Shown piece by piece: positions 1 to 64,000 of a stretch of 64,000 nt of DNA. The position numbers were made by a program, and so were the translations under genes. The notes under the pieces are model-generated. The model made no database searches, was not told the origin of the DNA, and saw only the letters and a list, made by a program, of their open reading frames with translations. How positions within the stretch are numbered: position 1 is the first letter of the stretch; every line of letters starts with the position of its first letter. Origin of the DNA: Chloranthus sessilifolius (taxonomy: Eukaryota; Streptophyta; Magnoliopsida; Chloranthales; Chloranthaceae); assembly GCA_021018995.1 (NCBI GenBank), contig CM037590.1:103665097-103729096 (forward strand). Reading direction: 5' to 3'.

Positions 1-21
1 GGGAAATTTAAAAGTTTAAGC

Positions 22-296
22 TATTGATCGATCAATGAGGTAATTGATCGATCAATAAGGCATATTGATCGATCAACTGATCTGGTGATCGATCAATTTT
101 GCTCTGACAAAGTGTGAAGAAAAAGGAGGTATTGATCGATCAATGAAGGGTGTTGATCGATCAATAAAGGCTATTGATCGATCAACTACCTCTGATTGCT
201 TGTGAAGTAAATTGAGAGTATTGATCAATCAATGGGGACATTGTTCAATCAACAAGGATGATTGATCGATCAATAAGGGTGTTGATCGATCAATCA
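22..296. repeat. Array of TTGATCGATCAA palindromes
   Basis: About ten copies of ATTGATCGATCAAT or close variants, each a perfect or near-perfect palindrome, separated by 12-40 bases of unrelated sequence. It is not a simple tandem repeat: the motif is kept while the spacers differ. It lies inside the LTR, upstream of the acidic frame. Confidence 0.9.
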
Positions 297-1090
297 CCCC
301 TTTTTTTGTCCTATTTTATTTGTGGGAATTGAATGCTACTGGACACCGCGCCAGTTGACTTTCTGACATACCTGACACATAGTTTACTATATTTATGGTC
401 TACGATCAGCCCTTGACGCTTTAAAAAGCTTTGGATTTGCTTAGAAAGAGGTCTGACCTGAGGTAGGGGAAAACCAACCTAAACTATTTTTTACTATGAT
501 TTCATGATTCTTGCATACCTGCACCCTAATTTCTATTTTAACAAGCATGTTAGCATATCATAAATTCGTGTTATATCTTATTCCTATTTTCTGATTTTGG
601 ATTCTGAAACCTGCTCCTGATTTCTGCTATCTGATTTGTGAGGTCTATGTGTGTATGTGATTTGATGATTTAACCAGATGATCCCCACCGACTCGGCGGT
701 ATATCCGTGCCTGGCACACTTGTGCATCTGCTTTGTTAATCCCTCGGCACAATTGCACTCCATAGATGAGGCATTGTTGCACCCTAAAATTATTCATGTG
801 AACGACGATTGGTTGGGGTTTCCTGTCGGTAGATTCCTGATTACTCCGTGCTATATATTCACGGGAGTTTTTAAAGTTAGAAAACATATATAATTTAAGT
901 CACTGATTATATATTTGCATAACATCTGTTTCTTGTTTAAAAGCTCAGTACTTGATTTGATTTATTTTATTCACATGTTCTGATTTGATTTCCTGCTTTG
1001 AGATATCATGTCCTGCATATTTAATTCATTTTAGTTGGAATTCTTCTATTGAGCTTAGATGTAGCTCACCCTATTTCATTAACATTTTAG

Positions 1091-1203
1091 GTTCTGAGGC
1101 TAGAGTTCCAGGCACCGAGAGTGACCCTGACTACCAGCCTGATCTAGAGGCTGAGACTGAGGACGAGGAGACTGACGTCGAGGCGGACGATTTTTATCCA
1201 TAG
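1091..1203 (+). other. Short acidic reading frame in the LTR
   Basis: After a pyrimidine-rich stretch ending in CATTTTAG, an open frame runs to a TAG at 1201-1203. It is dominated by Asp and Glu (for example DLEAETEDEETDVEADDF). Matching acidic frames occur at the same relative place in three other LTRs here (3458-3561, 12440-12575, and 54481-54578 on the - strand). The AG just before the frame fits a splice acceptor. Whether it is translated is unknown. Confidence 0.5.
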
Positions 1204-1415
1204 TCTGGGTACACTAGTCTGTTACTTTTGAGATTGTGTATAAACTTTGAATTATTGTGTGCCTGGTGGCCACTTCCTGTATTTATTTATGTAGATATTT
1301 TACTTTTCTTGTATTATTATACATTCTATAGGAACCACTATCAGGAACCATTGTTTGGGTGATGGATGTCCATCACTAGTGGTTCTTCTTGGTTCCTTTT
1401 TGGGAATATATATTC

Positions 1416-1420
<5 letters not shown>

Positions 1421-1475
<55 letters not shown>
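1421..1475. repeat. (TA)n microsatellite
   Basis: About 55 bases of uninterrupted TA dinucleotide, inside the LTR and after the acidic frame. Confidence 0.97.
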
Positions 1476-1478
<3 letters not shown>

Positions 1479-2039
1479 GTTTTGTTTATTACTTCTTTCT
1501 ATTTGCAAAGCCTTATGTGATGACTTGATCTACCACTGCTGGACAGTGTCTGCTTGATTTCCGCTATACGAGCAGACACTTTGTGATTTATCCTGGGGAT
1601 CATCCAGAGTATGATGTTGATGGCAAGGATTTTCAGGCGCGGAATTCCGGGCTGTCACAGAAACCCTAAAGACTTTAGAGAAGAATTTCTATATCTACCT
1701 TTCTAAAACATTTCTTTTAGAAGATCGGTGAGATGTTGGCATTTATTCTCAAGCGGCCTTCGCCTCCTAGAATCATCATCATTGTTGGAATCTCGATCTA
1801 ATCGTGGTGATCAATCAATCTAGGTATGGAGAAATCATGCTTTCCATTGAACTTAAAATATTATTTTTTAAATAGATTTTTGTGCAAATTAGTGATTTTA
1901 TTTCATAGATAATGATGGGATGATTAAATGAATGCATGCTATGATTAATGATTTTTAATGTTAATAATGTTAGATTAAAAAGAAATTAGAATAAATTCTG
2001 CCATGTGATTTGATGTATTTTGAGGCATGCTCACAGGTT

Positions 2040-2640
2040 GGAATCAATCGATTGATTCTGAGAAGTCAATCGATTGAGTCTGAGATAAGTAAAATTGTTT
2101 GAGAATGCACGGATTGAAGTCAATCGATTGATTATGTAGAATCAATCGATTGAGTTTGTACAAGGATGCTTTAAATACCCTCTGACAGAAATCAATAGAT
2201 TGATATCGGGGAAAATCAATAGATTGAGTTTGGGGAAAATCAATAGATTGAGTTTGAAGTGGAATGCCTTAATTACCCTCTGACAGAAATCAATAGATTG
2301 ATTTTGGGAAAATCAATAGATTGAAAATCAATTTATTGATTATGTGAAATCAATCGATTGATTTAGGAAAATCAATAGATTGATTTTCGAAAAATCAATA
2401 GATTGATTATGTGAAATAAATCAATTGATTTAGGAAAATCAATAGATTGAGTTGGAAATCAATAGATTAATATTGAGAAAATCAATAGATTGAGTTGGAA
2501 AATCAATAGATTGATTCAGGAGAATCAATAGATTGATTCTAAAAAAAATTGACCTATTGAATCTAAGCAGATAAATGTTTTAAAAACTCATAGAGCGAAA
2601 TCAATCGATCGATTATGGGAATTCAATCGATCGATTCTGA
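2040..2640. repeat. Array of TCAATCGATTGA palindromes
   Basis: More than 20 copies of AATCAATCGATTGA or the variant AATCAATAGATTGA, separated by short spacers such as TTTGGGGAAA. The last copies shift to ATCGATCGATT. The core ATCGAT is shared with the other chromovirus LTR arrays here, but the flanks differ. Confidence 0.9.
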
Positions 2641-2871
2641 GCAGTCAGATTTTACATTCAGTTTGCCTCACAAAAAGGTGTGTTTAAATGTTAATGTTTA
2701 TATGTCATATTTATACTCATATGTTCTTCAATGCTACATTCCATGATTATATTATACACACTTTAATATTATATGCTTTGATTGTATTCATATGCATCCT
2801 AACGTCTTATGATGATCTACACAATACACAAACAAGACACGTAAAATACGAAATGATAAGTAAGGATTAAT

Positions 2872-3235
2872 GAAACATTAGACCCAACATCTTATACATG
2901 ATGGAGTCTAAGAAGGTATTAGACCCAACGTCTTGTGCTTGATGGAGTTTAACTAAATATGATTAAGAAGCATTAGACCCAACATCTTGTACATAATAGA
3001 GTCTAAGAAGGTATTAGACCCAACATCTTGTTTAAGATGGAGTCTAACTAAATAAGAATATGATAAGCATGATTAAACTCAACGTCTTGAGCGAGACAGA
3101 GTTTGACATGTAATAAATGATATGATTGATTAGACCCAACATCTTAAGCATGACGGAGTCTAACTAAATAAGTGATAAGTATGATTATGACCCAACGTCT
3201 TGAGCGGGACAGAGTCTAACGTGCATTAAATGATA
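2872..3235 (+). repeat. Degenerate tandem repeat around TTAGACCCAACATCTTG
   Basis: Seven copies of a unit containing TTAGACCCAACATCTTG followed by a GATGGAGTCTAA-like end, with unit lengths of about 41-65 bases. The start (TTAGAC...) and end (...GTCTAA) are inverted copies of each other, so each unit could fold. It lies between the palindrome array and the acidic frame of the same LTR. Confidence 0.85.
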
Positions 3236-3457
3236 AGAAATATGAAATTAAAAGAAATAATGCATTCATATAATATTGATATATATATTTATGTTCAGTT
3301 CATTTCAGCTTATTGAGATTATACATGCCACTTACACACATACATGAAATATATAGAACTGTTCATATAGCTATGATTGATATTTTATGTTTCAATGGAT
3401 TACATGTCTGATTCATGCAAGTGTAAACTTACACTCCTTGTTAATGTGGGTGACCAG

Positions 3458-3561
3458 ATGAGACGGGTGTCCCTAATGACAACGTATGGGTCTATGGCGA
3501 TGAGACAGCACATGGTGCTCAAGAAACTGAACTGAATGACGATGATGGCTTCATGGCCTAA
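3458..3561 (+). other. Short acidic reading frame in the second LTR
   Basis: An open frame with many acidic residues ends in ETELNDDDGFMA and a TAA at 3559-3561, about 280 bases before the LTR end. It is the counterpart of the acidic frames in the other chromovirus LTRs of the window, but shows little residue identity with them beyond acidity. Confidence 0.4.
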
Positions 3562-3856
3562 TTATTTATTTTTCGTCTAGTTATTATTATTAGTTTTAAA
3601 TAAATTAGACATTGATCAGTTAGTATTTTATCAAGACCGTTTATGCTTTAATCATGTTGGATTTGTTATTGGAATAAGAACATTATCATGAGTTTTATTT
3701 TGATTAATTAATATTTTAAAGAAATTTTATCTTCCGCTGTTTAAGGTGCTTTTATCATCTTATTATATTTTTATGGTTCACGATACGAAGGTACGGCCTA
3801 AGATTTTACAATCAAGAGGTTGTGAGATCACGGGTCGCTATAGTTAAATCCTAACA

Positions 3857-4771
3857 CTGCTGATGGTTGGATCACCCAGATAGAGAAAATCTTAAAAGTC
3901 TCTATGCCCTCTGAAAATGAAAAAGTACCTTGGGCCGTGATGCGTCTGAAAGGAGATGCACAGAGTTGGCGAACGTCAGCCAAAGGTTTGGTGAATAAGC
4001 AAAAAGAAGAGCATTACACTTAGCAGCAATTCAGAGCGGTGTTTTATAGCAAGTACTTCTCTGATGCCACGAAGACGCTAAAGAAGGGCTCATTCTTGGC
4101 TTTACAGCAAGGAACCATGTTCGTGACTGAATGCAAGGTAAAATTCGATCGACTCTCTCAATTCGCCTCCATGTTGGTAGTCGATGAAGCTGAGAAATGC
4201 TATCACTTTCAGAAGGGGCTCAATCCCATTATCAAGAGCTAAATCACGGCTATGAAGATTTCAACCTATGGAGAGCTTGTGGAACAGGCTCATATCTTGG
4301 AGCAGGAAAACAAAGAGATGCGCACTCAGCATATAGCCCGTCAGGCATCTGAGAGGGGTAAACTGATTCAAGAAGTCTCTTCATCCTTTACTCCGAGAGC
4401 ACCTCGTTCTTGACTTGTACCGGTACAGAGACAGTAGTGTTTCGCATCGTACCTACAGACTCGCCCACTTCAGAGAGCCGCTCCCGTCTCCGGTTACCAG
4501 AGATTTGCATCGTTAGGTTATACCTAACCAGGGGTGTCTACAACTCAACCTGTTCAGAGAGATGTTATAGCTACGACATATCTCAGAAATGCCTCAGCTC
4601 GTCAATATCAGAAGACCGCAGCCCCTGCTAACACCCAACGGCGCCCCTATGTTCCATATGAACCTTGCACCAAATGTGATAAGAGGCACAAGCCGGGTGA
4701 ATGTTTACTTTACTTGAGTGTGTGTTTTCGATGCACGAAGCTGGGACACTTTAATCGAGATTGTCCAGAGT
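3857..4771 (+). pseudogene. Chromovirus gag remnant with zinc knuckles
   Basis: Recognisable capsid sequence includes KYFSDATK near 4050, LQQGTMFV near 4105 and DEAEKCYHFQKGLN near 4190, the usual Ty3/gypsy gag pattern in plants. Two cysteine-histidine clusters follow at about 4661-4771, the second being a normal CCHC knuckle (CFRCTKLGHFNRDC) of the kind that binds RNA in the particle. It lies directly after the LTR-like sequence. Broken and fossil. Confidence 0.8.
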
Positions 4772-5022
4772 GACACCCTGCCACTGACATTCCTCTGAGA
4801 GGTTTGTAGCAGCAGTCACAATAGCCTCGAGCGCAAGGCTGAGTATTTGCCATGTCTCATCAAGATGCCTTGGATGAGTGTCTATTGCATATAGACTTGT
4901 TTTGGGCGTGATTTTATTTTGGTTTCTTAAGGAATGTTATGGCGTGTGTATAACTTAGACCGTGTGTGAACCCTTGTGTAATTCAGGAACTATGAAAGTT
5001 TCTGACATACCGATTCATCTGA

Positions 5023-7974
5023 TTGTCATTCTTGGGTTTTGATCAACTCTGGATCTACTCCTTGATTACACCAAGTTTCATTTCTAAAATCGGAGCTAAG
5101 CCCGTTCCACTAGACAATATGATTATGATTTTTATGCCATCAGGAGACGTGACAGTGGCATCTAAAGTTTATAAAGCTATGATCTTAGTAATTGGAACAC
5201 ATGATTTACCTGCAGATTTTGGGCTACTCAGATTCCAAGACTTTGACATAATCCTCGGCATGGATTGATTGGCAACTTATCACGCCTCAGTTGATTGATT
5301 TTCTAAAGTAGTCGTCTTCCGACTGATTGGGAGTCCTTCGTTCAAATTTTATGGTATTAAAAGGGGAGGAGCAGCCCTACTTACTACACTCGCGGTGATC
5401 GTGATGAGAAAGCATACCCCTCAGTTATTCCTATCGTCAAAAAGTTTGTCGATGTCTTTCAAGAAGAATTACCTGGACTTCCTCTTAACCGAGATATAGA
5501 GTTCAACATTGATCTCGCGCCTGGTACCCTACCGATTGTGAAAGTTTCGTACCGAATGGCACCAACAGAACTAAAGGAATTAGATATTCAGTTGCGAGAG
5601 TTGTCTGATAAGGAATTTATCCGTTGTAGCGAGTCGCCATGGAGTGCACCGTTCTTATTCGTAAAGAAGAAAGATGGCTCAATGAGACTCTGTATTGATT
5701 ATCGGTAGCTGAATAATGTCATTGTAAAAAATTGATACCCTCTTCCTCATATCGATGATCTATTCGATCAATTATAGGGTGCGACTTACTTTTCGAAATT
5801 AGATCTCAGGTTGGGATATCAACAATTGAAAGTCAGAGCAGAAGATATTTTGAAGACTACTTTTGGGACAATACATGGGCACTACGAGTTCCGTGTTATG
5901 CCTGTTAGACTCATAAATATGCCTGCCCTATTTATGGACTAAATGAACCGTCTATTCAGAGAATTTCTCAACAAGTTCGTCGTTGTATTCATAGACGATG
6001 CTCTTATTTATTCTCATATGAAAGAAGCTCATTAGGATCACCTTTATATTATCCTACAGACTCTTTGTGAGCACAGATTGTACACGAAATTTAGTAAGTG
6101 TGAATTTTGGCTTGAGAATGTAGCTTTCTTGGGACATGTGATTTCCGCCACAGGGATTTCTGTGGATTCATCAAAGATTGAAGTTGTTGCGAATTGGCAA
6201 GCACTAAAGAATGTCATTGAAGTAAGAAGTTTTCTCAGCTTAGCTGGATATTATCGTAACTTCGTGAAAGGATTATCTCATTTAGCATTCCCACTTATTA
6301 CGCTAACCTGTAAGATCAACAAATTCGAGTGGACCGATCAGTATGGGCAGAATTTTAATTTTTTTAAGCAGAAGCTCACGACAACTCCCATACTCACTTT
6401 ACCTTCTAGACTTTGTGATTATGAAGTTTACACGGATGTCTCGCACCAGGGACTTGGATGTTTGTTGGAGCAACATAAGAAAGTCATTGCCTATGGCTCG
6501 AGATAGTTGAAAACGCATGAGAAGAATTACCCGATTCATGATCTTGAGTTGGCAGCAGTCTTTTTTTTTGCACCCAAGATTTGGCGCCACTATCTATATG
6601 GTGAGTCTTTCAAGATTTATACGGATCACAAGAGCTTCAAATATTTATTCTCTCAAAAGGTCCTGAACTTGAGGAAGAGACGATAGATGGAGTATATGAA
6701 GGACTATGATTGTTCCATTAATTACCATTCAGGTAAGGCAAACGTAGTTGCTAACGCTCTAAGTAAAAAATTCTCAGGACTACTAGCAAGTTTGAAAGCT
6801 TGGAAGTCGCTAGATGAGATTGCCCGGTTGGATGTGAGACTTGACAGAATTGGAGAAAGAGCATACCTAGCTAGAATGATGGTCAAACCTACCTTTGTTG
6901 ATCGTATTAGAATCGAGTAACCCCTAGATCCTGAAGTTTCAAAAATTATCGGATAGTTAGCCGAAGGGCCCTAAACTGGAATTTTTTGTGTATTGGCGGG
7001 ACCCTCCTATTTAGAAAAAGAATGTATGCTCCCAATGTTGCAACCTTGTAGAACGAGATTCTCAAGGAAGTACATAAATCTGGGTATTCGATGCACCCAG
7101 GTAGCACGATGATGTACCAGAATATTCAAAGTTATTATTGGTGGTCGAACATGAAGAGAAAGATTACCGAATATATTTCGAGATGTCTGGTTTTCCAGCA
7201 GGTGAAGTTGAACCTTAGAAGAAATTTGGTCTTTTTCAGCCTTTACCGATTCCTGAGTGAAAGTGGGAAAACATCTCTATGGATTTCATAGTTGGACTCT
7301 CGATAACGTCAAGGAAGCATAACGACATTTGAGTTATCATAGATAGATTGACTAAGTCGGCACATTTTCTACCTTTTAAGAATACTAATAGTTGCGATAA
7401 ACTTGTTGAAACATATCTGAAGGAAATAGTCAAACTCCATGGGGTTTTTGTGAGCATTGTGCCAGACAAAGATACGAAGTTCACCTCTGATCATTGGAAG
7501 AAATTTTAGGAAGTAATGGGTACGAGACTAAATTTTAGTACAACCTTCCATCCAGAAACTGACAAGTAAACTGAAAGAGTTATTCATATCATAGAAGATA
7601 TGCTTTAAACCTGCATGTTAGATTTCTGAGGTAATTATGCTGACCAACTTCCTTTAATCAAGTTTTCATATAATAACAGCTATCAAGTTAGCATCCAGAT
7701 GCTTGGGCTGAAACTCGTACAAACCACGACCGAGAAGGTTAGAGTTATCCGACAGAAGTTGAAAGTACCTCAGTACCGTCAAAAAGTCTATGCCAACAGT
7801 AGAAGATGCTTGATAGAATTTGAGATTGAAGATTTGGTTTGCATCCATGTGTCACCGACTAATGGAATCATGCATTTTGGAATGTGGAGAAAACTAAGTT
7901 CGAAATACGTGGGACCCTTCGTTATCACAGATCACATCGGCGAGGTGGCTTACCAAATTTCAATTCTGACATAG
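5023..7974 (+). pseudogene. Chromovirus pol remnant (PR-RT-RH-IN)
   Basis: Protease-like sequence (about 5023-5268, ending FQDFDIILGMD) is followed by reverse transcriptase (about 5440-6060, with [16 protein letters not shown]-type sequence near 5660), the RT/RNase H junction (6078-6506, FLGHVIS and [15 protein letters not shown]), RNase H, an integrase zinc-binding part (about 7080-7210, HPGSTMMYQN and YWWSNMKR), and the integrase core and C-terminal part to about 7974 (KLSSKYVGPFVI). Domain order and motifs are standard for plant Ty3/gypsy elements. Many breaks; non-functional. Confidence 0.85.
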
Positions 7975-8230
7975 TTCATCGGTATTTTCATGTGTTTATG
8001 TTACTGAAACACTTGTAGGATCCATCTCACATCCTTGATATCGAGCCAACTGGAGTTAGGTATGATCTGACTATTATAGAGAGGCTAGTACGCATTGTAG
8101 ACCGAAAGGAGAGACTCGTCAAGGGTAAATCCATAAGCTTCGTCAGGGTTCAGTGACAGCACCATTCACCGAAGGAAGCCACTTTGAAACGTGAAGCAGA
8201 GACTGGAGAAATGCCCAGAGCTCATCACCG
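7975..8230 (+). pseudogene. Chromodomain remnant of the chromovirus integrase
   Basis: After the integrase C-terminus the sequence matches the tail of plant chromovirus integrases: a VHRYFHVF-like start, then DRKERLVKGKSI, then EATLKREAE, the counterpart of the usual EATWEREDE. In active relatives this domain helps steer integration to heterochromatin. It is the main reason for calling the element a chromovirus. Fossil. Confidence 0.6.
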
Positions 8231-8262
8231 CAGGTACGTAATTTTTTAGGACGAAAATATTA

Positions 8263-8275
8263 TAAGGGGGGAGAA
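8263..8275 (+). promoter_or_regulatory. Polypurine tract of the chromovirus
   Basis: AAGGGGGGAGAA lies directly before the LTR start TGTAACGACCC, the usual place of the plus-strand primer. Confidence 0.85.
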
Positions 8276-8924
8276 TGTAACGACCCGAATTCTCTTAAAT
8301 CTATTTATTGGTGTTAGATGTGTTTTGTACTATGCAAGGTGTTAGCGCTCCACACCAGAACCTACCCTATTTTAGAAAATACTATTTCAGTTACGTAACC
8401 CTATTCTCTTTTCTTATTCTAATCTTCTTAAGAAATCCTAGCCAACCCTTATTCTTTTCTTTTTTTCTTCTTAAGAAATCTTAGTCGTCACAACTTTTCT
8501 TCTTCAACTCATCTCTTCTCAAACTCCCTAATCTCTTCCCTAAAATCTTTTGTGTGTTCTTCCATAAGAACCATCGTGATTTATTTTACGATCAAGATCG
8601 AGGAGGAAGAAGGAGAAATCTGGGACTGGCTATCCTGTGGAACATTAATCTTTTCACCCTATTCGTCGTTGATCTGCCGTTCATGCTTTAAAAGATGGTA
8701 CTCGTCAATCCATCTTGTTCTTCTTAGATTTCGTCGCGTAGGATGCGTTTGATCGCATATCGACGGACAAAATAAAATAAACCTTATTTTATACTCTTTA
8801 TAATATTATTTTAAAATGAGTAAAGTGGCTAGCCCTAGATGAGATTGCATATAATCTAATCTTATTTATATTTTTTCTAATTTTCAAATCCTATTTTCGA
8901 AACCCCAGAAACTGTGGAATTTTT

Positions 8925-9357
8925 AAAAATCGATCGATCAATTTTCTATGTTCAATCGATCGATTCCAGGCAGAGCAAAAAGGGTATATTTCTTCACTCA
9001 GTCGATTGGTTGACTTTCTTTTTTCGATTGATCGATTCTGGACCAAGTTGACTTTACATTTTCTTTTTGCCTGACCAATCAATCAATTCCAAGTGGTGAT
9101 CAACCAATCATACATCAAGACCATGTCATTCTTACATATATATATTTACTCCTTTATTTTCGATCAATCGAGCGTAACTCTCGATTGACCGATTCCGTAT
9201 GGAGACCATTGTATATATATATATATATATTTGCTTTCATTTTCGATCGATCGATGGCTAGACTGATCTATAGATTCTGAACCATGCCGATAGTCCTCTT
9301 TGCTTTATGCTCGATCGATCTATTCTTATACCTGATCGATCGAATATGGACAGAACC

Positions 9358-9392
<35 letters not shown>

Positions 9393-9515
9393 CGATCAAT
9401 CGATCCCAATTTCTGATCTATCGATTCTGACCCGAATTGAGTGGCATATATATTTTAATTCAATTCGACTGATTCCAAAACTGATCGATCGATTCTCGTC
9501 CAAATTGACATCAAT
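8925..9515. repeat. Array of TCGATCGATT-type motifs
   Basis: A dozen or more copies of ATCGATCGAT and variants (TCGATTGATCGATT, CGATCAATCGA), spaced by unrelated sequence and mixed with short TA runs (about 9210-9231 and 9359-9388). It sits about 650 bases into the LTR. The array in the - strand LTR at 54094-56593 sits at a similar depth. Confidence 0.88.
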
Positions 9516-9539
9516 CTTTACCTTATAAATTTACTTTAT

Positions 9540-10685
9540 TCACGACCAAAACTTTAATGCATCCTTCGATCAATGGTCTTGATTTACTTAACCTTTAAAT
9601 GACAATATTTTCTATTTATACATTCTAATTATAGTAATCTATATATACCAATTTTATCGCTTCAACCCGACCTTTTCGATAACACGAAGACTAAAGAATT
9701 CGATACCCTCATAAAAATCGAACTCTGACCTTCACGTTCTTGAAATCATACTAATAACTACCATATTTTATATTTGTATTGAGGTGATATGTAAATAAAT
9801 ATATGTATAAACGTAGGAAAATTTGGATATAAATCTTTATTAAAAGTATTATAGTTCTACACTTTCATCTTGATCATGATATATGAGTTATGGACATGTT
9901 TAGGTCATATGTACGGGAGTGTGTAAGATTATGCCTACGCTTGAACATAGTGATTCGCTGAGATGGTATCGAAGCGAGAAATATATCGTATTCATATGTC
10001 TTATAACTCATGATCGTATGGGACAATATGACGAGTAGGGTGAGTACGAATTCGGTGAAGCCTCGTATACGGTGGCATATGCGGTGACTCTATGACTCAG
10101 AGTTTTAATATAATAGGATAAGATATGAGATTCAACTCTTAAGCCTTAGTTGTGGCAATATCTCTTTACGATCACATGAAGCTCAAAATGTAGGTGTCCA
10201 TGAACGGATATAACCCCTCTATAACAGTATGGAACCTCTATGGTAGTAAGGTGTCTTCACTATCACACGAAGTACATCCAGATTAGTACGAAACATTTTC
10301 CTTGGAAAGCATGATTCATTAAAGTTATCGCACTATAGCTCGTCCTATATGTAAGTTGTAAAAGTATGTTATAATATGAATATATAAGATAAGATAAATT
10401 ATGAGTATGATAATAAAACACCGTTGTATAGGCCAGTATAAGATTAAAATTTTAGTCTATACATGTCGTTCCTTGTGTAGCCACCATAAGGGCAATAACG
10501 TCTTACAACAGAAACGAGTCTCTGGGAGATTGTATGAGTTTGTTATGAGTTACGTTTGGTCATATCTCTTTATTAAGCTAGATGGGGTGTATGAGTATGT
10601 TATGGAGGTGATCAGTCACATAATTTATCATTTTATCACCCTTAACTCAGTGTTGCTAGTACTTAGTTTGCTACTAACAACTTAC
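9540..10685. other. Anonymous LTR interior
   Basis: No protein similarity or clear repeat was found in this stretch. The 95-codon open frame near 10401-10688 has no recognisable motif and is taken as chance. Confidence 0.4.
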
Positions 10686-12075
10686 TGATGTGCAAATAGT
10701 AAAGATAAACAGTAAAAGAGAGCCTAAATATTAATATTCATCAAAATAAACTCAAAAAATTATAAGAAAGATGATTAAGTGTTAAAGACAATTCGTCAAC
10801 AGCTGAAGGCTGAGAAATCGTAATTCTTCAAAAAAACGATTCTTCAGAAGCGACATAAAAGAAAAAGCGATTATTTGAATAGAAAATCGTCTAGTATGAA
10901 AGCCATGAGAAGATAGAAAATCATGATTTACGATTTTCCAAAAGAGGCTATAAAGAAATGAGAAATCGTGATTTACGATTTCCCAGAATATAAGGCTTTC
11001 TTATTGCAGATATTGCTACTGCTGATCACTTGAGAACTATCACCGCCATAAACAGAATTAAAAAATCTCTTACATTAGAAGTTCAGCTGATCACGGATCT
11101 AATAAGATTGATGAAGATTGATGCTGAAGAACTCTACGATTGTTATCAAGGAAAGAAATCAGGAGCGCATCAACCGTGGAAAGCAAGGAAGAATAAAATT
11201 AAGAATTAAAGTTATACTAGGATACTTTTATTTTTAGTAATTTCTTTTGATAGAATTAGAACTTGTAAACCGACTCCTTATGATCTATAAATAAGAGGGC
11301 TCAGTATAGGAATAATCATCGAAGAATTTCAGCATCAATTGACGCCTAAGGTTGAATTTTCTTTCGATCAGTAGTGTATATTAGTTAAAATAGATTAGAT
11401 ATCAGAGGTTCCACAAGAGCAATTGACGACTGCAATTGAGTGCTGAAGATTATAGTAGATATCTGTAATTTCTCAAGAGCAATTGACGACTGCGGCTGAG
11501 GGGTGAAGGATATATTTTACTTTATTTTCTAGATTAGGTTTTATTTTCTTTTATTTATTGTTTTGTAAACATCTCCAAGTTTTAATTTGAATTGACTACT
11601 CAGGTTAGAATTTGCAGATTAGTTTAACGATTTTTACTTTTCTATCATCAGTTTTCTAAGGTTTGATTGACGCCCAGATTTTAGAAGTTGTTGATTAGAT
11701 TAAATCTATATTGATAAGATCTTAGACTTGATTAACGACCAATGCTAGAAAACTAGAAATATGGTATAATGATACTGTTTAAATTCATAAATATCCGATA
11801 GCTACAGATTGGGATTGACGACCTCAATCGGAAGAAGGATTAGGATTTATTTTTTTGTACTTTAGTTTAATAAAATTCTTTTATTCATATTTCTCAAGTA
11901 GATTAGATCTTAATAATAAATAATAGTTTTTAAAATAAGGATTTAAATAGAAGATAGAAATAGGAGATAAACAGATAACAAAGTTCCTCATGGGAACGAT
12001 CTTATGCTAGTACTATAATTTTCATTGTGCGCTTGCAATATGTTAAGACTTGAATTTAATATATACACATAAAAA
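10686..12075 (+). mobile_element. Probable LTR-type insertion inside the chromovirus LTR
   Basis: This block differs from the surrounding LTR. It has its own hairpin array (10800-10985), six ATTGACGAC-like repeats (between 11337 and 11820), and near its end CTCATGGGAACGATCTTATG followed by TTTCATTGTGCGCTTGC. That resembles the leader junction of Tat/Athila-type LTRs, where a sentence like CCTGTGGATCGACC precedes a TGCGC-rich end. I could not fix its borders or find a target duplication, so this is inference. Confidence 0.35.
10800..10985. repeat. Hairpin motifs with arms GAAATCGT / ACGATTTC
   Basis: Two close copies (about 10917-10940 and 10963-10983) have 8-9 base arms AAATCGT and ACGATTT around GATTT. 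Further half copies (ATCGTAATTC, AACGATTCTTC, AAAATCGTC) lie between 10810 and 10900. It is a third motif type, distinct from the ATCGAT arrays. Confidence 0.7.
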
Positions 12076-12439
12076 GTAATGATCAGGAGGGCGTTATATT
12101 TTAGTGGTAAGCTACTTTGGTGACCCTCACAACGACTTTGGTACATGTCATATAGGATTTGTGAGTATGTTTGGTACGCCCATACGATTTAGAGACGCAT
12201 GCGCGAGAATAATAAGACATGTTTTGTTATGAGATATGGTGATGTACGTTAAGATATGAGTGTATCACTTTATCTTTCTGATTTTATTGATATATCATTA
12301 TTATACCTCACGTGATACACCCACAATACACCTGAGTAGAATACGGTGGATTGGTAGTGGATCTACTGAGTTTGCGTGACTAAGTAAACTCATCCCACGA
12401 AAAATTATCACCTGCAGGTGATTATAATGGCAGAGTTGG

Positions 12440-12575
12440 TGCGGGCTATTCTGATCATTTTGATGTTAATTTCGTTGACCCTGTAGACACTAAGTACTAA
12501 GAGCCTTTAGAGGGTGACGCCGCTGGTTATTCGGAAGACCATGATCCAGACTACGATCCTAATGCCGACTATTGA
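12440..12575 (+). other. Acidic frame near the 3' end of the chromovirus LTR
   Basis: An acidic stretch including HDPDYDPNADY ends at a TGA at 12573-12575, about 310 bases before the LTR end. It follows ACCTGCAG and GGCAG, either of which could be an acceptor. Counterpart of the frames at 1091, 3458 and 54481(-). Confidence 0.4.
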
Positions 12576-12889
12576 TACTTGTGGTTTCGGTATTGAGATT
12601 CGTTCTGTATGGTTATATTTATTTATTTATAGACTCGTAAAGCGGATTTATTTCCGATTTCTATTTCGTTTTTATTGTGAGATGTTTCTTTGATTTTTAT
12701 CGCATTTATTCATATTTATAGTTGTCTTTATGTCTCATTCTTTTGTTGTTGGGTTCACGGATTTTAAGGAGCCATATTTGCGCGAGAACTTTGATTATGT
12801 GTTTGTCCGCCTAACGTATCTGCGACACGTGCAGTCATGAGTTGAAATTCTAGGCCCTCGGGATGGGGTAGAATATCGGGTCGTGACAG

Positions 12890-13010
12890 ATACACCGATA
12901 CCTATTTATTTTATTTTAAAAAAAAAAAAATGAAAATATGGTACAACTTATAGTAAAACTGTAGTTTAGACTTATAATCTAAACTATTAAATGGTTTTTA
13001 ATAATTTTTT

Positions 13011-13081
<71 letters not shown>

Positions 13082-13235
13082 TCAAACCTGATAGATATAT
13101 CCGATACGTATCGACCAATACTATGCAGTATCAATTGATACCGATACCACCCCAATACTCAGTATCGGTTGGCCAAAAAGTTGATACGTATCACTAATAC
13201 ATATTGGTATTGGCCCTTACTTGATACATGGTGAA
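12890..13235. repeat. Repeat with GATACGTATCG palindromes, plus a TA microsatellite
   Basis: Several copies of CCGATACC and of GATACGTATCG/GATACGTATCA flank a 61-base TA run (13015-13075). The pattern resembles miniature elements whose ends carry GATACG motifs, but no target duplication was found. Confidence 0.4.
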
Positions 13236-13333
13236 AACAAAGCAATTTTAGAACGAGTATATTGCACTAACTAATGAAATCAATTCTATGAGCTACGCTG
13301 CTAACAATATAGATCTGATTCCACTGTAAGATT

Positions 13334-13644
13334 CACTACAAAAAATAAGACCATTAGCAGCAGTTTTTTGCAATAAAAAAGTGCCGCTATCAATAAAAAA
13401 ACTATTAAGACTACAAAAAATAAGACTATTAGCGACAACAAAAAACTGCCGCTATTAACAAAAAACTGCCGCTAATAGTCTTTAATAGTTTTTTGTTAAT
13501 AGTGGCAGTCTTTAGCTCCAAAAAATTGCGGCTAATAATCCGTTTTTTTTGTAGTGAGACTATCAGCGGCAAGAATATTAGCGCCAGTTTTCTTGTTAAT
13601 AGGGGCATTTTATAGTTGCCACTAATAAGTTTTTTTTTGTAGTG
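13334..13644. mobile_element. CACTA (EnSpm-type) MITE with target duplication
   Basis: It starts CACTACAAAAAATAAG and ends TTTTTTTTGTAGTG, perfect CACTA termini, flanked by the 3-base duplication ATT on both sides. Inside are repeated GCCGCTA / TAGCGGC subterminal motifs in both orientations, the usual transposase-binding pattern. A second internal TTTTTTGTAGTG at 13545-13556 suggests a nested or duplicated end. At 311 bp it has no coding capacity and depends on an autonomous CACTA transposase. Confidence 0.85.
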
Positions 13645-14498
13645 ATTGCATTAAAAAGAAAATATCAGTATAAATTTTGCTTAAATAGATTTACTCATTT
13701 TTTATTTATTTATTATTTATTTTATATTGCTTGTAGCCTTCCTTGCTTGTAGCCTTCCAATCACATAATTGATATTAATGAAGCTCCAAACTTAGAAATT
13801 CTGGAAGCATTAGCTGTGGGTTCCTATAGAAAAACATGATTTCTAAACAGAAAATGTGCTCCAAGCTTTTAAGCATTGCTATAGTTCTAAATCTATGACC
13901 ATCTACAACCATAAAAAGTTATTTACTAATCGGGTACGACCCCTATCTATGTTTTAAAGTACTTTCTTTTAAGGTATGGGGCCAAGCAATCCACTCTAAT
14001 AAGCTCTGTGAACTAATCGCAGGCATTGGACTGACGGCAACGAACACAAGTTTAAATAGGAAGCTCAAATCTCTAACACCAATTGGTTTTAAGTGAGCTG
14101 ATGGAAGCCTGAATTTACAAGTGGTAACAAAGTCCTAAGTCCTAACTCCCATGTTCGAGTCACCCGATGGTGGTTTTTTTAAGGGGAGATTATTAGGTTA
14201 TTGGATCAAGCAATCCGATGACAGCTCACAGTGGACTGACTGCCACGAACACAACTTTGAGTGCAAAGCTGAAGTCCTTAGCATCAATTGGTTTTAGGCA
14301 AACTGGTAGAAGCTGGGATATATACTTTCAAAGTATAAGCACCACACATCTCTGTAAGAACACTTTTAACTTTTAAACAATACATAACATTAATCATAAG
14401 TCCCTTTGAAAAGCATGACTTTTTTCCCAATAGCTAAAATGTTATACACATACGATGAGTTGTTGCTAATCCACAACCTTTGCAAATTATTTTAGACC
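13645..14498. repeat. Anonymous DNA with a degenerate duplicated unit
   Basis: Two diverged copies of a unit of about 170-200 bases (about 13970-14135 and 14192-14325) share CCAAGCAATCC, GACTGACGGCAACGAACACA-like sequence and CAATTGGTTTTA. The rest of the stretch has no recognised feature. Confidence 0.5.
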
Positions 14499-14672
14499 TT
14501 GGTGAGATGACAAGTGTTGTCCGCCCAAAAGTGATTTGTTGCGGGTTCAAGTTTGGAAATCAACCTCTCCAAAATAAGTGTGCTGCCTACCTTCTACCTC
14601 TCCGTCTCCTCCGAGACCACACTGAAAGTGGGAGCCTTATGCACTAGATAAGACCTTTTCAGTGTCAAAATA
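14499..14672 (+). mobile_element. Au-like tRNA-derived SINE
   Basis: The sequence carries a polymerase III B box (GGGTTCAAGTTT at 14543-14554) and then the body typical of the widespread plant Au SINE: CAACCTCTCC, CTGCCTACCTTC, GAGACCACACTGAAAGTGGG, AGCCTTATGCACTAG, ending in a T-rich stretch. It does not code. Mobility would need LINE machinery in trans. Diverged copy. Confidence 0.65.
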
Positions 14673-15490
14673 TTGCTTATTTCTTTAAAATCATATTTTA
14701 AAAAGAGAACGACTTATTCGGCCATGGTTAAACAAATATGGCTTTGACTGCCTAGTATGCGTTATGTTGTACACTTCTTGATCAATCTAAGCAGTTCATC
14801 TAATAGCTCATCATCGATACATGACTCAACTAAGAAAAGTATCTATCAAAGGATTGGTACTACAAAATTGGAGTACTTTAGTATGGATGGGGAAAAAATT
14901 ATTGACAATGGTCCACATTTAAGTGCCTAGAATAGATTGTAAAAATCCCTCTCCATCAAAGAAGTATTTAGGCCTCGGCCCTTTAATGACTTGGATTGAA
15001 AAAAAAGTAGTCATGGGATCCACCAGTAACTGGTCGTATGCCATTATTTCTCTTGAAATATGTGGTTCGAATCTATAAGTTGGCGATCATATGCCGTTAG
15101 ACCTTTTTTTCTCTAGGTTAGCGTGGCATTAAAACCCTCAACTTTAACGCTACACACTGGGGCAAGGGTCTAATCCCGGTGAATGGTCAGGTCCTATCAT
15201 GCATAACGGGATTTCTAGTCATATCCCATCAGGTGCCCTTGAAAATCAGAGAATCTTGACTTTCTTAATTTTTACTTTTTATAGCAAAACGTGAATTCAA
15301 AATTCTCCTATTTTTAAGGATAGTGAATAGGGTAAGTCTGAAAATCCGATTCTACGGCTGATTCCTACCATTATTCTTATGTGTATGCATGAAATAGAAA
15401 CGAATTAAAAGAAAGGCAAGGGCTCAACGGGGAGCGTTGCAACCTAGATTCAATCTATATTCAAAGTAGTTACCCATGAGTAGGGTTCTC
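14673..15490. other. Unassigned stretch
   Basis: No coding similarity seen. A B-box-like GGTTCGAATCT near 15062 could mark another decayed SINE, but no A box or tail supports it. CTTAACGC/GCGT-rich sequence near 15120-15240 is unassigned. Confidence 0.3.
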
Positions 15491-16450
15491 TCGCTAGAGA
15501 ACCCTAGCCATTTTCATACCTAGCACCAAGGCTCCTCCTTAAAGAAGAAGTAAGAGGCACCATAACAGAACACTGCAGAGGCGAAATGGAGAGACTAAAC
15601 AGGCGATTTGTTCAAGAAGGAAAAGGATCAGAGGGATAAGACAGAAGATTTGTAAGAGAAGAAAGGTCCGTTTTGGGCAGGACCGACGTTTTCCATGTAG
15701 AGCAGGAGATTGGAAGTGTGTGCAGTGAGAATATCACAACTTCAAATCCAAATTCGTTTGCATTAGACGGGGTTGTGCAGTCAGTTCCGCCACCAGAATG
15801 CGTTTCCCTTGGAATCTAATCAGGCGATCCTATACCCGAAAAGAGATCCGTACTGCAATAGAAGAACAAGTCGGAGACTTGCAAAATGGAAGGAAAAGTC
15901 AAATTTAAGCCCCAGTTTCTCCAAACCTCACCCATTGGAAATGGCCACGATCCTGAAGCTGATCACTAGGATGCTGCTCTTTCTAACCGATGGGTTATTA
16001 TCTTCAATCCAAACGGTAATATCTCTCTCCCCAAAATCAAGGCCTGGACTTCTTCGATGTGGAAAAACAACCCAAGTTATTGGGCTTTGGAGACTCGATC
16101 GGTATAAATTTTTGGTTCTAAGATCGCTCGACTGCATCGGATCTAATACTCTTTAGGTCTTGTGATATCCGAGGCAATAAGGTAGCTTTCTCTATACGTG
16201 CAACATGGTGTCTTTTCCTTCTTCCATTTGGATTAGGGTCAGAGGTCTCCTTGTTCATTTCTGAAATCTGACAAGATTTCAAGGAATAGCTTTCAACTGT
16301 AGCGGACTGATCGAAGAAGATCAAAACTCCCTTAATTTCACGAAAGCTGAGTACATTAGATTAAAAGTTGCCAATAACTGTTGCCGGCAAATCCCAAGAG
16401 CTCTGGAATTGAAGGTCAATGAGGAATATATTCTTCTCGCTTTAGATGTC
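15490..16450 (+). mobile_element. 5' part of an L1 LINE, split by an LTR element
   Basis: Upstream section of a plant L1-type LINE, with the 5' leader (start only approximate) and most of ORF1. It stops at 16450 in the middle of a codon run and resumes at 34096, after the 17.6 kb retrotransposon. The LINE is on the + strand and its poly(A) end is at about 39628. Confidence 0.85.
15586..16450 (+). pseudogene. LINE ORF1 (DUF4283-type nucleic-acid-binding protein), N-terminal part
   Basis: The likely start is ATG at 15586 (MERLNRRFVQEGKG). A basic N-terminus and linker are followed by a DUF4283-like domain: NPNGNISLPKIKAW near 16010, then IWIRVRGL near 16225, LIEEDQNSLNF near 16305 and NEEYILLALDV at 16415-16450. 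DUF4283 is the usual first-ORF domain of plant L1 elements and is thought to bind the element RNA. The frame has in-frame stops (one at about 15634) and several frame changes, so it is a pseudogene. It continues at 34096 with KFDSRLTCFSSG in the same reading. Confidence 0.75.
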
Positions 16451-16824
16451 AATAGACACCCAAATGTAGCCCAAGGCATGATCGACACGTATTTCGAAGA
16501 AAGGCGTACACTCGAGCTTCCGAAAGCACTTCTCGAACCTTTAGGAATGAACCCAAGCCCTTAGGAGACACAGCCAGACCCTTAGGATCAATTCCTAACC
16601 CTGAGAGAGCCCAACCAGGCCCATAGAACCCGACTTGAACCCACCGTGACAGCCCATGGAAAGAGGCCTGCCAAAGTTCACTTGGACATCTGTTGGAGCT
16701 GAGTCATATATCATTGGAAAGTAAAGGTTCTCAGCTTTCCAACGAGCCAAGAATCGTCCGATTTCGAGTTGTACATCAAAAGTTATGCGATTTAAAGTTG
16801 ATGAAAAAATGTTAGAAATTACAC

Positions 16825-16995
16825 ATGCATACATATTATGCACGCATATGCAATTTTTCGCAAAATTTACACATGCGTGCATAGTATGCACGCATGGCCA
16901 TTTTAGCTTTTGCTACAGAACCCGCCAGCACGGCGGTTCAACTTCCCTAGTTCTGAAGACCAGAAACTGTACATTCGTGCATAATATGCACGCAT
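16825..16995. repeat. Three long palindromes in the 5' LTR
   Basis: Copies at 16825-16847, 16873-16895 and 16973-16995. Each is 23 bases, with arms ATGCGTGCATA and TATGCACGCAT around one central base; the middle copy is perfect. The starts are 48 and 100 bases apart. Confidence 0.92.
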
Positions 16996-17272
16996 GCACA
17001 TTTTCTTGATTTTCGTGAAAAATGACGGATTTTGACTTTTGGGTTTGACCTTTGGACCATCTCAGATTTCTGGGTGTGTTTCTTTAGGATTGTTTTAACC
17101 CTTTAGAATCTATGTATCACCCTTATGCCATTTAAGTCATCAACCAATTATCCACCCTTGAATCCAATTTCCTTCTTTTCAAGCCCCAGAAAACCTAGAA
17201 AACCTTAGATTAGGAATTACCTAATTGCTAACCCGATTAGCTCTTAAGTACCCCCTTAACCACCTCTCCTTC

Positions 17273-17278
17273 TATAAA
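17273..17278 (+). promoter_or_regulatory. TATA box of the 5' LTR
   Basis: TATAAA in a CT-rich setting, also present in the 3' LTR at 33413-33418. Confidence 0.65.
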
Positions 17279-17698
17279 CAGAGAGCCAGCCCCTCCCCCC
17301 TTTTGTTTAAACATCTTTTGAAATTTTCAAAAGAAGAAACTCTTGCAAATTGTCTCCCCATTGCCTAAAATTTTCACCTTGCCTCCGAAGCTCCAAGCTT
17401 AGTCCATCCCATACCTTCACTTCCATCCCATACCCTCTTAGCCATGGCAAGCTAAGACCACATCTTCACCCATCGTGCTATCAAAAGCTCTTTTGTGACG
17501 CATTCATGCGAAGGTCTAACCACCGGTGCTACAAGAGCCCGAGAGTTTTGACTCTCTCCTCTATTCCTCTACATTTTTTATTTGTTTTTCCTCTATCATA
17601 GGATTTGTGCAGTTATGCCGCCGAAATTTTGATATTTGCGGAGAGCTCAATAGGATCGTGGTGCCTTCGGGCAAGAAGAAGTGTCGCTCACTTTTTCA

Positions 17699-17703
<5 letters not shown>

Positions 17704-17764
<61 letters not shown>
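17704..17764. repeat. (TA)n microsatellite in the 5' LTR
   Basis: About 60 bases of TA, matched at the same LTR position by 33786-33844. Confidence 0.97.
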
Positions 17765-17766
<2 letters not shown>

Positions 17767-18024
17767 TAACATAGACCTAGCCATAGTAGAGACCATTTAC
17801 ATGCGGATCGACCGGGCGCCTAACACTTTCCCGATTGATAATCGAAGCCCCTACTACAGATCCTTCTGCGTTGACCGATAAATCGGAAACATATTTTACA
17901 CTTCGGTGCTTATATATCGATTTTGAGGTATCCCGGGACACCAAAAGCTCCAGGTGGCGACTCCATCTTTTTTTAAGAGAGGGCATCGTCGCGACGGACT
18001 CGCGATAGCCCACGATTGCATAGA

Positions 18025-18042
18025 TGGCAACTCTACTGGGGA
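18025..18042 (+). promoter_or_regulatory. Primer binding site of the Tat/Ogre-like element
   Basis: TGGCAACTCTACTGGGGA begins two bases after the LTR end. Plant Tat/Ogre and Athila elements carry a closely similar TGGCGACTCCGCTGGGGA-type site there. I did not match the tRNA. Confidence 0.65.
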
Positions 18043-18119
18043 TACCTTATAGAACTTCTCCTTGAGGTTTTGGCTTGTTTTTTCTTTTTATTATGTGTTT
18101 TTCCGTGTCTTGTTAACTT

Positions 18120-18410
18120 TTTGTTTATGTTGCTTACTTACCCCTACGATTCCGCATTTTTTTATGTTTATCCCAACGATTCTGTCATTTACTGCCTTAA
18201 CCATTTGGCGGGCCTACTTGATACATTTTTTACTTATCCCGACGATTTCGTCCTTTACCACCTTAGCCGTTTGGCAGGTTACTTGATAATTTAGTGTCAT
18301 TTTCCGTCATTTTTACCACCTTAGCCGTTTAGCAGGTTACTTGATAGCTTAGCTTTCTTTTCTATTATTTTACCACCTTAGCCATTTGGCGGGTTACTTA
18401 ATAATTGAGA
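18120..18410 (+). repeat. Tandem repeats in the leader of the element
   Basis: Four or five degenerate units of about 50-60 bases, built on TTTACCACCTTAGCCGTTTG followed by GCAGGTTACTTGATA. Confidence 0.8.
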
Positions 18411-18883
18411 TTCGTATTTCATCAGTGGACGTCGGCCCGTAGAGGAGACACGGGACTCTCACAACCCGTCTTTGGACTTAAAGAACACTCCCTTAAAATT
18501 TGGATTTAAAAGTGAACCAAGGGACTTAATTAAATCATTCTCCCGAGTAGCTTTTACAAAAAGGGGGGGAGGGTAGGTAGCGTTATATATGTCTCGATTC
18601 CAAGTATATCGGCAACCCTAGTGGTGATGATATCGAAAGGAACTACCCCATCTAGTATCTAAGAAAGTGTCCGCGCCGGAGGTATATCGAGTGGGTGATC
18701 GAACATCACAAAGCCTTAACACCTTGGGAAGCGTGTTAGTCACATCGAAACAACCTTGTATCCCTTTGGTGTGGTGAGGGGAAACCTGAAAAGTAGAAAA
18801 AAAGAGTCCTGGGAGGTTTTGGCCTCAAAAAGCCGAGTTTATACTAACTCGGGTCTGCTGTTAGAAAGGGATAATTTTTTTAG

Positions 18884-19053
18884 TGTTGCGTACATAATTT
18901 GTACGCATATACAAAAAATCTGAAACTTTGTTCATGCGTGCATACTATGCACGCATAGATAAAAAAATCCGGAATTTTGTACATGTGTGCATTCTATGCA
19001 CGCATAGTCAAAAAATGCGAAAATCAGTACATGCGTGCATACTATGCACGCAT
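18884..19053. repeat. The same long palindromes, in the leader
   Basis: Copies at 18934-18956, 18983-19005 and 19031-19053, and a decayed one near 18884-18906. They have the same arms as the LTR palindromes, with starts 49 and 48 bases apart. The sequence between copies is unrelated to that in the LTR. Confidence 0.9.
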
Positions 19054-19413
19054 AGGCTAATTTCTGATGCAGCCCGAATTTGGGGCCTTTTTCACTAATC
19101 CATGAATTCCTCGCTTGTGGGTTTTGACATTTCTGACGCTTTCTATATTTTAAAGTATCCAAAACGCTCTCGCCGGTCAAAAGAGGTCACCCTCTTATTG
19201 ATTCTTTCAAGAGAATGCGTCACTGCGTGAAAATTCGTGCCTTTAGAGATCAAGGGATTTCGTCCTTTGATTCTCAAGAAGGGTATTCGGGTCCCGCCAT
19301 AGGATATCTCAGGGGTGTAAAAGCCACCCGAAAAGGGAGTTTTATGGCCCCGAAAAGCACCACATTGTGAGAAAAAGGAAAAGGGAAAGAAATTCAAGAA
19401 AAAAAATTCGTTT

Positions 19414-19416
<3 letters not shown>

Positions 19417-19483
<67 letters not shown>
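19417..19483. repeat. (TA)n microsatellite in the leader
   Basis: About 66 bases of uninterrupted TA. Confidence 0.97.
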
Positions 19484-19488
<5 letters not shown>

Positions 19489-19594
19489 TCAAAAAAATCA
19501 CTAAAAATCAAAGTCAAAAAGAGAACTTGTGGTGCCGTAATTATGACATTGTCACACCCACCCTCATCCCGAAGGGGAAGAAAAAAGAAAGTTT

Positions 19595-20866
19595 TTGGGC
19601 CCTACCCAAAAAATTCATACCACACCCACTCCCAAACCATGTCTTAGGCGGTTGACCCGACTTGTGTCAATCCAAACTCATCCCCACTACATTCCTTCCA
19701 TATCCAATATACCCCATTTTTTCACATCCACCCAACATACACCTCATTTTTCCCCCATATCCGTTCCCAATGCACCCCATCTCCCCTCCACATCCAATCC
19801 AAATACACTACATTTTCTCACATCTACCTAAGGCATGCCCAATTTTCCCCTATCCACTCCACATACACCTCATTTTCCCTCCACATCTAATCCAAATACA
19901 CTACATTTTCCCACATCCTCCCAAACCATGCCCAATTATCCCTCATCCACACAAGTCATGCCCATTTTTCCCCCATCCATACAAATCATGCCCAATTTTT
20001 CCTACACATCTACCCAGGTCATGCCCAATTCCCCCCTCCCCTCATCAGAAGGGTCATCCACCTCCACTATGACCATGATGGATGACATGGTGAGGGCATA
20101 TACGGCTTGGAAGGCCGCCCAAAGCCTTCCTCATCCACCCCAAATTCCCAACAAAACCTCCAAAATCTTCACACCCCATTCCCCCAAAATCCCAATCGTA
20201 CCACCCAGGGGCCCTAACACCAAATGTGGACCCATCCAAGTGGGGCCCAAAGGCCCCATGTTCAATCACAAGCCCAACCTGTCCCAAGTTCAAGGGCCCC
20301 ATTATCAAACCCTCCACAATTCCCTCAATTTCTCACCTACATCCATACTCAACAAACCCATTCTATTCCCCCTCAAATGGCAAACCCATCTCATTCACTC
20401 CATCAACCTGGCACGAGTCTCATACATCTCCCCCCATCACACTCAATCCAACAGGGGAGTTCATCCCAGGCTATTAATCATCCCTAATTCACACATCCTT
20501 TTACCATCCAACCCAATCTCCAAAATATCCTTCACCCACAATGGCCCCACTCAACACCCATTAAAAATTCACAGTTCACCCACCCCCTTACTCTACAAGC
20601 CAATCATCCAACCTTCCCCCATGTGCAGTGGCCTCATCCAACCCCCATTCAAAACATGCAAAATCCACCCCCACCACCTTTTACTGATGCGGGTCATCAG
20701 TATGAGGAGGATGAAGCTCGAAATAGTGAGGCTTATGCAAGGGCCTTCAACTGCATCAATCCCCCACCACCCACACTCACCAATCAACAGGCAATCCAGA
20801 ATGAGTAGAGGCAGCCTACTGAAGGACTTTCCCCGACCGTGCCGTCCAAAGAAGCAGAGTTGTTAA
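19595..20866 (+). pseudogene. Proline-rich region before gag
   Basis: A long open frame (19835-20866, 343 codons) preceded by related sequence from 19595. It is rich in Pro, Ser, Thr and His. The first part repeats a unit of about 45-60 bases based on CATGCCCAATTTTCCC, giving MPNFP or MPIFP every 15-20 residues. No known domain is recognised. It could be an N-terminal extension of gag, as seen in some Tat/Ogre elements, or a separate first ORF. A similar frame on the opposite strand is a shadow. Confidence 0.5.
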
Positions 20867-20898
20867 AAGAACAAATGGACAATATCCAAAAATAACTG

Positions 20899-22420
20899 AT
20901 GAAGTTGGGTGGAGCCGAAATTCACGCTACCGATTTTTCGAATTTATGCCTATTCGCCGAGATGCCTTTGTCACCCAAATTTAAAGTGCCTACATTCGAC
21001 AAATATAACGGCACCAACAACCCAATTTCCCACTTAAAAATCATACTGTTAAGACATGTGTCAGTATGGCGGAGACGAATGACTCCTCATCAAAGTGTTC
21101 CAAAAGAGTCTCACATGCCCTGCGTTAAGATGGTTCACTTCTCTTGAGCCATCCATGATAAATATTTGAGAAGACCTCACTCACCTATTCCAAGAACAAT
21201 ATGTCTATAATATTGATATCGAGCCACGCAAATCTGATTTGGCTCGATTAAAACAAAAGGCGGACAAGGCGTTCAACGAGTACCTTAGAAGGTGGAGGGC
21301 ACTAGCAACCCAAGTAAGGAACCACATACCGGATGAGAGATATTAAAATGATTTCAAAAACCACATTGCCTATTATCTCGGACTTCTTGGTATACCAGCA
21401 GCAAGCCAATTTTGCTGACCTAGTAAAGAATGCCAACCGATGCGAGGATGCGATATGAGACGGGCGCCTGAATAAAATAGTGACTAGCAGGGTCTGCAAG
21501 TTTGCTGAACAGATGACCGAAAGAAGAGCAGGGGCAGATATTCAAATAATAATGACCTCACCACCCGCCTCAAACGCAACACTGTTTCAGTTTGCGACAG
21601 CACGGCCAGCAGCAACACTAGCAAATCAGGGTCCAAGGCAGGGCAATGGCCCATGGGCGCAGATGACCCCCGAACAAAAAAGGGCCTGATATAACCGAGT
21701 ATTCACTCCCCTGGGACAATCCCTAAATGTCCTCTTGCCTTTTTTGATAGAGAAGGGTTTGGTTACTCCACTTCCGCCACGACCTCCGCCGAATCCAATC
21801 CTAAGAAATTATGACCCTAGTATGCACTGCAGTTTTCATCAAGAACTGGGGAATCCTATTGGTCGGTGCTTTCCTTTGAAGCACTCAATAGAGGATCTAA
21901 TTGAGGCAGAAAAATATCCCTCCGGCACCAGCCCAGGTGAATAAGCACACCAATATTCATCAAGCACTGTTGCCGCCACACCCACAAAGCAGAATGGGCC
22001 CAAGGGCAACCATCAACATGATGGAAAGGACGCAGGAGAATTTGACCCCTCTAGGTACATCGCCAGAGGAAAGGGCCCCGCATTGCCAAGACAGCAGGAT
22101 CAAATGGTAGGGGTAGTTGAACCACTAGGTGATTATTTCTCAAACCCAACACCCCAAGAAGCGCCTTTGGATCTGAGACTTTATTTTTCAACACCTGCAC
22201 CTGTCACCCATGTCCAGCCCAGTTGGACCCCACCCCCGCAATACAAATCATATCGGGCACCGACTCCCGTCAATTACCAGGAGCCCAACTTTACCTCACC
22301 TCCCCCGATCCAATACAATTGGCCCAGTATGATCGCGCCCCCCATCAGTTCGTCCACAACCATCACCGATTAATCACAGGACCCCCAACTTCACCACATC
22401 CCCCACCTACCATCAACCTT
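20899..22420 (+). pseudogene. gag remnant of the Tat/Ogre-like element
   Basis: It shows the hallmark opening of Tat/Athila gag, FKVPTFDKYNGTNNPISHLK at about 20976-21035, then YVYNIDIEPRKSDLARLKQK and FNEYLRRWRALATQV (about 21200-21315). The C-terminal part is Pro- and Gln-rich (21540-22420). The family product forms the particle shell. Broken in several places. Confidence 0.8.
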
Positions 22421-22760
22421 TAGCTCTTGTCAACCAAGGTTGGCCAAGCTTCACCCCACCACAAACCCCACCAGCTCCGATACCTTTACCTATCCTGTTA
22501 CAAATCCCCGAGCCGACCTACAATCCTTACTAGGTCCACCTCAACTACAAACAAGTTGATTCCAATATTGGCAACACTAGTACCGAGGTCATAGAATTCA
22601 TTACGAGATCAAGTAGGATCTCCAAGCAGCCAGAAGTGCTGATACCGACCTAGAAGAAATAAAGGAACCCATGGCAATGCATCCTATGGAGATGATGAGC
22701 AGGGAGTACGCGTTAGAAACTCAGCTAAGAAGAACTCCAGCGCATATCACCATCTAGGAC

Positions 22761-23393
22761 TTGCTAATGACATCACCGCCACACTTTAAAGCTCTAATGG
22801 AGGCCCTAAAATTTGCACATGTATCAGAGAAAGTCTCCCCATATGAAGTAGGGCAAATGATTGGCCAAGTGTTGGCCCCCGCCATTTCATTTTTCGATGT
22901 CGATCTCCCAGCAGAAGGAGGGAACCATTCTAAATCCCTAAATATCACAGTCAGAACAGGGGACCTGGTAATACCACCGGTGTTGATCGATAACGGTTTG
23001 GCATTAAATGTGTGCCCACTGAGAATGGCAACTTGGATAGGGATCGACCCATCCATCTTCAGACCCGCCAAGACATGGTCTCGGGGGTTTAACAATACCC
23101 GAAGAGAGGTAATAGGAGAAGTCGGCCTTAAGCTCACAATTGGGCCAATGACCTTCTCCATCCTTTTTTAGGTCATGGGCATCAAATCAACGTTCAATCT
23201 GCTATTGGGACACCTGAGGTTACATGAAATTGGGGTCGTATCCTCCACCCTACACCAACAGCTCAAATTCATCTCAGGTGAGAAGCTCATAGGCATCTCA
23301 GGAGAGGAGCGAGAAGAAAGAGAAAGAATAGCCCACATCATCGAGAACCTCAGGGTAATAGATGTGCCGCACAGAAGATACATAACTTCATAG
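22761..23393 (+). pseudogene. Aspartic protease region
   Basis: The sequence includes LVIPPVLIDNGLALNVCPL around 22967-23020 (the Tat-type protease active region, normally IDNGSALNV), then RREVIGEVGLKLTIGPMTF. A related stretch continues to about 23393. It lies between gag and reverse transcriptase. Fossil. Confidence 0.75.
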
Positions 23394-24492
23394 TTTTTAG
23401 TATGAGGCATCCACAGCAGCACGAGAGCCCCTTGGAAAGGTCACCTCGAAGACTGGTGGAGGAATGGTAGCAGCAATAGCTATGCTTGAACAATGGGGTT
23501 ACCAGGGCCCTTGCTTGCAAGGACAAAGGGACCCTGCCAAGACAAAAGGCGATCAACAAGTTAAGTTCGGCCTAGGCTACAGGCCTACTGAGGAAGAAAT
23601 CTTAGAAGCTAAGGAAATGTGCGTGCAACCGCAATTGCTAAATCTAGAGGGATAATCCTAGAGGATGAGCCCCGCCCACAACCTCACATTTGAAGCACCT
23701 TTGTGAGCGTAGGGGTCGTTAAAGTTGATCAGAACGGAGCAACACAGTTGACCCCACACAAGCCAGTAACCGCGGTCCACCGAACCAACCCCCAAATCGT
23801 TCCCCCAGAACTCGAGATAGGCTTAGCCACTCTCTCACTCTTTAAGGAGGAAGCCATCCCACTAGTGCAACCACCGATATCCCCCACCCCAAAACCCGAG
23901 GTAAACTTTGAGGACCAAGTTCAGGAGGAACTGGTAATAAACAAGATGGAAGCTGACTGTCAAAAGCCTTCTCAAACAACTCCCTCAGTAGAACCTGGTA
24001 GGATCATGGCACCTCAGGTAAGAAATTGGGCGTAAATGCCTCTAACTCTGGAAGCATCAAAGGGTCGTAAATATGGCACCAGCTTCTCAAAAAAAATATA
24101 AACTGTCAAAAGTGAGATAAGCCCTTGGCAAGCAATACCATGTGTATATAGAGACCCGCCTTGCTAAAGGCACATCTCTGAAGAAAACAAAAATCCAAAA
24201 AAATTTGAAATAATACAAAAATAAAAAATATTGTCCTTTACAATTTCCAAGAAAAAAGAAAAATGATGCCTTAATCGAAGGGCCCTCCCGACGAGAAGTC
24301 GACCTCTTTCCTGTAGAAATATAAGAAGAGGAAGGAAACACGGACCTAGATGGTGAGGACTTAATCAAGGAGCTTCCCAATGAGCTCCTGAAACAGTACG
24401 TCGATTTTGAGAATGGCCCTACCCCAATCATTGAAGAAACAGAGGACTTCAATCTAGGGACCTAGAAGGTTCTTAAAATCACAAATATCGAA

Positions 24493-25870
24493 ATGTCGTT
24501 GTCTCCCGAAGAAAGAAAAAGCATGATTGATTTCCTTCGATCATACAAAAATATTTTCACATGGTCATACATGGATATGCCTGGTTTGGACACCGATTTG
24601 ATCGAGCATGAGTTGTCGTTGTATCCAGATGCTAAGCCTGTCAAGCAAAAGTTGAGGCGTCTCAAGCCAGAGTGGATGTTGAAAATAAAGGATGAGGTCA
24701 TCAAGCAGTACAACATCGATTTCCTTATGGTCGCTAAATATCAGCAGTGGTTAGCCAACATCATGCTAGTGCCAAAGAAAGATGGAATGGTTCGCATGTG
24801 CAAAGACTTCATAAATCTTAATAAGGCGAGCCCACAAGATGACTCCCCTTTGTCACACATTGCCATCTTAGTCGATAACACTGCTCGGCATGGGATGCTC
24901 TCATTCATGGAAGGATTCTTTAGTTACAATCAGATCAAAATGGCGGATCGAGAGAAGACAACATTTATCACTCCATGGGGCACTTTCTACTACCGAGTCA
25001 TGTCATTTGGGTTAAAGAATGTTGGGGAAACATATCAAAGGGTCATGGTAGCACTGTTTCACGACATGATATACCGAGAAATCGAGATGTACATCGAAGA
25101 CATGATAGCCAAGTCTCAGGAGAGAGGTGGTCATCTGGTAAACCTCCAAAAACAGTTTGAAGGAATGAGAAAATATAGATTGCGACTGAATCCTCAGAAA
25201 TACACATTCGGTGCCACGTCCGAAAAATTACTAAGTTTCATCATCAGCAGGAGAGGCATCGAGATTGACCCAATCAAAGTAAAAGCCATTGTCGAAATGC
25301 CTCCACCATCTACCGAGAAAGAGGCAAGAGGTTTCTTGGGCAGAATACAGTATATTAGTCGGTTCATTACACAGTTAACTCTTATTTGCACACCGATCTT
25401 CAAGCTGCTAAGGAAAGATTCGCCCGTCAAGTGGAACGACGATTATCAGGCAGCATTTGATAAAATCAAGGGTTATCTTCTCAACCCTCCCGATTTGGTA
25501 CCACCAATACTTGGGAGACCGCTCTTAATGTACCTGTCCATGACGGAATTCTTGATGGGATGTATCCTAGGGCAGCATGATGAGACAGGAAGAAGAGAGC
25601 AGGTCATCTACTACCTGAGCAAGAAATTCACTGATTACAAGACTCGTTATTCTCATATGGGGAAAGCATGTCTGGCTCTCGTATGAGCTACACAGAGGCT
25701 TTGTCACTACTTGTTATCTCAGGAAGTTCTCCTCCTAGCTTGAATGGATCCCTTGAAATACTTATTTCAAAAGTCGCCTCTCACTGGCCGAACTGTATGC
25801 TGGCAACTCCTTCTATCAAAGTTTGACATCACATATGTTACGCAGAAATTAATCCAAGGGGCAAGCACTT
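24493..25870 (+). pseudogene. Reverse transcriptase and RNase H of the Tat/Ogre-like element
   Basis: A 397-codon open stretch (24493-25686) carries plant Ty3/gypsy RT motifs: WLANIMLVPKKDGMVRMC near 24750, a TTFITPWGTFYYRVMSFGLK stretch at 24958-25017, LNPQKYTFGA near 25190, then FLGRIQYISRFI and LLRKDSPVKWNDD in the connection, and IYYLSKKFTDYKTRY at the start of RNase H. Of all parts of the element this one is the best preserved. Overall the polyprotein is broken and inactive. Confidence 0.85.
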
Positions 25871-25984
25871 GTCGATTATCTCGCTGAGAATCCCTTACCA
25901 GATTATGAGCCTTTGAGAACTGAATTTTCCGATGAAGACATCTTCTTCATGACAAAAGATGACACAAAGGAAACAAAACAGTCC

Positions 25985-26400
25985 TGGGTAATGCACTTTG
26001 ATGGGGCAATGAATGTTGAAGGTTAAGGCATCGGCGTTGTTCTAATCTCACCAAAAGGGTCTGGCATACCGGTCTCCATCAAACTCAATTTCCCCTGCAC
26101 CAATAACATGGCCGAATACGAAGCCTGCTTAGCTAGTTTACTAGCAGCTCTGGACCTAAACGTTACTCATCTCAAGGTATTTAGCGACTCATAACTGATC
26201 ATATGCTAAACCAATGGAGATTGGAAAACAAAGGATGAAAAGTTAATCCCATACCATGAGCTCCTCGAAGATCTGATAGCATGCTTCGATCATGTTACCT
26301 TCTCCTATGTTTCACAAGCGAGAAATTGATTTGTCGATGCACTGGCAACTTTAGCATCAATGATAGAAATTCCATATGGTGTCGAAAAGAAACCTATCAT
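25985..26400 (+). pseudogene. Additional (archaeal-type) RNase H
   Basis: Sequence beginning WVMHFDGAMNVEG near 25988 and containing SGIPVSIKLNFPCTNNMAEY (26059-26118), EACLASLLAALDLNV and LKVFSDS matches the second RNase H that marks the Tat/Ogre branch of Ty3/gypsy. It lies between the first RNase H and integrase. Confidence 0.8.
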
Positions 26401-26530
26401 GATCAGACAAAGAAATGAGCCGACTTTCTGCCTCCAGATCAAAAGATCCACAACGTTAGATTATGAGCCTCCATGGTTTTCAAATATCAAAAATATTCTC
26501 AAAACATAAGCATTCCCTGAAGGCACGCCC

Positions 26531-27747
26531 ATGACGGACAAGCGAACCATCCAACGTTTAGCGGTAAGTTACATCATCTGTGGTGAGGGCCTCTACAAGC
26601 GGTCATATAATAACATTTTGCTCAAGTGTCTAACCGAGAGCGAGGCAGCCAGCGTTGTAAAGGAGATACACGAAAGAGTATGCGGGGCCCACGTCAATAG
26701 GCACATGCTCGCCAAAAAGATCCTACAATAAGGGTATTCTTGGACTACCATGGAAACTGATTGTTGCAAGTCCGTTCAAAAGTGCTACAAATACTAAGAA
26801 CACTCCAGTCTGATACATGCTCCTGCTATAGATTTGTACAGCATGACCACTCCATGGCGATTTGCCACATAGGGCCTCGATGTCATCTGAAAAGTCTATC
26901 TTAAAGCTTCAAACGGGCATTAGTTCATCCTTATTGTTACTGAATACTTCACTAAATGGGCAGAGGTAGCATCTTACACAAGCATCGCGACCAGTCATGT
27001 GAAAAGTTCATCAAGAATAATATCATTTATCGATTCGGCATGCCCAAAGATATCATCACGGACAACAGCACCAATTTTGTGATCTAGTGCATCAGAACCT
27101 TATGCGAGCAATACAAGATCAAACATCATCTCTCGTCACCATATCGACCGCAAACCAATGGGGCCATAAAAGTTGCCAACAAGACAGTGGTTTGAATCCT
27201 TGAGAAAATGATCATCACATACCGGGACTGGAGTGAAATGCTACCTTTCATACTATGGGCCTATCGAACGTCGATCTGTATCGCTACAGGGGCAACACCG
27301 TTTTCCCTTGTGTATGGAATCAAGGCCGTGCTACCAGTTGAGGTTGAAGTGCCTTCACTCCGTATTCTCATTTAGTCTAATCTACCGAAAGCATAGAGGG
27401 AGAGATCCTATTTCGAACAGCTGAATTTGATCGATGAGAAAAGGGTCCTAGCCTTATATCACACCCGGGCCTTCCAGAGGAGGATCACACGTGCTTACAA
27501 CAAGCATGTTCGCATTCGAGATTTAAAGGTGTATGACACTGTACTCAAGAAAATCTTCTCATCTCTCCATGCCGATTTGAGAGGAAAATTCAAGCCCAAC
27601 TGGGAAGGACCTTACGTCATCGGAGAAGTTCTCCCGGGATACGCACTCTGCCTCGTACCATGGGCGGAGAACATTTTTTTGAGCCCATCAATACTGGATA
27701 CGTGCAACGATTCTACTCATAGTCTCTCGCGGCAAAGTAAGTATTGA
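26531..27747 (+). pseudogene. Integrase of the Tat/Ogre-like element
   Basis: Parts seen: a zinc-binding region (26531-26731, with VVKEIHERVCGAHVNRHMLA), the catalytic core (about 26900-27350, starting near TEYFTKWAEV) and a C-terminal domain (27427-27747, with FKPNWEGPYVIGEVLPGYAL). No chromodomain follows, as expected for Tat. Broken. Confidence 0.8.
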
Positions 27748-28253
27748 TAAGATGAATACGTGACTACTTAAGGACCCCATAAAAGAGGCCATCATTTCAA
27801 AGTCAAGTAGCCAAAAAGCGTCTCTGAATGCTCATACCCTTCGTTACAGCCGTTGAGCCATTAGCCTTTCTTTCATAAACCCCTCCCCAGAAAAAGAGTA
27901 TATACCTAACAAAAAGAAAAAGAAAAAGAAGAAAAAAAGGTACCATCAAAATCCAAAAAAAATTATAAAAGTAAAATCCTAAAAAGAGGATGTCTTAAAA
28001 AAGTAAAAAGAAAAATAGAAAGGAAGAGAGAGAGAAATTATGGGTCATGTACAGTAAAAATCTCTCAAGGAAGAAGTGTATTACGGTAGTTGGAACCCAA
28101 TCAAGAAAAACCTTTAACCCCAAGAATACCTTCAAAATTCCTTACCTATCCCTTCTGACCCATGACTATGATACATCCCTGAAGAAAGCTCTCTTTAGGG
28201 TCTACAAGCAATCACAGTATTCGCTGAGTCAGTACAAGCCGAGCTGATAGACA
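27748..28253 (+). other. 3' non-coding region of the Tat/Ogre-like element, first part
   Basis: A-rich sequence after the integrase end, with no further protein domain. It runs up to the start of the nested TRIM-like element. Confidence 0.5.
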
Positions 28254-29185
28254 TGTGATGGGGTCAACACTCAAGCTTGAAGCATGGTGCTTGGGGTATG
28301 CGATGTGGTGCCAGAAAATGCACTTGACATCTTGGTGCCGGGACGACACGACATGTGGTGCCAGGAGGGCACGCGACATGGGGCCAAGCGGGCCTGGCGA
28401 TGTGGTTGCACTGAGAGGACGCGACACGGTCGCATGGGGGCTAGCGATGCAAAGGCATTGCGGTATGTCAAACCAATGGGTTTGAGATTCTCCTGCCATT
28501 CTGACCAAATGACTATTTTACCCTTCTATGTGGGAGAGGAGCCGGAGAGTTACCTTCCACTCACACGGGGCCTTGTATTGTCAAAGGGGCGCAAGTGTCT
28601 CCTAGGCCTGAAAGGGTGGGCCTAGGATGTCGATGCAGTGATACCGTGTGGCACCTAATGTGAGGTTGAAGTATGGCCCCGATCTATGCATCGCGGTGTA
28701 TATGGCTGGACAACCTTGCGAGAGCAATTGAGCGTTGTGTGGGACTCAATTAAATACGACAGCATGAGTAGGCACCCGACTGTGGGCTTGATTCAGTATG
28801 TAAGCAAAGCATGATGGCATGGGGAGCTGTATACCAATTCTGCTGCGAAGCGAGGTACTAGTGCAGTGCACAGGGTGAAGCTTGAGCATGCCAAGTATGA
28901 AACTATGGTGCAAGCGATCGTGTCGTAAGGGGCACTATATATTGGGTGGTAGGCCGCGAAACAGAGATAACCATGAGGGGCAGTTCCCGTCCTCTAGGCG
29001 GGTGGTATCAGAACTGATGAGAAGATTGGTTGGCCTCATTTCATATGGTAGCGAAGCACCGTGCGGGGGTTGATGGTGCGTCGAAGGACGCCCCGACGAC
29101 CGTTGGTATCAGAGATGATTGACTTAGCGCAGCGGGCGTTAGGTGCCGCATGGGCTCACACTGCTGGAAGAGTGACCCCTTGATA
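28254..29185 (+). repeat. 5' LTR of the TRIM-like element
   Basis: GC-rich. It contains a repeated GTGGTGCCAGRAGGGCACG unit whose GTGCC and GGCAC halves are inverted, and two extra primer-site-like motifs inside the LTR (TGGTATCAGAACTGATG near 29007 and TGGTATCAGAGATG near 29104). Confidence 0.82.
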
Positions 29186-29481
29186 TTTGGTATCAAAGTC
29201 ATGTTCGATCCAGAAGGGATGATACTATTGAGCAATTGGTGCTAGCAGGGGCACGCGATATGGTGCCAAGAGGGCACGCGACATCCCCAAGCTAGTTAAT
29301 ATGTGAGGGCCTTATGACGGCGAAACCAAGGTAACCCGGCAGGGGTGATGTTGGGGAGCTAGTGGGAAGTATAGACCTAAGAACTATATATGAGATGCTA
29401 GCAGGCTGGGAGGAGTTGGCGGGGTCAGTTCACTGTGATAATGTGTCAATGAGGATATTGACATTATGGAGTGGTGGAGGA

Positions 29482-30411
29482 TGTGATGGGGTCAACACTC
29501 AAGCTTAAAGCATGGTGTCTAGGGCACGCAATGTGGTGCCAAGAAAGGCACGTGACATCTTGGTGTCGGGACGATACGACATGTGGTGCCAGAAGGGCAC
29601 GTGACATGGAGCCAAGAGGGCCTGGCGATGTGGTCGCGCTGCGAGGACGCGACACAGTAGCATGAGGGCTAGCGATGCGAAGGCATTACAGTATGCTAAA
29701 CCAAGGGATTTGAGGTTCTCCTGTCATTCTGGCTGAATGACTGTTTTATCCTTCTACGTGGGAGAGGAGCTAGAGAGTTACCTTCCACCCACACGAGGCC
29801 TTGCGTTGCCAGAGGGGCGCAAGTGTCTCCTAGGCCTAAAAGGATGGGTCTAGGACGTCGACACAGCGATGCCGTGTAGCACACAATGCGAGGTTGAAGT
29901 ATGGCCTTGGACTACGCGTCGCGGTGTATATGGCTGGGTAACCTCGTGAGAGCAATTAAGCACTGCGTGGGACTCCGTTGAGCAAGACAACATGAGTAGA
30001 CACCCGACTGTGGGTTTGGTTTGGTATGCGAGCAAGACATGATGGCATGGGGAGCTGCATGTCAATTCTGTTGTGAAGCGAGGTACTAGTGCAATGCACA
30101 GGGTGAAGCTTGAGCAAGCCTAGTATGGAATAGTGGTGCAAGCGAGCATGTCGTAAGGGACACGATACATTGGGTGGTAGGCCGTAAAACAGAGATAACC
30201 ACGAGGGGGAGTTCCCGTCCTCTAGGCGGGTGGTATCAGAGCTGATGAGAAGATTAGTTGGCCTCGTTGCATGCAGTAGCGAAGTACCGTGCGGGTTGAT
30301 GGTGCGTCGAAGGATGCCCTCGCGACTGTTGGGATCAGAGATGGCTGACTTTGCGTAGCGGGCGTTAGATGTTACACGGGCTGACACTGCTGGAAGAGTG
30401 ACCCCGTGACA
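29482..30411 (+). repeat. 3' LTR of the TRIM-like element
   Basis: Aligns with 28254-29185 from end to end. A primer-site-like TGGTATCAGAGCTGATG is also present near 30232. Open frames on both strands in both LTRs are shadows of the GC-rich sequence. Confidence 0.82.
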
Positions 30412-32600
30412 AACAGTAGAAGAACTCCATCCAGTTGGCTATGACGAAATCGATGTCCATGTTGTGGCCTTTGAAATGATCTTAAAATGAAAGAAAAATA
30501 AATAAATAAAATAAAAATATACAAGCTTAAAGCAAAATGGACATGATGAAAACTCGAAAGGGTACTACGGATAAAAAGAGCAAGCTTGTGTGGACCAGGT
30601 GAAAATCTGAAAAGGCACTTGGGGTAAAAATGTAATTCCTATGGACGTAGTGAAACCTGAAAGGCCACTACGACTAAAAAAGAGGGTAATAACGGGCATA
30701 GCGAAAACCCATCTTGGGCGCTATGAGTAAAAAAGGCTAAAAAGAGAGAAGAAAAAGAAAGGAAAATCATCAATTACTCCTTTGATTACATTTCTAGGTT
30801 TTCTAGTTGTCTTTGAGTCGCTTATGTTAGATCAAATCGGGTCCTAATCAGGTATATCTTCACAACCGCACCGTCAAACGCATGACCCAAGGTAAGGATA
30901 AAAGGTTAATTTAATCCAAAGGAATGGATGTTTCGGCCATGGTAAAAATTTTGAACCTCACTGAGGTCCGACTGCATGAACAGGTTCGACTATGCTCAAA
31001 ATGGGACCCGTTACCTCTTCTAACTGTTAAGGTATCAAACAAAAAAAAAAAAAGGAAAGAAAGAAAAGAAAAAGAAAAAGAGAAAGAAAAATACAAAAAT
31101 ACAAAAAATATATATATTTCTACTCTTTTCCATATACATATTTACAACATCATACTTTCGTCTCCCACAAAAAGAGAAAAAGAAAAAAATTCAAAAAAAG
31201 AATCTAAAATAATGTGTTGCAAAAAAAATGTAGGTAAAAGTTTGCTTCCTCTTTTGTTTATTAGGATGCATATTTTTTATCTGTATAAACAAAGAAAAAA
31301 GGGGACTAACATTTTCTTGAGAATGTGCAAGACCATCCAAAGGCCCAAAGACTCGAATCAAGCAACCTCTCGAGTCGCCAAAGCATTTCATGTCAACAAC
31401 GGCTATGGACAGATCAAATGAAGCACTTCTCCACTCACGTTCGGTCTATTCAAAATAAAAAATTAAATAAGAAGCAAACATTTGAAAAAAAAAAAAAAGG
31501 ATACCGGTGGTTTTATTCTACTTTCTACGCACATGCGTGCTTCAATGTCGTAAAATATTAATATTTTTTTAGCAACACAGTTGTGCTAAATTAATGTCCT
31601 AAATCTAAGGTTCACCTTAGATCTTTGGATCCTACTTCAAAGTAGGAGCGACAGTGTCAATCTCAGTCCAAACAGTCAATGTTTCGATCAGTTTGATTCC
31701 ACCTCTAAATGAGATTACATATTGAACAACTATATTCAAATATAGATGCAGAAGGGATCTTTCTCGTGTTTATTCTCAATCGTAGGCTTAAAAACTTACA
31801 CAGTATCTCTATAAAGTGTACGCCATGCGTCTGGGTATATGTTAGATGGTCGTTATTCCTGTAAATGGTATCAGGACGGGATCTGAGTTCGAACTTCCAT
31901 CGCCTTACTTTTATCGCCCTAATGGGTCCATGTTTTTACATGATTGATCTGTATGTAAGATCGTCATCAAAAGTGGCACACATTCCTAAAAAGCATTACG
32001 ACATCAATATTCGTTCCGCTCGGGTAGTTGTGCTAAATTAACTTCAGAGTCAATGAGTTCGCTTAAACACTCCTAACCCTATCTCGTGTAGGGGCACTAG
32101 TGCCCAGTTAAAGTATGGCAATCAATGTTTCATGAGATTGGGTACAAGTAGGTTGAATCTTCGCGTCATTGCTTTATGCCAATCTTTAAGTATGGGTCGA
32201 TCACCCTCTCGCTCGCAGGACTATCTTGTAAAAAATGAAACTCAAACATCATGCACCATCAATCACGCCATCACAGTTTTTTCCAGTAATATAGCTAAGC
32301 GCTCGGGGACCGAAAATCTTGAGGAAGGGACGTTTTTCTAATATACTTGGCTTCCGCTACTCTCCTTTCGAGGAATAGACGTTTTCCCAACATACTGGAC
32401 TTCTGCTACTCTCCTTTTAAGGAACGGACTCTTTCCCAATCGTTTGGGCTTTCGCTACTTTGTACGTTTTTCTTTCTTTCGTTTTGATGTTTGAGGATTG
32501 CTTTGAAAGCGGTGGATCCAAGAGCGTGTGCCTTAGGCCTCTTCGGATGTCTCTTTCTTTGGCATATGATCATTAGTGATTGGATACCAAAGAAGGGTAT
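30412..32600 (+). other. 3' non-coding region of the Tat/Ogre-like element, second part
   Basis: A-rich (notably 31035-31210), with units GAAAACCTGAAAGG-CACTACG-TAAAA repeated around 30545-30740. A tandem of about 50 bases based on CTTTCGCTACTCTCCTTT (32346-32460) precedes the LTR. ACCAAAGAAGGG just before 32601 is the likely polypurine tract. No protein domain seen. Confidence 0.55.
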
Positions 32601-33782
32601 TGTAGACACCCAAATATAGCCTAAGGCACGATCGACACGTACTTCAAAGAAAGACATATACCTGAGCTTCCAAAAGCACTTCTCGAACTCTTAGGAGATA
32701 CCTCTAAACCCTTAGGATCCATCTCTAACCCTTAGAGAGCCCATTCAGGCCTATAGAACCCGACTTGAATCGATCGAGACAGCCCATGGAATGAGGCTGG
32801 CAAAGTTCACTTGAACATCTCCTAAATATGAGTCCTATACCATTATAAAGTAGAGGTTTCTAGTTTTCTAACGAGCCAAGAATCGCCTGATTCCAAGTTG
32901 TACGTCAAAAGTTATGATGATTTGAAAGTGATGTAAAAATGTTGAAAATTACACAAGAGTGCATAGTATGCACGCATGTGGAATTTTTCGGAAAATTGAC
33001 ACATGCGTGCATAGTATGCACGCATGCCTATTTTGGCTTTTGCTACAGAACCCGCCAACACGGGGGGTCAAATTCTTTGATTCTAAAGACTAGAAAATGT
33101 ACATGCATGCATAGTACGCACGCATGCACATTTTCTTGATTTTCGTGAAAAATGGTAGATTTTGACTTTGGGGTTTGACCTTTGGACCATCGCAGATGTT
33201 TTGGTGCATTTCTTTAGGACTATTTTAACCCTTTAGAACCTATGTATCACCCTTTTGCCATTTAAGTCATCAACCAATCATCCACCCTTGAATCCAATTC
33301 CCTTCTTTCCAAGCTCTAGAAAACCTAGAAAACTTTAGATTAGGGATTACCTATTTGTTAACCCCACTAGCTCTTAAGTACCCCTTTAATCACCCCTCCT
33401 TCTATAAATAGAGAGCCAACCCCCCTTGTTTAAGCATCGTTTGAAATTTCCACCTTGCCTCCCAAGCTCCAAGCTCATACCCCCTTAGTCCATCTCATAC
33501 CTTCATTTCCATCCCTTACCCTCTTAGCCATGGTAAGCTAAGACCACATCCTCACCTATCTTGCTATCAAAAGCTCTTTTGTGACGCATTCACCCGAAGG
33601 TCCAACCACCGCTATTACAAGGGCCCGGGAGCTCTGGCTCTCCCCTCTATTCCTCTACTTTTTTTATTTATTTTTCCTCTATCCTAGAATTTGGACTGTT
33701 ATGCCCCCGAAATTTCGGTATTTGTGGAGAGTCCAATAGGATCGTGGGGCCGTCGAGCAAGAGAAGTGTCGCTCACTTTTTC

Positions 33783-33848
<66 letters not shown>

Positions 33849-34095
33849 CTGGCCATAGTAGAGAACCGCTTATGAGCGGGTCGATCGGGCGCCTAAAACT
33901 TTCCCAATTGATAACCGAGGCCCCTACCCAACTGCCTTTGGCGTTAACTGGTAAATCGGAGTAATATTTTGCACTTCGGTGTTTATATGTCGATTTTAAG
34001 GTATCCTGCGATACCAAAAGCTCCGGGTGGTGACTCCATCTTTTTTTAAAATAATGCATCATCGCAACGGACTCGCGAGAGCCCACGGTTGCACA
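32601..34095 (+). mobile_element. 3' LTR of the Tat/Ogre-like element
   Basis: Starts TGTAGACACCCAAAT and ends CACGGTTGCACA. It carries three palindromes (32955-32977, 33003-33025, 33103-33125) at the same spacing as in the 5' LTR, TATAAA at 33413-33418 and a TA run at 33786-33844. It is followed by ACGTC and then by LINE sequence. Confidence 0.87.
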
Positions 34096-34261
34096 ACGTC
34101 AAATTTGACAGTCGTCTTACGTGCTTCTCTTCAGGCTCAAACAACGAGAATGGTGTTGATGGGTACAAAGTTCACGAAATATTTTTCCCTGGAGCTCCTC
34201 CACTGAAACAACAGCGTTTCAACCTCGGCACAATTCCTCCTTTCTCAACTCCCATCTCCAC

Positions 34262-34832
34262 TAGGGTTGTGCAAAAAACCAACCAAACTGACCAAATCGA
34301 CTGAAATTTCGGTTTTGTTTCGATTTTGGGACATATCGGTTCAGTTTCGGTTTCAAAAAATAGAAACCGATAGTTATGGGCTCGGTTTCGGTTTTAACAT
34401 TAAAAAATCGAAACCGAACCGATAAGAAACCGATAGTAGTGTATATATGGAATATAGTATGTCTATGTTTGAGTTTGATGGTGTGTGAAGCTTATTGTAG
34501 AAAGTCAACTGTTTCTGCTTTAGTTTGTTAGTCACCAAAAGTCTTATAATAAGTTGAATTATAGGAGTTTGCTAGGAGTTTGCAAAAACAGTTTATATAA
34601 ATCGGTTCGGTTTGTATAAATTTTGAAAACTCTAAGCCGAAACCGAAAAAATCGATTCGATTAAATGCTACAAATAAAAAAAAGTTTAAAAAATGAGGTT
34701 TAACTATTGGTTCGGTTTCGGTTTTGAACCTTATTGGTTCAGTTTCGGTTTCAAAAAATAGAAACCGATAGTTATCGGTTCGGTTTCAGTTTTGCATGAA
34801 AACCGACCCAAACATACCCGATAACACCCCTA
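34262..34832. mobile_element. hAT MITE with 8-bp target duplication, inside the LINE
   Basis: Ends TAGGGTTGTG...ACACCCCTA give short inverted repeats, flanked by ATCTCCAC (34254-34261) and ATCCCCAC (34833-34840), an 8-base duplication with one change, as expected for hAT. The interior is packed with TCGGTTTCGGTTT and its complement AAACCGAAACCGA, probably subterminal transposase-binding sites. 571 bp, non-coding. Confidence 0.82.
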
Positions 34833-35067
34833 ATCCCCACCTTGAAGACGATCCTTCCCGCAGTCACACTAGATATAATCATGGACATATCTGATCAAAG
34901 GGACGACCAATCTCTCAGAATCGGCTCCCTCAAGCTTTGAATTTCAAAACGGCTTCCCAACAAATGACTCGTGGACTTCCCCAGTTTTCACAAATCAGAA
35001 TAAGAATGAGTGCAGTTTCGTCGGAGATTCTTCGTATTCTCCCCCGCAACATATGTTAATAAAACTA

Positions 35068-35098
35068 ATCCCAATCCCAATCCCAATCCCAATCCCGA
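35068..35098. repeat. (AATCCC)n hexamer repeat
   Basis: About five tandem copies of AATCCC. It is not the plant telomere unit (CCCTAAA). Confidence 0.95.
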
Positions 35099-35823
35099 GA
35101 TTGATGCCGATGCCAATGCCGAAATTGTGGATAATACGACCAATGGGACACATTCTCTTATTCTGAACTGAGATGAAGCCCTGTTGCAGGTCGACACATT
35201 ACAGAACCTGGCCCATCCAACCTCACCACCCCTCCCAACCCAGTTGGGTTAAAATAACTAGAGCCCTACTCCTCCACCCCTTCAAATCTAATCATATCAG
35301 AGGCCTTCAGATCCCCCCTTCCACTTCGTTATATTCAGCTGCTTTACCAGTTATACCACCGGGTTTCCATCGTACTCTCGAGGGAGAATTTTTAGAAAAC
35401 GGCACCGATTCTTTCACTCCGACTATGAAAGGCGTTGAGTAGACTATTCCACCAGACGAAGAGAACAACGGAAGTGAAAGGAGCAACAGTTGGAAAGAAG
35501 ACTTGAATGAAGAGGACTTGGATTTCTTTTCCGGAGAAGGCTGCTTCGCATCGTCTGATGATGAAGCTATATCAAAATCATCTCCTCCCCAATCCACCTA
35601 TGGTTCTGATGCCGATCCAACCAGGAGATCCAATATTCCTACTGAATGCGATATGTTCCTGGTATTAGACAATGAGAAAATTGAATTCGATTACCTTACC
35701 ACGGTTAAGACAGATATTCGCAACAAGAAAACGACTGAACTTAAGAGACTCCAATGGTCTCCTCAATATTCCCATTAGCTTCCCCAAGTTTCTTCGTTTT
35801 TCCCATGACTCTTTTATCGTGCA

Positions 35824-38800
35824 ATGTGAAGCGTCTAGGAAGGCCCACCAAGTGCGCAGCCGTTAAAAAGAGTTGTGGCCAACACTAAGGACAATATTGT
35901 GGCGCTTCAACAAACCAAATGGCAAGATATGGATAGCAGAAAGCTCCAATCCGCGAATGCGAGCTGGAATTGGGCCCATAAAGACTAGAGGGACAAGAGG
36001 AGGAATCCTAGTAATGTGGAACGATCAAATCTTCAAGTGCACAGGTCAGTGGATTGGTGCTTTTTGTTTATCTCTAAATTTTGTTGATAAAAGAAGTAAC
36101 TCTTCTTTTCACTATATGGCTGTTTATGGTCCCTATGCGAGGGGATCCCCGAACTCTGGGAAGATCTCTTCAGATGGAAAATTATCCACAAAGGGCCATG
36201 GGTGCTATGTGGCGACTTTAATGCAATTTCTCACCCTCTTGAAAGATCAAATAACAATCGATCTTCCCCATCGATGAGGGATTTTGTAAACTTCATGAAC
36301 GAGGTAGAGTTAATGGACGTCTCGATGTCCGGTGCTCAATTCACATGAGCCAACGGCAGATATCCTCCCACTTTATGCCGACCTAACCGATATCTAATTA
36401 ATGAAGAATTCGATTCCATAAACCCAACACCAAAGTGGTTTCCAACCACACTCCGATCACCTTCAACCTGAACGGCATCAAATGGGGTCCTTCCCCTTTC
36501 AGAATATTTCACCACTGCCTTGATCACAAGGACTTCGCCGATAATATTAGCAAATGGTGGAATGATATTAGTGCCTTGGATGGAGCTTTCTCCATCGCTT
36601 CTAAACTTCGAAAGCTCAAACAAAATCATCTCTGAGTGAAATAGAAACCGTATCAATGAATCCAAATCTATTGAGGTTAGTCTTATTTCTAAAATCAACG
36701 AGCTTGATCAATCAGAAGAAAACCGATCCCTCTCAGCTGCTGAAATCCTCGAAAGAAAACAAGCAAAATCTAGCTTCGAAGATTTGGCCCTCACCAAAGA
36801 AAGGGAATGGAGGCAAAAGTCTTATATCAAATGGTTAAAAGAAGGGGACAAAAACACCAACTTTTTCCATGATACTACTAATAATCAGAGAAGACTTAAC
36901 ACGATTTCCACTACTTTCAAGGACGGTCAGATTCACAATGAGCCCAATGATATAACACAAATTGAAATTGACTACTTTGCGGGTCTATTTAAACAAGGCA
37001 ATCACTGTAGGTCTAGCATCAATTACGTTCATCCAAAGACACTAGCACAACCCAAAGTCGAGTAGCTGGAAGAATATTTTCTTGAAGAAGAAATATGGGC
37101 AGCTATAAAGGAGTGCACTGCCGAGCACGCTCCAGGTCCAAACGGCTTCATGTTTTGCTTTTTTTAGAAATATTGGGAGGTGATCAAATCCGATATGATT
37201 GGCATGTTAGGGAAATTTTGAGAAGATGGATTTATTCATAAGTCTATCAATGCGACTTTCATAGTGCTCATACAAAAAGAAAGTGGGGCCTCCAAAATGA
37301 AAAAATTCAAACCCATCTCTTTAGTTTGCAGCTTATATAAAATCATTGCTAAACTTTGAGCAAACATATTGAAGAATGTGATTGCTTCGGTGATATTTAC
37401 CTCCCAAGGTGCTTTTATAGAAGGAAAGCAGATCCTTGATCTTGTGGTCATCACTCTGGAAAATATCTATTCGAAGTACTCTTCCAAACAAAAAGGTCTC
37501 ATTATTAAAGTGGACATGGAAAAGGCCTACGACCATGTCAGTTGCGACTATCTCCTATGGATGATGAAGATGGGATTCGGAGAACGTTGGAGAGCTTGAA
37601 TTCATGCATCCCTATCCACTGCTAATTTCTCTATTATTATTAATGGTAAGGCCTGTGATTTTTTTTAGGCTAGCAGAGGGCTTAGAAAGGTTGCCCATTG
37701 TCCCCATTTTTATTTAACATCGCCAATGAAGGTCCATCCCTTATATTCCAACATGCTGAAAGTGAAGGCTCAATTCTCGGTTTCTCCAATCCTAGAATCA
37801 GCTACAATGATGGTCTTCTACAATATGCAGACAATTCCCTCATAATGTGCGACGGGGAACTTTAACAATTTCAACATGTATGCAATCTTCTCCAAATTTA
37901 TGAAAACATCTCAGGTCAGCGGGTTAATTACGAAAAATCAAATATTTTAGGCATTAATATTGATGAGTAGGTTCTAATCTCATGGGCCACTAATTCCAAT
38001 GTAGCTGCGGCTAAGTTTACATTCAAATATCTCGGCATTCCCATTGGAATTGGGAAACTAAAAGTTGTTGATTGGGATCCGGTTATCACTAGAGTTAACA
38101 ATAGACTAAATGGTTGGAAAAACAAAATGCTTTCCAAAGGAGAGAAATTAACCTTACTACAACCAGTTCTTAGACTTTTTATGGGATGACCTCGGTGATA
38201 CCAAAATAATTCACCTTATAAGTTGGGACACTATTACTAAACCCAAGTGGGCGGGCGGTTTAGGAATCAAACCTATTGTTCTAATGAATCAAGCTTTACT
38301 CATGAAGTGGTGGTGGGGGCTCGGTGATTCGCATGAATATTGGTGGAAAGACATTGACATAAATAAGTATCGGGTTTGTGAGAAAGGGTGGGAGATCAAG
38401 AACATCAAATATTCAACGTCTTCCCCATGGTGGAAAGGCATCCTTTCCATAAGAGAAACTTACTTTAAAAATATCGCTTTCTCAATCGGTAATGGGCATT
38501 ATGTTCACCTTTGGACTGACACATGGGAAAAGCAAGATTGTAGCCTAAATCTCAAGTTCCCCCTTCTTTTCACTATTTCAGCAAATCCTAAGTCTAAAGT
38601 GGTGGACATCTTTGACAGCAATGACATAAATTTAAATCACTGGGTTGTCAAATTCAAACGTAGGCTTAATGACCGGGAAATAATAGAATACAGCACTTTC
38701 TCTGAAATTTTGGATAGTCTGTGTCTAAAGGCAGATCAGGCCGATACCAAAGTTTGGGTTAGCAACAAAAAGCATACCTTCTCAGTGAAAGATGCTTTCA

Positions 38801-39350
38801 AATCTCTGCAAATCAACTTGTCTAAGACTGAATGGGCTTTCATTTGGAAATTCAAAATTCCTTTCAAAATAACCTTTTTTTGTGGACTCTCCTTTAGAAC
38901 AAGGTCCTTACCATTGCTACTCTTAACAAAAGACGAAAGGACATCAATCAAAATTGTTTTTTCTGCAATGCTTATGAGGAAGATTTTGATCATCTTTTTC
39001 TTCAATGTGAAAAAGCTAGTCCATTTGGGGTAGATGTTTCAATGCCTTTGGGATTTCGATGTGTGTCAATAAGAACGTTAAAGATGTCTTCTACAGTTGG
39101 ACAATGACATATTCGAAGGTTTTAAGAACTGGATATGGCACCACACTCACATTTCTATTATCTAGAATATTTGGTTAATGAGAAATAGTATTTGATGCAA
39201 TGGAGTTTCATTCAACGAAGGCAACTTATCACGAGAGCACATCTTCACGTTGTGCAGTTGGGCCGTAGCAGATGGCATTGGCAATATCTCGTTACATAAC
39301 ATCAGAAACTTTGAAGCTGATCAATTACTTTCAATTTTCACTAAAATGAA
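35824..39350 (+). pseudogene. LINE ORF2: endonuclease, reverse transcriptase, zinc-binding C-terminus
   Basis: An L1-type AP endonuclease begins near 35824 (NVKRLGRPTKCAAVKR, LQQTKWQDMD), continues RGTRGGILVMWND near 35995 and GDFNAISHPLERS near 36215. RT motifs follow: EGDKNTNFFHDTTN (36841), a TAEHAPGPNGF motif (about 37120), KPISLVCSLYKIIAK (about 37310), GAFIEGKQILD (37410), and IIKVDMEKAYDHV (37500), the block before the catalytic region. The C-terminal 249-codon stretch (38284-39033) has WWKDI, GNGHYVHLWTDTW and WKFKIPFKI, the plant LINE zf-RVT region. The frame has many stops (for example around 37168 and 37220) and frameshifts. Inactive. Confidence 0.85.
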
Positions 39351-39628
39351 ATGGAGATTTCCTAATTTATAAAGGAGGCTCATCTTCCTACTTCATTCCC
39401 TGCTGGTGATTTTTTCCCGGACACCCAATTTCCTCCTTACGGAGGTTTTCTCTCATTTGCTAGGGTTTCTTATGTTTTGCCCTTGTATCTACTTTGGTTT
39501 TCTCCAAGAAGTCTGATTTTCCAGGTAGCAATGCTTATGGTGCTTGCAAGTATTTTTACCAAGCATTTCAAGGCATTTGTCAAGCTTTTTATATAATACA
39601 AAACAATTTTTTTCAAAAAAAAAAGTTG

Positions 39629-39753
39629 GGGCTAATATATCTTGGCCCAGTCCAAACCCGGCTGACAAGAATTGTAATCCAAACTCGATTTGTGGTGGCC
39701 ACAATAGAGGGGCCTATAGGCTCAACCCGACCCAGTCCATTGCCACCCTTAGA
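39629..39753. mobile_element. hAT-like MITE fragment
   Basis: GGCCCAGTCCAAACCCGG near the start and CAACCCGACCCAGTCCATTGCCACCCTTA at the end match the AACCCGACCC-rich ends of plant hAT MITEs, on the strand where the element would begin TAAGGGTGGCAATGG. The other end is not clear; the next hAT MITE inserted right at this terminus. Confidence 0.45.
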
Positions 39754-40157
39754 TAGGGATGCAAGTTTTGAACCGAAACCCAAACTCTATAAAAAACCAG
39801 GCCAAACCGAAACAATCCGAACTAGACTATAATTGATTCGAAACCGAAATGAACCGAACAGATTCGAAAGAGAACCAAACCAATTTGAGTTTCATTCAGT
39901 TCAGTTTTGCTATGGGTTGTGGAAACCGAAAACCGATTAGGTAGGATTAGAAAATCGAAAAAAATTTAAAATAATTTGAAGAAATAAATAAAAATTGAAA
40001 ATTGGTAAAAATAAAAAATATTGAAACCAAACCGAACAGATTTCAGTTTGGTTTCGGTTTGAGAAATTTAAGAAAATGATCCAAAACCAAAACGATTTGT
40101 TTCGTTCAGGCTGAACCTTATTTCGATTCGGTTCGATAAACCAAATCTGCATTCCTA
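39754..40157. mobile_element. hAT MITE with diverged 8-bp target duplication
   Basis: Starts TAGGGATGCA and ends TGCATTCCTA, an inverted terminal repeat of about 10 bases, flanked by CCCTTAGA and CGCTTACA (6 of 8 match). Inside are many AACCGAAA and TTCGGTTT motifs, as in the MITE at 34262, but the body differs. 404 bp, non-coding. Confidence 0.7.
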
Positions 40158-40665
40158 CGCTTACACCTAAGTAAAATAGTAATGGGCATTTGAGAAATCA
40201 CCATGACTGAGTAAGGAAATAAGAGATAAAGGAAAAATTTACAAAAAACAACAAATTTCAGAAAGTACAAACATATTGAAAAATCAAAGTACAGTAGCAC
40301 AGTAGGGGAATTTTTTTTAACTAATAGAAGTATGAGAAAGAAAAAAAAAAAACTAAAATGAATTAGGAAAAATTTACATACCTTTTTCACCGCTTCAAAA
40401 TATATTTTAAACAAATTTTTTTTTAAATTAACAACATTTTAAACTTTTTTATGTGTTTCATTTATTTTTTCAATTTTTTACTATTATAAGTATTAAATGC
40501 TAAATGACCAAATTCTCCTGCTTTTTGAAAATTTTGCGATATAATTGCTACTTCTTAAGTCAATGATTTTCCTGATGAAATTGTGGATTTATGTAGAACG
40601 GTGGCTTTTTCAAAAAGTAATCAATTTTGTAAATAACTTTAAAAAATCCATATGCCGTACTTGAC
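40158..40665. other. AT-rich anonymous DNA
   Basis: No coding or repeat similarity noticed. A- and T-tracts dominate. Confidence 0.4.
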
Positions 40666-41098
40666 CATATAGTGCACCCCGACCCAACCCAACCCAATGG
40701 GCCAGGGTATATGGTAAACCCAACTATTTTTTTTGTTTTTAAAAGTTAGGGTAATCCGGAGCTTACGCTTGGACTAAAAGTTAAGGGATGCCCTCGCCCC
40801 CACCCTTAAATGAGTATTTCAGGATTTACACACTCTACGTGGCATCCTACCAACTGCGCCAAACCCTGGTGGGTTATGGTCGACCCAACTCAAAAAGCAG
40901 ACTGCCCCAGATGCCCAACCCGACCCGGTTTAAAACTCCATATTTTTCTCAATTTTTATATAAAGTAAAGGGTCTGGTTGTGTCGACCCGACTCAACCCA
41001 ATCCAAAGGTCATGTTTTGATGATGCTTCATGCCTAGCCCGGTAGATAAATCAGTGGTCGGGAAGGACAGGCGACACGACCAATTGACAGCCCTATTG
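40666..41098. mobile_element. hAT-like MITE remnant interrupted by a SINE-like piece
   Basis: CGACCCAACCCAACCCAATGGG near the start, CAACCCGACCCGG near 40918 and GACCCGACTCAACCC near 40985 are the subterminal repeats of this MITE type. It ends near ACAGCCCTA (about 41095). The target duplication was not resolved. Confidence 0.45.
40745..40875 (-). mobile_element. tRNA-derived SINE fragment
   Basis: On the - strand GTTTGGCGCAGTTGGTAGG (40849-40867) is a good polymerase III A box and tRNA-like start. The matching B box is poor (GTAAATCC). It splits the surrounding hAT-like repeat. Confidence 0.4.
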
Positions 41099-41277
41099 AA
41101 GGGATAAATCCTATATAATAAGGTTAGCAACATGTTATGAGTTTTTTTCCATAGGATAGTTGAAATATCGATGACCCATCAAAATTAGAAAAGATAGTTG
41201 ACAGATAATATATGATAATACAATGCAACCTTAGGCATCAAACTTTGCTCTAAAATCTAACATAGATAGATAAATTG

Positions 41278-41477
41278 TTGGAATTAGATGCCTGAACCGT
41301 GTACGGGCAGAGCACGGGATGTGCGCTATGCTTCGTGCTGAGCTCAATATGTGCCTTGAGCCGTACAAGCGCTTTGTGCTGAGCTCAATATGTGCCTTGA
41401 GCCGTACATTATTTCAGTTTGTGGGACTCATGTCCGGCATCAGGGGTGCCGTGCACGGGCTGGGAACCTAATTCCAA
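41278..41477. mobile_element. 200-bp MITE with TTGGAATTAG ends
   Basis: TTGGAATTAGATGCC... at one end and ...GGGAACCTAATTCCAA at the other are inverted copies over about 30 bases, including CCGTGYACGGGC. Inside is a direct duplication of GCTGAGCTCAATATGTGCC with its flank (41338-41408). No target duplication was recognised, so the superfamily is open. It sits about 40 bases downstream of the NPF exon, in what would be its intron. Confidence 0.6.
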
Positions 41478-41518
41478 GTCAGTTAATATAGAGTGGGTTG
41501 TGTAGATTGATGTCTCAC

Positions 41519-42107
41519 CACCGCGTAGACGCAAGTAAAGACAATGATGGTATGAAAGCGACCAAGATATGCATCGGCAAGAAAGGCGCCGATAACAGTT
41601 AGACCAAAGGAGGCTCCGGTCCAGTTGGTTGTGTGGGTTGCCGCATCCGGCACTGACTGGTGCATTTGCGTTGTCAAGTAATGTACAATATTCAAAGCAA
41701 TTGAATAGAATGCCATCCTCTCGGTGACCTCGTTCACTGATCACATAATTCACAGAACCAAAACAGCTACTGATCATATACATATATAACATACATTTAT
41801 GAGCTACTGATCATATACATATATAACATACATTTATAGGATATAATTTCATAACTCTAATTGCTATTAGTTGTATGTCACTTCAGATTGACTTTTTAAA
41901 TCACCTTATATGTCTCATCACTCAGTCGTGTGATCATAATTCCCTACATACATGTATAGAAATGAATCTAACCAAAGTCAAATTGGTACCTATGATAAAC
42001 GGAGCCGCCTTCCATCCGCCCGTCTTCTGTTTATCTGCACGTTGGCCAAATATATCGACACGACCGTCGGTTACAAATCTCGGAGTCTGGCCACCTTCCC
42101 AATCATC
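41519..42107 (-). pseudogene. NRT1/PTR family (NPF) transporter, two exons only
   Basis: NPF proteins are 12-helix proton-coupled carriers of nitrate, peptides or hormones in plant membranes. Exon A (42107-41990, 118 bp) follows an acceptor (TTCACAG) and reads DDWEGGQTPRFVTDGRVDIF...KTGGWKAAPFII. Exon B (41736-41519, 218 bp) follows ATCAG and reads NEVTERMAFYSIALNIVHYL, then NWTGASFGLTVIGAFLADAY and LGRFHTIIVFTCVYAV. The junction codon (G/TG) joins in frame and donors are GTACCA and GTGAGA, so both exons and splice sites look sound. The first exon with the start codon and the large later exons (about 450 residues) are not found in the 1.8 kb before the LINE end. Either the gene is a truncated relic, or its next intron is very large and holds all the elements to the left. 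The subfamily is not assigned. Confidence 0.85.
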
Positions 42108-42935
42108 CTGTGAATGATGAACAATATGATTTGGAGACCATCAGATGAGGGAATCCTAAAATGTATAAGTGATTAATAATGGATGGAAGGAGCATAGCTT
42201 TAGCGTAGAAGTTAATATAATGGTCTTACAAAAAAAAAATTGTCTAACAATCGTCTTACAAGTTTATCTTCATTGTCGAATTTCCTCATTAAATTAATTT
42301 GCCTATGAGATGGAGAGAGTGAGTGAGAGAGGGAGAATTGTGCAGCAGGATAATAAGGAGGTTTTATTTTATTTTATGGGTAATGGAAGGGTGGTTACAA
42401 AAGCGTTCCACACAACATGGAATGCCTCCCATCAATGCTGACCAAACCTATATTTATTATTACTAGAAAAGAGAGGGGATATGTATGGCTCTTACCTAGG
42501 TCAAAGAGAGGGGATATGTATGGCTATGGCTCTTACCTAGGTCAAAGAGAGGGGATATGTATGGCTCTTAACTAGGTCAGCTGGGGGTTGGGGGATCTTC
42601 CCATAAATCTCGCATGCTCTACCGTTATAATATCCTACCAACCCCGAAAAATTATAACAGATTTGTTGAGGACAAAGTGCAGCGACTAACATGGCCCAAC
42701 GTAATAGGCTGCTCCTTCATTAATTGAGCCCCACCGCATTTGCAACCGATTGCATCGCGCCACATCAGCCACCTGCATTTATTCTGCATAAAATCTGTCC
42801 TCCATATAACATTGTCCTACCAACCACTGTTATTTACCAATCTCTCATTTGTTTTGGAATACTGCCCATTTCATTGTCTATTTCTTATTTTTACGTTAAA
42901 ACATGTATAGGATTGACTCTCCTAACCTTAGGGAC
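42108..42935. repeat. Region upstream of the NPF exons with a 36-bp tandem repeat
   Basis: Three copies of AGAGAGGGGATATGTATGGC followed by TCTTACCTAGGTCA (42472-42578), the middle one with a small internal duplication. The rest shows no first NPF exon or other coding similarity. A GAGAGTGAGTGAGAGAGGGAG stretch (42311-42331) is the kind of purine run common in plant 5' leaders. Confidence 0.5.
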
Positions 42936-42941
42936 AAACAA

Positions 42942-43073
42942 GTAGGGTTTTCAATAGGTAGGGTCGATCGGGTTAAAATTTTGGCTGCCCGATAAGAAAT
43001 ATGCAAATGTCTAACCCGACCCGACAAGCCAACCCGAGGTGACCAAAAAACTTGACCCGACCCGTTGTCCGAC
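42942..43073. mobile_element. hAT-like MITE end fragment
   Basis: Starts TAGGGTTTTCAATAGG and carries AACCCGACCCGACAAGCC and GACCCGACCCGTTG subterminal motifs. It is cut off by CACTAC at 43074. Confidence 0.45.
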
Positions 43074-43925
43074 CACTACAAAAAAGTGTGTTTTAGCCGG
43101 TAGAAATTCAGGGCGATTAAAACAAACCGCCAGCAACAAGTTAGTGTAATTGGGTCAACGCAGATCCGCTAAACCCACGACGACCCACTCTACTTGGCCT
43201 ATATATATTCTGTTTTCCGATCGATGAGCCATCTTCTCTCAATCGCTCTCGCTCAAATCTCTCACTCAAACCCTAAAAATATATCGCACAATGAAAGCTC
43301 TCGCTCAAACCCTAATATGATTGATCAAGTTAATGTTCAAAGCCTAAATCCCTCCCTCTGTCGATCAGGTTGAGGGTCTAATTCCCTCTCGCTCCGTACT
43401 AAGTCCTTCCAATTTCTAATTTGAGTTCCAATTTTTTTCAATCAGTAGGAACCTCAGATGCGTACGCATTGATTCACTTGTTATTGTGAATGATGTGATC
43501 ACCCCTAACCATACTTGATTGCAGATTAAGATTGCTTCGAATCCATCATTAAATGTAAGTATGAGAACTAAATCTAGCTCAATTCCAGTTTTCTAATTTC
43601 ATTTTTCAATTCAATAGCTTTTCAGATATTATGCTCAGATCCATAATTTTAATTTTGTAACTTTGATAGCGACGTTTTTGCTGATGAATCAGAGCAGCAG
43701 CGGAAGGACAAAGGTTAGTATATCGCCAATCTCAATAAGTCACCATTCCTCATACTACAGAAAAATGACCCCACAGCGACGGCTGCCAGCAGTTGGCATA
43801 GGTTTCGCCGATGGCTGGGTAACCCTTTGTCGTCTGCTGCCAGCCGTTGGCGATGAGGTTGTCGGTAAATACATACGCCGACGACTTTAGCCTTCGGCGT
43901 AGGTTAGACACCCAACGCCTTTGGT
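43074..43925. mobile_element. CACTA-type element, one end clear
   Basis: CACTACAAAAAAGTGTG at 43074 followed by TTTTAGCCGG and AACCGCC is a CACTA terminus. A second CACTA-like end, CTACAGAAAAATGACC near 43758, is followed by CGACGGCTGCCAGCAGTTGG and its inverted counterpart GCCAGCCGTTGGCG. These may be two different elements. The stretch 43200-43560, with CTCTCGCTCAAACCCTAA repeats, looks like a 5' leader but shows no frame. No opposite terminus ending GTAGTG was found. Confidence 0.5.
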
Positions 43926-43951
43926 GTAAGTGTGTGTGTGTGTGTGTGTGT
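43925..43951. repeat. (GT)n microsatellite
   Basis: About 13 GT units directly after the CACTA-like sequence. Confidence 0.95.
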
Positions 43952-46262
43952 TTTTATCTATGGGACGGCTAATACTTTAGGATACAGAGTTTGGATTCAT
44001 ATTCGGATTTAGAGTTCATATACAATTTCAGAGTTCAATGCAATTTCATATTCAAATTTCAAAGATCATATTTAATAGTTCAAAGTGAAAGTTAAAATAT
44101 GATCACGTGAGCAATTTCGGATTCATTGCATTTAAAAATCATTCATCTATGACTAAGGAAGCATAAATGTTAAAGTTTCGTGAATTTTTCCAAAGAAAAA
44201 TCAATTTAAACCCATCAAGGAAAATATAGTGTGGGTGATTTCCAAATCACGCGAGCAATTTCACCTAGAACCAACCAATATGGGCGGATGAAATTTTCCA
44301 TAACTTTTTTGCCTGGATTTAACGTGCATTTTGCGCACACGATTTTATCAGGGATTTTCCCTTTATCCTGAAGGTAATTCGCTCGGGCGAATTTGTGCGA
44401 TTTTGCACATTTGGCCCGATTTCAGATCTCTTTCTTTTGCACTTTTTCCACATCTACTATCTTTATCCGTAGCATGATTTCAGGACAACTAAAACCTTAA
44501 CCTAAATCAGTTATGATCTATGAGATCTTACTTTTCAAACTCGCATAAACGGCGCGTACAAGGAATGGTAAATATCGGAGCTCGTGCCTCTTACACATCT
44601 GATGGTCTTGAAACCCACTCTTTCTTGCGAGTATGACAAAACAGAGTCGAAGATTGAGTCCTGCGGACAGACACGATAAGCTAAAGATCCACTCACAAAA
44701 GGGAATCGTAAGAGATCAATGGATGTTAGATTTTTAAAAATGAGCAAAAGAGGGTTTTGAAGAAACGGAACTCTCTCACGCTCATGGATCGTAACCGCGT
44801 CGACATCGTTGCTCTCTTGCGTTAATAAATTAAGAAACAGAGAGATTTGAGAGGGAGATCAACAATGTAGTCGTGGTTTTAGTGTGCATGGGAGATGGAG
44901 TTTCTTCCCTCAAGCTGTCTCTGTTTCTCTCTCAAAATCCATGCAATGCAAATAAACAAATGAGGCATACGTGAGAAGCTTCCACATTTATAACACATGG
45001 GTTTGCTTCCATGTGAAGCTAGTACACTTAATTGGAGTGCTAATTCTTATCCAAAGAGTTTGGTTCGGTGTGAGGCTAGCACACCCAAAACATGCATTAG
45101 CTCTTAGCAACAAGGCTCAAAATGAGGCCAAAATGTACCCAATCAGGTTTGGTCCCTAGACCTTTTGTCTAGGGGTCAAGTTCTTAACCATTGGTGCTCT
45201 CACAGATCTCATGTAGCTACACACATAGTTAAACACCTAACTCGTTGCACCAATGTACGAAACTAAGTTATTTCTACAATTCTCAACGTGTACCGTGTGC
45301 TGTATTAGGTACGTACACTTAGTAGGTGCACCATGGTTCAAAAAAATCGGGGACGTTATAGAATGCTAAAACATATAGCAGACAAAAACAAGCATGGAAG
45401 TGAAAACAAAAAAAACTTAAATAGATTTACACAGCTATTCCTGCTGCAATCACTGCCAAAGAATCGGGGGAATGCAAACCATCATAGCTCCAAACCTATA
45501 ATTCCAAGAACAGGACAGGATAATGTTGTGCAAGTTATTAATCGCTTGAAAATGTTGCATGGTATAGGAAGTAAAGCTTCCTTGGTAAATAAGAAATGAC
45601 TTAAGCATGCCAATGCAGAGAAAGTTGGCTTCTAAAACAATGGGCTATGATAGGAAATGTAAAAAATTTGGATACAAAATAGAGATTCATAAATGATGAA
45701 CAGGCGCTTGACTCAATAGGGAATTTAAGGACCATATTGTCACTTGGGAGATAAAAGATGAATAACGTACTCATAAACCATATAGAGGAGTAGAAACCAT
45801 ATAGAGGAGTCCCCCTTTACAAGCGCAATGATAAACCAACTCCAATATGAATAAGCTATAAGATTCCTCCCAAGGCAGACGAAAGACCATGACCCCCACA
45901 TATATTAGGATATCCCCGTTTCAGCATAAATGCTTGAAGCTTTGCATGAAGCAAGTAGTCTCAAGAAAACACGCAAATGCTCATGACATATAATGGTACC
46001 AGAGATAATTAATAGACCCCTAGCTACCTACAATCTCAAAAATTATCCATCAGTAATTTTAGTTATGTATTCCATGAGCATCCAAACACATTGAAACTGA
46101 GGTTTTTTTTATAAGTGCGACCAAAATATGTAGAAAACTTAGTTTGGAATCTAACCAAAGTTTTGTTATTAAGGGGAAGACTTATATGGCCCATTTCATT
46201 TTGATCCTTTTATAAATATCGAACTAAAATATTCATAGTAAAACCAACCTTTGAGGTGAAAT
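43952..46262. other. Unassigned non-coding DNA
   Basis: No protein similarity recognised on either strand. The CTAACATCCATTGATCTCTTACG...GTGTAAGAGGCACGAGC part (44560-44730, - strand) and the GTGAAGCTAGTACACTTAATTGG region (45010-45240) look repeat-derived, possibly LTR, but I cannot place them. An 88-codon frame at 45333-45599 is Asn/Lys-rich and probably chance. Confidence 0.3.
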
Positions 46263-46609
46263 ATGTTGAATGAACTGCATCAAAAAATCATCTCTAGCGT
46301 GTTATTAAGGGAAGACTTGTATGGTCCAATTCCAGCAGGTTTAGTGACTGGTAATTCCAGCAGGTTTAGTGACTGGTTTGAGGAGGTCCTTGGTTCTATT
46401 TCCAGCAGGTTCGAGCTCCATATCTCTTTTCCCTCGGTGAAGCAAATCGGCCAATCTAGCTAAAGAGGGAGCTTTGAAAATGTTTTATTTGGTAGAATTT
46501 ATCTTATATTATAATTATGTTTTGCCTTGTGGCTGAGCTCCTTATGTAACCAATCCTTTTCTGTTTTCTTTGCCTCATTTAATAAAAGTTACGGTTCTAA
46601 TGAAAAAAA
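46263..46609 (+). mobile_element. 5'-truncated LINE, 3' end only
   Basis: TGGCTGAGCTCCTTATGTAACC followed by TTCTTTGCCTCATTTAATAAAAGTTACGGTTCTAATGAAAAAAAA is a common 3' end of plant L1 elements. Upstream is a short duplication of TTCCAGCAGGTTTAGTGACTGG (about 46328-46375). No target duplication determined. It differs from the tail of the large LINE at 39628. Confidence 0.55.
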
Positions 46610-47118
46610 ATATCCCACCTATGTGATAGATTCCTTAGCCACAAGATGTGGTTTATAGTAACTCTCTTGTTACAACTGATTTACAAGTGATCAAGAAATA
46701 CAAGAATAAGAACCGTCTTGACTATAGTATCTTTGTAATCGAACTTTCCATGGCCTTCAACCTAAGAATTTGCACCATCAACTACTCTATAGAACAGCTT
46801 ATTTATGGTGCTACTTCTACAAATGAATTCGGCCAAGTAATTGGCATATGGGGAAGCTAGAAACAAAATATTTGTTGTACATTATATATCATATTTCAGC
46901 CACAGACTACATTTTTGAAAGTTAGCAGTACTGCAGTAAAATGGTACCATTTATCACTACCCGTGCAATTAGTCTTGAGGTTCAATATAACTCTTGCATG
47001 CATTAAGTCAGTGACCACACAGATTAACATCATCAATCCTAGCACCACCCTGAATTCCCAATACCGCTCATTCTCAGAAAAAACACAAAAATACAATAAG
47101 TAATTACAAATCTCTTTG
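46610..47118. other. Unassigned non-coding DNA
   Basis: Nothing recognisable on either strand. Confidence 0.3.
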
Positions 47119-49173
47119 GGCATAACACCCGGGATACAAAATAAAAAGGAAGAAAAGACATCAAAACAGGTTAAATTCTACAAGTCCAAAAATTATTACA
47201 AAATTCAAAATAAAACAAAAGCCCCTAAATACCTATTTATAGGAAAAGCCCCCTTCAACAAAATGCGACAAGTGCCACATTTCTAAGCACCCCCCATCTA
47301 ATTAAACCTAAACCATACACATGCCCCTTAAAAGAATCACAATCCCTAGTAAACCTAGATAAGCTAATAATCACACAATACTTACCCCTCAAGAAACACA
47401 AATCAAAAGCAGGTTAGATAAGCCAATAGGATTAAAACATCTAACATCCCTCTAGAATTCTAGAAACTACACTCACACACCTTTAACAAATGTCACCTTA
47501 AACTAGACCTCAAACTAAAATAAGACAAAACTCATACCTTAAACAAAACAAATGCCGAAAATTTCTTAAAATGAAATTCTAACACATCTATAACCTTAAA
47601 ATTCCCAAATAAAACCTTGAACTCTCCAAATAAAATCAAACAAAATCAAAATAAATGCCCCAATAAATCTAGTAAAATCAAAATAAATGCCCCCAACACA
47701 TCTAATAAAATCTAATAAATCTAATAAAATCAATGCCCAAATAAATCTAATCAAAAATAAATCTAATAAATACCCAAATAAATCCACAAAGATAAAACTA
47801 AACTAAGTGAAATCATGAGAGATGCAAAATACAAAAAAGGGAACACTATTGCAGCTAAGTCACCCCATGACAACCTACTGCAAATTAATGCCTTCACTGC
47901 AGTCAGACTTCTCCCCTGAAGTCCCATCGCATGCTCGTAAACATACTACTCCCTGCAGTCCTATCACAACCAAATCACCCCCCTTTTTGAGATGCTACCA
48001 CAAATAGCGTTCCACTGCAATCAAAGTTATCTCACAGAGTCTCATCGCATACTCACATCCGTTGCACAGAACAAGCCGACACTCCATCGTACATTCATAA
48101 ACGTATCCCGTCGCGTTGCAACTACAACCTGATCTCGTCACATACCCTAAGATCTGCCAAAAAAGAAAATGAACATAGCTTTCCCGTCGCATAACCACCA
48201 ATGTTCCATCACCGAAATCCCATCGTAGCCTATCGCAACACACAACCAGAAGGAGGAGGCTCAACCAAGTCCCATCGCAAAGAGGCGAACCTCCCTCCAA
48301 ACCTTTTACCACGACAATCATCATGTCCCATCGCGACGACTCCAGAATGCCCCATCACGCAACGGTCGCCAACAACAGAAACACACGACCACAGACATAA
48401 GAGAAGACAAATCCCTCTGATGTCCTATCACACCCATCAACTACCAAGTCCCATCGCGAACATCTCATCAAGCGATCTAAATGTCCCATCACACTAGCAA
48501 CCATCAGGCCCCGCTACAACAATCAGCGGAGGGGAAGAGCAGACCCCTGATGTCCCATCGCGTGACCCTGCACAATAGACACGATGAAAAGGGGGAAGCC
48601 AACCAATTTCCCATCGCAAACTGCACCCCTCCAAAAATGTCCCATCACAACACTCCCATCGGGATGTGAAGCAACATAGGAAGTCACCTTGACAATGCAT
48701 AAACACCAACAAGAAGGCTTTGAGTTCATGTGGAAAAATTCACACTAAAGCTCAGCAGCCTGAAGGCGACAAAGCCCATTGATACGAATGATGTGGTTGT
48801 GTGATTTTCATGCTTCCACAAGGATCTCAAGTCCCCTCAATGACTTTACCTCCAGACACTTTTGTCCCATTACATAACCTAACACACCAGGCAAAGGCGA
48901 CTCAAACCAGAGCGAGGAGTTGCCCGTAGTCCCATCGCAACACAACCACGGGAGCAACAGCCGACCAGTCCCACCGCAAGCAAAAGCCTCCCGCCGGCAA
49001 CAAATCAGGTAAATAAAACACCCCTTCTCCTACTCGATATTTTTTATAAAATATAGTTAGATGATGTTAAGTCAAACATTTTCAAAACCCGTCTCTCTCT
49101 CTTAACTCGCGAATCACTATAGTCCTCCCATAAGAGGCAATCATCAGTATTCGTCAAGAAGGTCGGGTCTACA
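47119..49173 (-). mobile_element. Possible LTR on the - strand with a TCCCATCGCA motif array
   Basis: On the - strand it would begin TGTAGACCCGACC at 49173, like the TGTAACGACCCG start of chromovirus LTRs, and end near 47119 in CCGGGTGTTATGCCC. It carries a motif array (47850-48990) and an AT-rich tandem of AAATCTAATAAAATC (47600-47790). No polypurine tract precedes the proposed start, and no internal domain is attached. Borders are inference. Confidence 0.35.
47850..48990 (-). repeat. Dispersed array of TGCGATGGGAC motifs
   Basis: At least fifteen copies of TGCGATGGGAC or variants on the - strand (TCCCATCGCA on +), for example near 47923, 48223, 48269, 48327, 48448, 48555, 48609 and 48942. 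The spacers are unrelated. Unlike the other LTR motifs here it is not palindromic. Chance open frames on both strands are side effects. Confidence 0.85.
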
Positions 49174-49768
49174 AATCCCATACTAGTGGATCTACTCAGT
49201 GACGTCTCGGAAGACACATTTTTTGCAATTTTACAATCGAATTGATCTTAAGTTTAAATCCCAAATTTTCAATAATAATAAATAAACTCTCCTATCTATC
49301 AAAATCCTATCTCTCGTCACCCTAGTCCATTCTCTCCCCTGGGAAATCGAACGCTAAGTATACTCAACTCTGAGAAATCACAAATGTCCATTGGAAAGGG
49401 ACACCTAACAAGTCATTGGTGTGATTGCCCCTAGCACCTACAGACTAGGATATGTCGACTTTCCTCCCATTTGACTTTCCCTTACAGCAAGTCGTGATAT
49501 GCAGTGGGATGCCCCTTGCACCCATGAATCAGGATATGCCAATTTCCCCCGTCAGACTATCACTCACAGTAGGTCATGATATGCAATGGGATGCCCCTTG
49601 CATCCGTGGTAGTGGATACGCCTTTCGACAGCTACCACTGGGCCCCTAATACTCCATCTTTAGCTTGCACTGATAGATAAGAAAGCCAAACATTTTATGT
49701 CAGCATCCCCAGTCCACATTTGTGATTTCCCAAAAGAAACGAGAAGGCACCCTCGGAAGAGGGGCATC
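49174..49768 (+). other. 3' internal end of a second Tat-like element
   Basis: Two or three copies of a unit with TGATATGCARTGGGATGCCC followed by CTTGCA (49495-49610), and a polypurine tract GGAAGAGGGGCATC right before the LTR start at 49769. No protein domain is left; everything upstream of this is missing. Confidence 0.5.
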
Positions 49769-50084
49769 TGTGGACACCCCAATTTTACCCTCTCGGAGTA
49801 TATAGACCTATTTGGTCAACCTTTGACCTTAACCATGACTTTCAGAAGGGACTTACCTTCTCTGAAAGCTTTAAGACCCTAACATGGGGATCATATACTG
49901 AAACAATAGTATATAGTTGAACACAAGCTGAAACAATATTTCTGTGGCTCAGACCTCACAACCCTAATATGGGGACTATATACTGAAACAATAATATATG
50001 GTCGAAGCACAGGCTAAAATAATAGCCTTATGATTCAAACCCAACTTAACCCACGAAAAGCCTCGAATTACGCGCCCTGTCCAG

Positions 50085-50510
50085 CACTCGCAATTTAATT
50101 GCACGCCCCATAGTTGGCATGCAATTGGTCCCACTTAGACCAGGACTATTCTCCCTGTGGGTCACCTTAGGAGTGGATTACGCACCTTACAGAGCGCGCA
50201 CAACCCAATTGCATGCCCCATCACTGGCGCGCAATTGGTCCAACATGGACGGTCCTTAACCTTCTAGAGGCCACCTTAAGACCCGATTGCGTGCTCAAAC
50301 TAGCACGCGCAATCGATCACGCGCGTTATACAGTGAGTGACCGACTAAGCCAGTTAGCCGGTCACTCACTGAGTCGGTCACCGACTCAGAGTGATTATAC
50401 GCCTAAGATGGGACGCATAGTCCGATTAAGCGCACCAGAAAGGGCACATAATCGGGTTGACCAGTTATTTGCACACCTCCTACAGGGCGCGCAATTACCC
50501 GAATACCTAT
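50085..50510. repeat. Array of GCGCGCAATTG motifs with hairpins
   Basis: Repeated CAATTGCATGCCCCAT-CACTGGCGCGCAATTGG-like units (50085-50135, 50190-50240), TTGCGTGC/GCACGCGCAAT pairs (50285-50325) and GGGCGCGCAATTACCC near 50487. Between them are two hairpins: GTGAGTGACCG/CGGTCACTCAC (50334-50370) and CTGAGTCGGT/ACCGACTCAG (50369-50389, one-base loop). It lies upstream of the TATA box of this LTR. Confidence 0.75.
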
Positions 50511-50513
50511 AAA
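50508..50513 (+). promoter_or_regulatory. TATA box of the second Tat-like LTR
   Basis: TATAAA in ACCTATAAATGGACGCC, placed as in the LTRs of the large element. Confidence 0.6.
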
Positions 50514-51129
50514 TGGACGCCCTATCCCACACATCCAGAACATTAAGCAATCGAGTTTTCGAATTCTTTTCTTCCGAGCTTAGGGATTTCGAGACTTTCT
50601 CTTCAGCGCCTAGCTTTAGGTAATTTCTTAGTTCTAGTTCTAGTTCTAGGTTCTAGTTCTTAAGTTTTAGCTTTTAGTTCTTAACTCCTTAGATCTTATA
50701 TTTTAATTTCAGTCCTTTAATTTCTAGTCTTAGATTTTAGGTTTCAATTTTAAATTTTAAATTCTTTTTTTTTTAATCTCAGGTTCTAGGTCTTATTTCC
50801 CAGAACCAGTTCTTAGTTTTTAGTCTCTAAATTTATGGTTCTTAATCTCTAAAACCAGATCTTAGTTTTTAATTATTTTTTTATCGTAGCCTCTATTTTC
50901 AAATTCTGGTCTTAATATCTTATAATTCACAACTTTTCTCATATTCCAATCTTAATCTCAACCTTCAAAAATCTTAACTTATCAATTCAAAATTCAGTTT
51001 TTCAATTTATTCTATTTTTAAAATGACCCTTGGCTAACTGATTTGCCCAAGGGAGCCTACGGAGGGTACCCAGGAATGGGACCGATCCTCCTTAGCATAA
51101 CAAGCCCAACCCCCTTTTTTGTAGATTTC

Positions 51130-51690
51130 TAGTAGTAGGAAAGTCAAAATAATTAGATTTCTAACATCAGTCGGATACATAAAATAATTAGACTTCTAAT
51201 AGATTTAGGATATCTAAATTGATTAGACTTTAAATAGGAGTAGGATATTTAAAATAATTAGACTTTTAACAGAATTAGGATATCTAAATTAGCTAGACTT
51301 CTAATAGGCTTAGGATATCTAAGTAAATTAGACTTCTAATAGAATTAGGATATTTGAGTCAATTAGACTTTTAGTAAAAATGGGATATTTAAAATAATTA
51401 GATATTTAACAAAATTAGGACACCTAAGTTAATTAGAGTTATAATAGAATTAGGATACTTGAATTAATTAGAGTTCTAATAAAATTAGGATGCTTGGATT
51501 AATTGGACTTTTAATAGAAGTAGGAGACTTAGAATAATTTGATTCCTAGTATGATCAGCAGACCAAGTTAATTAGACTCCCGGTAAGATTAGGAGATTAA
51601 ATTAATTGGACTCCCGGTAGGATTAAGAAAACTAAAGCAATTAGACATAGAGCAGGATTAGGAAAGCTACATAAACTAAACTCCTAGGTG
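51130..51690. repeat. Tandem repeat of an AATTAGACTTCTAATAGAATTAGGA unit
   Basis: About 13 units of 38-45 bases (AATTAGACTTCTAATAGA then ATTAGGATATCTAA), becoming more diverged towards 51690. Located in the 3' half of the LTR. Confidence 0.9.
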
Positions 51691-51797
51691 GCCCAGTGCT
51701 GCTGACGTCGGCAGGCCAACAATTCAGTAAAGAAGATCGAACCCGCACCCCAAAAGGCGTGATCAGTGACGTGTTGCAGCGTCGATAAATATTTGCA

Positions 51798-53470
51798 GCT
51801 GGCGATCGCAACGAATCGGGTATTTCTCTCTTAGAATTTACCTCTTTTATTTCTATATTCTTTTAACTTACCATTCATCGCCTTTGCCAGAGTCCACTTA
51901 GACCGAATTGGGCCACTTATTCCGGGGACCAAGAGGAGCCCAGAAAAAGCGCGTACTAACAAATTCGAGTTCGAATAGAAAACAGTCACTCTTAGAATAA
52001 ATGAGGAAATATGGTTCAAAAGATCACTGATTATATAATTTTGAAACTATAATCTAAATATTACAGTTTAAATCAAAGTATAGTTTCAAGCATTCAATCT
52101 GATACAGTGTTCAAGAGAGCTAGACATAAATTGTAACTGCTCTATTGTGATTGTTGAACTTTTACTACAATGGATTATAGAGTTTATGAAATCATAATTT
52201 ATTTTTTTTATCATAACTCACATACAATGATTAGCTATTTAGAAAAGAAAGTCTAAAAGTCTATATTAAGAACTAATTTTTTTTATATATATGCAAAATC
52301 CAAAACTACAGCAAGATAAAGCCACTAAAGACTAATAAACTAAGCAAAACTAATATACACTGGATGGTGTATCCCCCCCCCGACTTAAATATGACAATGT
52401 CCTCACTGTTTAATAAAAAAAGGGGATACTTAAAATTTAACCTACTATATTGTGTGTACTGGGCTTATAATCTATAGAAATAGTAAAAAATTTCCCCCAA
52501 ACTGAGAGAAATCACATCCGGCGTAGATCACATAGAAAGACAATCAACAAAATATTTATAAATTACAATAAAAATAATCAAGAGAAATTTTTATATAGCA
52601 AACCAAATATTTATAAATTAAATTAAAAAGAAGTAAAAGTTCTTACATAAAAGATTAAACCTGGGAAAAATCTAGACACACCCTAACTACGATAATGACA
52701 GCACTCGTCCAAGGTAAAAGATTTCTTCGATAAAGATCGGGCCTCGGCACTTAACCAAAATTATCTCACCTTTAATCATAGTCATATCTCTCTCCTCCCT
52801 TAGAGACTATCCACACCTTGGCATAGTTGCACCCCCTGTCTTCCAGATGTCTCCCAAACCGAGCACATCATACACTTCCCTCATGGGAGATGGAATGCAC
52901 TTGGGGAGTGCTTTGAAGAGTGGGAAGTGAACACACCGCAATCCTTCCACAACCCATACTACTCCCCTACAAAGACTATGTGAAGAGAATATAATGCAGG
53001 CAAGGGGAGAAGATGAGAAATGGAGAGGGGTGGCGAGGAAAACAAGGAAGAGATGGGAGATGGCAATGAAAATTATAACCCACCATCATCATAAAGGAGC
53101 TCGTACTCGAGGAGGGTTGTAATGGTGTAAGGGTTAGGAAGTGGGGGAAAATGGGCCATAGGAAAGAGATTTTGGATTTTGGTTAGGTTTAGGGAAAAGG
53201 GGTTTTATGGTGGACGATTCAGCATCAGGTATGGGCTATTGGTGTTTCATATTTTCTAGTTTTTTGATAGCTACCAAAAGCTCGGCTCTTCCTTTCTCAA
53301 GAGCACAATCAAGTCTTCTGTTGAGTTCGTCATGGTCTGGTTCTTTCATCATAGGATTCAGGGTTAAGATAGAGGGAGAAGAAAGGTTTTGGAATGGTAG
53401 AGGTCTGTGGAAAGGTATGGATTTATAGGGAAGAGGCTAGAGCTATGAACCGTCACTTTGAGTTAAATGT
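51798..53470 (-). mobile_element. Athila/Tat-type 3' tail on the - strand
   Basis: On the - strand GAGGACATTGTCATATTTAAG followed by TCGGGGGGGG (52372-52405) is the standard end of Athila/Tat internal regions, where a GAGGACAATG-TTTAAGTTTGGGGG sentence makes the polypurine tract. The sequence upstream on that strand (52410-53470) has no recognisable pol; the LTR would lie towards 51960. Nothing else is identifiable. Confidence 0.5.
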
Positions 53471-54093
53471 TGAAGTGTAGGCATGTAAACTCGGGTAGTT
53501 GGCAAGTGGCAATATGAAATGCAATGCGTGTCCGCTTTATCTATAATTTAAGTTGGTTTGAAATCCAATGTAACTGATAAGACTGGTCACTCGGTTCGCC
53601 TATTCCCTGGAATTATCGTTTACGATTCTTGAGAACAATATTAACTCTGTGACACTTCGGTCCGTAGTTACTACGACTCGACTTTGATAAATCACGAAAG
53701 ATCATAAATCCATACGTTAAAGGTGATTATATTACATCAAAGAAGTCCTTACAATCGAATGCGTCCAACACGTCTTAGATTGTAGGGTACTCTCCTAACA
53801 AGGTTTTCTAATAATGCACATATGTTACAGGGTTTTGCTACAGATGAGTCGGTAGCACGACGGTGTCCATGAGGAGCTTAGTTAAGATTTCGGGGAGTTG
53901 ATGTGCATCCCATAAAAATATGTCCTCTTGTAGTGCCATCTGGCCATGATGAAGAATATGTACTCTCTCTCTTCTTGATTAAAATAGTTAATTATTCAAC
54001 TTGAGCTTCTAACTTAAAATCAGAATGCTGAAGAGTGAGAAGTGGCTTCGATTGGTTTTGGTCACGCTACTGGTAATTTCCACATATCTATTA
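53471..54093. other. Unassigned DNA between elements
   Basis: No coding or repeat similarity recognised. Confidence 0.3.
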
Positions 54094-54480
54094 TGACAGC
54101 CATGATTTTCACACCCGGAAACCTGTACCGTCAGATCACCCATAAGGCGATCCCAGAACTCACGAACACTTGATACATCAACACACAAAGCGGAAACAAG
54201 CATATATTCTAACTAAGCAAGTAAAGTCATCATAAAGAATTTAAATCTCCAATTCTAGTATAATGACAATGTCTAGATCACAACAAAAGACGGTTCTAAT
54301 CCAATACAAAACACATGGATAAAAAAACCGAACCGAACCACCAGTGACGACCAACTGTCACCCGAAACATGGTTCGCAAAATAATACCGTATTACATAAT
54401 TACATGCGTTCCAACAAAACTGACTGGACATACCAAACCTTACAAATAAATTTCAAAATAAACACACGCAGCTCTGCCCA

Positions 54481-54578
54481 CTAGAAGAATTCGTCAGGAG
54501 GGGGCTCAGTCTCCTCCTCTGGTATGTACTCTGGTTCCTCAGGATCAATGTCCTTAATACCCGCATCTACTCCTGTAC
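54481..54578 (-). other. Acidic frame in the - strand LTR
   Basis: After CGTCACAG the - strand reads GTGVDAGIKDIDPEEPEYIP then EEETEPPPDEFF and a TAG at 54483-54481. It lies 387 bases before the LTR end. Same placement and character as the frames at 1091, 3458 and 12440. Confidence 0.5.
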
Positions 54579-55117
54579 CTGTGACGTATAGTCGAGGGAT
54601 GACCTAATAGTCTAAGCTCAATAGAAAAACATAACTAACATGCAGATCTTCACATCACACATATATCTCATGACATAATCTAAAACATATTTTTCTTGCT
54701 AAGATTCACAATTTAAAAGTATTTAAATTGACACAAAACTGACATTTAATGCATATTTTAAGGCCACTAATCATGATTTCCAAAACTTGCACTTATAACA
54801 AAGAAACTTAAATCAATTACTTAAATACAATCCAAAGCATATATAACATCAAGAGCAACAAATATAGCGATAGGAACCCCAATCATCGTCGTTCAATGAA
54901 CTATTTTCACAAATGCCCAAACTCCTTCGAATGAGATGACTTGTGCCGAACGAAGTATTACTGCAGATCAGAAATCAAAGAACGGATATCCTACCGTACC
55001 ATAGCACAAAGGTTCGTTTCGCATGAATTCTTAAATCAAGGTGCGAAATTTAACTTATAGTTTATCACCGTGAATTGTGATAATTTATACTAGATTTGAA
55101 GTTTGAAATCTCAAAAC

Positions 55118-55264
55118 TCACACACACACATAGGGGATTCTTTCTGATCTCATACACACACATAGTTGATTCCTCACACACACATTTCTGATTTCACACA
55201 CACACACATAAATCTCTCTGAGTGCACATACACACACACTTTTCATATTTAAAATCATGAACAA
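55118..55264. repeat. Interrupted (CA)n clusters
   Basis: Five or six CACACACA runs separated by 15-25 bases with TTGATTC or TCTGATTTC. Confidence 0.9.
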
Positions 55265-55555
55265 AATTCATGCTTAATAAATAACAAAATTTATAAATCA
55301 CACACACTTCTATCACATCACAAAATCCATGCTAGTTGTAATCAAATACACATGTTACTAAGTTTTTCCTCCCTCAAAAGGGAGCTAAAACGAAGGTTCT
55401 TTTATTTTGATATAGCTCTCCTAGCACATACTCATGCTCACACCTAAAACACACAAATTCACATCCTGTAAGTCATTAATGACAAGAAATGGGAAGACCT
55501 AAAGTCCCCTCCAAGTCTGCTTACTAAAAATACACAAATCTCTGAATCTGTCTAA

Positions 55556-56020
55556 ATTGATCGATCGATTCTCAAACCCATCGATCGGCTTCCAAAATTG
55601 ATCGATCAAAATACATTTCGATCGGTCGGCTTCCTCAAAAACTTAACACATCTCTCATGTCACAATCCGATCAATTGATTCCCAAATCGATCGATCGGTT
55701 TCCAAATCAATCAATCGAATTCCATTTCGATCAATTGGTTTCTTCATAAAACCACATATTTCTGGTGACACAATCTGATCGATCGATTTCTTCATAAAAT
55801 CCTAACACGCTCACTATTTTCACAAACCGATCGATCAGTGTTCAAACCGGTCGATCGAACTCCAAAATCGATCGATCGATTTCACAAATCGATCAATCGA
55901 ATTTCACAAATCGATCAATCAAATTTCATTTTGATTGATCGATTTCTTCAGAAACCTTCACATTTTTGTCCTGTCAAAATCAATTGATCGGATACTTATT
56001 CGATCGATCGGTTTTGACAG
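55556..56020. repeat. Array of ATCGATCGAT motifs in the - strand LTR
   Basis: Around 18 copies of TTGATCGATCGATT, CGATCGGT, CGATCAATCGA and similar, with unrelated spacers such as TTCCAAA. It lies between the donor-like site (56166) and the acidic frame (54578). Confidence 0.88.
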
Positions 56021-56593
56021 ATTCTTTAGAAACACGGGCTTCTTCTTCCCAAACTCATTTTTTCTCAAATTTAACTCTTATTCTTCTAATTTTCCACTCA
56101 TATCATACTTTAAGACTAACATAACTAACATAACTATGAATCACCGAAAAACACAATTATGCTCACCTTTAAGTGGTCGATTCTTCGACACACGTGCTCA
56201 CACCCAAGAAAGGGTTCCAAAGTCGTAATTTGGGGAAATACGTCGATCTGAAATCCACGGACTTCACACAGAGCCTCAATCTTGCACACCCAACACTAGG
56301 TCTAGAGTTCTCCTTTTTCTCTCTTCTCAACAAATTCTCAACAACAAAGCAAAGGAAATGAATTCATTGCTTCCATTTTCCTTTATACTTAAAAGCTTAG
56401 CATTTGGGTGTAAAATCGTTACACCATACCTCGGTGTATGATATTCCATCTAATGGTCAATATCACCACGAACTCTAAACTTATCCTAACTCTTTAACTT
56501 ACTTTAATATTTTTATATTTTCAAGTGTGTGACCAGTTGGGCATGCCCACTGAGTCGGACTATTCGAAAGTCAAAAAATTTCGGGACCTCACA

Positions 56594-57143
56594 TTCTCCC
56601 CTCCTTAGAAATTTTCATCCTCGAAAATGAACCTAAGGAACCTGATCGCAAGACGCGACGTAAAAGGTTACATAGTCGAATTGAATCACACTCAGTCAAG
56701 ATAATATCCACACACATCTAATCACACGCATTCAAGACATATCCACTCCCTGCATGAAAAACCCATTCACAATTGCATACAATCTAACGTAACCATTCCC
56801 ATTCATATGCAAAAACAAAATTATCAACATCCAAAATGTACACATTCACAGGTGGCAACCATGCCACAATAGTTTTAAGGCTTAATTACATATAACAATG
56901 TTATAAATTTTCAAAATGAAGAACAGCTATAGGCCACAGTCTCGCCTCAATCCTCCGCATCACTAGGCTGCTCATCCCCGTCGTCGAGTCCACCCTCTTC
57001 GAAACTAGAAGCGTCAGGGATATATGCTCGTGCTGTCACCATGCGTTGCAGATAGTCTGAAGGGGCATGAAGCGCATTGTCTCAGCCATCAAAGCCTCAT
57101 GGTAATCTAGATGTCTGCTCAACTGACGATTATTCTCAGCCAT
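56594..57143 (-). other. Pol-end remnant and a further acidic reading frame
   Basis: Next to the polypurine tract only a few codons of pol end remain. Further upstream on the - strand lies coding-like sequence ending in an acidic tail (SSFEEGGLDDGDEQPSDAED, stop near 56948), starting at an ATG at 57143. I do not recognise a family; a retroelement gag-like or plant-transposon ORF is possible. It is cut at 57144 by a CACTA end. Confidence 0.35.
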
Positions 57144-57480
57144 CACTACGTGAAAATGTGAAAAAAACAACAGCCCATGACTCTCGTTTTTCAAAAAAAA
57201 TGACAGTTTCAAACCTTCAAGGGAGCTGTCGTAAAAAAGGTCGTAGTATTTTTTAACGACATATTTAGACCGTCGTTTATTGCATTAAAATAACGACTGT
57301 CATAGTCTGTCGACCACCAACGACGATTATGAGCTATCATTTTTACACGTAGTTTTAAAGAAAAAAACACTCACACTATTTTTTTTTACGACCCATTATG
57401 ACTGTCATTTTTCTTTCATACAGCGACGGTCATAGATGAGAAGAAGAACGACGGTTTTCGACTGTCGTTTTTATATATTT
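57144..57480. mobile_element. CACTA-type terminus with subterminal repeats
   Basis: CACTACGTGAAAATGTG begins the element. Repeats of AACGACGGT / ACCGTCGTT and CGACTGTCGTT in both orientations follow to about 57475. The second terminus was not found, so the size is unknown. Confidence 0.6.
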
Positions 57481-57523
57481 TTTTTCAAAAAAAAATAATA
57501 CATTAATTTGAGAAACCGAACTG

Positions 57524-57526
<3 letters not shown>

Positions 57527-57575
<49 letters not shown>
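57527..57575. repeat. (TA)n microsatellite
   Basis: About 49 bases of TA. Confidence 0.97.
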
Positions 57576-57577
<2 letters not shown>

Positions 57578-58790
57578 CAGAAATCCTAAGCATCACTCAA
57601 ACCCAAATATATATATTTTTTTTTTCACCCTCCCACTCTGTTGCCCAACTCTATTTTTCTTTATACCTAAATGTGCTTCAAGTCCCTATGAACTCAATTG
57701 AATGGCACCACCAATTATAAGTCCCACAAACCAAAAAAAATGTAGCATCATTCTAGTTCCCAAAACCTAGCATCCAATCCAACATTAAGAAGCTCAAATT
57801 TAAAACAACTAATCAGCTCAAATCTAGCTACAAGTTACTTGCGAGAGAGAGAAAAAAAAAATCTCTTCCAAGGGATTTGTTTAATAATCATTAACAACAG
57901 CTTTGGTATGCGACTAAGTCTACAATCTCCTCTATAAAAGAAACAAAATGGTGCATATATAATAATCAAAAGTCAATACTAATTCACATACGGTTCTGGA
58001 TTCTGGAGAATTTTTTATGACCATCTGAGTTGTGGATGAATTTTTTGTTCCATGGAAGCATTCTCTCTCTATCCTTTATACCCGCCACCCTTCACCCACA
58101 GCCGGATAAAAAGAACACCTGCATTTTTTTTCAAGTTTAAACTTATCAGAATCACTTAAACCTAGCATTTTTCCAAATGAAAGCATGACCCATTACCCAA
58201 AATTATAAAAAAAAAAATCAAAAAAACCTGTCACTTTCCTGTAGTTGCACATCTAACAACCCAATCATCTAACCATATGATGATTATAAGCAAAATGTGA
58301 CTATAACAGATAATATAATTCTAAATTCATTGTGTTCGTTACACACTCCGGAATTCCCAACAAATTACTACCATATGTCATTTCTCGAAGCAATGCATTT
58401 CCAACTAAGCACAAGATTTTCGGGTGGAAGGTCCTTAAAAAATCAGATATGAAGCTGAAAAAATAGACCCATAAAAAAATCATCAAATTGATTTTATGTC
58501 CAAATTGGCCCTTAAAATATAACAGAAATTACAATCTACTGATCGAATCATCCATGTCATTTGAGAACCAAGACATGAAAATGCATTGCAAATCAAAGTA
58601 TCATATCTTACTAATCGAAAGAAAACCAAGTGGATAGACATCAAATTTGAAGTCTTTTTCCTGACTTCTTCCTCCAAATCTTTGATGATCTAAAAGTTAA
58701 GCATGAATCACAATAAATAAAATGAAAAATAGAGTACTAATATTCTAATGTGGATTTCTATACATTAGGCCAAATCACAAACCACATGGT
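57576..58790. other. Unassigned DNA, possibly gene-derived intron sequence
   Basis: No assignable exon. Two - strand frames (58301-58486, and 58483-58677 with DLEEEVRKKTSNLM after a TTTTAG acceptor) look faintly exon-like but match nothing I know. Confidence 0.3.
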
Positions 58791-58794
58791 CAAA

Positions 58795-59490
58795 TTTATT
58801 GACTCAGTTGAGTGCATTATATTGGGTAAGTGGTCGTATTTCTAGTGAAATCAAGAAATAAATAGCCTAAATTAACTAGTGGGTGTGATAAATCATACCA
58901 CAATTCAACTGGGGGACCAAAGCGACTCAATTGAGTTGCATTATGTTGTTGGAGTTCAAGAGGTATGGTATACAATTGGCTGCGTTTCTAGTGAAATTGA
59001 CAAAGAATAAATTAAATAGTGGGTGTGACAAATCAATCCACATTTCAACAGGGCACCAATATGACTGAATCGAGTTGCATGATATTTGGTGACTGATGTA
59101 TGGTTCCCAGTTGCCTGCACTACAGTAAAATTAAGAAAGAAGTAGTCTAAACAAGCTAATGGGTGGGGCAAAATTAGTCCATGATTCAACAAGGGACCAA
59201 TATAATGGCTCCATCAAGTTGCATTATATTGGGTGGATGAGTTTAGTAGATATGGTCCACAGTTCACTTCATTTGTTGTGAAATAAAGAAAGTAATAGTC
59301 TAAAATAAGTAAAAACAGTGCTAAATTAGTTCACGATTCAATGGGGGACCAATATGATGACTCAATGGAGTTGCATTTATATTCAACAGGATGGCCCACA
59401 ATTTTTCTCATTTCTAGCAAAATTAAGAAAGAAATAATCTAAATTAACATGGAAGTGTTCTAAATCAGTATAGGGTTCAACAGGGGACTA
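58795..59490. repeat. Five-copy tandem repeat of about 125-150 bp
   Basis: Each unit has CAGGGGACCAATATGACTCAA, then TTGAGTTGCATTATATTGGG, TTTCTAGTGAAATTAAGAAAG, and CTAAATTAACTAGTGGGTG. Anchor GAGTTGCA-like sites lie near 58809, 58934, 59072, 59214 and 59368. Copies are clearly diverged. It follows directly on the last cyclin-like exon in transcript direction. Confidence 0.85.
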
Positions 59491-59557
59491 TAGCAAATTC
59501 TGCAACTACTCTTTGAACTTTAAAGTTTAAACCATAAGATTTGAACAAGAAACAAAC

Positions 59558-60108
59558 CTTTAATTGTGCTTAGAATGATTTCGATTGATCGAGAAATGGA
59601 TGGTTTGGGCGAGATTGATCCTCATTAATCCTTTAAAGAAAGCAATCGATGTAGGAGAAAGGCGTAACAGCTTGCATTCTCCACTTCAATGTGCTCAGCA
59701 CTAGAAGCACAATTCTTTGAATGGTCCTAGCTTCAAACACAAAGTTTGACTCACCAACCTGTTAAATTGACATTACTTTTGACAATTAGAGAAACAAGAA
59801 CACAACCCCACACACTTTTTATGAAAAAAATAAGGTTTCCAACTACTCCAATCAATACACATTTGATAGTCTACATTGAATACCATTAATTCACCTGTAA
59901 ATCTAGAGAGAGGCACTTCTGTTTCTTCCATCTTACCCTTCAATCATGAAAGGTCAAGGCAAATAAGATTATAATATTAAAGCAAAATCTTAGAGGTATT
60001 GGGTCTGGTTCAACAACTTACAGGGAGTTCATAAGCTGAAAGAAACCTATCCAAGCAATTTATAGATAACTAAGCACTCAAAGGTCCAAAGCTATAATGG
60101 TTATGAAC
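59558..60108 (-). pseudogene. D-type cyclin pseudogene, three internal exons
   Basis: D-cyclins bind CDKA and drive the G1/S step. Exon 2 (60108-60022, 87 bp) follows TTTAGCAG and reads VHNHYSFGPLSA, a TAG stop in place of the usual Tyr, then LSINCLDRFLSAYELP, ending at GTAAGT. Exon 3 (end at 59895) keeps only GKMEETEVPLS before a two-base loss in a CT run shifts the frame; its QLLAVACLSLAA part is decayed. Exon 4 (59758-59558, 201 bp) reads [40 protein letters not shown], then a TAA, and later SISRSIEIILSTIK in another frame, ending at GTTTGT. Exon borders fall at the positions known for plant D-cyclins. Exon 1 with the LxCxE motif and the C-terminal exons are absent. Introns are kept, so it is not a retrocopy. 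Confidence 0.9.
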
Positions 60109-60430
60109 CTGCTAAACCAAGCATATGCAGTCGATAGCTGAAAGCCAATGCTTGACAGATTACTTAATTGGGAAGCTGGTCAGAAATCATGTCCAGTTGC
60201 TAAAGATATTTGTGAACAAATACAGCAGAGTAAGAAGCTAAGGATATGTAAGTAGAGCTTAGCTCTCATATTGTTGATTCTTGAAGGAAAGCCAATATTT
60301 GAGATATATAATATTTTTTAAGACCACCGATGATGATTTTGATGCTCTATTTTTCATTAAAGCTGGTCAATGGTTCAAAATAAATGTAAATTAATTTGTT
60401 CAAACTAGATACTATGTAGTAGCGCCTTAC

Positions 60431-60545
60431 AGGGATCTCTAGATCTGCTTTGGGAGACACAAATGCTCGATGAACCATAGGCTTCAGTTTTGCTGCTTCG
60501 CGAAGTGCTATACCCTCAAGATCCCTAAAATTTCTTTCCCTCAGT
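60431..60545 (-). other. Unassigned exon-like frame
   Basis: On the - strand an open frame reads LRERNFRDLEGIALREAAKL then KPMVHRAFVSPKADLEIP and meets a good donor, CCCT/GTAAGG. Composition and codon use look like a real exon. I do not recognise the protein. It lies between the thioredoxin-like exons and the cyclin exons, in the same orientation. Confidence 0.4.
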
Positions 60546-60599
60546 GTTGGGTCTTACCAAGCCTCGCTAAAACTAAAGCACATTCATGCCAAAACCAAC

Positions 60600-60728
60600 C
60601 TCAAGGTCGAATCCCGACCTTGAGGCCATCCTAGGGATATATATCATGTGCTACTCCGACATGTGCTAACTTGGGGCGCACACGTTCCCCTGGGATTAGT
60701 CTGACGCTCTAAGAGGCCCAGACATCCA

Positions 60729-60732
<4 letters not shown>
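60600..60732 (+). mobile_element. SINE-like tRNA-derived repeat
   Basis: AAGGTCGAATCCCGACCTTG contains a B-box-like GGTCGAATCCC. It is followed by GCGCACACGTTCCCCTGGGA and TTAGTCTGACGC, sequence common in plant SINE bodies, ending at the TA run. The A box was not found. Confidence 0.35.

Positions 60733-60794
<62 letters not shown>
60733..60794. repeat. (TA)n microsatellite
   Basis: About 60 bases of TA. Confidence 0.97.
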
Positions 60795-60798
<4 letters not shown>

Positions 60799-60967
60799 TC
60801 CTTGTTTCTATTTTCAATTGCTGCCAAGTAAAAAAAGCCATCTAATCTTCAAAAGTACTTAAAAGTCTTATCATGCATAATCATGAAGGAACCGACCTAA
60901 GGTAACAACGTTAAGATTTTATAAAATTAAGCTAAAGCATCAAAATTTTAAGATTGATGCCCCAAAC

Positions 60968-61194
60968 CTTGGTTTTTATTGTTTTCCATCATATTATAAA
61001 GCTTCAACTTATCGAGTGTACCTGCAATACAACGAAAAAATAATTAACATTTTAACTATAAGTATCAAACTGAATTTGTTGTACCAAAAGAGGTCACAAA
61101 ATGAGACAAAGGAAGTAGCATGCCATGGTGCACAACAGGTTTTACACCGGGGTCTTTTAGATAAACAATAGCAGGGGCTGATTCCACCTCAAAC
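60968..61194 (-). pseudogene. Two exons of a thioredoxin-fold (DnaJ/thioredoxin-type) protein
   Basis: Exon A (61194-61124) follows TTTAACAG and reads FEVESAPAIVYLKDPGVKPV then VHHG. The APAIV-LKDPG stretch is the cis-Pro part of a thioredoxin fold, as I recall it from a plant family with DnaJ and thioredoxin domains. Exon B (61021-60968, 54 bp) follows TTGCAG and reads TLDKLKLYNMMENNKNQ, ending at GTTTGG. The split Gly codon joins in frame. Exon A ends at a GC donor (CATG/GCATGC) where GT is expected; reading through would add about 14 residues to a GT at 61081. No DnaJ part or further exons were found, so this is a fragment. Whether it is transcribed is open. Confidence 0.65.
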
Positions 61195-62653
61195 CTGTTA
61201 AAGCACTATAAAAGCATTAAAGGTCATGATTCACATATATTAAGGGAAAACTTACATTTAATGGTGAAATATGTGAATATATCAAACAAAAACAAACTTT
61301 TTCTTCACTTATTATTCTCTCAAGGTGAGTAAACATCGCAACTGATCTCTAAAAAAAAGTGCTCAACTGTTACTGTTTAAAGGGAAAAACTACATTAAAA
61401 AAACAAAATAGAAACAGACAGATCATGGTATTAATAATTGATCGCCCAATTTTAAATAAAAGCATTGAGATTAAATCGAAATAAAGTGACTGAACATCCT
61501 TTGGTTCTTTTCATTTAAGTTGAGCTCCTTGAGTGTTATTGGGTAAATAGGCAATCTTCATAGTCGATAACCTAACTTCCAAAAAACATTACAATTTTAT
61601 TAAATGAGCAAGAGTGCCCTAAATTAGACAGAAAAGTTTCTAAAATTATAGAACACAACCTAGGGCCTTATTTGAAATATTAGATGACATTTTATTGTCA
61701 TAAATTGCAAATCCATGAGGGTGAATAATTATAAAATGAAAACTAATCATGATCATTCAGTTGTCCAAGCTTTTTGGGGCCCGATTTATTAATTGAAAAA
61801 ATCGTTGAATATGAAATCTGTCAATTTTCATTTCTAACTATTTAAAGATCCAACTGCCCTAACACAACCTAGTTACCCCTATGATATCTCCCCTCTTTAT
61901 GAATGTTACACCAATATTCAACACGAACAGGGACCTTTACTCTTGATAGGATTAGATGGGGGAAAACCCATTTCTCTCCGTTAAAGAAAGCTCAGCATCA
62001 TCATTGATGATGGAGCATCATGCAAAATTGCTTTTTTTCTAATTAATAAAATAATCTAATTGTTATGATCACACTTAGCACCATCAAAACTGATAATTCC
62101 CCTGATTCTACACTTATCATTTGATTCAAACTCTCAAATTGACGGAGCATAGGTATAATTTTTAGATATGACACACCAACTTGATTGGATAGACTGGTAA
62201 TTACACAATTTTGTTAAATAAAGTATAACCATCATCAATGATGGCACTTATCAACAATGCCCTTAGCGAAACACTTGTTGTTTGAACAAATAGCTAAGAG
62301 TTCTACTATCCAATTCCTCTTGGATATATCAAGGAGTAAAATCTTTAGCTAGGATTCCAACTTGTTACACCCTTCAAGAAACCTCTCCATTCCACTTTTA
62401 ATTTAATCTTTAACATTATGAATTTGGCACATAATCTGAATTCAATTTATCCTTGAATAAGCCAAGACTACACTCATTGCTCCACCAGTCCCCTAAAACT
62501 TTCATCCCTTAGCCACATATTGAAGGGTCACGACCCCCTCCCGCCAGATGTACACTTAAGAATTTTTGTCCAAACGAATCATAATCCTACATATGAGATT
62601 GGGCATAACAATTTACCCAAATTAGCAGGTCAACCAGCCCACAAGTTCAGATA
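61195..62653. other. Unassigned DNA
   Basis: AT-rich, with no exon or repeat similarity noticed. It could be former intron or spacer of the gene fragments around it. Confidence 0.3.
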
Positions 62654-63078
62654 GGCTGCGTATGGCATTGCTCTTTGGTAGCCCCTGCCATAGCAAAGCT
62701 CACCTGCTTTAGCAAGTTACCATCTTCTTTGTTAACATCCTGGTACCTGCTTTAGCAGGTTACCATCTTCTTTGTTAACATCCTGGTACCTGCTTTAGCA
62801 GGTACCCCTTCTCCTTTATAACTCATTGCATAGCAAGATTTTATGCATGATTTACTTGCACTAGCAGTTCTACCCTCCTCTCTACTAGCTCCCTATCAGA
62901 GCAAATAGAATTAGCTCTGACAAGGAGTGAGTAGAGAGGAGAGTAGAACTGCTAAATAGGTAAATCATGCTGCTAAAGCAGGAGTACTGAAAGATGTTAA
63001 CAAAGAGGATGGTAACCTGCTAAAGCAGGTGAGTTCTGCTATGGCAGGGGCTACCAAAGAGCAATGCCATGCGCAGCC
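62654..63078. mobile_element. Foldback MITE with long inverted repeats
   Basis: GGCTGCGTATGGCATTGCTC at the left end and GAGCAATGCCATGCGCAGCC at the right are inverted copies; the inversion extends over most of the 425 bp, so the RNA would fold into a long hairpin. The left arm holds three copies of a 40-base unit with the palindrome CCTGCTTTAGCAGG and TTACCATCTTCTTTGTTAAC; the right arm has one. The interior has GTTCTACCCTCCTCTCTACT and its complement. Target duplication not resolved (TA or a longer, diverged one). Confidence 0.8.
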
Positions 63079-63079
63079 A

Positions 63080-63420
63080 TAATCTCCATGAACTCCTTAA
63101 TTCCTTCGGTACATTGACTACCCTCACCTTCTCATAATTCTTAGTGTTAAAATCCACAGCAGTGCACCATGGGGCCTACCAGCTACTCCAAAAGACCTTC
63201 TCTAAGAATATTATAATTAGCACCATATGCCCCTGTCAAAGCCCACACCTTTCCGAAGTCCTTATATTTAAAGTTAACAAACACAGAGCACGAACACACC
63301 ATATAACTTCTATCTCCAACATAAAGACACTCCAAACCTCCACTATCCCCCTGCGCAGCAGTGGAATTTAACACTTCCTAGTACCATTGATTTCCTGGGG
63401 CTATAAGGCTAGTTTTATGG
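63080..63420 (-). pseudogene. LINE endonuclease fragment
   Basis: On the - strand YVGDRSYMVCSCSVFVNFKY then KVWALTGAYGANYN and, in another frame, PWCTAVDFNTKNYEKVRV fit the middle of an L1 ORF2 endonuclease (the TGVYGP and WC-GDFN motifs). Short and frame-shifted. It is separate from the two LINEs described above. Confidence 0.45.
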
Positions 63421-63832
63421 GTATCAGTAGTATCCCACTTTGTCTCCTAAAGGTTAAAAGCAATCAGTTTGCACTCTATAATCACAGGTTCATGGAAGCA
63501 CTTTTGTGCAAAACCACAGATTCCCCATCAACAAGCTCGGCTTCTCCTAAAACCAATTCATGTGTTGATACAATCCATTACAGTAGGAGTGCCATAAGGA
63601 CTTTTTAAAACATGTAGATTAAAACTCACCTGTTGCAACACACAACATTTAAAAAAAAGCCTTCAATCTTTTCTTCCAAACCTCAAAGGATTAATTTCAG
63701 ATTCATTAGATTTACAAGTAGGAAAGGAAAGGACAGAAAAATAAATAAACTAATATTAGAATATGCATTAATAACCTATCTCATTCAAAAAAGAAAAACA
63801 TAAAATCACGTTCATAGGACAAAACCTCCATA
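63421..63832. other. Unassigned DNA
   Basis: No assignable feature between the LINE piece and the H2B frame. Confidence 0.3.
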
Positions 63833-64000
63833 TTAGGAACAAACCATCAACCATATCAAAGGGTGAACCAGCTTCAAGACCTTGAAGATATAGATCTTAT
63901 AGGTCTCGACACTTTTCTTGGTGCGCTTCTTCTTCCTGTCGCTGCCTGCGCCACCTTCTTTAGGCAGTCTCTTCCCTGCCTTGGGAGCCTTCTCTGCTAC
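63833..64000 (-). pseudogene. Histone H2B, N-terminal part with an aberrant end
   Basis: Histone H2B pairs with H2A in the nucleosome. On the - strand from the window edge the frame reads [20 protein letters not shown] then [20 protein letters not shown] and VLKLVHP, matching plant H2B through the basic tail and the first helix of the fold. After His-Pro the usual DIGISSKAMG does not follow. Instead it reads LIWLMVCS and stops at 63833-63835, so the rest of the histone fold is missing. The start codon lies outside the window. Plant H2B genes usually lack introns and no donor site is evident, so this is more likely a truncated copy than a spliced gene. Confidence 0.85.

Follow-up and report, generated by a model that had tools for sequence, protein, structure and literature searches.

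Palindromic motif arrays in long terminal repeats of Chloranthus sessilifolius as putative promoter elements

The window analyzed was a stretch of 64,000 nucleotides from Chloranthus sessilifolius (contig CM037590.1, positions 103,665,097 to 103,729,096), and the genome assembly searched for copies comprised 2.17 Gb. Motifs in each repeat block were counted on both strands with at most 2 mismatches, and expected numbers are averages over 30 dinucleotide shuffles of that block. The window opens with an LTR fragment, L1 (1..1665, plus strand; end placed by eye), whose left part lies beyond the window edge and which has a 95% copy 10 kb upstream. L1 carries array B1 (22..296, plus strand), which is truncated by the window edge and represents the 3' end of a longer array, and in which 11 TTGATCGATCAA sites (8 exact) were found against 0.1 expected; L045 (C7:103655418), the likely partner LTR of L1, has 24 B1 sites in the fetched kilobase. 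The LTR-like stretch L2 (1666..3840, plus strand; bounds by eye, start indistinct) contains B2 (2040..2640, plus strand), with 21 sites against 0.3 expected. Only 5 of these are the exact palindrome TCAATCGATTGA, and 11 are TCAATAGATTGA, in which the arms are intact and the centre is broken.

Farther along lies L3a (8276..12888, plus strand; end by eye), an LTR of a Ty3/gypsy-type element whose start is preceded by AAGGGGGGAGAA; the Pfam domains RNaseH (6036-6503) and SH3_Tf2-1 (7630-7971) lie upstream of it. Array B3a (8925..9515, plus strand) holds 13 sites of the ATCGATCGAT type (4 exact; 2.2 expected) and is directly followed by TATAAA at 9524. The same type of site recurs in B3b (55556..56020, minus strand), in a minus-strand LTR starting at 56593, with 17 sites (4 exact) against 3.0 expected. 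L3a is interrupted by a solo LTR (10609..12085, plus strand) with TG...CA termini, a 5-bp duplication (GGAGG), and TATAAA at 11286. Within this solo LTR, the AAATCGT hairpins of B4 (10800-10985, plus strand) exceeded the shuffles to some extent (at 10780-11000, GAAATCGT sites numbered 9, where shuffles gave 3.7 on average and 7 at most, and 3 were exact where 0 were expected) but make a weak case. A second Ty3/gypsy-type element, Tat-like by eye, has its 5' LTR at 16453..18022 and its 3' LTR at 32603..34093 (both plus strand; 81.5% identical). The 23-base B5 palindromes occupy 16825-16995 and 32955-33125, with 6 arms apiece (0.27 expected) and TATAAA at 17273 and 33403, respectively. Four further copies with a 48-bp period form a leader array (18886..19053, plus strand; 8 arms against 0.3 expected) located after the 5' LTR, not inside it. 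A reverse transcriptase (RVT_1, 24466-25683) and RNaseH_2 were identified by Pfam between the two LTRs; we take these models, and the RNaseH/SH3_Tf2-1 pair, to be markers of Ty3/gypsy.

A TRIM-like element (first LTR 28250..29186, plus strand; second LTR 29481-30410) bears GTGCC/GGCAC hairpins, also in its internal part. With 100 shuffles, GTGCC and GGCAC together occurred 8 times in the first LTR, a count that the largest shuffle equalled (3.0 expected), and 5 times in the second LTR (3.1 expected). The initial 230 bases of the second LTR gave 5 (0.8 expected; at most 3 in a shuffle), and the internal part 3 (0.6 expected); spaced GTGCC..GGCAC hairpins numbered 1, 2, and 1 (0.01-0.02 expected). 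This is again some excess, but the case is weak, and RNA folding at 28270-28470 is ordinary (z -0.62). B6 (47850..48990, minus strand), which lies before the polypurine tract of an LTR starting at 49769, has 16 TGCGATGGGAC sites against 0.5 expected and is, as had been stated, not palindromic. B7 (50085..50510, plus strand), inside that LTR, combines long hairpins with 8 GCGCGCAATTG sites (1 exact; 0.3 expected) and ends at a TATAAA (50508).

The sequence-only reading had described blocks holding many copies of a motif, and for most blocks the counts were indeed well above shuffles; its list of palindrome arrays is partly confirmed, and its interpretation as a whole is partly supported. Genome-wide, exact TTGATCGATCAA occurred 65,226 times (317 for the reversed word) and exact TCAATCGATTGA 64,441 times (79 for the reversed word), numbers that reflect LTR copy number multiplied by sites per LTR. 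That each family has its own motif holds insofar as unrelated-looking cores occur, but four ATCGAT blocks have a core in common: those at 22-296, 2040-2640, 8925-9515, and 55556-56020 are interpretable as versions of a single TCGATCGATCGA-like core. Homology as the cause of shared motifs was rejected. When eight LTR-like stretches were aligned locally under strict settings, with the listed arrays masked but the TRIM left unmasked, a shared box of 50 bp emerged only between L1 and L3b (score 46; null maximum 34); the high score of L3a with B4 represents the same DNA, since B4 sits within L3a. High scores from a permissive alignment were set aside because its null did not preserve local composition.

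Unit symmetry was tested on those listed blocks that Tandem Repeats Finder reported (B1, B2, the B5 leader, and B3b); the program returned no such word arrays at 8925-9515, 10780-11000, 16825-16995, 32955-33125, 47850-48990, or 50085-50510. Two B2 rows were not significant against dinucleotide shuffles, and part of the window rows were tested with a simpler shuffle only. Tandem arrays of the window with a period of at least 15 outside the listed blocks had no symmetry beyond shuffles, save 62702-62803 and, borderline, 2964-3047. In a systematic genome sample, symmetric units were in excess among tandem arrays: 18 of 62 had a dyad p≤0.05 (binomial p 8e-10, which overstates independence because the 18 came from 6 of 20 loci, several within one array). 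Palindromic arrays with other cores were found elsewhere in that sample. Locus L027 has GAAGC/GCTTC arrays on an 11-bp lattice. ACCGGT-like arrays with 19-21 bp spacing at L025 are known by eye and from a count of a post-hoc word made with no shuffles; the symmetry of the L025 ACCGGT arrays was not significant in the genome sample (p 0.36 and 0.11). Recurrence of palindromic arrays across families is likely, because the ATCGAT, ATGCGTGCATA, and GAAGC/GCTTC cores look unrelated; the proposal that they are convergent is weakened by the possible non-independence of the four ATCGAT blocks.

The earlier description of the spacers as unrelated holds only in part: the spacers of B1 and B2 are related, with Tandem Repeats Finder periods of 20-24 bp and 67-98 bp. 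As the spacers are partly homologous, the arrays grew by tandem duplication. The substitution comparison was carried out on B1. Loci L001-L024 had been picked by exact motif hits and were thus biased; the test was therefore redone on copies chosen by flank. The array-free L1 flank (300-1390) was the query and yielded 5771 first-look candidates in the genome. Twenty-one LTRs were compared, 20 of them fetched by flank in score order as the best 20 of 40 listed places (the window being one of the 40); being the best-scoring of so many candidates, they are close relatives. One of them, L053, retains little of its array; it was kept in the diversity, phasing, TATA, and reference-divergence sets and excluded from the indel comparison only.

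The B1 motif is preserved while the spacers and the LTR flank change. At non-CpG columns, π was 0.050 in motifs, 0.077 in flank, and 0.177 in spacers (motif vs. flank, p=0.003; motif vs. spacer, p=2e-4); when CpG columns were counted too, the values were 0.071, 0.091, and 0.184, respectively (motif vs. flank, p=0.02). Spacer divergence may be inflated, the array alignments being possibly out of register. With L045 as the reference, motif divergence was below flank divergence in 18 of 19 copies. B1 LTRs at 67-80% identity diverged by 5.6-7.8% in motifs and 15-23% in flank, as judged from the 6 of 15 pairs with an alignment of at least 400 bp (the fetched loci were motif-chosen, the window's L1 was not). 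Short indels per aligned pair were 0.00045 in motifs and 0.00435 in flank (19 LTRs; insertions within motifs incompletely counted). The CG at the motif centre is mostly retained (0.92, 0.93) and is not free. Within the pair formed by L1 and L045, differences numbered 4/132 in motifs, 7/138 in spacers, and 17/379 in flank; LTR-pair divergence was set aside as a selection test, since the two LTRs of any one insertion undergo neutral decay.

That the palindrome is kept while spacers change thus stands for B1 but not for the other blocks compared. Divergence of the B2 motif was not significantly below that of the flank in one pair (0.167 vs. 0.183, p=0.6) or in another (0.094 vs. 0.138, p=0.16); the B2 flank (2660-3560) had 1748 first-look candidates in the genome, from which 40 places were listed, and flank-chosen copies were compared for B1 only. 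In B3b (55556-56020) the motif diverged no more slowly than the spacer, and in the B5 leader (18886-19053) the difference between motif and spacer was not significant. The B5 palindrome differed between the LTRs of its pair by 0.130 (flank 0.139), which indicates only neutral decay after insertion. The arms of B2 are constant while the centre varies (CG, AG, TT, others); those of B5 are also constant, with all four centre bases among the exact copies listed.

These comparisons bear on a neutral minisatellite origin, by which hairpin-prone words would multiply through slippage or template switching in reverse transcription or replication, free of any selected function. The tandem periods, the recurrent alternation of 8- and 9-nt spacers, the 11 centre-broken TCAATAGATTGA copies, and motif conservation that does not exceed that of flank (B2) or spacer (B3b) all agree with such an origin, and unit exchange predicts that spacers evolve faster than flank, as in B1 (0.177 vs. 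0.077). Neutral units should, however, lose motif and spacer letters alike, whereas the B1 motif has fewer substitutions and short indels than the flank, and TATA cassettes at a constant offset also speak against it; we regard this origin as improbable.

The arrays are phased. Neighbouring B1 sites within 30 bp are 20 or 21 bp apart in 314 of 352 cases, with short spacers of 8 and 9 nt alternating and recurring within arrays, and a spacing of 22 bp is frequent in B2 (47 of 80 neighbours). In B1, motif clusters alternate with TATA cassettes: across 25 LTRs, TATAWR was present in 41 of the 45 long spacers (45-75 nt; 8.9 expected by shuffle), 4 bp after the last motif in 39 of those 41, and in 2 of the 48 shorter gaps (16-44 nt; 4.2 expected). 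Part of each B1 array lies downstream of a TATA cassette. B1 is the only array in which this alternation was seen; the long spacers listed for B2 lack it. For B5 and B4, the nearest TATAAA is about 280-300 bp from the array.

The palindromes could instead act in RNA, as a folded transcript signal or a substrate for host siRNA. Folding z-scores against shuffles were -9.6 (B1), -7.9 (B2), -7.9 (B3b), -6.1 and -7.9 (B5), and -8.5 (B7), and weaker for B6 (-2.6) and B4 (-2.4); the medians of 110-nt windows placed B1, B5, and B7 in the lowest 4% of the window and B3b at 14%. In maize Sireviruses, according to the available part of one report, small RNAs are in excess on structured regions of palindromic motifs (PMC10760457). 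These z-scores are a by-product, since any palindrome array folds. The 110-nt medians of B2, B3a, and B4 were unremarkable (32nd, 34th, and 74th percentiles), so RNA hairpins were rejected as the sole common cause; values below -40 kcal/mol occurred in 26 separate window stretches, many outside arrays; and folding does not require a constant 20-21 bp spacing or a fixed TATA offset. We consider this explanation unlikely. Among the roles proposed in the sequence-only reading, RNA hairpins fit only some blocks, and the TATA cassettes and the 20-22 bp phasing make target sites of a DNA-binding protein the best match.

Such a protein might be the element's own. Each family would then encode a DNA-binding anti-silencing or activator protein with the array as its private target, and motif and protein would co-evolve. 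VANDAL transposons of Arabidopsis are a precedent, with family-specific short motifs in non-coding tandem repeats of fast turnover, bound by each family's VANC (PMC5735166, PMC10398659, available parts). The motifs here also differ between families, and that of B5 occurs both within the LTR and after it. Against this, a Pfam search of 19 of the 47 window frames of at least 95 aa, plus one 36-aa frame, gave no candidate binding protein: it returned reverse transcriptase, RNaseH, and Tf2-1-like SH3, with zf-RVT and DUF6040 below threshold, and the TRIM-like frames 28215-28517 and 29959-30438 had no match. VANDALs, by contrast, are transposons with a known element protein, and their motifs YAGTATTAY and AGTTGTCC/AGTTGTAC are non-palindromic, unlike the arrays here (PMC5735166, PMC10398659); the available text of PMC5735166 does not term VANC motifs palindromic. 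An element-encoded binder is very unlikely.

A closer likeness is found in the Sireviruses (Ty1/copia), whose LTRs carry repeated motifs (RM boxes) of high copy number and dyad symmetry, upstream of the TATA box and with divergent flanks (PMC2829016). In the parts of that source available, many palindrome copies per LTR are described, as in B1, B2, and B3b, and some elements have extra copies beyond the LTR; Tnd-1 ACAATCGATTGT has the same AATCGATT core as B2. Its RM cores are otherwise mostly CGG-CCG, whereas ATCGAT, ATGCGTGCATA, and GCGCGCAATTG cores are found here, and its description lacks multiple TATA cassettes and 20-22 bp phasing. The Sirevirus TATA box lies shortly downstream of the array, likewise in the B1 cassettes, B3a, and B7; none was seen for B2, and the distance is 280-300 bp for B5 and B4. 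Unlike Sireviruses, L3a and the B5 element, these two only, are of Ty3/gypsy type by their domains. Maize Sirevirus LTRs also have palindrome clusters of low folding energy in the cis-region, whereas maize Ty3/RLG elements, in the available part of that report, are generally without an obvious structure peak (PMC10760457), which the Ty3/gypsy-type LTRs here have. Retand elements resemble B6 in having family-specific tandem repeats between pol and the 3' LTR; these lie outside the LTR and would account for B6 alone (PMC11963269, available part). The short interrupted repeat cassettes (SIRC) of Arabidopsis are MITE-derived according to their authors, and the available part of that paper mentions neither palindromes nor LTR promoters (PMC10342631).

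Taken together, the palindrome arrays are probably LTR enhancers or promoters, composed of dyad sites for a dimeric DNA-binding protein, about two helical turns apart and beside TATA boxes. We infer the protein binding, the identity of the protein as a host activator, and selection on transcription. Host transcription factors bind the arrayed activator motifs of stress-responsive LTRs of the Tnt1 type, whose activity depends on these motifs. In the arrays here, each two-fold symmetric site, in many copies per LTR, would dock a dimeric protein, and the 20-22 bp spacing would set many proteins on one face of the DNA, driving transcription of the element. Tandem duplication would provide growth and turnover of the arrays; copies losing the motif would leave the active lineage while spacers drift, and the decay of each copy after insertion would be neutral. 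It is rather unlikely, though conceivable, that promoters of unrelated LTR families converged on this plan, each with a family-specific dyad word on a lattice of about one or two helical turns that alternates with TATA cassettes, and with shifts of the word that escape cross-silencing or suit the family's own activator. Its separate instances would be the ATCGAT families and the candidate GAAGC/GCTTC (L027) and ACCGGT-like (L025) arrays.

The architecture is best read as that of the Sirevirus repeated motifs, found here in LTRs of Ty3/gypsy type. Palindrome arrays in LTR promoters were previously described as a Sirevirus feature, and they occur here in LTRs of another type, with exact copies in the tens of thousands in one genome. 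What activates the promoters of plant LTRs, a long-standing question, becomes open to testing: the motifs themselves can serve as bait for the binding protein, and comparing motif with spacer and flank provides a genome-wide readout of constraint on retrotransposon promoters.

Three LTRs were found to start after a polypurine tract, at 8276 (+), 49769 (+) and 56593 (-). The two LTRs of one element (16453-18022 and 32603-34093; 81.5% identity) enclose a reverse transcriptase, and a TRIM-like pair occupies 28250-30410. A solo LTR with a 5-bp duplication (10609-12085), which holds AAATCGT hairpins, is nested in the LTR starting at 8276. The remaining LTR bounds were set by eye. A leader block of the 23-base palindrome (18886-19053) is located downstream of the 5' LTR and outside any LTR; the block at 47850-48990, also outside any LTR, precedes one.

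Motif sites were counted with up to two mismatches, and expectations were obtained from dinucleotide shuffles of the same block. At 22-296 (block B1, in an LTR fragment), TTGATCGATCAA had 11 sites (0.1 expected), and TCAATCGATTGA had 21 at 2040-2640 (block B2; 0.3 expected). For ATCGATCGAT, 13 sites were counted at 8925-9515 and 17 at 55556-56020 (2.2 and 3.0 expected). Arms of the 23-base palindrome numbered 6, 8 and 6 per block against about 0.3, TGCGATGGGAC had 16 sites at 47850-48990 against 0.5, and GCGCGCAATTG had 8 at 50085-50510 against 0.3. The sequence-only reading, which had placed such motif arrays in most LTRs, was thus borne out for most blocks, far above the shuffles, but the AAATCGT block (10800-10985) was weak (9 sites vs. 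3.7) and the TRIM-like element gave a mixed outcome. Its GTGCC/GGCAC sites numbered 8 and 5 per LTR (3.0 and 3.1 expected), with 5 vs. 0.8 when only the initial 230 bases of the second LTR are counted. Spaced hairpins total four across the element.

Whether other tandem arrays are palindromic was examined as a control by comparing Tandem Repeats Finder units (period of at least 15) to shuffled units; the test covers those listed blocks that the program reports. Symmetry beyond shuffles was seen for the units at 22-294, 18922-19055 and 55668-55928, for most units at 2044-2538, and for a 2.4-copy repeat at 62702. Rows at 2865-3054 were borderline (p 0.05-0.10), and no symmetry beyond shuffles was detected for the arrays at 3004-3239, 18168-18406, 19.7-20.0 kb, 32.3 kb, 41-47 kb and 51146-51625. 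Palindromes are not a feature of all blocks. The tandem repeat at 2865-3239 (41-95 bp) carries TTAGACCCAACATCTTGT...ACATGATGGAGTCTAA, an imperfect inverted repeat that is borderline or not significant in the dyad test, and shares an LTR-like stretch with B2. The array at 51146-51625 has a 35-bp unit, is not palindromic beyond shuffles, and lies a long way past the TATA box of its LTR, the one starting at 49769.

The assembly searched comprised 2.17 Gb. In 200 kb sampled at fixed steps from four contigs (C2-C5), 18 of 62 arrays had dyad p≤0.05 (3.1 expected), all from 6 of the 20 loci, and palindromic 12-mers outside low-complexity sequence numbered 149, compared to 57-77 in five shuffles. New words were encountered at two sampled loci. 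L027 has GAAGC and GCTTC, which in places alternate with an 11-bp step; L025 has sites resembling TCGACCGGTCGA, frequently spaced by 19-21 bp, and its units showed no significant dyad symmetry (p 0.36, 0.11). At a third (L031, 570-6800), CGATACGTATCG-type palindromes occur in several short tandem units; exact CGATACGTATCG was found 14 times in the 200-kb sample, and a related GATACGTATC-like stretch lies near 13100 of the window.

Copies of the B1 LTR were collected using its flank (300-1390) as bait, with the motif excluded; 40 places were scored among 5771 first-look candidates, and the best 20 were taken (L045-L064, of which L045 is the likely partner LTR). Within the window array, the motif diverges more slowly than its spacer (0.11-0.13 vs. 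0.38-0.55), as had been claimed. Among the 21 sequences, diversity in non-CpG columns was 0.050 for motif, 0.077 for flank and 0.177 for spacer (motif < flank, p=0.003; motif < spacer, p=2e-4); with all columns included, the values were 0.071, 0.091 and 0.184 (motif < flank, p=0.02). Because the motif contains CpG, faster decay would be expected. Compared to L045, the motif was less divergent than the flank in 18 of 19 copies (summed, 228/4751 vs. 766/7903); the only copy that departs from this is L053, most of whose array is gone. LTRs at 67-80% identity differed by 5.6-7.8% in the motif and 15-23% in the flank (6 of 15 pairs, at least 400 bp aligned; most loci motif-picked). Spacers in the L045-L064 arrays were about twice as divergent as the LTR flank (0.177 vs. 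0.077), which may reflect unit exchange between arrays or misalignment.

Motif retention under changing spacers therefore holds for B1, but the outcome is mixed for B2 and not reproduced at two further blocks compared. The B2 motif falls below its spacer both within the window array (0.10 vs. 0.33, p=5e-7) and between one pair of loci (0.167 vs. 0.396, p=4e-9), but in that pair it equals the flank (0.183); no significant motif-flank difference was seen in the other array-covering pair. Motif and spacer diverge alike at 55556-56020, and none of three comparisons was significant at 18886-19053. Nor are the spacers wholly unrelated, as had been supposed: both B1 and B2 show units of 20-24 bp along with higher-order ones of 67-98 bp, and B1 spacers of 8 and 9 nt alternate and recur, so spacer homology is partly true.

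Twenty B1 LTRs held 451 sites (up to three mismatches), 280 of them exact. Neighbors within 30 bp were spaced by 20 or 21 bp in 314 of 352 cases, and by 22 bp in 47 of 80 for B2; 20-22 bp is about two turns of B-DNA. Long gaps of 45-75 nt recur in B1, and TATAWR was present in 41 of 45 (8.9 by shuffle; 25 LTRs), beginning 4 bp past the last motif in 39 of the 41. Gaps of 16-44 nt contained it in 2 of 48 (4.2 expected). Clusters of B1 sites thus alternate with TATA cassettes. TATAAA also adjoins array ends at 9524 and 50508; no TATA cassette was seen in the B2 long spacers inspected.

Independence between all families, which had also been proposed, does not stand: with CpG-type changes allowed, TCGATCGATCGA is a possible reading of all four blocks at 22-296, 2040-2640, 8925-9515 and 55556-56020, and intermediate forms occur at 2601 and 2623. 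With the arrays set aside, a strict alignment of the four LTRs yielded a single 50-bp box, common to two of them. Families whose LTRs otherwise align poorly thus have the core in common; it is a site conserved since ancient times, or else the same word was chosen repeatedly. Tnd-1, a Ty1/copia Sirevirus, is likewise listed with a AATCGATT core in the accessible text of PMC2829016.

Downstream of its array, the B1 LTR contains a short frame (1093-1203 (+)) that has an acidic tail and a stop; the frame is also present at L007, a motif-picked locus. Differences between the two by codon position were 5/3/14 (9 synonymous and 8 non-synonymous codons), so the frame looks coding; it had no Pfam match. 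Similar acidic frames were noted by eye in the other three ATCGAT LTRs (3440-3565, 12410-12580 and 54488-54590 (-)), one with an internal stop.

We infer protein binding and activity of the arrays, which would be enhancer/promoter modules composed of dyad sites recognized by a DNA-binding protein, most likely host-made. A dimer touching two half-sites would fit the kept arms and variable centers of B2 and the 23-base palindrome; the B1 center is mostly kept too. The active lineage would be the one under constraint, with neutral-looking decay after insertion, as two LTR pairs show. RNA hairpins were weighed as the explanation instead. Several arrays have very strong predicted folding, but B2 and the array at 8925-9515 fold ordinarily in 110-nt windows, so hairpins do not by themselves account for the class. 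The strongest predicted hairpin of the window (62601-62980; a minimum of -72 kcal/mol in 110 nt) accompanies an inverted repeat (62654-62758/62970-63078).

As far as the accessible texts go, palindromic repeated motifs in high copy number lie upstream of a TATA box in Sirevirus LTRs (PMC2829016), VANDAL elements carry tandem motifs specific to each family, to which their own VANC proteins bind (PMC5735166, PMC10398659), and tandem arrays often precede the 3' LTR in Retand elements (PMC11963269); Retand-type arrays may cover the block at 47850-48990. A full-text search with four of the motif words returned no retrotransposon paper by title among its matches, and for palindromic LTR arrays only the Sirevirus title among the matches listed describes such; the literature covered includes few subscription journals, so other descriptions may exist. 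The palindrome arrays are a real feature of a known kind, strongly conserved in one family (B1), and the setting here is Ty3/gypsy-type LTRs, in which the array-TATA architecture is unusually clear.
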